From a virus, in IMG/VR virus record IMGVR_UViG_3300047462_000016, positions 1-25,446 of that record: a DNA stretch of 25,446 bases; one strand, written 5' to 3'. Shown here piece after piece: positions 1 through 25,446 of the stretch. Each line of letters begins with the position of its first letter. The stretch's first letter is position 1. The notes under the pieces were generated by a model that did not search any database, was not told the origin of the DNA, and saw nothing but the letters and a program-made list of their open reading frames with translations. Both the position numbers and the translations under genes were made by a program.

Positions 1-20
1 AGACAATCTCCAACCTTCAT
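1..20 (-). CDS. Possible start of a further minus-strand gene (partial)
   Basis: Downstream of the neuB-like stop on the minus strand, an ATG at 20-18 opens a frame reading M-K-V-G-D-C before the window edge. It would be the next gene of the same minus-strand cluster, 17 bases beyond the neuB stop. No clear ribosome binding site is visible, only a GGA in the right area, and six codons cannot identify a product. It is included only because the cluster is tightly packed and probably continues. Confidence 0.25.
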
Positions 21-37
21 GGGTATAGATTTTCCAT

Positions 38-844
38 TTAATCGGCATACCACTGCCTCCAAGTCTCGGCCTCTGCGGGCTGTAGCTGCTTTGTAGCCTT
101 TCCTATCGCCTGCTCTACCTGACGTATTCCTTGAACCATGCGCCGGAACTGGTCGGGATCTAGGCTTGCCTTATGGTCCGGGCCGATGGCTTCGCGGTCC
201 ATCGTCAGGTGCTTTTCTATGACGGTGGCCCCCATTCCTACGGCAGCGGCGGGGATGTAGATGCTGTCGGTATGGTCGGAATATCCGATCTTGCACCTAA
301 GCCCATAGTGAAATTTAAGCACTTCCATTGAAGCCAAGTTAGCCTGATTGTGTGGGCATGGATAAGCACTCACACAATGAAGCAGCGTGTAGCGGTCTGG
401 TTCGTGGTCTGGGTATCTTGCCGGATACTGATAGCCCAAAGCACTCAGGGCATTGTCTACCTGTGAAATGTCGCTCATGCCGGTGGAGAGGATGATCGGC
501 AGGCCACAGTCTTTAACAGCATCAAGCAATTCCCAATCCGTGAGGCAACCGCTGGAAATCTTGACGCGCCGGAGTAGCGGCTTGAGGAAGTTAAGTTCGA
601 GGACTCCGAAAGGCGTACACATGAATTCCATACCGACTTCTCGGCAATGTGCGGCCAGTGCGGTCATGGCGTTATCGGAAAGCTCAAGATGCGCAATTCT
701 GTCGTCGCCCCACAAAGCCTGAGAGCGGAAGTGCTGGAACTTGATAGCGTCTGCGCCAGCGTGTTGGGCGGCGTCGATAAGGTCTAAGCCTTTCTCCCAC
801 TGGCCGTCATGGTTGACGCCGCATTCGGCAATGATGAAGGTCAT
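38..844 (-). CDS. neuB: NeuB-like N-acetylneuraminate/nonulosonic acid synthase lacking the SAF domain
   Basis: NeuB-family enzymes condense phosphoenolpyruvate with N-acetylmannosamine or a related sugar to make a sialic-type nine-carbon acid. The TIM-barrel signatures are all visible: IIAECGVNHDG at residues 4-14, GADAIKFQ at 30-37, the STPF-like CTPFG at 76-80, KISSG at 95-99, ILSTGMS at 118-124, YSDHT at 188-192 and EKHLT at 210-214. His191 and His212 match the metal-binding histidines of characterised NeuB. The protein is 268 residues, whereas family members usually have about 340-350. It stops just after the barrel, so the C-terminal SAF (antifreeze-like) domain, which covers the active site of the partner subunit in the NeuB dimer, is absent. 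ATG overlaps the neuC stop as ATGA (841-844), implying translational coupling. Family assignment is firm; the exact sugar and activity without SAF are uncertain. Confidence 0.88.
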   Translation of the reverse strand: MTFIIAECGVNHDGQWEKGLDLIDAAQHAGADAIKFQHFRSQALWGDDRIAHLELSDNAMTALAAHCREVGMEFMCTPFGVLELNFLKPLLRRVKISSGCLTDWELLDAVKDCGLPIILSTGMSDISQVDNALSALGYQYPARYPDHEPDRYTLLHCVSAYPCPHNQANLASMEVLKFHYGLRCKIGYSDHTDSIYIPAAAVGMGATVIEKHLTMDREAIGPDHKASLDPDQFRRMVQGIRQVEQAIGKATKQLQPAEAETWRQWYAD

Positions 845-1683
845 GGCAGCGTATATGCGAGCGTCTTAGCGATTCTCAAGCTTGCGTTCCCATCCCCCCA
901 AGGCACAACCCTTCCCTTCTGTCTCTTGCCGATCATCCTCGTTTTAATCCCAAGCTCGGGGGCTTCGTAGAGCATGGAGGAGGAGTTCCCTATGAATTCG
1001 TCGCAATGCGCGATCAGGTTCAGAAAGTCAGCGTGAGGCAGAAAGTCGTAAACAATATCCTCCGGTCCCTTGTGGATGTTGATAAGCGCGTTGATATCGT
1101 CCGAGCCACGGTCAGGATTTGGCCTGATCCATACCCTTTTCTTATCGGTCCTGAATTGCTGGAACACTCCTAGCAAGTCTGGAGAGTCAATCGTTTCGGA
1201 TTGGTAGCTGATAACGACATAAGGCTCTACGAATGGTCGCGGCGCTTTCCACGGAGCATTGCGGATGTAATCAATTCCAGGGTTGCCCACAAGGTGAACG
1301 TTGCGATAGCCCATGTGGGAGAGACGCGCCAAAGCACTAGTAGAAGTAACGAAATGAATGTGAGACATGCGAGATATGCAATCGCGCATAGCGTCGTCAT
1401 AAGAGCCTTCAGTAACATCGCCGCCTCCGATGTGGGCTATGGGGATGCGAAGCAAATGCGCTGCTGTGGCTGCGGCAAGGATCTCGAACCTGTCTCCTAG
1501 CAATAGCATGACATCGGGCCGGTACTCGGCAAGCTCAGTCCTGGTGTTGATGTGGGCATCCTCAACGCTCTGGCCCCAGATGCGGAGTAGTTGGACGGTG
1601 AACTTTTCCTCAAGGACTTTCATGGGCCATTCCAGAAGCCCATAGTCCGCGCGAGAACCTGAAACGACAAGGATGCGCTTCAA
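841..1683 (-). CDS. neuC: Compact NeuC-like UDP-N-acetylglucosamine 2-epimerase
   Basis: NeuC hydrolyses and epimerises UDP-GlcNAc to N-acetylmannosamine, the NeuB substrate. Visible signatures are SGSRADYGLL (8-17), LGDRFEILAAA (62-72), IAHIGGGDVTEG (82-93), SHIHFVTS (107-114), GNPGID (133-138) and the UDP-binding GNSSSMLYEAPELG (232-245) followed by GKRQKGR (252-258). At 280 residues it is about 100 shorter than usual. Roughly 60 residues are missing between LLRIWG and the GDR motif, and the C-terminal helix is short. At the usual catalytic-type HPVT motif it reads YQSET (160-164), so the expected His appears to be Gln161. The start is TTG at 1683, overlapping the upstream stop as TTGA (1680-1683). 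Family membership is clear; catalytic competence is uncertain. Confidence 0.85.
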   Translation of the reverse strand: MKRILVVSGSRADYGLLEWPMKVLEEKFTVQLLRIWGQSVEDAHINTRTELAEYRPDVMLLLGDRFEILAAATAAHLLRIPIAHIGGGDVTEGSYDDAMRDCISRMSHIHFVTSTSALARLSHMGYRNVHLVGNPGIDYIRNAPWKAPRPFVEPYVVISYQSETIDSPDLLGVFQQFRTDKKRVWIRPNPDRGSDDINALINIHKGPEDIVYDFLPHADFLNLIAHCDEFIGNSSSMLYEAPELGIKTRMIGKRQKGRVVPWGDGNASLRIAKTLAYTLP

Positions 1684-1904
1684 ATGTATCGCGCCTTTCC
1701 GTTACGAATCCATTTATCGAGCGTTTCGGAACTGATGTGAAAATGCCTGCGCACGGAATAGATGGATTTGAACTTCTGGCCGTCAACGAGAAGCGGAATA
1801 CCGCTCTTAGAGCCTTGGATGTAGGCTCTTCCATGATGCGTGTGGATGCGTGATGGAAGCGTAGAGGAAAGCCGCAGGGCGACTTCGGGCAGATCGCCTT
1901 TCAC
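1680..1904 (-). CDS. Small NUMOD1-like helix-turn-helix protein
   Basis: Protein of 74 residues. Its C-terminal half has the pattern I-P-L-L-V-D-G-Q-K-F-K-S-I followed by VRRHFHISSETLDKWIRNGK. This resembles NUMOD1-type DNA-binding modules found beside or inside phage HNH/GIY-YIG endonucleases: a short beta hairpin, then a helix-turn-helix. I chose GTG at 1904 rather than the upstream GTG at 1934 because it overlaps the preceding stop as GTGA (1901-1904), like every other junction in this cluster. It also has GGGAG 8 bases upstream. No catalytic domain is present. It may be an orphan DNA-binding remnant of a homing endonuclease or a small regulator; the function is not known. Confidence 0.6.
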   Translation of the reverse strand: MKGDLPEVALRLSSTLPSRIHTHHGRAYIQGSKSGIPLLVDGQKFKSIYSVRRHFHISSETLDKWIRNGKARYI

Positions 1905-2119
1905 GAAACGTGCTCCCGATAAGCTTGCCAGCACTTCGCGCAGATTCCGTCAGTGAAAAAACATTCACCGCCGCAGCCTGAGCATGGCGGCAGTTCCCAA
2001 GAGGCTGCGCGAGTGGGGTAGGGGTCGTTTTCTTCTGGCTGTAGCATGGAATTCTTTTCAGCCCGAGATTGGGGCAGAGGTTTCTCACGCAATGGGAAAC
2101 CGTCAGGATGCGGTTTCAT
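1901..2119 (-). CDS. Small zinc-ribbon-like protein
   Basis: Protein of 72 residues with a proline/charged N-terminus and a C-terminal cysteine cluster: Cys46-x2-Cys49-x3-Cys53 and Cys60-x2-Cys63. The pattern suggests a single zinc knuckle or ribbon. ATG overlaps the upstream stop as ATGA (2116-2119) and its own stop overlaps the next gene's GTG, so it is part of a coupled cluster. An internal ATG at codon 25 (MLQPEEND) is an alternative start that would keep the whole cysteine motif. I do not recognise a named family; a nucleic-acid-binding or structural zinc role is inference from the motif. Confidence 0.55.
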   Translation of the reverse strand: MKPHPDGFPLREKPLPQSRAEKNSMLQPEENDPYPTRAASWELPPCSGCGGECFFTDGICAKCWQAYREHVS

Positions 2120-2298
2120 TCTTTGCTTTCGGCTAACAGTTTTTTGATGTTAGCTGCGTAAGCTTTGTTAGCCTCGCGTACACAGTCCTTGCACTGGCCG
2201 TTGGATGTGTACCTGATGCCTTTGTGACCGTGTTTGCAGGGGCGACCTTGATAGGTCCAGGCCCCGTCTTTGGCGGCTGAGAGTCGAGCGTCGGTCAT
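2116..2298 (-). CDS. Small phage zinc-binding protein (CxHxH-CxxC)
   Basis: Protein of 60 residues. The central motif Cys21-x-His23-x-His25 ... Cys36-x2-Cys39, with GIRYTSNGQC between, is the layout of small phage zinc proteins of the PCxxGHxxxRYTSxGxCxxC type. These resemble the zinc-binding N-terminal part of some HNH endonucleases but lack the nuclease. The C-terminal tail is a lysine-rich helix. The start ATG overlaps the upstream gene's stop as ATGA (2295-2298). It may help neighbouring DNA-binding proteins, but no function can be assigned from sequence. Confidence 0.6.
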   Translation of the reverse strand: MTDARLSAAKDGAWTYQGRPCKHGHKGIRYTSNGQCKDCVREANKAYAANIKKLLAESKE

Positions 2299-3173
2299 GC
2301 TGATTCCATTCGTTCAGTTTTCAGCATCATATTTACGGTCGCCTTTGAAACATCCATTTTCTTGGCGATTTCTCCGATTGTTTTTCCATCATCAAAGAGC
2401 CTTTTCGCGTACAGTGCGCGATTCTTCCGTGCAGCACTTTTCAACCCGCCTGTATAAAAGGAATTTTGAGCGAGGGTAAGAATCTCGCAGTTCTCAGGGG
2501 AAAAAGGACCGTTCTTGTCCTTTCGACCGAGGACAAGGGAATTACGCTCACGCTTGAACAGATGCTCGCGCCCATTCAAGAGCGCGGCATATTGCGGAAG
2601 GGTGAACTTCCATTCTGTATGTTGTCTTTGGGCGGTTCCTCTATGATGCCAATAGAGTTGAATCAGCCGGTTATTAGCATGGCGCTTGAGCTGATTCGTT
2701 CTGGTGAGCGCGAAGAATTCTTCAAGAGAACATCCGTAGACATGGAAGCAGCGTTTTTCTGCGCGCGCTCTATTATCAATGGCTCTCGCTACTGAATTTC
2801 TGGCGGCGCGTTTATGACTGCCACCATCCTCTTTTTTAATACCAATGGAAGAAATTAGCTGGCGAACGCGCTCCCGCGTCATTCGTTCTTGAATGCCAAT
2901 TTCTTCAAGAGTCATTCCTTGCTTGTAGTTTTCGGCAAGAGCTTTAGCTCGTTCAATGCGTTCGTTCTTCGCGGCCTCGCGTTGTTCGGCGCGGATCTTT
3001 CGGTATTCTTCGACGGCTGTGATGGCTTGAAGAATTCCTTGTTCGTCCCAAAAGCGAGCTTTCCCGATCCAGCCACTTTCCTTGACAATACCTGGGAGAA
3101 TATAGGTGGTGTAAAAGGCGCTGCGAGAGATGCCGCAGCGTTCGGCGGTTTGGAGAATGTCGAAGATAGCCAT
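2295..3173 (-). CDS. DNA-binding protein with sigma-70 region 4-like HTH and degenerate HNH-like segment
   Basis: Protein of 292 residues and the first gene of the minus-strand cluster. Three DNA-binding-type segments are visible. The N-terminal helix-turn-helix (about 10-30, ERCGISRSAFY) could be MerR/excisionase-like. A sigma-70 region 4.2-type helix (about 85-112) carries the string TRERVRQL. A C-terminal resolvase-like HTH (about 262-285) reads KTIGEIAKKMDVSKATVNMML. Between them, GRKDKNGPFSPENCEILTLAQNS (split here as GRKDKNGPFSP and ENCEILTLAQNS) matches the second half of phage HNH-like modules, whose usual form ends ...YxPxNCRxxTxxxQN, but the paired histidines are missing. It is probably a regulator or a nuclease relic. 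ATG at 3173 has AAAGGTGG about 12 bases upstream, a rather long spacing. Confidence 0.6.
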   Translation of the reverse strand: MAIFDILQTAERCGISRSAFYTTYILPGIVKESGWIGKARFWDEQGILQAITAVEEYRKIRAEQREAAKNERIERAKALAENYKQGMTLEEIGIQERMTRERVRQLISSIGIKKEDGGSHKRAARNSVARAIDNRARAEKRCFHVYGCSLEEFFALTRTNQLKRHANNRLIQLYWHHRGTAQRQHTEWKFTLPQYAALLNGREHLFKRERNSLVLGRKDKNGPFSPENCEILTLAQNSFYTGGLKSAARKNRALYAKRLFDDGKTIGEIAKKMDVSKATVNMMLKTERMESA

Positions 3174-3255
3174 GCGGTAACAATACCACCTTTCTTAAAC
3201 CTGCGCTACCAATACTCTTTGTCTTGACACTCTAGCATTCCGTCGAGGGTTTAGG

Positions 3256-3630
3256 AAAATGGTGATGCTGTAAAGCTCTTAAGAATGCGGGTGTGGGGTT
3301 CCACGGCCTGGCACCGGGCTTCCCTCCCAACACCGTGCCACCCCGCAGTCTTAAGGGCTTCGCAGTCGCAGACCGGCGAAACAGGCCGTTGAGTCCAGCC
3401 ACGTTACATGGACGCGCCTAGAACCAGCGCAGCGAGCCTTGGCCCAGGGACTCGCACGAACAGGGAAGCCCAAAGACAGTACGGATCGTTACCTCGGCGT
3501 TACGAGGCCCTGGAAGAAGAATGAGCCTGCAAAGACAAATGCCCCGGAATGTCGAAGGGCATGGTTCACCCTATTCCCTAAATACAAAGTAAAGAGCAAT
3601 GTAAGTTAGCAGGGAATATTTGCAGTAATC
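3256..3630 (+). ncRNA. Candidate structured RNA, HEARO/omega-RNA-like layout
   Basis: No gene fits here, but the plus strand folds into many helices. A long hairpin is formed by 3274-3284 with 3349-3359 (11 bp, one G-U) and continues with 3286-3291/3342-3347 (TGCGGG/CCCGCA). GGGCTTC (3355-3361) can pair over distance with GAAGCCC (3465-3471), competing with or extending the first stem. This closes a domain of four hairpins: 3374-3377/3385-3388, 3393-3397/3409-3413, 3414-3417/3427-3430 and 3432-3436/3451-3455. Further hairpins are CCTCG/CGAGG (3492-3496/3503-3507), ATGCCC/GGGCAT (3539-3544/3557-3562) and TATTCCCT/AGGGAATA (about 3570-3618). A 5' long hairpin followed by a closed multi-stem domain is how I remember HEARO (IscB omega) RNAs. 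No iscB, isrB or tnpB gene is adjacent. Strand is inferred; the antisense could also fold. Confidence 0.5.
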
Positions 3631-3639
3631 TTCTTTTCC

Positions 3640-3930
3640 ATGCAAGCCCCAACATCTCCAATCTGCGCCGTTGTCGAGCTTGCCATTCAGCCGCAATACG
3701 CAGGCTTCGACGGAACTCCAGTCCGACCGCTTCAGCAAGTCGTCCTCCGACCCGACAAGATCCGCGAAGGCTATATTCGCCTAGGCGAAACTCCAGGCGA
3801 TGAAGCCCTGTGCTGGATTGCGCTTGAAAATGTGGAGATAGTTTTCGAGATCGGGCCAGCGATTCGCTCCATTGACGCCAATGGCCAAGAGAAATGGACC
3901 GTGCAGAACAAGCTTGAAAAGGCCGCTTGA
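3640..3930 (+). CDS. Hypothetical phage protein upstream of terminase
   Basis: Protein of 96 residues, soluble and moderately acidic, with no motif I recognise. Its ATG at 3640 has no obvious ribosome binding site: the bases upstream are pyrimidine-rich (cttcttttcc). The stop TGA is immediately followed by the ATG of the next gene, the spacing typical of this operon, which argues that it is real. Being first on the plus strand after the structured RNA, it may depend on that upstream transcript. Alternative starts upstream in frame (ATA, ATC) are not convincing. Confidence 0.55.
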   Translation: MQAPTSPICAVVELAIQPQYAGFDGTPVRPLQQVVLRPDKIREGYIRLGETPGDEALCWIALENVEIVFEIGPAIRSIDANGQEKWTVQNKLEKAA

Positions 3931-4176
3931 ATGGGCGCTAGAGGCGTCAGATTGCATCCTAGGCACCAAGACGAAGTGCGAGCGAAGATTCAATCGAGTC
4001 AGATCATTAATCGCTTGCAAAATCATTTGGATGGCGAAGTAAATTTAAGCCCTACTCAGGTTAAGGCTGCTGAAATCCTCCTGAAGAAGTCAATTCCCGA
4101 TCTTTCCTCCACCGAATTGACCGGCGATCCAGACAAACCAATTCGCGGTGTGCTGAGTTGGGGAAATCCCGATTGA
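3931..4176 (+). CDS. Terminase small subunit-like protein
   Basis: Protein of 81 residues directly upstream of the large terminase. The core, from about residue 12 to 60, reads HQDEVRAKIQSSQIINRLQ and then SPTQVKAAEILLKKSIPDLS. It matches a short helical family repeatedly found before terL in podophages and often annotated as terminase small subunit, where it would recognise phage DNA for packaging. It is smaller than classical TerS and has only one predicted HTH-like helical pair, so DNA recognition is inferred. The ATG follows the previous stop directly (TGA-ATG), and its own stop overlaps the probable ATT start of terL. Confidence 0.6.
   Translation: MGARGVRLHPRHQDEVRAKIQSSQIINRLQNHLDGEVNLSPTQVKAAEILLKKSIPDLSSTELTGDPDKPIRGVLSWGNPD
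4160..4174 (+). promoter_or_regulatory. Ribosome binding site and ATT start of terL
   Basis: GGGGA at 4160-4164 followed by 7 bases and ATT at 4172-4174. This site decides the terL start because no ATG, GTG or TTG lies between the in-frame stop (4154-4156) and the Walker A codons. ATT is a known but rare start codon, as in bacterial infC. Confidence 0.5.
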
Positions 4177-5497
4177 TCCGATTTACACTCCGCGCCGTCC
4201 TTTCGTCGCGCTACACAAAAGAAAGCAGCGATGGGTATGTCTCGTTGCTCACCGCAGAGCAGGAAAGACAGTTGCGGCGGTGAACGAATTAATCAAAGGC
4301 GCTATCGAGTGCGACAAACCGCGACCGCAATTCGCCTACATCGCGCCTTTCCGGGATCAAGGAAAGAAAGTTGCCTGGGAATATCTCAAGCAATACTCAG
4401 AGCCAATCTGGGCAGACAAGCCGAATGAATCCGAACTCAAAGTCAAACTCCTTGGGGATGCCTCGATCAGTGTTTACGGCGCTGATAATCCTGATGCTCT
4501 GCGCGGTATTTATCTCGATGGTGCTTTTCTTGACGAGTTCGGAGACTTCAGACCTTCCGTTTGGGGAAATGTTATTCGTCCAGCTCTTTCTGACCGCGCT
4601 GGCTGGGCTGTGTTTGGTGGAACCCCAAAGGGCCGCAATGAATTCTGGCAGGTGCGAGAACGCGCAAGACAAACCCCCGCTGAATGGCTGCTGCTGGAGC
4701 TTCGTGCGAGCGAATCCGGCATTCTTCCACGGCAAGAGCTTGAAGAAGTAAGACGCCAACTCACCCCGGAGCAATATGCGCAGGAATTCGAGTGCGATTT
4801 CTCCGCAGCACTGCCTGGAGCGTATTTCGGACGGGAAATGGTGGTTGCAGAACGTGAAGGAAGGATCACCAGTGTTGAGGTTGACAGTGCTGTCCCGGTC
4901 TATACGGCTTGGGACATCGGTTATCGGGACGACACAGCTATCTGGTGGTTTCAAGTCATCCGAAACGAAATCCACGTCATCGACTACCACGCCTCCAGCG
5001 GCCAAACGATAGATTTCTACGCCAAGCTTATCAAAGAGCGTCCTTATCGATACGAGCGGCATTGGCTACCGCATGATGCAAGGGCTAAGACTCTGGCCTC
5101 TGGCGGAAAATCCATCATCGAGCAACTTGCAAGCCATCTCGATTTCAAGACCCTTGCAATCGCGCCTAACCTCGATATTCAGGACGGCATCCAAGCGGCA
5201 CGTATCGCCATTGGACAATCATGGTTCGATGAGCAGCGATGCTACGAAGGGCTTGAGGCCCTGCGTCAGTACCAACGCGAATACGACGAGGACAAGAAAG
5301 CTTTCAGGGAGCGGCCCAGGCACGATTGGACTTCTCACCCTGCTGATGCTTTCCGCATGCTTGCCGTGGCTTGGAGAGAGCAGGAACCGCCTAAGCCAGC
5401 CTCAGAACCCATGCGCGGCATCATGGTAGGCCCGGAGAACAGGGTGACGCTGGAAGAGATGTGGCGCGTTCCCAAGCGGCAGGAGCGGAGGATTTAG
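4172..5497 (+). CDS. terL: Terminase large subunit (ATPase-nuclease), probable ATT start
   Basis: This is the packaging motor ATPase and headful/cohesive-end nuclease. Read from ATT at 4172 it has 441 residues: the adenine-binding YTPRRPF start, Walker A AHRRAGKT (26-33), Walker B GIYLDGAFLDEFGD (112-125), coupling motif GTPKG (150-154), the RuvC-like nuclease WDIGYRDD (247-254), and the C-terminal HDWTSHPADAFR (384-395) with a metal-binding Asp. The first ATG/GTG/TTG in frame is GTG at 4280, which lies after Walker A and would give a dead enzyme. The frame opens after a TGA at 4154-4156 and contains no conventional start before 4280. ATT at 4172 has GGGGA at 4160-4164, 7 bases upstream, and overlaps the TerS-like stop. 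A +1 frameshift from the upstream gene is the alternative. Confidence 0.9.
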   Translation: MDPIYTPRRPFVALHKRKQRWVCLVAHRRAGKTVAAVNELIKGAIECDKPRPQFAYIAPFRDQGKKVAWEYLKQYSEPIWADKPNESELKVKLLGDASISVYGADNPDALRGIYLDGAFLDEFGDFRPSVWGNVIRPALSDRAGWAVFGGTPKGRNEFWQVRERARQTPAEWLLLELRASESGILPRQELEEVRRQLTPEQYAQEFECDFSAALPGAYFGREMVVAEREGRITSVEVDSAVPVYTAWDIGYRDDTAIWWFQVIRNEIHVIDYHASSGQTIDFYAKLIKERPYRYERHWLPHDARAKTLASGGKSIIEQLASHLDFKTLAIAPNLDIQDGIQAARIAIGQSWFDEQRCYEGLEALRQYQREYDEDKKAFRERPRHDWTSHPADAFRMLAVAWREQEPPKPASEPMRGIMVGPENRVTLEEMWRVPKRQERRI

Positions 5498-5499
5498 CC

Positions 5500-5655
5500 A
5501 TTCCTTGGTCTAGCAAACAGCATCGTCTTTTCGAGGCCGCAGCGCACAACCCGCAGGTAGCGGCTCGCGTTGGTATTCCGCAGCAGAAGGCCGCGCAGAT
5601 GGCCTCAGAGGGCATCAAACGAACCGCAGTCGCAGCGGCTTTGAAGAAAAAATGA
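5500..5655 (+). CDS. Small conserved phage protein between terL and portal (probable ATT start)
   Basis: Basic protein of 51 residues reading (M)PWSSKQHRLFEAAAHNP and VARVGIPQQKAAQMAS-like helices, a short helical family common near terminase and portal genes in podophages, of unknown function. GTG at 5461 is possible (64 residues, overlapping terL by 37 bases), but its GGAAGAG lies only 2 bases upstream. The ATT at 5500 has a perfect GGAGG at 5487-5491 with 8-base spacing, sits 2 bases after the terL stop, and makes the protein begin with the usual MPW/MPF-x-SK pattern. I prefer ATT; the GTG start remains a fallback. Confidence 0.6.
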   Translation: MPWSSKQHRLFEAAAHNPQVAARVGIPQQKAAQMASEGIKRTAVAAALKKK

Positions 5656-5701
5656 CCGATCACTTGGTCCCCATCAGGATTTAATCCAAAGGAGAATCCA
5701 A

Positions 5702-6028
5702 GTGCTTCCAGGTACTTATTTCGGCACACCAACACGCCTTACTGCTACAGGCACGGTCTGCATTACTTCGGCCAATGCCTGCATACTCGGAATTGCTTTT
5801 CAGGGTACTGGCACTGGTTTTTTAACTCTCTTTGCCGGTGTTACTTCTACCGCTCCTGCCACGTTGCTAGGTGTGGTCAGAGCTTTCACAACGGTAGGCG
5901 GGGCGACGGCCAACCAAGCTCTTTACTTTCCGTTTCCTGCTTATTGTCCAAGCGGGATTACCACGATTGTAGGGGCTACAGCAGATCCTTCGATCACGCT
6001 TTTCTGGAACCCGGTCGGTGGCCCGTAA
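5702..6028 (+). CDS. Hypothetical small virion-type protein
   Basis: Protein of 108 residues rich in Gly, Thr, Ala and Phe, with alternating hydrophobic strands and no charged helices. This composition suggests a beta-rich decoration or small structural protein, but I recognise no family. The GTG start has AGGAG 7 bases upstream. Its end overlaps the portal start by 11 bases. Its position between terminase and portal fits a minor head protein; that is context only. Confidence 0.6.
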   Translation: MLPGTYFGTPTRLTATGTVCITSANACILGIAFQGTGTGFLTLFAGVTSTAPATLLGVVRAFTTVGGATANQALYFPFPAYCPSGITTIVGATADPSITLFWNPVGGP

Positions 6029-8459
6029 GTCTTTACGCGATACGCTAAACGCAGCCGTCGATAAGACTGGCGGTGCGGATGAGCCTGTCTCCAAGGTGCA
6101 GGAGTTCTTGGAGTGCATGGCGCAGTATCACCGTGCTTTCGAGAAGTGGGAGAAGCGGGCTGAAAAAGTCCTAAAACGCTACCGGGACGAGACACGGGAG
6201 CTAAGGACTACGGGCGAAGCGAAGTTCAATATCCTCTGGTCGAATGTCCAGACGCTTGTTCCTGCCACGTTCTCCAAGCTTCCCAAGCCTGATGTAAGCC
6301 GCAGGTTCAAGGATCAAGACCCGACAGGCAGGGTTGCGTCCATGCTGCTTGAGCGTGGTCTTGAGTTCGAGATTGACCACTACGAGGACTATCGCGCCAC
6401 GATGAGGCAGTGCGTCTACGACCGCTTCCTGGGTGGTCGTGGGACCGCGTGGATACGTTATGAGCCGCATTTCAAAGGTGCGGGAGGTAAAGAAGCTGCT
6501 GGCGATGACGGAGTACAGATCACAGAGGACACGGATGAAGCCCCGGTTGATGAGGCTATCGACTACGAATGCGCCCCGATTGATTACGTCCACTGGAGAG
6601 ACTTCGGCCATGATGTAGCGAGGACTTGGGAGGAAGTCACCAAGGTTTGGCGCAATGTGTACATGAGCGAGGACGCGGTAAAAGAGCGATTCGGGGAAGA
6701 AGTAGCCAAGTCCATTCCCTACGATGCGAGTCCTGAAACCACAGGCCGTAAGGACAAAGCTGCTCAGGAAACCCAGAAGAAGCAGGCGTTGATTATCGAG
6801 CTTTGGGACAAGCAGGACGGCAAGGCTTACTGGTTCTCCAAGTCCCAGAAAAAGATTCTCGATGAGAAGGAAGATCCGCTCGGCCTTCAAAACTTCTTTC
6901 CGTGTCCGAGACCCCTCTATTCCACGCTGACCAATGACACGCTGGTTCCGGTGCCTGATTTCACGCTGTACCAGGATCAGGCGAACGAACTGGATGTCTT
7001 GGCCGACCGCATCGACGGCTTGGCGAAGATGCTGCAACTGAAGGGCGTCTACGATTCTAGCGTTCCAGAGCTTGGGCGGCTCTTTACCGAGGGCGAGAAC
7101 GGAACACTGATACCTGGGAAGAACTGGGCCGCGTTTGCCGAAAAGAATGGGCTTAAAGGCTCGCTCCAGCTTGTAGAGCTTCAGCCCATCGCCCAAGCCC
7201 TGCAAATCGCTGCTGAGACGATGGATCAGGTGAAGAACCAGGTCTACGAGATTACAGGTATCTCGGACATCATCCGTGGTCAGACAATGGCCTCTGAAAC
7301 CGCGACGGCGCAGCAGATCAAAGGCCAATACGCAAGCCTGAGACTTCGCTCGATGCAGGATGAAGTCGCAAGGTTCGCTACCGAGTGCCTGCAACTGAAG
7401 GCACAGGTGATGTGCGGTCATTTCTCGGCAAGCACTATCGCTGCGGTTAGTGCAGCCGACCAGCTAAACGACACGGATAAGGCGCTCGTCTTTACCGCTA
7501 CGCCTCTACCCCCGCAGCCGGGTATGCCTCCCATGCAGCCGGAACCACAGCCTAACGGCCCCGCGATGGCGTTGCTGATCGGGAAGGAAAGGCTTGTTGA
7601 CCCGGAAGCGGATTCCCCCAATCCGATGCGCAGTTTCCGCATTGAGGTTGCTGCGGATACCTTGGTTCAGCTTGACGAAGAGGCCGAGAAAAAGAGCCGG
7701 TTGGAGTTCGTACAGGCGACGGGGCAATTTTTGGAGAAAGCATTGCCTGTGGTTCAAGCTGCACCGCAGGCAGGGCCTTTCATCATGGAATTGCTTGGGT
7801 TTGGCATCCGTGGCTTCAAGATCGGGAAGGGTATCGAGGGCCAGTTCGACCAGATGGTTGACCAGCTTAAGAAAATGGCGGCTCAACCCCAGCCCGAGAA
7901 GCCTGACCCTGAGATGCTGAAGATTCAGGCGCAGCAGCAGGCAGATCAACTCACGGCCCAAAGGGAAGCTGCCAAAGCACAGGCAGATGCTCAGCTAGAG
8001 CAGCAAAAGCAGGCCGCAGAAGAAAGAAATGCGATGCGTGAGGACGCCTTCCAAAGATGGAAGGTCGAACAGGAAACGGACCGGGCAATCATCGTTGCCG
8101 AGATTTCCGCTTCCAAAGCGGCAAATGACCCAGGCAGTGCGGAGTCCGGGGCTGAGTCTGGAATCTCTACAGGTGGAAGTCAGGCGAAACGAATCTCCCC
8201 CCTGAAAAAGCTTGCAGACTCTCAGGCCGAACACCAGCAGGCTATGCAAGGACACGCTCAGGCAATGGCAGAAGCTCATGGAAAGCTCGCCCAGACCGTG
8301 CAAGACCATTTCCAGCGGCAGGCGGCTGAGAGTGCGGCTCCGGTGCAATTGCACAGGGGACCGGATGGAAAGGTCGCAGCAATCCAAAAGGGCGCTCGAC
8401 TGATTCCCGTGGTTAGAGGGCCTGATGGCAAGGTAGCGGGTACAGGGACCCTCCAATAA
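6018..8459 (+). CDS. Portal protein
   Basis: Protein of 813 residues in the portal position after terL. Portals form the dodecameric ring through which DNA enters and leaves the head. The sequence has the large alpha/beta clip-stem region of podovirus portals, including YQDQANELDVLADRIDGLAK (about 318-337) and a segment around 400-420 reading VYEITGISDIIRGQT, typical of this family. Residues about 614-690 form a long Gln/Ala/Glu-rich coiled coil, like the barrel of P22 portal. The C-terminus carries two copies of RGPDGKVA (about residues 777 and 799). The N-terminus, ARKSLRDTLNAAVD, resembles both ends of the scaffold-like protein. Start GTG overlaps the previous gene by 11 bases with only a weak GGA upstream. 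The stop overlaps the next ATG by one base. Confidence 0.85.
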   Translation: MARKSLRDTLNAAVDKTGGADEPVSKVQEFLECMAQYHRAFEKWEKRAEKVLKRYRDETRELRTTGEAKFNILWSNVQTLVPATFSKLPKPDVSRRFKDQDPTGRVASMLLERGLEFEIDHYEDYRATMRQCVYDRFLGGRGTAWIRYEPHFKGAGGKEAAGDDGVQITEDTDEAPVDEAIDYECAPIDYVHWRDFGHDVARTWEEVTKVWRNVYMSEDAVKERFGEEVAKSIPYDASPETTGRKDKAAQETQKKQALIIELWDKQDGKAYWFSKSQKKILDEKEDPLGLQNFFPCPRPLYSTLTNDTLVPVPDFTLYQDQANELDVLADRIDGLAKMLQLKGVYDSSVPELGRLFTEGENGTLIPGKNWAAFAEKNGLKGSLQLVELQPIAQALQIAAETMDQVKNQVYEITGISDIIRGQTMASETATAQQIKGQYASLRLRSMQDEVARFATECLQLKAQVMCGHFSASTIAAVSAADQLNDTDKALVFTATPLPPQPGMPPMQPEPQPNGPAMALLIGKERLVDPEADSPNPMRSFRIEVAADTLVQLDEEAEKKSRLEFVQATGQFLEKALPVVQAAPQAGPFIMELLGFGIRGFKIGKGIEGQFDQMVDQLKKMAAQPQPEKPDPEMLKIQAQQQADQLTAQREAAKAQADAQLEQQKQAAEERNAMREDAFQRWKVEQETDRAIIVAEISASKAANDPGSAESGAESGISTGGSQAKRISPLKKLADSQAEHQQAMQGHAQAMAEAHGKLAQTVQDHFQRQAAESAAPVQLHRGPDGKVAAIQKGARLIPVVRGPDGKVAGTGTLQ

Positions 8460-8755
8460 TGGCCTTTTTTGACGATCCCAAGCATATCGCAAAGCAAAAG
8501 GCCACGCTTCGCAGCATGATCGAAGAGGCTCTTACGCCTCAAGCCGTTCCCATTCCAGAAGAGACTGTGGCGATTGCCAAGCAATTTACCCGCAGGGCCA
8601 GAAAAGGCACTGTGGTCATAGACTGGCAGCGCATCGAGAGGGAAAACGCCCTGCGGGAACAACTCTATGCCTTGGCTTTGGAACACCAGCGCAGAAAGCT
8701 CGAATTTGAAGAGGACGAAGAGGATGTGGCCTTGATCCTGGCGAGCATCCATTGA
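8459..8755 (+). CDS. Hypothetical helical protein after portal
   Basis: Protein of 98 residues, mostly charged helix, ending in an acidic EFEEDEEDVALILASIH tail. The ATG shares one base with the portal stop (TAATG), and AGGGA lies about 10 bases upstream, so it is translated with the portal. No family is recognised. A head-assembly accessory role is possible by position only. Confidence 0.6.
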   Translation: MAFFDDPKHIAKQKATLRSMIEEALTPQAVPIPEETVAIAKQFTRRARKGTVVIDWQRIERENALREQLYALALEHQRRKLEFEEDEEDVALILASIH

Positions 8756-8756
8756 A

Positions 8757-9122
8757 ATGCTCGGCTACAAAGTCATGCAGGCAGGAGTCCAAGGGCTGGC
8801 TGTGCAGGCTATTTGCATGGATGCGGCTACCGCTATCTCAGCGGCAGGCTCTACCCAAGGAACGGCTACAAGCCTCACCAATGCGGTTAATTTCATCGGC
8901 ACGGCTGCGTCGGGTTCCGGCGTCGTTCTATCGAGTAGCGCCACGGCTGGCGATTCGCAGTTTGTTTACAACGGAGGAGCTAACCCGGTGAAGGTCTATC
9001 CCCCTTCTGGAGCTTCAATCAATGGCCTTACGGCTAATGCCCCTCACGTTCTGGTAATGCGCACCGCCTGCCAATACTTCTGCGGCAGCGCAACACAATG
9101 GGCGGCGGTGCTAAGTGCGTAA
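8757..9122 (+). CDS. Small virion-type protein, paralogue of the gene at 9496
   Basis: Protein of 121 residues, Gly/Ser/Ala/Thr-rich and beta-like. It shares with the protein at 9496-9861 the blocks SAAG(S/T)TQGTAT, GSG/GAGVVL, N-GGAN/AGAN, KVYP-SGASI and a terminal LSA, so the two arose by duplication. The ATG follows the previous stop after a single base. It may be a decoration or head-fibre-like protein; that is inferred from composition and context. Confidence 0.65.
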   Translation: MLGYKVMQAGVQGLAVQAICMDAATAISAAGSTQGTATSLTNAVNFIGTAASGSGVVLSSSATAGDSQFVYNGGANPVKVYPPSGASINGLTANAPHVLVMRTACQYFCGSATQWAAVLSA

Positions 9123-9477
9123 ATCCTACGTCCAGGTTGACGGCGTTCTTTACGAAAAGGGTACGGAGCCATTGCAGGAGCTTCCCTACGTTGTAGGCGA
9201 CCTGAAGCCCTACAAGTCAATGGCCGATGGCAGCATCATAGAGGGCAGGGCACAACACAGGGAACACCTTAGAAAGCATGGCTGTGTCGAGGTAGGAAAT
9301 GAAACAAAGCACCATTTAGGCTACTATGACCGCATTGCAAAAGAGGTTGCTTCAAAACAACGCGAATCCCGCGTCGGATTACTCCGCGCCCAGTTCGATT
9401 CAATGACGGACAGGCAGGTAAGGGCCGCAGTCAAGCGCGATGCGGATTTTGTGAAGTGGAACAGCCGGGATGGCTGA
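9115..9477 (+). CDS. Conserved podophage hypothetical protein
   Basis: Protein of 120 residues. The N-terminal half includes YVVGDLKPYKSMADGSIIEG and RAQHREHLRKHGCVEVGNE (roughly 25-62), a pattern I have seen in conserved proteins between portal and capsid genes in podophages, whose function is not established. The C-terminal half is a basic helix. The GTG start overlaps the preceding gene by 8 bases. It separates two paralogous genes, so the duplication is not a simple tandem. Confidence 0.6.
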   Translation: MRKSYVQVDGVLYEKGTEPLQELPYVVGDLKPYKSMADGSIIEGRAQHREHLRKHGCVEVGNETKHHLGYYDRIAKEVASKQRESRVGLLRAQFDSMTDRQVRAAVKRDADFVKWNSRDG

Positions 9478-9495
9478 TCGTATAGGAGCAATATC

Positions 9496-9861
9496 ATGCC
9501 GTTGTCAGCAAACGTAATCCAAGGTGGCCTTTCTGGCGGTAGCGCACGCGCCATTGTCGGCGGGGCTGTCAATTCATCCGTAAGCGCCGCAGGCACTACC
9601 CAAGGCACAGCAACCGCTATCAGCGCGGATGTGGTGGTCGTTACCACCGTCGGATCTGGAGCCGGAGTCGTTCTTCCGCTCGTTGGTCATGGAAGCATGA
9701 CGGTCTTTAACGCCGGGGCGAATGTTCTCAAGGTCTATCCAGGTTCCGGGGCTTCAATCACTCCACTTTCTGCCAATACGGCGATGACTCTGCCGATCAA
9801 TACCGCTGTCACCTTCACTTGGGTATCGGTCACGCAGATTGTCGCTAACCTGAGCGCGTAA
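9496..9861 (+). CDS. Small virion-type protein, paralogue of the gene at 8757
   Basis: Protein of 121 residues, the same length as the 8757 protein, with shared blocks TQGTAT, GVVL, AGAN-LKVYP, SGASI and terminal LSA. It has AGGAG 7 bases before its ATG, so it is translated independently. The paralogues differ most in the N-terminus and in the final strand region. A capsid decoration role is plausible but not shown. Confidence 0.65.
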   Translation: MPLSANVIQGGLSGGSARAIVGGAVNSSVSAAGTTQGTATAISADVVVVTTVGSGAGVVLPLVGHGSMTVFNAGANVLKVYPGSGASITPLSANTAMTLPINTAVTFTWVSVTQIVANLSA

Positions 9862-9874
9862 ACAAGCAGCACCA

Positions 9875-9888
9875 ACGTCGAGAGACGT
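9875..9888 (+). terminator. Short hairpin before the scaffold gene
   Basis: ACGTC-GAGA-GACGT forms a 5-bp stem with a GAGA tetraloop in the 50-base gap before the scaffold gene, followed by AGGGTTTT. The U-tract is short, so it would be at best a weak terminator. It could also be an mRNA-stabilising or processing hairpin that sets off the highly expressed scaffold-capsid pair. Confidence 0.3.
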
Positions 9889-9911
9889 AGGGTTTTAACA
9901 AGGAGATTTTT

Positions 9912-11036
9912 ATGGCTGGTGAAGGCGAGCAGGCTACCCTGCGCGATACCGTTGCGGCAACGTTCGATGCTGTTATTCCAGATGCCGACAATCCCCCTGT
10001 AGTCACCGAAGTAAAGGCGACGCCGGAGCCAACGGAAACAGCCGAAGCAAAAGAGGCCCGTGATCGGGATGAAAGGGGCCGCTTTACTCCCAAAACCGAA
10101 CCCGCAGCCGCACCTGCAAAGCAGGCTACAACTCCTCCCCCGAGTGCCGCGCCAGCGCAAGCGGCGGCTGCGGAACCGGCTAAACCTCTCCAGCGTCCCT
10201 CAAGCTGGAAAAAGGAAATGTGGCCGCTGTGGGAGAAATTGGCGACCGGCCAAGCCCTGAGCGCTCAGGAATCGCGCCAGATCGCGGAATACAACCTCCA
10301 GCGTGAGGCCGATGCCGCCAGAGGGGTCAGCACCTACAAGCAGGAATGGGATCGCGCCAAGCCCATCCTCGACGCTGTAGCGCCCTATCTGCCGATGTAC
10401 CAGCATCATGGGATAGACCCTGGCGTTCAATTCGCCCGCTATGCCGAGATCCACAAAGGCTTGGCGATGGGCAACGAGCAGCAAAAGCTTGGCGTCCTGA
10501 TGACGCTTGCCCGTGACTACAACATTCCCGTGGAAAAGATGTTTGTCCAGCAGAACGGACAGCTTTTCTACAACCCCCAAGTTCAGCCTTCGGCTCCACA
10601 GCCGCAGGCGCAGGCGTTCGATCCCCGCAATATCGAGCGCACCGTCCAATCCGTCATCTGGAAGGAAAGGGCGGCAGCAGAGATTGCGACAATGGAGAAA
10701 GATTCTCAGAGGTATCCGCATTTCGACGCCGTGCGAAACACAATGAGCCAGCTTGTCGAAGCCGGTATTGCTTCTATGGACGATCTCCCTGGCGCGTATG
10801 AAGCCGCTCTTGCCCTTCCGCAGCACCGCGAACTCCTTGCCGAGCAGCAACAACAGCAGGCCGCGCAAGCAGAAGAGGAACGGAAGGCAAAGCAGGCAGC
10901 GGAAGTTCGACGTGCGCGAGCGGCAGCGGCAAGTCCTCGGTCGGCAACACCGGCCTCGGCCCCCGCGCAAGCTCGAAAAGGGCTGCGGGACACCATCGCG
11001 GAGCAAGTAGACGCCTTGGCTACCGGCAGAGTCTAA
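9912..11036 (+). CDS. Scaffold-like capsid assembly protein
   Basis: Protein of 374 residues immediately upstream of the major capsid gene, the usual place for a scaffold. It has a Pro/Ala/Glu-rich disordered region (about 30-100), a central helical segment (about 100-260) and a Gln/Ala/Arg-rich coiled coil (about 300-350). Both termini carry a similar amphipathic motif: TLRDTVAATFDA near residue 9 and GLRDTIAEQVDA near the C-terminus. Start ATG has AAGGAG upstream with good spacing. Scaffold identity is inferred from composition and synteny; no protease motif is visible. Confidence 0.65.
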   Translation: MAGEGEQATLRDTVAATFDAVIPDADNPPVVTEVKATPEPTETAEAKEARDRDERGRFTPKTEPAAAPAKQATTPPPSAAPAQAAAAEPAKPLQRPSSWKKEMWPLWEKLATGQALSAQESRQIAEYNLQREADAARGVSTYKQEWDRAKPILDAVAPYLPMYQHHGIDPGVQFARYAEIHKGLAMGNEQQKLGVLMTLARDYNIPVEKMFVQQNGQLFYNPQVQPSAPQPQAQAFDPRNIERTVQSVIWKERAAAEIATMEKDSQRYPHFDAVRNTMSQLVEAGIASMDDLPGAYEAALALPQHRELLAEQQQQQAAQAEEERKAKQAAEVRRARAAAASPRSATPASAPAQARKGLRDTIAEQVDALATGRV

Positions 11037-11054
11037 ACAAACTAGGAGCCAAAC

Positions 11055-11093
11055 ATGGCTTTTGCCAATAGTTCCATCACGGACATCATCGCT
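11055..11093 (+). CDS. Major capsid protein, exon 1 (codons 1-13)
   Basis: AGGAG lies 6 bases before ATG at 11055, and the frame reads MAFANSSITDIIA, the typical N-terminus of this capsid family. It then runs into TTT-TAA inside the intron. The exon ends at GCT (11091-11093), the last base U pairing with G of the intron guide sequence. Splicing to ACC at 11906 gives ...SSITDIIA-TTIQSRSG..., restoring the frame between codons. The whole mature protein would be 343 residues. Confidence 0.85.
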
Positions 11094-11095
11094 TT

Positions 11096-11662
11096 TTAAA
11101 GATGCGAAATGTCTTTTTCGGTTATTCGGTTCTTCTTCTTGCGATTCTGCGCAACCGTTAGATATTGCAGATTCCAAGGCACATGAAGCCCGCTAACAGG
11201 ACGGCCATCAATCAATCCCTTAAGGGGAATGATATGGTCAACCTCGTGCCCCTTCGGACAGTTTGCGTAGATGCTCAAAAGAGCGTCCTTGCAAACCCAA
11301 GCAGGAGTGCAGCGTTTAACGTCCTTTCTGCGGAAGTAAAGCCTAGCCGGATTGTTGGGGTCATTCGCCCATCGTTCGCGCCTCGCCTCGTTAATGGTTT
11401 GCTTGCGTCTATCGTAAGCGGCCTTTTTCTGAGCAGCGATGCGTTCGCGGTAGGCGGCGTCCTTAGCGTATCTGGCGGCTCTCCATGCGTTTTGGTAGGC
11501 GCGGTATCTCCCCTTGTATTGCGTTGCTCTGGCGCGGCTGGAAGCGTTGGAGCAGGGCTTGCAACGGTAGCTGACGGTATCGAGCTTTCGGTAGAACTCG
11601 GAACGCGGTTTGTCGATGCCGCATCCGGGGCAGATTTTGCTAGTAAAAGGCTGCTTAGCCAT
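11096..11662 (-). CDS. HNH homing endonuclease, antisense in the intron P1 loop
   Basis: Protein of 188 residues on the strand opposite the capsid gene. An N-terminal zinc ribbon (Cys11-x2-Cys14 ... Cys34-x2-Cys37) in the form CPGCGIDKPRSEFY is common in phage HNH proteins. A basic, arginine-rich linker follows (about 40-115). The HNH fold lies in 139-180: HEVDHIIPL with His143, GLHVPWNLQ with Asn164, and QNRKKKN with Asn173. ATG at 11662 is chosen over the frame's upstream extension to 11761, which would run into the intron core. No Shine-Dalgarno is present, but an extended -10 ends 6 bases upstream, suggesting a leaderless mRNA. The stop TAA (11098-11096) is 2 bases inside the 5' splice site. 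It presumably cleaves intronless capsid alleles and drives intron homing; that role is inferred from family and location. Confidence 0.85.
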   Translation of the reverse strand: MAKQPFTSKICPGCGIDKPRSEFYRKLDTVSYRCKPCSNASSRARATQYKGRYRAYQNAWRAARYAKDAAYRERIAAQKKAAYDRRKQTINEARRERWANDPNNPARLYFRRKDVKRCTPAWVCKDALLSIYANCPKGHEVDHIIPLKGLIDGRPVSGLHVPWNLQYLTVAQNRKKKNRITEKDISHL

Positions 11663-11668
11663 ATAGAC

Positions 11669-11677
11669 ATTATAGCA
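11669..11677 (-). promoter_or_regulatory. Extended -10 promoter for the antisense HNH gene
   Basis: On the minus strand the bases read TG-C-TATAAT (11677 to 11669), a perfect extended -10 hexamer. The start ATG at 11662 lies 6 bases downstream, where transcription would begin, implying a leaderless transcript. No good -35 is visible, as is usual for extended -10 promoters. The site falls between the endonuclease gene and the intron guide sequence, in intron-specific DNA. Confidence 0.5.
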
Positions 11678-11905
11678 CCGGTAGGCGATGTAAAACAGCG
11701 TGAATTGCGGGAAAAGCGAGCTACGCCAATCCGCAGCCAAGGCGATCAGGAATGGTCGCAAGGTTCAGAGACTAGGGCATGGAGTCCAGACCGGACAGTA
11801 AAGCCCCACGAGCGCGCTGCACCCATTAAGGGTGATGAGATAGTCCGACCTGTGCGGTTGAACGCACAGAAGCAGGAGATAAAGAACTCCTGCGATAACA
11901 AAGTG

Positions 11906-12898
11906 ACCACGATCCAAAGTCGCAGCGGTGAATTGGCGGATAACTTCACCAACAACAATGCGCTGCTGCGCCGAGTGAAGGCGAAGGGAAACGTCAAGCC
12001 GTTCTCAGGCGGTAATGTGATCTTGCAGGAAATCGCATATACCGATTCCACCACCATCAACGCCAACAGCTATTCGGGATATGAAATCCTGAATATCACG
12101 CCGAACAGCCCCATTTCGGCGGCGCAGTTCAGCATCACGCAGTATGCGGCAGCCGTCACGATGTCCGGCCTCGAAATGCTGCAAAACAGCGGCAAAGAGG
12201 CAATCATCGACATGATGGAAGGCCGTATTGCGATTGCGGAAGGCCAACTGCCGAACCGCATCGACTACGACCTGTATCAAGACGGCACGGGCAACTCGGG
12301 TAAGAACGTCACCGGCCTTGCGGCGGCGGTCCCCGATACCCCCACCAGCGGCACTTACGGCGGCATCTCGCGCTCTTCGTTCGCTTTCTGGCAGTCGGTG
12401 TCGTATTCCGGCGTCACGAACGGCGGTGCGGCGGTGTCGGCGGCGAACATCCAGCCGTACATGACCGCTCTGGGTATCCGCCTCGTCCGTGGCCGCGACA
12501 TGCCGGATCTGTGGGTAGCGGACAACACCTACTACCAGTATTACGTCAACAGCCTGCAAGCCATCCAGCGCATTAACAGCGATTCTGGTAGCGGCACTGC
12601 GGGCGCTGGCTTCCCGTCGCTGAAGTTCTACGGCGGTGGCATGGCGGCTGACGTGGTTCTCGGCGGCGGTGTCAGCGGTGCGGTTTCGTCCAGTGTCTCA
12701 TCGAGCGGGGCAACCTCCGCGCACATGTGGGCGCTCAACACGAACTACATCTTCTTCCGCCCTCACAGGGACCGCAACTTCGTTCCAATCGGTGGTGAGC
12801 GTCAGTCGGTGAACCAGGACGCCATCGTGAAACTGATCGGCTGGGCTGGCAATCTCTGCTGCTCGAATTCGAGCTTGCAGGGCGTGCTGATCGCATAA
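11906..12898 (+). CDS. Major capsid protein, exon 2
   Basis: Main part of the major capsid protein (330 residues of the 343-residue spliced product), starting TTIQSRSGELADN and continuing through VSGGNVILQEI-like FSGGNVILQEIAYTDS, typical of a podophage HK97-fold capsid family. The downstream region is rich in Gly/Ala/Ser loops and ends with GWAGNLCCSNSSLQGVLIA. No start codon or ribosome binding site precedes ACC at 11906, so expression depends on splicing. The frame stays open upstream across much of the intron (back to about 11165), and a naive reading would give a false fused protein of 577 residues. Confidence 0.88.
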   Translation, partial: TTIQSRSGELADNFTNNNALLRRVKAKGNVKPFSGGNVILQEIAYTDSTTINANSYSGYEILNITPNSPISAAQFSITQYAAAVTMSGLEMLQNSGKEAIIDMMEGRIAIAEGQLPNRIDYDLYQDGTGNSGKNVTGLAAAVPDTPTSGTYGGISRSSFAFWQSVSYSGVTNGGAAVSAANIQPYMTALGIRLVRGRDMPDLWVADNTYYQYYVNSLQAIQRINSDSGSGTAGAGFPSLKFYGGGMAADVVLGGGVSGAVSSSVSSSGATSAHMWALNTNYIFFRPHRDRNFVPIGGERQSVNQDAIVKLIGWAGNLCCSNSSLQGVLIA

Positions 12899-12910
12899 GG
12901 AGAAACAGAA

Positions 12911-13441
12911 ATGTCCAACACTTTTTACACGAACGGCAGCACCATCGGCTTCGATGCGTCCAACATGAGCGCAACCGCTCTGTTCGCGCTCGGCAGCCAC
13001 ATGCTCGGCAACAACGAGACGGAATGGGTATATGTCCAAGCCCAGACCACCATCAGTGCGCTTTCCTGGGTTGCGTTCAATGCGACTTACTCCGCCGGTA
13101 TGGCCTCGGCGGGCGACGTAGCGGCGAACGGCATGACGATTGCCCTTGCAAACGCGCAAATCTCGGCCAGTTCCTACGGTTGGGTGGCGATTCGAGGTCT
13201 GGGCCTCTCCGGTATCTTCACAGGCACCGGCTCCCTCGCCCTCACCAGCGGCCAACTGCAACTGGCATCGAGCGCCGGGACGACCGGCACAATGATGCTG
13301 GGGACGGTGGGAACGGCGAGTTGCACCATCGCTGGCGCTTCTCTGGTTGCGACGGCGAGTTCCTCGGCTACCGGTCTGGGTGCGGGTGCGTCGAACGTGA
13401 CGCTCTTTAACCTCTACTGGCCGCAACAAGCTACCAGGTAA
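12911..13441 (+). CDS. Decoration-like virion protein after the capsid gene
   Basis: Protein of 176 residues, very rich in Ala, Gly, Ser and Thr, with repeated short strand patterns (GTGSLAL, GQLQLASS, GTMMLGT) and few charges, typical of beta-structured capsid decoration or head proteins. AAGGAGA is 9 bases before the ATG. The position right after the capsid gene supports a decoration role, which remains inference. Its stop shares one base with the next ATG (TAATG). Confidence 0.65.
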   Translation: MSNTFYTNGSTIGFDASNMSATALFALGSHMLGNNETEWVYVQAQTTISALSWVAFNATYSAGMASAGDVAANGMTIALANAQISASSYGWVAIRGLGLSGIFTGTGSLALTSGQLQLASSAGTTGTMMLGTVGTASCTIAGASLVATASSSATGLGAGASNVTLFNLYWPQQATR

Positions 13442-14454
13442 TGGAGATTCGTCCCGCTACGCTGGACGAGGTAAGAAACGCACAGGCTTCGGGGAACGTC
13501 CTGAAGCCTGTGCGGCTTGCTTTGTGCATGGAAAGCTGCATTACCGAAGTAGAAATGCACGACAACTTTTTTGCGACGCTAGAGCGCGGATTCACGCCAA
13601 TCAATGAATACCTTGGGGCTTTCAGCGGCACTTGCTCCGTGGTTGGATCAGCTCCGTCCATCAGGCAGACACATAAGGAACTGCAAGGAGATGTAATCGC
13701 CATCAACAGCGCCATCGGCTACCTGCTGGATAACGGGGTGGTTCCAAAATTTGGTGTTCTGTGGGATGGAACAGAAATTATTGAGAAGTTCGCAAGACCA
13801 CATCCTGACATTACCTACCTTGTGGCTTCGCGTTGTCATCCTAAAGTCTTTGAGAGGCTGAAGGACTGCAAGGTAATTGTTTGGCACGCCGGAGGCGACC
13901 ACAACATCGTAGAAGTCATGCAAAGGGAAGATGTTGTAAAGAAAATGGGCATCCCGCAGCCGCTTGTGCTTGGCGGTTCCGCAGGGGTGACCAGGACCAT
14001 GTACCTCGCCACAGCCTTGGGCTACACGGATCTGCACATCTACGGGGCCGATTCAAGCTATTCCCATGATGGGGATACGCATATCGCCGGAAGCTTGGTT
14101 CCAGAGAAAGACTTCACCATCAGCATCGGGGATAACTCGGAAGGTGCGCCTGCGGTGTGGTTCAGGACGACGCCAGAATGGTGCCAGCAGGTGAATGAAT
14201 ACCGGTCCATCTATGCTCTTTTTACGCTTGGCGGAAGGATCAAGATTGCCGTGCATGGAGGAGGGCTTTTAGGGGAGATGCACGCCAGGATTTCTTCGCA
14301 GAAGGAATTTCTTGGAGAGGAAAAGTTCAACGAGAAGATAATCGCGCAGGATCTTTTGCAGGCAGAAGTAAACGACATGGCTTCTGGAATTGATAGCAAG
14401 AAAGAATCTCATCCTCTACAGGAGAAAGAAAATGTCTCAAATGCTTGCCAGTGA
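13441..14454 (+). CDS. DUF115/MptE-like, Maf-type putative glycosyltransferase
   Basis: Protein of 337 residues. GSAPS (69-73), DVIAINSAI (84-92), PKFGVLWDG (102-110) and the long block GGSAGVTRTMYLATALGY (178-195), ending IYGAD (200-204), are hallmarks of the DUF115/MptE-like Rossmann-like domain. Relatives include archaeal MptE pterin diphosphokinases and bacterial Maf proteins, which are needed to transfer pseudaminic, legionaminic or sialic-type sugars onto flagellin. In a late phage operon, beside capsid genes and in a genome with neuB and neuC, the Maf-like role is attractive but inferred. The C-terminal 60 residues are a charged helical extension. ATG overlaps the previous stop by one base; the end overlaps the next gene by 23 bases. 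Confidence 0.7.
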   Translation: MEIRPATLDEVRNAQASGNVLKPVRLALCMESCITEVEMHDNFFATLERGFTPINEYLGAFSGTCSVVGSAPSIRQTHKELQGDVIAINSAIGYLLDNGVVPKFGVLWDGTEIIEKFARPHPDITYLVASRCHPKVFERLKDCKVIVWHAGGDHNIVEVMQREDVVKKMGIPQPLVLGGSAGVTRTMYLATALGYTDLHIYGADSSYSHDGDTHIAGSLVPEKDFTISIGDNSEGAPAVWFRTTPEWCQQVNEYRSIYALFTLGGRIKIAVHGGGLLGEMHARISSQKEFLGEEKFNEKIIAQDLLQAEVNDMASGIDSKKESHPLQEKENVSNACQ

Positions 14455-15109
14455 TGTGAATAATCCCGAGTTTGTCGGTGCCGTTACCAACCCTGACGCA
14501 CTTTTGTTCGTTGAGTTCTATTGGCACACACCTATCGACAAGTGGGGTTCCGAGGAGGCAAGCGCCAAGGCTGGGCGCAGGGTCGTCGTCAACATGAAGA
14601 AGATTGACTATGACGAACACGGGGTTGCCAAAAAGACCAAAGAGGATCTGAAAATCCCCTACGTTCGCATCATGAAACCTGGGGATCAGACTTCTATCGT
14701 CGAGGTTGCGGTAAGGGAAGATCACAAGCAACGCTGGCCGCAGCAGTGGCTTTACTGGCAGATGGCGGAAGGTCTTGTTGACGAAGGCAAGAATATCCCC
14801 GGCTGGCCGATTGAGCAATGGCCGCACATGGACACCATGCCGGATGAGCTTCGCAATCTGAAGTTCATGCGTTTCTACACGGTGGAGCAGATTGCCGGGG
14901 CATCGGATGCGCAGATTCAGCGGATCGGTCTGGGTGGCATGGGGTTGAGAGAACAAGCAAGGGTAGACCTCCGCAACAAGATGGCGAAGGATCTGAACGC
15001 AGGTATCAAGGAGCGTGACGCCATCATTGAAGAGCAAGGGAAAGCTCTTAAAGCCCTGCAAGATCAGATGGCGCAGGTTCTTGAGCAGGTGACAAAACCA
15101 AAGAAGTAA
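14432..15109 (+). CDS. Conserved podophage protein with C-terminal coiled coil
   Basis: Protein of 225 residues from ATG at 14432, which has AGGAGA 7 bases upstream; an in-frame upstream start at 14390 lacks this site. The N-terminal 130 residues are globular with many Trp. A segment reading LRNLKFMRFYTVEQIAGASD leads into the helical GLREQARVDLRNKM and a long coiled coil to the C-terminus. I have seen this arrangement in podophage structural regions, without established function. The stop is followed directly by the next ATG. Confidence 0.6.
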   Translation: MSQMLASDVNNPEFVGAVTNPDALLFVEFYWHTPIDKWGSEEASAKAGRRVVVNMKKIDYDEHGVAKKTKEDLKIPYVRIMKPGDQTSIVEVAVREDHKQRWPQQWLYWQMAEGLVDEGKNIPGWPIEQWPHMDTMPDELRNLKFMRFYTVEQIAGASDAQIQRIGLGGMGLREQARVDLRNKMAKDLNAGIKERDAIIEEQGKALKALQDQMAQVLEQVTKPKK

Positions 15110-16045
15110 ATGGCGAACGCTACCCTCCTGTCTCTTTTCCAGACCACCCTGCAAGGCATGGGGGTGGCGACCTATGGAATGCCGACCACGGTTATTGGAA
15201 ACACCAACCAGGACGTGGTGCAGACCTTGGCCTTGGTGCAGACAGGAGGGGATGAGCTAGTCGCCCAACATACCCAAGGTTGGGAGGCGCAGGACAAGCA
15301 ATACATCTTCACCACGCCTTTCTACACCTATACCGGAGACCTGACGAACGGCTCTACCACCATCAACAACATGTCCAGCACCACGGGCCTTACTTCCACG
15401 CCGACCTATTTCATGGTGACGGGGAATGGGGTTCCGCAGGACTGTTTCCTGACGGCGGCGGGTGGCGGAACTGTAACGCTGAATCAGGCGGCGACGGCAA
15501 GTGGGACCGGAGTAACGCTGACTTTTTCTCAGGTCTTGTTTGTACCTCCTGCGGATTTCCACTCGCAGATTGACCGCACCCATTGGGACAAATCCAAGCA
15601 TTGGGAAATGCTCGGACCCTCTACCCCACAGCAAAGGGAGTGGTTGAGAAGCGGTTATATCTCTACCGGGCCTCGGATTCGGTATTGGTATCAGGGTGGG
15701 CTTTTCATGATCTGGCCCCCGCTTGGAGTGACGGATTCCCTTTCCTACGAGTACCGCTCGAAGTGGTGGATTCTTGCTACGGGAGCAACTTCTGTTTCCA
15801 AGCAGCTATTCACGGCGGATACCGATACCACGATCTGGCCGGATAGTTTGATGAGGGCAATGATCCGGCTTAAGTACCTTGAAGCGAAGGGCATGGATAC
15901 CACTGCGGCTTATGAAGCCTTCAACATGCAGCGCGACATGGCGATTGCCAATGACGGCGGCTCACCGACCCTGAGCATGAACCCGAGACCCAGCAGTGTA
16001 TTAATAGGCTGGGAGAACATACCCGACGCAAACTACGGCAGTTAA
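15110..16045 (+). CDS. Head-tail adaptor-like virion protein
   Basis: Protein of 311 residues. Residues about 1-60 and 150-311 form a helical plus beta framework with WEMLGPSTPQQREWLRSG and RIRYWYQGGLFMIWPP. Residues about 72-145 are a Thr/Gly-rich inserted beta domain. The layout resembles podovirus tail-completion proteins at the portal-tail joint (gp4 or tail tubular A type), and the position before the gp10-like gene fits. The assignment is by general resemblance and synteny. Confidence 0.5.
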   Translation: MANATLLSLFQTTLQGMGVATYGMPTTVIGNTNQDVVQTLALVQTGGDELVAQHTQGWEAQDKQYIFTTPFYTYTGDLTNGSTTINNMSSTTGLTSTPTYFMVTGNGVPQDCFLTAAGGGTVTLNQAATASGTGVTLTFSQVLFVPPADFHSQIDRTHWDKSKHWEMLGPSTPQQREWLRSGYISTGPRIRYWYQGGLFMIWPPLGVTDSLSYEYRSKWWILATGATSVSKQLFTADTDTTIWPDSLMRAMIRLKYLEAKGMDTTAAYEAFNMQRDMAIANDGGSPTLSMNPRPSSVLIGWENIPDANYGS

Positions 16046-17599
16046 ATGCGTAGAGCCACAAACGTAGTTCCACTTCGCAGAGGCGCACAGCAATCCCGCG
16101 CTGTCACTGCTTCCATCCCAAGCCCCACTGGAGGGTGGAATGCGCGTGATGCTCTTGGAGAGATGGAGCCTACGGATGCGGTGACGTTGACGAACATGTT
16201 CCCGTCAACTACCAATGTGGTCCTTAGATTTGGCTACTCTGCTTTTGCGACCGGAGCGCCAGCCCAGGTTCAGTCTCTTTTTTGCTATTCAGGCGGAACG
16301 ACCAACAAGCTGATTGCTGTCTCTAACGGCGCGTTCTACGATATTTCCTCTGGTGGGGCGTGGCCTTCTTCTTCGGTTTCAGGGTTATCAAATAGCAAGT
16401 GGCAATACGTCAACATTACAACGGCGGGTGGAAGCTTTATCGAGTGCTGTAACGGCGCGGATCACGTCTACACCTTTGATGGTACTAACTGGGTTGACCG
16501 GGACGGAGCCATTACGGGGGTTTCATCCTCGACGCTGATCGGGATTAACGTCCACAAAAACCGCGTCTGGTTCGTTCAGGTCGGCACCTTAAAAGCGTGG
16601 TACTTGCCTACCCAGTCGATTAGCGGAGCCGCTAATGCCTTAGACCTTTCCGCCTTCGCTCCTCACGGTGGCTATTTGATGGCGATGGCGACCTGGACAA
16701 TGGACGCCGGATACGGTGTGGACGACATGGCCGTATTCATTACGAGCGAGGGGGATGTCCTCGTCTATCGAGGGACTGACCCATCCTCCGCAACGACTTG
16801 GGCGCTCGTTGGTGTCTGGTGGTTGGGCAGACCCATTGGGCGGCGTTGCTTCGTCAAGTACAAGGGCGATGTAATCATCATCACGCAGGATGGCCTTGTA
16901 CCGCTTTCCGGTGCTTTGCAATCCTCGCGGCTTAATCCTCGCGTTGCTTTGACCGACAAAATCCAATTCAAGGTTTCAGAGTCGGTGAGCAATTACGGCT
17001 CCAACTTCGGCTGGCAGATGTTGCCCTTCCCGAAGGAGAACATGCTGTTCCTGAATGTTCCCATTAATGCTACGAACCTTCAGCAGCAATATGTGATGAA
17101 TACGATTACCAACCAGTGGTGCAATTTCACGGGTTGGCCTGCGGCTTGCTGGGAGCTTTACAACGACGATCCTTATTTTGGTGGACCGACCTATGTAGGC
17201 AAGGCTTGGTCAACCAATGCCGATGCTGGAACCGCAATTACCTATTCTGCCCTGCAAGCCTTCAATTACTTCGGTGAACGCGGCAGGACAAAGCGTTATT
17301 CCATGTTCCGGCCTACATTCCAGCTTACCGGGCAGCCGATTGTCTACGGCAACATGGCGGTGGATTTCGACCAAACCGCGCCGTCCTCACAGCTTTCCGT
17401 GGTGAGCGGGGCTGGTTCGTCATGGGATTCTGGGACATGGGATAGCGTGACGTTTGGAGGGTATAACTTCAGCCGCGCATGGCAAGGGGCTTCAGGGGTT
17501 GGATACTGCGCCGCTCCTAATATCACAGGGACCGCGCAGGGGCTTGAGCTTCAGTGGATCTCGACTGACGTAATTCTGGAACCTGGGGCCTACCTGTGA
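16046..17599 (+). CDS. P22 gp10-like packaged-DNA stabilisation protein (beta propeller)
   Basis: Protein of 517 residues. The start PSPTGGWNARDALGEMEPTD, with repeated short beta blades through the protein (GAFYDISSG, DHVYTFDGTNWV, GDVLVYRGTDP, GDVIIITQDGLVPLSG), matches podovirus tail-hub/DNA-stabilisation proteins related to P22 gp10. In P22 this closes the portal-tail channel after packaging. The ATG directly follows the previous stop. The end overlaps the next GTG as GTGA (17596-17599). Confidence 0.7.
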   Translation: MRRATNVVPLRRGAQQSRAVTASIPSPTGGWNARDALGEMEPTDAVTLTNMFPSTTNVVLRFGYSAFATGAPAQVQSLFCYSGGTTNKLIAVSNGAFYDISSGGAWPSSSVSGLSNSKWQYVNITTAGGSFIECCNGADHVYTFDGTNWVDRDGAITGVSSSTLIGINVHKNRVWFVQVGTLKAWYLPTQSISGAANALDLSAFAPHGGYLMAMATWTMDAGYGVDDMAVFITSEGDVLVYRGTDPSSATTWALVGVWWLGRPIGRRCFVKYKGDVIIITQDGLVPLSGALQSSRLNPRVALTDKIQFKVSESVSNYGSNFGWQMLPFPKENMLFLNVPINATNLQQQYVMNTITNQWCNFTGWPAACWELYNDDPYFGGPTYVGKAWSTNADAGTAITYSALQAFNYFGERGRTKRYSMFRPTFQLTGQPIVYGNMAVDFDQTAPSSQLSVVSGAGSSWDSGTWDSVTFGGYNFSRAWQGASGVGYCAAPNITGTAQGLELQWISTDVILEPGAYL

Positions 17600-18033
17600 C
17601 GAAGATCATTACAGGCAAGGAAAACGTAGCGCCTTGGGTTGCCAAAAAGCTTTTCGCTCGCTTCAACGCAGACGAAGGCATAGGGCTTGAGAGAAACGGC
17701 GAAATGGTTGCGGGGGTTGTCTATGAGGACTGGAACGGAGCCTCATTTGTCTGCCATATCGTTGTTCAAGGATTGATGACGCCTCGATATTTGGCGGCTA
17801 TTTTCCATTACCCGTTTGTGCATTGCGGAGCATCGAAGATCATAGCGCCAGTTCCTCAGTCCAATGAGGAAAGCGTAAAATTCGTGACGAAACTAGGTTT
17901 CAGGCTGGAAGCGCAATTACTTGACGCCCACCCTGATGGATCGGTCCTGCTCTACACCATGAAGCCGGATCAATGCAGATTCATCGGAGCAAATTATGGG
18001 CAAAGACTCTCCTTCACCGCCGCCCGCGCCTGA
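17596..18033 (+). CDS. GNAT-like acetyltransferase-fold protein in the virion module
   Basis: Protein of 145 residues. The second half reads APVPQSNEESVKFVTKLGFR and then DGSVLLYTM, the last two strands and helix of the GNAT N-acetyltransferase fold, including the SxxF-xxLGF pattern. The glycine-rich acetyl-CoA loop is not clearly seen, so activity is uncertain. Similar small GNAT-like proteins sit between gp10-like and internal virion genes in other podophages. GTG overlaps the previous stop by 4 bases; the end overlaps the next gene by 38 bases. Confidence 0.6.
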   Translation: MTKIITGKENVAPWVAKKLFARFNADEGIGLERNGEMVAGVVYEDWNGASFVCHIVVQGLMTPRYLAAIFHYPFVHCGASKIIAPVPQSNEESVKFVTKLGFRLEAQLLDAHPDGSVLLYTMKPDQCRFIGANYGQRLSFTAARA

Positions 18034-18826
18034 TTACACGGGCGCGGCTAACGCCACTTCGCAGGGCAGCGTACAGGCTGCGATTGCGAACAACCTGCTT
18101 AACCAGCGCAATACCTACACGCCGCTAGGCAGTCAGACCTTCCAGCAAACGGGGACTACAAGCGTTCCTGGGGTTGGGGGGCAGCCGGGATTCGACATCC
18201 CGCAGTATTCGCAAAACATCCAGATGACGCCGGAAGGCCAGAGGCTTTATCAGGGACAGCTTGGGCTTTCGCAAGGGCTTTTGGACACGGCTAATCAATC
18301 CTTGGGACAGACTCAGGCTTCACTGGGAAGCCCGCAGGACTTTGGCAGTGTCAACGACATTGCCGATCAGTCCTATGCCGCTCAGACCGCGAGACTTGAT
18401 CCTCAGTGGCAGGCCAATACGCAGCAGGAGCAGACCGCACTTGCGAATCAGGGGCTTTCTCCCGGTGGCGAGGCTTACGACAATGCCATGCGGGTATTCA
18501 ATCAGGGCAAGAACGACGCCTATACACAGGCACGACTTGCCTCGATTGCGACCATGCCGCAGACCTACCAGCTTTCAACGGCTGAGAGGATGCAACCGTT
18601 GACCGAATTGAACGCTCTGAGGACTGGAGCGCAGCCGCAGATGCCGCAATTCCAGCCCGTACCTACGGCGGGAGGAATTCAGGGCGCTAACCAGCTAGGG
18701 GCGGCACAAGCTCAGAACCAATACGGCATGGGGCTTTATAACTCTCAGGTGGGGCAGCAGAACTCCATGCTCTCTGGTCTTCTAGGTGTTGGCGGTGCTT
18801 TGGGTAGTGCTTGGCTGGGAGGCTAA
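17996..18826 (+). CDS. Internal virion/tail protein, Gln/Gly-rich
   Basis: Protein of 276 residues with a Pro-rich start (MGKDSPSPPPAPDYTGAAN), many Gln/Asn/Gly/Ala, and a C-terminal glycine-rich hydrophobic segment ending LLGVGGALGSAWLGG. Such proteins are common in podophages before large ejection proteins. The ATG has GGAG 8 bases upstream and lies inside the end of the preceding gene. The stop is immediately followed by the next ATG. The role is inferred from composition and place. Confidence 0.6.
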   Translation: MGKDSPSPPPAPDYTGAANATSQGSVQAAIANNLLNQRNTYTPLGSQTFQQTGTTSVPGVGGQPGFDIPQYSQNIQMTPEGQRLYQGQLGLSQGLLDTANQSLGQTQASLGSPQDFGSVNDIADQSYAAQTARLDPQWQANTQQEQTALANQGLSPGGEAYDNAMRVFNQGKNDAYTQARLASIATMPQTYQLSTAERMQPLTELNALRTGAQPQMPQFQPVPTAGGIQGANQLGAAQAQNQYGMGLYNSQVGQQNSMLSGLLGVGGALGSAWLGG

Positions 18827-20548
18827 ATGCCAGGACTTCAATCCGTCAGCTTCACCAGTCCTTACGCAGCGGAGGAATCCGACATTGAGCGCCGCCGCAG
18901 GATGGCGGAATTGCTCCAGCAGCAGGGCCAGCAGGGTCTAGGGCCTACGGAATCCGTAGGTGGCTGGGCTATCCCCAAAAGCCCGTGGGAGGCCGTAGGA
19001 AAGGCCGCACAGCAGGCGTCGGGGGCTTACCAGCAGAATCGCCTGAACGAGCGTGAGAAAGCCCTACAGGAACGCTACAGCAACGATTACCGCACGATGG
19101 TAGCTCAAGGGCTGAGACAACTTCAGGGAACCCCCGCGCAGCCCGGTGGAGATTACGAGGACAGCATGGGGATTGGGCGCATCAATCCGGGGCAACCTGC
19201 GCAGGCCGCAGATCCGGCCGCTGCCTTGGCTACGTTTGCAGGCCATCCGCAGGGCGCGGCCTTGATGCCACTTGCTATGCAGGCCATCCAAAGGCAGAAC
19301 TTGATCGAAGCCCTGCGAGGTCAGCAGGCTGCACCAGGAGCGCCCCAGACAGCAGCGGGTCCGCAGATGCAGGCACAGCCCCGACAAGCATCGCAAGGCC
19401 CGCAAAGCGGCGTAGGAGGGCCTGCGGGTGGCGTTCCTATGGCCGCATGGATACAGGCAGACCCTAGTGGCAAGACCTACATGGAGCAACTTGCTAAGGA
19501 TTTTGCTGAAGCTGGAAAGCCTGTTGTTAACCGTGGATTCGGTATCGGCAAGATGGTTAATGGGCAATATGTTCCTGACGCAGCATCCTTGGAGCAAGCC
19601 CTTGCAATGGAGCGCGGGAAACAGGGCATTACTGCTCCAATGGAGACCCCGATTACGCTCAAGACTTCGAGCGGACAGGAGATCCAACTTTCGAGACCAG
19701 AATGGGCTGAATATCAAAAAAGCGGTCAATTGCCGCAGAGATTTAATCAGCAAGGGCCGCAGCCTATAACCCGCGCTCCCCTTCCGGCCAATGTTCCTGA
19801 AGCTGATCGGGAAGCTTATGAAGCCGTGGCATCAGGAAAGGTTCCTACCGCATACGGAAGATCAGGATCGGTTACACCAGTTCCACAGAAGCAAGAAGGA
19901 ATTGGAGTTCCTGGGATGACGCAATCGCAGCCAGACACGATTGCTCAGGAAGCGGAACTTACCTATGCCAAAGACCGTGCAAAAGGCTACGTCAAAATGG
20001 CTGAAGATATGCGCCATGCGTGGACTAACGCCCAATCTCAAAAGCAAATGCTGGACAGGCTGCAAAATCTATTTGCCGATCCAAATGTTGCCAAAGGCGC
20101 ATTAGCTGAAACCAGCAGCGACCTTAAAAACATAGCTGCATCTCTTGGTATCAACATCAAGGGATTGCCAGCAGAGCAAGCTATTCAATCGGTAGTCAAT
20201 GAATTTGCTTTGCAGCTTAGGAATCCTGCTGGTGGGGCCGGAATGCCTGGGGCTATGAGCGATCAGGACCGGAAATTCCTTGCTTCTATTCCTCCAGGAC
20301 TTACAAAGACGCCTGAAGGTAGAGCGCAGATCATGCAGACCATGCGTAAGAAACTTGACAGAGAACAAGAAATTGCAGACATGGCTATCAAGTACGAGCA
20401 TGAACACGGAAAGATTGACGTTGGATTTGAGAAGCAAATGCGCAAGTTTGCCAACGACAATCCTATCTTTGCTCCCAAGCCGGATAAAGTAAACGTAAGC
20501 AATGAAACAAAGGAATTTCTGCGGGCTAGAGGAATTTCGATTGAATAA
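18827..20548 (+). CDS. Internal virion/ejection-type protein
   Basis: Protein of 573 residues. The N-terminal 220 residues are low-complexity and rich in Gln, Pro, Gly and Ala (residues about 110-205 especially). The middle carries a pterin-like GFGIGKMVNGQYVPDAASLEQA segment (here only a resemblance). The C-terminal 180 residues are a charged helical domain with coiled-coil potential. No enzyme motif is seen. Position and composition suit an ejection (internal core) protein. The stop overlaps the next ATG by one base. Confidence 0.55.
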   Translation: MPGLQSVSFTSPYAAEESDIERRRRMAELLQQQGQQGLGPTESVGGWAIPKSPWEAVGKAAQQASGAYQQNRLNEREKALQERYSNDYRTMVAQGLRQLQGTPAQPGGDYEDSMGIGRINPGQPAQAADPAAALATFAGHPQGAALMPLAMQAIQRQNLIEALRGQQAAPGAPQTAAGPQMQAQPRQASQGPQSGVGGPAGGVPMAAWIQADPSGKTYMEQLAKDFAEAGKPVVNRGFGIGKMVNGQYVPDAASLEQALAMERGKQGITAPMETPITLKTSSGQEIQLSRPEWAEYQKSGQLPQRFNQQGPQPITRAPLPANVPEADREAYEAVASGKVPTAYGRSGSVTPVPQKQEGIGVPGMTQSQPDTIAQEAELTYAKDRAKGYVKMAEDMRHAWTNAQSQKQMLDRLQNLFADPNVAKGALAETSSDLKNIAASLGINIKGLPAEQAIQSVVNEFALQLRNPAGGAGMPGAMSDQDRKFLASIPPGLTKTPEGRAQIMQTMRKKLDREQEIADMAIKYEHEHGKIDVGFEKQMRKFANDNPIFAPKPDKVNVSNETKEFLRARGISIE

Positions 20549-22665
20549 TGGCTGACGATACCCTTCCTCTCATTCAGGCCGCAGAAGATGCAATGCGGGC
20601 CGGGAAATTTGATATCGCCAATGAAATTGCGTTGACCATCAAGCAGAAGCAGATGGCGCGCGAACCATTGCCGCAATATCCGCTCGGGCAAGAAGGAATG
20701 CCGCAGGCAATCAAGAGTGTGGCGTCGCAATCTGGCGTAGCTAATCAAAGGCTGGCCGGTCTGGGAAGTGCACCCATGATTGCAGGCAATGCAATCGCGC
20801 AATTGGCAGGCGCTAAAAATGCGCCAGATATCCAGAACTGGCAGGCGGTAGCGCACGCAACACCAGATACCACGATGGGAAACATTGCAGGAAATGCGCT
20901 TACTTTTGGCGCTATTCCTGCTGGTGCTGTTGGGGCCGGAATGAGAATGGCAGGACGTTCAATTCCTCGATTGGGTGCGGCGGCTGATGTAGCAGCCACT
21001 CAGGGCGGCATAGCGGCAGCAACGACACCAGGAGATACTGGAGATAGATTGCTTGCTGGTGCATTTGGGGCTGGGGCTGGTGTATTGCCCGGTGGAGTAA
21101 GTGCGGTGCAAGGCGGTCGCAGAGTCATTACGAAAGAAGGAAATAGACTTGGCATTGCCGAAGGATTGCGCCGTGAGCTTGGGCCAGAAGCAGAAGGATT
21201 GACTACTGCGCTTGAGGGTAAGTATCCAGGTGAAGCCTACGGTGTGCGCCCAACGGCGGCCATGCTCACGCGCAATCCTGTATTGGAAACAATGGAGACA
21301 GGTTCCCGTGTGAGGACCGGAGATCAATGGACGCAATTCGACCGCATGAATGCGGCGGCTCGATGGAAGGCGCTTGAGGATGCCGCTGGCACGCCGCAGG
21401 AGCTTGAGAAGCTTCGTGCGGCTCGTGATGCTATCACGACGCCAAAACGGGAAGGCGCTTTAGCTGCCGCCAATCGAAGGGGGATAGAAGTCCCCGCATT
21501 GCAGTCTAAGCTTGAATCGCAATTGCAAAGCAGACTTGATTCAGAAAAAGAAGCAATGGTATCCGCTTTGCGAGATGCTGGAAGATTTGAAACGACTGCC
21601 GCACAAATGGAACATAGGGGAGCGAATTTCTCTCCTGTAGAGGGAATGCCGCGCGTATCTGGGAGAATTTCTGATTTTCCTGATCGCGTTGCAGAAGCCC
21701 AAAAAGCCGCCAAAGATGCAAGGGCTGTCTATGAAGCTAGACGTGCTCAGGTTGCTGCTACTGAAAGGCAACTTGAGATACTTGGAGGACATAAAACAAC
21801 CTCCATGCAAGAGTCTATTCAACCTCTCACTAGCAAGCTAGAGCAATTATCCACGGGCGGTGATCGTCCGAATAAAGATGTACAAACTCTAGTCGGTTAT
21901 GTCAAGGGCGAATTAGACAAGGGCGCTACGCCGGATCAGCTTTACACCATCCGCAAGATGCTGACAGATGGCATAAAGGCTGGCCCGACTTCAGAGCTTT
22001 CCCAGGCGGCTCGTGCTGCTAGGCCGCAGAGAATGCAGATTATTGGCGAGATTGATAATGCACTTAACGATATGTCTGGTGGTAAGTGGCAGGACTATCT
22101 TGAATCCTACAAGATTTCCTCTCCGCTGATTAACTCGCGTCAGGCATTGACAAACATTACTGATGCGCTCAAGTCCGGGCGTCCGGTAGGCGAGATTCCC
22201 GCTTCCCTTGGGGAACGTCCTGCGCCATCTGCTTTTGGCAGATTGCTGGAACGCCACGGAACAAAGGAATTTGGTTCCAAGGAAATTGACCAACTAATTC
22301 CCCAGCATAGGGAATTGGCGAATACGCTTCTTTCCGATCTGAATACACAGCAAGGCGTGATGCTCCCGAGAGGAATGCTTGGAAGTCCTACTGCTCCAAA
22401 TATGGCTAATGCTGGACGCGTAAATCAACTAACTAATAGCCTAGTGGACGCGGCTGGTAGCGTAATTCCTTACGCTGGCGGGGTAGTAGCTGCCAATGTC
22501 AAAGGTGGCATGGCTCGAAAGCAGGAAGAAGCACTTGCAGAACTTCTTAAAGATCCAAAGCAATTAGCTGAAGCATTGCGCAAAGCCAAAATATCAGCAG
22601 ATTTGCTCAGACAATCAGGACAGGCTGGCGCTGGAATTAGTGCTGCCACTAGAACAGGGGAATAA
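20548..22665 (+). CDS. Large ejection-type internal virion protein with Gly/Ala-rich hydrophobic segment
   Basis: Protein of 705 residues. Residues about 105-190 are hydrophobic and Gly/Ala-rich with repeated GxxxG-like spacing (AIPAGAVGAGMRMAG, AGAFGAGAGVLPGG), like the membrane-inserting parts of podovirus ejection proteins. Residues about 240-440 are long charged helices. A second hydrophobic stretch near 640-660 (SVIPYAGGVVAANVKGG) precedes a C-terminal helix. No transglycosylase or protease motif is visible. The bases appear less GC-rich than in the capsid gene, hinting at a different history, but this was judged by eye. Confidence 0.6.
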   Translation: MADDTLPLIQAAEDAMRAGKFDIANEIALTIKQKQMAREPLPQYPLGQEGMPQAIKSVASQSGVANQRLAGLGSAPMIAGNAIAQLAGAKNAPDIQNWQAVAHATPDTTMGNIAGNALTFGAIPAGAVGAGMRMAGRSIPRLGAAADVAATQGGIAAATTPGDTGDRLLAGAFGAGAGVLPGGVSAVQGGRRVITKEGNRLGIAEGLRRELGPEAEGLTTALEGKYPGEAYGVRPTAAMLTRNPVLETMETGSRVRTGDQWTQFDRMNAAARWKALEDAAGTPQELEKLRAARDAITTPKREGALAAANRRGIEVPALQSKLESQLQSRLDSEKEAMVSALRDAGRFETTAAQMEHRGANFSPVEGMPRVSGRISDFPDRVAEAQKAAKDARAVYEARRAQVAATERQLEILGGHKTTSMQESIQPLTSKLEQLSTGGDRPNKDVQTLVGYVKGELDKGATPDQLYTIRKMLTDGIKAGPTSELSQAARAARPQRMQIIGEIDNALNDMSGGKWQDYLESYKISSPLINSRQALTNITDALKSGRPVGEIPASLGERPAPSAFGRLLERHGTKEFGSKEIDQLIPQHRELANTLLSDLNTQQGVMLPRGMLGSPTAPNMANAGRVNQLTNSLVDAAGSVIPYAGGVVAANVKGGMARKQEEALAELLKDPKQLAEALRKAKISADLLRQSGQAGAGISAATRTGE

Positions 22666-22667
22666 AC

Positions 22668-23711
22668 GTGCCCTACTCCGCAGGCTCCTTCTCGCTCTAC
22701 GCAACCGGCAATCCGGTTGTAACGGGTACGACTATTTCAAGTTCCTGGGCGAACAATACCCTTTCAGACATTGCAACGGGTCTTTCTACCTGCGTCCTTA
22801 AAGACGGTTCCCAGACGATCACGGCCAATCTGCCGATGTCGTCATTCAAGATTACCGGCCTTGCTGCGGGAAGCACTAACGGAGACTCAGTTAGATACGA
22901 GCAAGTCATAGGGGCTTTTCTTCCGATCACTGGCGGAACGCTTACCGGCAACCTGCTCTTTACCGATGCGACCTATGACATTGGAGCATCGGGAGCGACA
23001 AGGCCGCGTGACCTGTTCCTGTCCAGAAACGCAGTCATTGGCGGCACGATAAATGTTACCGGGCATACCACCTTCGAGGGCGTGACTTCCACAGGAGCTA
23101 CGGGAACCGGGAAGCTTGTGTATGACGGCTCCCCGACCTTGGTAACGGCGGTCCTTGGTTCATCCACCGCAACGACACAATCGGCTGGTGATAACTCGAC
23201 CAAAGTAGCGACTACTGCTTACGCGGATCGGCTTGCGCCTAGGCTCGGCACGCCTGTAGCCACCACCAGCGGAACGTCTGTCACAATCAACAACGCGATA
23301 CCAAGTACCGCGAAGGTCATCCAAGTCACATTCAAGGGCGTCTCGACCAATGGAACGGACGCTTTACTGCTAAGAATTGGTCCTTCTGGCGGTGTGGCGA
23401 CGTCAGGATACAACTCCTCAAGCGTATCCCTCGACACTGGCGGCGCCAACGGAACTTCCACAGTGGGATTTCTCATCACGCACAGCAATTCAGGAAGAAT
23501 AATGAACGGGATTTTGACGCTGGCGCTTGAGAATTCTTCCTCAAATAGCTGGTGTCTTTCCGGGGCTCTCAACGATCTTACTGTGTCTGCGGTCGTGATT
23601 TTGTGCGCAGGAACAGTATCCCTGAGCGGCGCGCTTTCGCAAATCGCTCTTACTACCACAGGCGGCACAAATGCTTTTAATGCCGGAGAGGCCAACGTAA
23701 TTTACTTGTAA
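22668..23711 (+). CDS. Tail fibre/spike protein
   Basis: Protein of 347 residues. The N-terminal virion-attachment part (SFSLYATGNPVVTGTTISS, LSDIATGLSTCVLKDG) is characteristic of podophage tail fibres. The central repeats typical of trimeric fibres include GGTLTGNLLF, GGTINVTGHTTFEG and STKVATTAYAD. The C-terminal half (about 190-347) is a Ser/Gly/Thr-rich beta domain, probably the receptor-binding tip. It is short for a fibre and has no peptidase or depolymerase motif. GTG start has GGGGA 6 bases upstream. Confidence 0.75.
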   Translation: MPYSAGSFSLYATGNPVVTGTTISSSWANNTLSDIATGLSTCVLKDGSQTITANLPMSSFKITGLAAGSTNGDSVRYEQVIGAFLPITGGTLTGNLLFTDATYDIGASGATRPRDLFLSRNAVIGGTINVTGHTTFEGVTSTGATGTGKLVYDGSPTLVTAVLGSSTATTQSAGDNSTKVATTAYADRLAPRLGTPVATTSGTSVTINNAIPSTAKVIQVTFKGVSTNGTDALLLRIGPSGGVATSGYNSSSVSLDTGGANGTSTVGFLITHSNSGRIMNGILTLALENSSSNSWCLSGALNDLTVSAVVILCAGTVSLSGALSQIALTTTGGTNAFNAGEANVIYL

Positions 23712-23722
23712 AAAAGAGAACA

Positions 23723-24046
23723 ATGCCGCCAACAATAGAAGAACTCGCGGTTCGCATTGAGAAGGAAGTGGACAGCAGGGAGCGGGCAATAAAGTACGCT
23801 CACAACATGATGGAGGACATCAAGACCGCGTTTTCAGATTTCAAGTTTGATTTCGGAAGATTGGGACAAAGGTTGGATTCCCACATCACAGAGGATCAGA
23901 AGATGGGCATTACGATCAAGGAGATTAAAGGCAGCCTGGAGGGCTTGAAAAGACTGGTCTGGATCGGTGTCGGCGGTGTCGTTGTCATTGCTGGCCTTCT
24001 GGCTGTGATCGGCGGAAGGCTGCTTACTCTGTTGAGCAAAGTCTGA
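23723..24046 (+). CDS. Small membrane protein with N-terminal coiled coil, lysis cassette
   Basis: Protein of 107 residues: a charged coiled-coil helix (about 5-78) followed by one membrane segment (about 79-101, WIGVGGVVVIAGLLAVIGG) and a short tail. The layout resembles XhlA-type lysis proteins and other single-span phage membrane proteins beside holins. AAAAGAGA precedes the ATG. The stop overlaps the next ATG (TGATG). Holin or co-holin function is inferred from location. Confidence 0.55.
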   Translation: MPPTIEELAVRIEKEVDSRERAIKYAHNMMEDIKTAFSDFKFDFGRLGQRLDSHITEDQKMGITIKEIKGSLEGLKRLVWIGVGGVVVIAGLLAVIGGRLLTLLSKV

Positions 24047-24255
24047 TGCCGAAGAAGAAAAGACGGTATTTTGTAGATGACTGGCGAACACTCCATAAGA
24101 CGTGGACATTCCGGCTTGGCATCCTTGTTGGCACGATTCCGCAGATTTACCAGCAGCTACCGTGGCTGAATGACTACATGCCGCTGGCTCACCTAACGAG
24201 CCTCTTGACCGTGTTTCTGCTGATCGGCAGGGCGTTGAATCAGGAGCCGAAGTGA
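24046..24255 (+). CDS. Holin-like small membrane protein
   Basis: Protein of 69 residues with a basic start (PKKKRR), DDWRTLHKTWTFRLG, and two hydrophobic segments (about 22-36 and 46-62). This DDWR-start two-span type is widespread in lysis cassettes of phages of Gram-negative hosts and is usually annotated as a holin. It overlaps its neighbours: one base upstream and GTGA (24252-24255) downstream. Confidence 0.6.
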   Translation: MPKKKRRYFVDDWRTLHKTWTFRLGILVGTIPQIYQQLPWLNDYMPLAHLTSLLTVFLLIGRALNQEPK

Positions 24256-24614
24256 CTTGGGAGTACGAACAGGCTACGGGCATCATGTCGCATAACGACA
24301 AGCTCGTAGCGCACGGGTATTCAGGGGCCGGAGATGGGAAGAATAATCCTGCCAAGCAGGAAGTGCAATGTGTCGGCCCGATTCCAGTCGGAACTTACAC
24401 TATTGAAGCGCCGATAGATACCAAAACGCATGGGCCTTACGCGATGCACCTGACACCTGATCCGAAGAATGAAATGTTCGGGCGGTCTGCCTTTATGATC
24501 CACGGGGATTCAGTGGTGCATCCTGGGACGGCAAGCGAGGGCTGTATCATTCTCCCCAGAGCAGTAAGGGAGCAGATTTGGGCATCCGGTGATAGAACCT
24601 TGGAGGTTATATGA
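24252..24614 (+). CDS. DUF2778/Tlde1-like L,D-transpeptidase-fold lysis protein
   Basis: Protein of 120 residues. VGPIPVGTYTI (41-51), GPYAMHLTPDP (61-71), GRSAFMIHGDS (77-87) and ASEGCIILPR (94-103) form the L,D-transpeptidase-like signature, with His84 and Cys98 as the expected catalytic pair. This matches DUF2778/Tlde1-type proteins, which cut or exchange peptides in peptidoglycan. Placed between holin-like genes and spanins, where an endolysin is expected, it probably attacks the cell wall. No signal peptide is present, so it would need the holin. GTG overlaps the previous stop by 4 bases; the stop overlaps the next ATG by 4. Confidence 0.65.
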   Translation: MTWEYEQATGIMSHNDKLVAHGYSGAGDGKNNPAKQEVQCVGPIPVGTYTIEAPIDTKTHGPYAMHLTPDPKNEMFGRSAFMIHGDSVVHPGTASEGCIILPRAVREQIWASGDRTLEVI

Positions 24615-24745
24615 CAGACCCTGAAAGCACACTACCGCCGATCAAAGCCGCAGTGAAGTCAATCTGGGCTTGGGGCTGGGCGCATACCGCGATCTCTGCG
24701 GCGTTGCTTGGATTCCTACTTGGGTTTCTTGTGGGGAAGTGGTGA
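24611..24745 (+). CDS. 44-residue membrane peptide in the lysis cassette
   Basis: ATG at 24611 overlaps the preceding stop as ATGA (24611-24614) and has GGAGG 8 bases upstream. The 44-residue product has a short polar N-terminus, a Trp-rich juxtamembrane part (IWAWGWAHT) and one membrane segment (about 27-42, AISAALLGFLLGFLVG). It may be a second holin or antiholin-like peptide. Its frame continues without interruption after its TGA (24743-24745) for 63 more codons. Confidence 0.6.
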   Translation: MTDPESTLPPIKAAVKSIWAWGWAHTAISAALLGFLLGFLVGKW

Positions 24746-24937
24746 GTTCCGGTCTCTCCCGGATGCCACGCCAAAGGCAGCGTTTACCGCTGGGGATTAA
24801 CGGATTCTCCAGCTACCGACATGTTGGTTGTGACCGGAGAGATTGCGCTCTCGGCTCTCCCGGCGATGATCCGGTTGAGTTCGATGGCTATGGCTCATCA
24901 GACCGCTTCCACCTACGATCACAAGCCAAAATTCTAA
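24746..24937 (+). other. Open frame continuing past the TGA of the 44-residue gene
   Basis: The same frame as the 44-residue gene runs from GTT at 24746 to TAA at 24935-24937, encoding 63 residues (starting VPVSPGCHAKGSVYRWG, with LVVTGEIALSALPAMIR in the middle). The codons look ordinary for this phage, and protein-like patterning is better here than in the other two frames. No ATG, GTG or TTG starts it near the TGA; the first ATG is at 24821 with no ribosome binding site. It may be a TGA readthrough extension, a gene with a non-standard start, or noncoding. Confidence 0.3.
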
Positions 24938-24941
24938 CCCA

Positions 24942-25304
24942 ATGCTCGCCTATCTCATAGCAGGAATTGCAGCCCTTGGCCTCCTCGCCGGGGTTGGCTA
25001 CAAGGTCCGTCAGACAGGATATGAATCCTGCAAGATGGAATGGGCCGAATCGGACAAAAAGATACAGGCTGACGTAGAGGCCGAGAAAGCCCGTTTAGAA
25101 GCCCTCAGAGCGAAGCAAGACCAGCAAGCCACCAAGAGGTTATCCGATGCCAGAAAACAGTCTGCGGCCCTGTACGCAAGCCTGGAAGCGCATATCAAGG
25201 CTTCCGGTGCTGCTGCTAATTGCCCTCTTCCTTCAAGCTTGCTCGACGACTGGAACAAGGCCAACCAAGGTAAAGGCACCGGAGCAATGCCTCCAGCTCG
25301 CTGA
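24942..25304 (+). CDS. Rz-like inner-membrane spanin
   Basis: Protein of 120 residues: one N-terminal membrane segment (about 2-20, LAYLIAGIAALGLLAGVGY), then a charged periplasmic coiled coil (about 30-95), the layout of an Rz-type i-spanin. The Rz1-type gene starts inside it in another frame. Spanins fuse the inner and outer membranes at the end of lysis of Gram-negative hosts. No clear Shine-Dalgarno precedes the ATG. Confidence 0.75.
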   Translation: MLAYLIAGIAALGLLAGVGYKVRQTGYESCKMEWAESDKKIQADVEAEKARLEALRAKQDQQATKRLSDARKQSAALYASLEAHIKASGAAANCPLPSSLLDDWNKANQGKGTGAMPPAR

Positions 25305-25431
25305 AGCCCCGCCCCTTCTTACCGATCCAACCCTAGCCGGAGCGGTAAGAAACCACGCTATTGCAATGCAGCAGTATTGGGAGCTGGCGGAACGTCACCG
25401 CTGCTTGGCTGAGTTTGAGGCAAACCGATAG
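25147..25431 (+). CDS. Rz1-like outer-membrane lipoprotein spanin
   Basis: Protein of 94 residues, nested in the +1 frame of the Rz-like gene and extending 127 bases beyond it. A basic start and hydrophobic helix (VLLLIALFLQ, 21-30) lead to the lipobox LQAC with Cys32, followed by a Pro-containing tail. After processing it would be a 63-residue outer-membrane lipoprotein that pairs with the i-spanin. The partly overlapping arrangement is typical of Rz/Rz1 pairs. Confidence 0.75.
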   Translation: MPENSLRPCTQAWKRISRLPVLLLIALFLQACSTTGTRPTKVKAPEQCLQLAEAPPLLTDPTLAGAVRNHAIAMQQYWELAERHRCLAEFEANR

Positions 25432-25446
25432 CGGCGGTTTATGAGA

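Follow-up and report, generated by a model that had tools for sequence, protein, structure and literature searches.

The window, a stretch of 25,446 nucleotides that makes up the entire linear IMG/VR record IMGVR_UViG_3300047462_000016, encodes NeuB- and NeuC-type proteins at its left end, which lies 37 bases past neuB, and a DUF115 (PF01973) protein in its capsid operon (Table 1). All three reading frames are intact, and Pfam and TIGR profiles bear out the identities given to them in a preliminary description. Because homologues of the window genes at 50–64% identity occur on other phage contigs, and because divergence at third codon positions is about 2–3 times that at second positions, these genes are far beyond chance. 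Among annotated phages, tblastn gave no match for DUF115 and only distant ones for NeuC (26.6%) and NeuB (27.8–29.8%). A scan of viral contigs for close relatives with the DUF115 protein found none; with a 4-row alignment as query, a scan for DUF115 homologues in viral contigs did succeed. The family hosting these genes is that of uncultured Mx8-like phages.

Table 1. Features of the window discussed in the text
Feature	Position	Strand	Basis and remarks
NeuB-type nonulosonic acid synthase, short form without C-terminal SAF domain	38..844	-	268 aa; PF03102, TIGR03569, 6ncs
NeuC/LegG-type hydrolysing 2-epimerase, short form	841..1683	-	280 aa; PF02350, TIGR03568, 5xvs, residue table
Reading frame overlapping the neuC start	1680..1934	-	84 aa; first gene upstream in the neuC-neuB unit; no Pfam family
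Major head protein ORF, left slot border	11165..12898	+	Conserved core about 11906-12898; phrog_9953 E 2e-89
Homologue of Mx8 p49 'major virion structural protein', candidate acceptor	12911..13441	+	Long-form HMM, slot analysis
DUF115/PF01973 single-domain Maf-like putative glycosyltransferase	13441..14454	+	337 aa; PF01973, 5mu5 profile, AlphaFold2 model
Gene at the Mx8 p50 position, right slot border	14432..15109	+	ATG with AGGAG upstream; conserved neighbour

NeuB matches PF03102 over profile positions 1–240 of 241 (E 3.1e-69) and TIGR03569 (E 3.4e-80), and its closest PDB sequence is 6ncs. NeuC, whose gene overlaps neuB by 4 bases, matches PF02350 (E 1e-37) and TIGR03568 (E 7e-58), as well as 5xvs both by sequence and by model (TM 0.81). 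Both TIGR scores fall short of the cut-offs set for full-length proteins, which is to be expected at these lengths. No SAF domain was found in NeuB by Pfam, and the protein stops after the NeuB domain; short NeuB members also exist elsewhere, 6ncs being 290 aa long. Phage NeuB proteins are mostly 235–276 aa and bacterial ones mostly 330–425 aa, while phage NeuC proteins are 268–296 aa, against 359–488 aa for nearly all bacterial NeuC. The short NeuC proteins form a single phage clade, and LegC and NeuA from these phages are likewise unusually short.

The NeuB residues Glu7, Lys35, Lys95, Tyr161, His191, His212, and Asp223 do not vary within the short phage set and hardly vary in bacteria, so that the His pair (in SDH and EKH) and the active-site Glu, Lys, Tyr, and Asp are all present. 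In the GSGE motif, the acidic residue (E134 in 1xuu), which is E or D in 68 of 68 bacterial rows, is replaced by Cys100. Window NeuC retains the Epimerase_2 fold and the conserved D, R, D, D/E, R, NS, E, and R residues, with Gln161 in place of the active-site His of the YHPET motif; this position is H in 77 of 77 bacterial rows and Q or Y in all eight short phage rows. As one near-invariant residue is missing from each protein, the sequences do not assure that either enzyme is active.

The DUF115 protein matches PF01973 above the curated cut-off (E 1.2e-13) and, in profile comparison, the Maf structure 5mu5 (E 2.8e-14). Its AlphaFold2 model has a pLDDT of 77, with residues 308–337 under 50, and the best PDB structure match of the model is again Maf (Z 18.9 over 215 residues), followed by the pyrophosphokinase MptE/HPPK (Z 14.8) and then by sialyltransferases, several of which have been solved with CMP or a CMP-sugar. 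The likeness to Maf proposed earlier is thus upheld by profile and predicted structure alike. Maf, whose central domain is pfam01973, moves NulOs (nonulosonic acids) onto flagellin (PMC11339370; PMC13317340). The central domain, with its sialyltransferase-like fold, is what the phage protein shares with the Maf of Magnetospirillum magneticum (5mu5); the match covers 5mu5 residues 244–503 only, and the N-terminal (Rossmann-like) and C-terminal (helical) domains of Maf are missing. The phage gene lies in a capsid operon, and no flagellin gene was seen in the window.

The MptE/HPPK match and the replaced residues in NeuC and NeuB would also fit a pyrophosphokinase-like or non-catalytic structural role for the DUF115 protein, with the short neu genes decaying or repurposed. 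We regard this as very improbable. Maf ranks first by both sequence profile and structure, DUF115 homologues occur as fusions to methyltransferase domains, and decay is disfavoured by the third-codon excess and by catalytic residues that otherwise do not vary.

The major head protein of the window is 47% identical to that of Bradyrhizobium phage ppBjS10J-1 and 44% identical to that of Mx8, and the capsid operon has the same gene order as in Mx8 (terminase, portal, small genes, major capsid protein (MCP), p49, p50). By MCP, the cultured relatives of this family include BUCT555 besides these two phages. However, Mx8 lacks a PF01973 gene, and its p49 and p50 have nothing between them. In the window, DUF115 occupies exactly this slot, confirming its reported place among the capsid genes, and across many phages the slot is constant, between a homologue of the major virion protein and the tail connector. 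In the sequence TAATG, the stop codon of the gene upstream runs into the DUF115 start codon; the two genes are translationally coupled, and DUF115 in turn overlaps the p50-position gene by 23 bases.

The protein encoded immediately upstream of DUF115 contains 25.6% Ser+Thr, and the long-form HMM of its family matches Mx8 p49 (E 2.5e-10). We considered this long, decoration-type protein as a marker of DUF115 phages. In metagenomic contigs the association looked perfect, yet on the MCP tree it comes down to one change, and the long form is present in Mx8 as well. As Mx8 has no PF01973 gene, the long virion protein does not need DUF115, and it does no more than point to a possible acceptor.

No neuA was found in the window. 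As the record is linear and the window is all of it, this is uninformative about the genome, and the gene has probably been cut off at the contig end. The preliminary description had assigned NeuA to the host or to DNA outside the window. Its absence from the window stands, but supply by the host is not required, as neuA adjoins neuB or neuC in five relatives within the same phage family (L002, L004, L006, L105, and L109). The relatives' cassettes with neuA also contain genes for NeuD-like proteins and LegC-like aminotransferases and, in some, for PseB/LegB-like dehydratases. Based on these genes, and on the annotation of the nearest solved NeuC by sequence as a UDP-diacetylbacillosamine 2-epimerase, the predicted product is more likely a legionaminic-type diamino sugar than Neu5Ac or plain sialic acid. 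The gene identities behind the originally proposed nonulosonic acid route hold, while sialic acid is the less likely product. The legionaminic and sialic pathways (NeuB/LegI, NeuC/LegG, NeuA/LegF, LegC, NeuD, and PseB/LegB) share their enzyme families with these phages, and the genes are often adjacent, but the phage versions are much shorter and, in NeuC and NeuB, carry the replacements described above.

The strongest link between Neu genes and DUF115 is their contiguity in the slot of a distant phage (L105). There, one run comprises two PF01973 genes, an acetyltransferase, NeuB, NeuA, LegC, NeuC, and a methyltransferase, flanked by a 223-aa Ser/Thr-rich gene at the slot position and by the connector; a PseB/LegB-like gene lies just upstream of the portal. 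Searches with NeuC and DUF115 from this phage as queries found no further cluster of this kind.

Alternatively, the neu cassette could serve an infecting or lysogenic phage in remodelling the O-antigen, capsule, or flagellin at the surface of its host, resulting in superinfection exclusion or a changed receptor, with DUF115 acting independently on another donor. In relatives, the cassette includes, besides NeuD and E1 alpha/beta, genes of surface-polysaccharide type (the WbuX amidotransferase, WbuZ/HisF, GmhA-like and HldE-like proteins, and a TIGR04372 glycosyltransferase). HisH (WbuY), searched for in ten records, was not found. In several relatives the cassette adjoins the terminase, at a distance from the slot and in some cases on the opposite strand. 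NeuB is also not in view in 13 of 15 PF01973-positive records of a 49-record test, many of the 13 being fragments. These observations are consistent with a role at the host surface, but an untargeted look at the cassette revealed neither a flippase nor a polymerase, and in the distant phage the Neu genes lie inside the slot with two DUF115 copies. We consider remodelling of the host surface unlikely, though a serious competitor.

The same counts bear on whether DUF115 needs a phage-made sugar at all. Each of the four NeuB-positive phages in which the slot is visible carries DUF115 (the window, G001, G005, and G051); one of them, G005, has both genes on a contig whose ends overlap by 391 bases and which is thus probably a closed genome. 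As DUF115 is frequent anyway, this co-occurrence is weak alone, and as most records are fragments we do not take it as statistical proof. That NeuB is not seen in most DUF115 phages indicates that a phage-made NulO is not obligatory, and part of the family, at least, may use other or host-made donors. DUF115 might therefore glycosylate a virion protein with a host nucleotide sugar, its pairing with neu genes being incidental or an optional addition. This would fit the persistence of DUF115 in its slot over most of the MCP tree, where NeuB is patchy, and the varied fusion partners of slot homologues (methyltransferase domains and one that we read as GT-A-like). Set against it are the four NeuB-positive phages, for what they are worth, and the union of Neu genes and DUF115 in one run, and we judge it improbable as an account of the window. 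The suggested association of DUF115 with the Neu genes is accordingly direct in one relative, but not an obligatory tie.

We give about an even chance to a phage-encoded NulO route that glycosylates virions. The phage would hold part of a NulO pathway, most likely legionaminic-type, in which the NeuC/LegG-type enzyme would free the sugar from its UDP form and epimerise it, and the NeuB/LegI-type enzyme would condense the released sugar with phosphoenolpyruvate. A NeuA encoded just past the contig end would activate the NulO with CTP, and the capsid-operon DUF115 protein could then transfer the CMP-NulO to Ser/Thr in one of the virion proteins, the likeliest being the product of the gene immediately upstream, the major virion protein. 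More tentatively, the complete scheme would run from UDP-GlcNAc to a legionaminic-type CMP-sugar by mostly miniaturised enzymes with altered active sites, with the single-domain Maf glycosylating a major capsid-surface protein and so giving the phages a sialic-acid-like coat of their own making.

To our knowledge, few phages are known to have glycosylated virions. In mycobacteriophages, glycans occur on capsid and tail-tube subunits, and phage glycosyltransferases have been proposed (Freeman 2023, cited in PMC12619734 and PMC11256854); the passages of the two citing papers that we consulted mention neither a NulO pathway nor a Maf domain, whereas in the window the phage itself appears to make the sugar. 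Bacterial flagellar glycosylation islands combine Maf with NulO pathway genes (PMC13317340), and phage DUF115 likewise co-occurs with such genes. The literature that we searched, mostly outside subscription journals, does not describe NulO synthesis by a phage in combination with a Maf-like gene.

These loci suggest that the phages of this family dress their particles in a sugar coat of their own. If this is correct, phages would make and attach their own sialic-acid-like sugars by a NulO pathway and a capsid-operon Maf-type transferase, which would bear on receptor mimicry, particle stability, and immune recognition. In the short phage proteins, well-studied biosynthetic enzymes would have natural minimal counterparts, and the residues replaced in NeuC and NeuB pose the question of how the chemistry of these two enzymes proceeds there.

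The preliminary description reported NeuB, NeuC, and a DUF115 protein in this phage, and all three genes are intact, their identity and predicted fold being well supported. The window spans an entire virus record, which is linear and has 25,446 bases; neuC and neuB share 4 bases, and 37 bases separate neuB from the record's end. The DUF115 start codon shares bases with the upstream stop codon (TAATG), and at the 3' end the gene and its downstream neighbour have 23 bases in common; because it overlaps both flanking genes, DUF115 is embedded in the capsid operon, in agreement with its earlier placement among capsid genes. The order terminase-portal-small genes-MCP-p49-p50 is common to the window and Myxococcus phage Mx8, and the window's major head protein (MCP) has 44–47% identity to its counterparts in Bradyrhizobium phage ppBjS10J-1, Stenotrophomonas phage BUCT555, and Mx8. 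A portal-protein scan yielded 80 related uncultured contigs.

Features of the window and of related phage contigs (L-numbers)
Feature	Location	Strand	Remarks
NeuB	38-844	-	intact
NeuC	841-1683	-	intact
292-aa protein	2295-3173	-	sigma-70 region 4 and helix-turn-helix matches; between neu genes and terminase
p49-type protein	12911-13441		just upstream of DUF115
DUF115/PF01973 protein	13441-14454	+	intact
Acyl-CoA N-acyltransferase-type gene	17596-18033		in tail module; same place annotated GNAT or acetyltransferase in BUCT555, ppBjS10J-1, MW202489
Lysis region	24046-25431		includes small holin-like frame
Tlde1/YkuD-domain (L,D-transpeptidase-like) protein	24252-24614		lysis region
Nested Rz/Rz1-like frames	24942 and 25147		lysis region
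HldE-like, GmhA-like, E1 alpha/beta genes	L002:3915-6610		several shortened; alongside neu genes
181-184 aa frame (MRVLVACEFSG or VRVLVACEFSG start)	L105:8321-8866, L109:10804-11358		among cassette genes of two distant phages; no Pfam match in L105
WbuX-like N-acetyl sugar amidotransferase	L060:14495-15646		inserted in tail module of DUF115-positive phage
Mx8 p49			annotated 'major virion structural protein'

The expected structural likeness to Maf (motility associated factor) was recovered for one domain. Against the PDB, a profile of 16 phage DUF115 homologues matched Magnetospirillum magneticum Maf (5mu5; E 2.8e-14), MptE (3e-6), and a sialyltransferase (0.015), and an AlphaFold2 model (pLDDT 77, pTM 0.76) aligned best with Maf (Z 18.9 over 215 residues), versus Z 14.8 for MptE/HPPK and 8–10 for the best sialyltransferases. 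As the match is confined to the central domain of Maf, the DUF115 protein is a single-domain relative rather than a full Maf. Maf proteins move nonulosonic acids (NulOs) to flagellin, and their pfam01973 domain is Cst-II-like (PMC11339370; PMC13317340). Some homologues from the same capsid-operon position are fused to a methyltransferase domain or to a GT-A-like domain, the latter read from sequence and not recognized by Pfam.

Scans with phage NeuC found close relatives (55–61% identity) only in phage contigs and in L109 (JAUSDQ010000349.1; G050:C164:16585-18603), which is binned with a Sulfuricaulis MAG; the remaining 78 matches, in bacterial genomes, are 25–39% identical. Because the L109 portal is 58% identical to that of the window and its cassette is likewise divergent from terminase, L109 is a phage contig. 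The L002 cassette encodes NeuC, NeuB, and a PseF/NeuA-like cytidylyltransferase, as well as NeuD, a DegT aminotransferase (PseC/LegC-like), a radical SAM protein, WbuX, and WbuZ/HisF; it also contains an HldE-like kinase and adenylyltransferase, a GmhA-like protein, E1 alpha and beta, and a TIGR04372 glycosyltransferase, and the HldE-like, GmhA-like, and E1 genes may make a second sugar. L109, L106, and L105 additionally encode a PseB/LegB-like dehydratase; HisH was sought in ten records and not found. A phage NulO pathway is likely, but the sialic-type product first proposed gives way to a likely legionaminic-type diamino NulO, perhaps amidated, an assignment of product class and not of exact isomer, since stereochemistry is not readable from sequence. 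NeuA, sought beyond the window, is present in relatives, directly adjoining NeuB in L004, L105, and L109 and NeuC in L002 and L006.

Phage NeuC, NeuB, LegC, and NeuA are all short; the bacterial NeuC proteins recovered have at least 359 aa, and the eight short phage NeuC proteins form one clade (SH-aLRT 100) in a tree from a short search with several long branches elsewhere. In alignments, phage LegC retains the PLP lysine and NeuA the nucleotide motifs. All checked catalytic residues persist in NeuC except the His of YHPET (H in 77/77 bacterial rows, Q or Y in 8/8 short phage rows) and in NeuB except the acidic residue of GSGE (E or D in 68/68 bacterial rows, Cys in the window), possibly reflecting a changed substrate. 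Third-position changes are in excess, which suggests selection for functional proteins and argues against decaying neu genes beside a non-transferase DUF115, a combination we consider very improbable.

DUF115 keeps its position, or slot, between p49-type and p50-type genes in many relatives and is not tied to NeuB: PF01973 occurs in 15 of 49 records, 13 of which show no NeuB. All four NeuB-positive phages with this position in view have DUF115 (the window and the related records G001, G005, and G051); G005 is probably closed, as its contig ends overlap by 391 bases. The best evidence that DUF115 and neu genes work together comes from one genome, G051 (L105). There, a single run of genes encodes two DUF115 proteins, an acetyltransferase, NeuB, NeuA, LegC, NeuC, and a methyltransferase. 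The run is bounded by a 223-aa Ser/Thr-rich gene at the slot position and by the connector; the PseB/LegB-like gene lies upstream of the portal. Further scans for a second such run found none.

The protein encoded just upstream of DUF115 is homologous to Mx8 p49 over most of its length (E 2.5e-10), and 25.6% of its residues are Ser or Thr. Among metagenomic relatives, every DUF115-bearing one encodes a long p49-type protein, and in the DUF115-negatives this protein is short, with 97–102 aa, terminating after a YGW motif. Against the long form as a DUF115 marker, the negatives form one clade in the MCP tree, i.e., one change, and the long form is also found in Mx8, which lacks PF01973; this protein is therefore a plausible candidate acceptor, not a demonstrated one. 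Modification of the host surface instead is a somewhat unlikely alternative, and a host-supplied donor for DUF115 a quite unlikely one. Transfer of the NulO to a virion protein by DUF115 is the best single reading, in which we place about half of our confidence. NulO pathways, Maf, and phage virion glycosylation are already known, and the system described here would be a variant of these.

Follow-up and report, generated by a model that had tools for sequence, protein, structure and literature searches.

A group I intron in a phage major capsid gene with an antisense HNH/endonuclease VII-like homing gene in its P1 loop

Introduction

The capsid intron of mycobacteriophage LittleE (JF937101) carries a homing gene on the bottom strand, and its splicing was demonstrated by RT-PCR and protein sequencing (PMC3706429). 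Antisense homing genes are also established in nuclear rDNA group I introns (PMC9548176, PMC3073962). Additionally, one published route to composite introns starts from a free-standing nuclease already adapted to an intron site (PMC3984707). The out-of-frame HNH element of ShiLan was considered as a further parallel and set aside, its authors having found no group I intron structure (PMC11855218). Here, we describe an intron family in which a homing gene of a different type lies antisense within the P1 loop (L1) of a group I intron in a capsid gene, and we compare it with these systems.

Results and Discussion

The capsid gene and its splice junction

The window analysed is the entire IMG/VR record IMGVR_UViG_3300047462_000016, with a length of 25,446 bases. 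Judging from its sequence, the source is an uncultured tailed phage with an Mx8-type capsid protein. A near-identity search of the whole window against isolated phages returned no match, and none was found in a plasmid search. Other genes of the window include, at the contig end (38-1683, minus strand), NeuB-like (PF03102) and UDP-GlcNAc 2-epimerase-like (PF02350) genes, suggesting nonulosonic or sialic acid synthesis. The protein encoded at 2295-3173 (minus strand) matches sigma-70 region 4 and helix-turn-helix models and, weakly, HNH-family PHROGs, while a Tlde1-domain protein (24252-24614; PF10908, E 2.4e-16), a peptidoglycan-acting domain, occupies a lysis-gene position.

The major capsid gene is divided into exon 1 (11055..11093, plus strand), comprising 13 codons (MAFANSSITDIIA) in a region that is contiguous in intronless relatives, and exon 2 (11906..12898, plus strand). 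Joining the two yields a capsid protein of 344 aa. Exon 2 matches the major head protein family phrog_9953 (PHROGs, E 8.7e-90), and the capsid protein shares 44% identity with that of Mx8. At the A13|T14 junction, intronless relatives are contiguous and read MAFANxx[IV]xDIIA|TTIQ, with the consensus MAF(A/P)Nxx(I/V)(S/T)DIIA followed by TTIQ. Almost all of the 80 capsid relatives in viral contigs read uninterrupted at the exact junction, about 70 being intronless, and an insert at the codon-13 site is present in 5 of the 80. The isolated phages Mx8 (SDIIT|TTIES) and BUCT555 (SDIIA|TTIES) are likewise intronless at this position. Past exon 1, the sense frame runs into a stop no later than the second codon in the window, and at the first codon of the intron in relatives; this would be expected if translation of unspliced mRNA is to end there.

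In one of the 80, L018, an unrelated insert was observed further into the same capsid gene (4248-5000). It encodes a sense GIY-YIG gene (PF01541, E 4.4e-7) and represents a second, independent insertion site within this capsid family.

The group I ribozyme

The sequence between the exons (11094..11905, plus strand, 812 nt) ends in a terminal G (G11905) and scores 73.9 bits against RF00028 (plus strand, 11635-11869; E 2.7e-17; gathering score 50). The 5' strand of P1, CATCGCT, lies in exon 1 (11087..11093), ends in the U of a U.G pair and pairs with the internal guide sequence (IGS) GGCGATG at 11684..11690. The sequence also allows helices P3, P4, P5, P6, P7, P7.1/7.2, P8, P9 and an extra 3' hairpin to be drawn. 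When the hand-drawn structure, comprising 56 pairs, was evaluated on an alignment of 13 introns from the codon-13 site, 92.4% of the cells paired and both-side changes occurred in 35 of the 56 pairs. The covariation score was 0.486, compared with 0.146 +/- 0.014 after shuffling (0 of 500 shuffles), and the signal was lost on sliding the partners.

Individual helices follow the same pattern, all on the plus strand. In P3, CAGCGTG (11696..11702) and its partner CGCGCTG (11813..11819) are 98.9% paired in the covariation alignment, with both-side changes in three pairs, while in P7 GACTA (11770..11774) and TAGTC (11841..11845) are 100% paired and contain two covarying pairs. The P9 hairpin CTGTGCG/CGCACAG (11850..11869) and the further 3' hairpin GCAGGAG/CTCCTGC (11872..11893) display both-side changes in six and four of their seven pairs, respectively. 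A compensatory change is also found in P1: L090 combines the exon sequence CCTCGCT with the IGS GGCGAG, while the others combine (C/T)ATCGCT with GGCGAT. Intron-bearing members have GCT as codon 13, its U facing the G of the IGS at the 5' splice site, and their introns end in G. The P7.1/P7.2-like helices suggest subgroup IA, an assignment of our own.

The family match and the covariation confirm 11094-11905 as a group I intron in the major capsid gene, from which a spliced capsid mRNA would be produced. The initial annotation had proposed this intron, its position after codon 13, the U-G pair and the terminal G, and all are borne out by the RF00028 match and by homologues that align across the junction; neither result speaks against it. 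Its drawing of core helices P1 and P3-P9 agrees with the covariation, but the P10 that it included is weak: it has 3 bp in the window, ranges from 0 to 5 bp among members and is absent from several relatives.

The antisense nuclease gene

On the opposite strand, L1 contains an open reading frame of 188 aa (11662..11096, minus strand), whose stop codon lies two bases from the splice site. The initial annotation had called it an antisense HNH gene, and its placement and orientation are upheld. The HNH label is supported in part: the protein matches phrog_1035 (endonuclease VII, E 1.5e-17) and retains four invariant cysteines, the invariant residues D142 H143, H160, N164 and N173 and the invariant motif DHI-PL...GLHV--NLQ...N-KK, but Pfam and NCBIfam searches gave no HNH family match. 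An AlphaFold model (mean pLDDT 79) places a strand-strand-helix arrangement around the invariant motif, and the top Foldseek matches are mostly HNH/beta-beta-alpha-metal nucleases, although with E > 0.6. A PDB sequence search with the HNH profile returned nothing meaningful. The same profile retrieved only distant relatives from genome contigs, and therefore no bacterial host is named.

All close relatives of the nuclease that were found (at least 53% identity across most of its length) lie at this capsid locus, in 17 contigs including the window; beyond these, full-length identity is below 46%. Differences by codon position in the antisense frame number 8189/6320/15036, third positions being the most variable, and dN/dS ranges from 0.04 to 0.19 in those pairs whose dS could be measured. 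By these comparisons, the gene is conserved as a protein and under purifying selection.

Two readings that deny the gene a function were weighed against these data. According to the first, there is no splicing, the sense frame 11165-12898 encodes an N-terminally extended capsid protein, and the antisense frame is a by-product of G+C-rich coding. In the window, the sense frame does run uninterrupted for 577 codons, across the insert and on into exon 2; in relatives such as L028 and L020, however, it does not stay open across the insert, and on this ground the extended capsid was rejected. Moreover, the capsid homologues begin with MAFAN...DIIA|TTIQ, the ribozyme core covaries, and the variable third positions belong to the antisense frame, making this explanation extremely improbable. 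The second reading accepts a splicing intron and regards the nuclease as a decaying, unexpressed gene that is carried along. Homing genes often degenerate once fixed, and a convincing -35 element is absent from the window, but all 15 intronic copies are open over their sequenced extent, the catalytic motif DHI...H...N is invariant, and both the low dN/dS and the recent homing footprints described below argue against decay, which we consider very unlikely. A conserved nuclease gene within a spliced intron is thus the reading we retain.

A putative antisense promoter

The extended -10 element TGCTATAAT, a predicted promoter, is located at 11669..11677 on the minus strand, 6 nt upstream of the nuclease start codon. 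The sequence TGNTATAAT occurs only at this minus-strand position (11669-11677) in the window, where 0.24 occurrences are expected by chance. Among 15 copies, a TATAAT, TATGAT or GATAAT box precedes the start codon by 6 nt in 10, the two free-standing copies included, and by 7-9 nt in three, while 27 nt separate it from the annotated ATG in L028 and L068. Transcription initiating 7 nt downstream of the -10 box would begin at the ATG itself, hence the mRNA would be leaderless. The window has a poor -35 element, and a simple consensus scanner did not call this promoter. Together, the conserved position and sequence of the box suggest a separate leaderless antisense transcript from a dedicated -10 promoter.

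The same stretch overlaps a conserved L1 sequence, GACATTATAGCA (11666..11677, plus strand), resembling the exon-1 half-site GACATCATCGCT at 9 of 12 positions in most members and 10 of 12 in L055. It may also serve as an operator resembling the homing site, which we offer as a lead only. Since 9/12 matches to the half-site also arise by chance elsewhere in these introns, homing-site mimicry was dropped as an independent statistic.

The half-site likeness also favours a different interpretation, in which the GACATTATAGC/TATAAT stretch is an intron RNA element or a nuclease binding site, and the nuclease is expressed by read-through transcription. A near-homing-site pattern, chosen post hoc, occurs only twice in the window, and the T4 I-TevI operator, which resembles its homing site, overlaps the I-TevI promoter (PMC2988022). 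However, the chance matches weaken the likeness, and the spacing of the box is kept to the start codon and not to the IGS, from which its distance varies between 7 and 12 nt. The box is present at 6 nt in both copies outside introns as well, and an operator and a promoter are compatible with each other. We therefore judge a stretch without promoter function unlikely, and a promoter remains our preferred reading.

Spread of the intron and homing footprints

Another 14 contigs, dispersed across the capsid tree, share the antisense-in-L1 layout. A search with the intron-core pattern retrieved 11 contigs, all already in the known set and all with the antisense gene (11/11). The capsid tree requires 11 changes for 12 intron-bearing rows, against a mean of 11.2 with shuffled labels, which makes the distribution a patchy one.

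Comparisons of near-identical pairs with and without the intron were informative. The capsid protein of L020 lies at (nearly) zero tree distance from the intronless L015-L017. Their DNA is identical over 361/361 nt upstream of the ATG and over most of exon 1. The final 7 nt of exon 1 then contain three differences and the initial 168 nt of exon 2 another 14, beyond which 311/312 nt are identical. A similar footprint with a shorter tract was observed between L068 and L051. Such pairs differ mainly beside the insertion site, the footprint expected of homing with co-conversion. Distances of nuclease and ribozyme core correlate only weakly and are no more than suggestive of joint movement (Mantel test with a near-duplicate removed, r 0.23, p 0.06).

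Free-standing copies of the nuclease

In L086 and L091, members of the same nuclease lineage are free-standing and antisense, located between an upstream gene and an intronless capsid gene, approximately 240 nt (L086) and 25 nt (L091) from the capsid ATG. No ribozyme remnant was seen between the nuclease and the capsid gene in either contig. In L091, most of the wobble positions in the DIIA codons, within the last 13 nt of exon 1, differ from those of its relatives, as if the target site were resistant to the phage's own nuclease.

The occurrence of the same lineage as a free-standing antisense gene indicates that the antisense orientation was probably inherited from, or exchanged with, the free-standing state. 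Beyond this, we tentatively propose that the two states at one locus reflect how the composite intron was assembled, namely from an antisense homing gene that stood alone, with its own promoter and a leaderless mRNA; this would explain the orientation of the nuclease. It is also quite possible that L086 and L091 are intronic copies left after intron loss, and thus uninformative on the origin of the antisense layout. The nuclease tree, in which the free-standing copies are not at the base and are not firmly grouped (AU p 0.205), agrees with intron loss, as does the intronic-like box retained by the L086 gene. On the other hand, both genes lie upstream of the capsid start codon and not at codon 13, so that intron loss would need a second event to move the gene there, and the missing ribozyme remnant also speaks against it.

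Proposed mechanism

With assembly from a free-standing gene kept as our tentative account of origin, the present-day element can be described with considerably more assurance: in all likelihood, it is a mobile group IA-type capsid intron with an antisense, self-promoted HNH/endonuclease VII-like gene in L1, homing at DIIA|TTIQ. The ribozyme would splice the 13 codons of exon 1 to exon 2, as covariation and homologues support, with the P1 loop carrying the homing gene on the opposite strand. An extended -10 promoter of its own, adjoining the ribozyme core but outside it, would give rise to a leaderless mRNA for the nuclease, whose expression would thereby be independent of capsid transcription or splicing. 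The enzyme would then cut capsid genes that lack the intron at the conserved DIIA|TTIQ codons, and repair templated by an intron-bearing copy would install the intron together with a short flanking exon stretch, in line with the spread and co-conversion that the sequence comparisons revealed.

An antisense homing gene in a phage intron can thus be a stable, spreading arrangement and not a single oddity. The locus offers a natural series of empty site, free-standing gene and intronic gene, in which models of mobile-intron assembly can be examined. A simple means of decoupling nuclease expression from a highly expressed late gene is suggested as well: a promoter of its own, the opposite strand and a leaderless mRNA.

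Comparison with known systems

Motif inspection of 84 IA-like cores from viral contigs revealed approximately 15 with a sense homing-type frame nearby and three with an antisense one, in agreement with the initial annotation, which described such genes as usually sense. Its view of the antisense arrangement as unusual holds as far as the layout is uncommon, but is weakened by the LittleE capsid intron and by further antisense homing genes in L453, L466 and L400, of which L453 is the clearest. Given LittleE and the sampled cores, the layout is therefore uncommon but recurrent.

In L453, a group I intron (4266-5380) splits the JAMM motif of a JAB-domain gene at GLIH|SHHNMATNFSGTD (GLIH|SHHNM) and contains an antisense LAGLIDADG gene (4482-5342, minus strand). 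L466 (12856-13522) presents a group I core of 101 bits followed by an antisense LAGLIDADG frame (13109-13522), with exon 2 not identified. The capsid-type gene region of L400 (2985-7712) comprises several group I cores and sense HNH genes, as well as one antisense HNH_3 frame (5111-5563, minus strand).

LittleE is similar to the present family in having a group I-like intron of about 0.82 kb in the major capsid gene with a homing-type gene on the bottom strand. In contrast, its homing gene is LAGLIDADG-like, unrelated to the nuclease of the window, and placed 3' of the core rather than in L1, a layout checked in L530 (core 559-762, plus; homing gene 765-1298, minus); neither a conserved antisense promoter nor a free-standing relative has been described for it (PMC3706429). 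The Didymium genes I-DirII and I-DsqI also lie opposite the host transcript and have their own promoter (PMC9548176, PMC3073962), but they are eukaryotic and not from phages, encode His-Cys enzymes and are transcribed by RNA polymerase II, and I-DsqI is located in P9.

T4 segD resembles the nucleases of L086 and L091 in being free-standing, antisense and adjoining the major capsid gene 23, although it is of the GIY-YIG type, its promoter was not found, and it is without an intron counterpart (PMC2988022). T4 td/I-TevI and cyanophage F-CphI share with this family a mobile phage group I intron and a nuclease that targets the insertion site, and they represent intronic and free-standing states of one scheme, I-TevI having its own promoter (PMC2988022, PMC3984707). 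Both belong to different nuclease lineages; I-TevI is in the sense orientation (PMC2988022), and in the collaborative homing of F-CphI the nuclease lies outside the intron (PMC3984707). Antisense homing genes in phage introns are thus already known, and the family described here is a well-supported variant of them, in which the L1 position, the nuclease type, the conserved promoter of its own, as predicted, and the free-standing counterpart are new.
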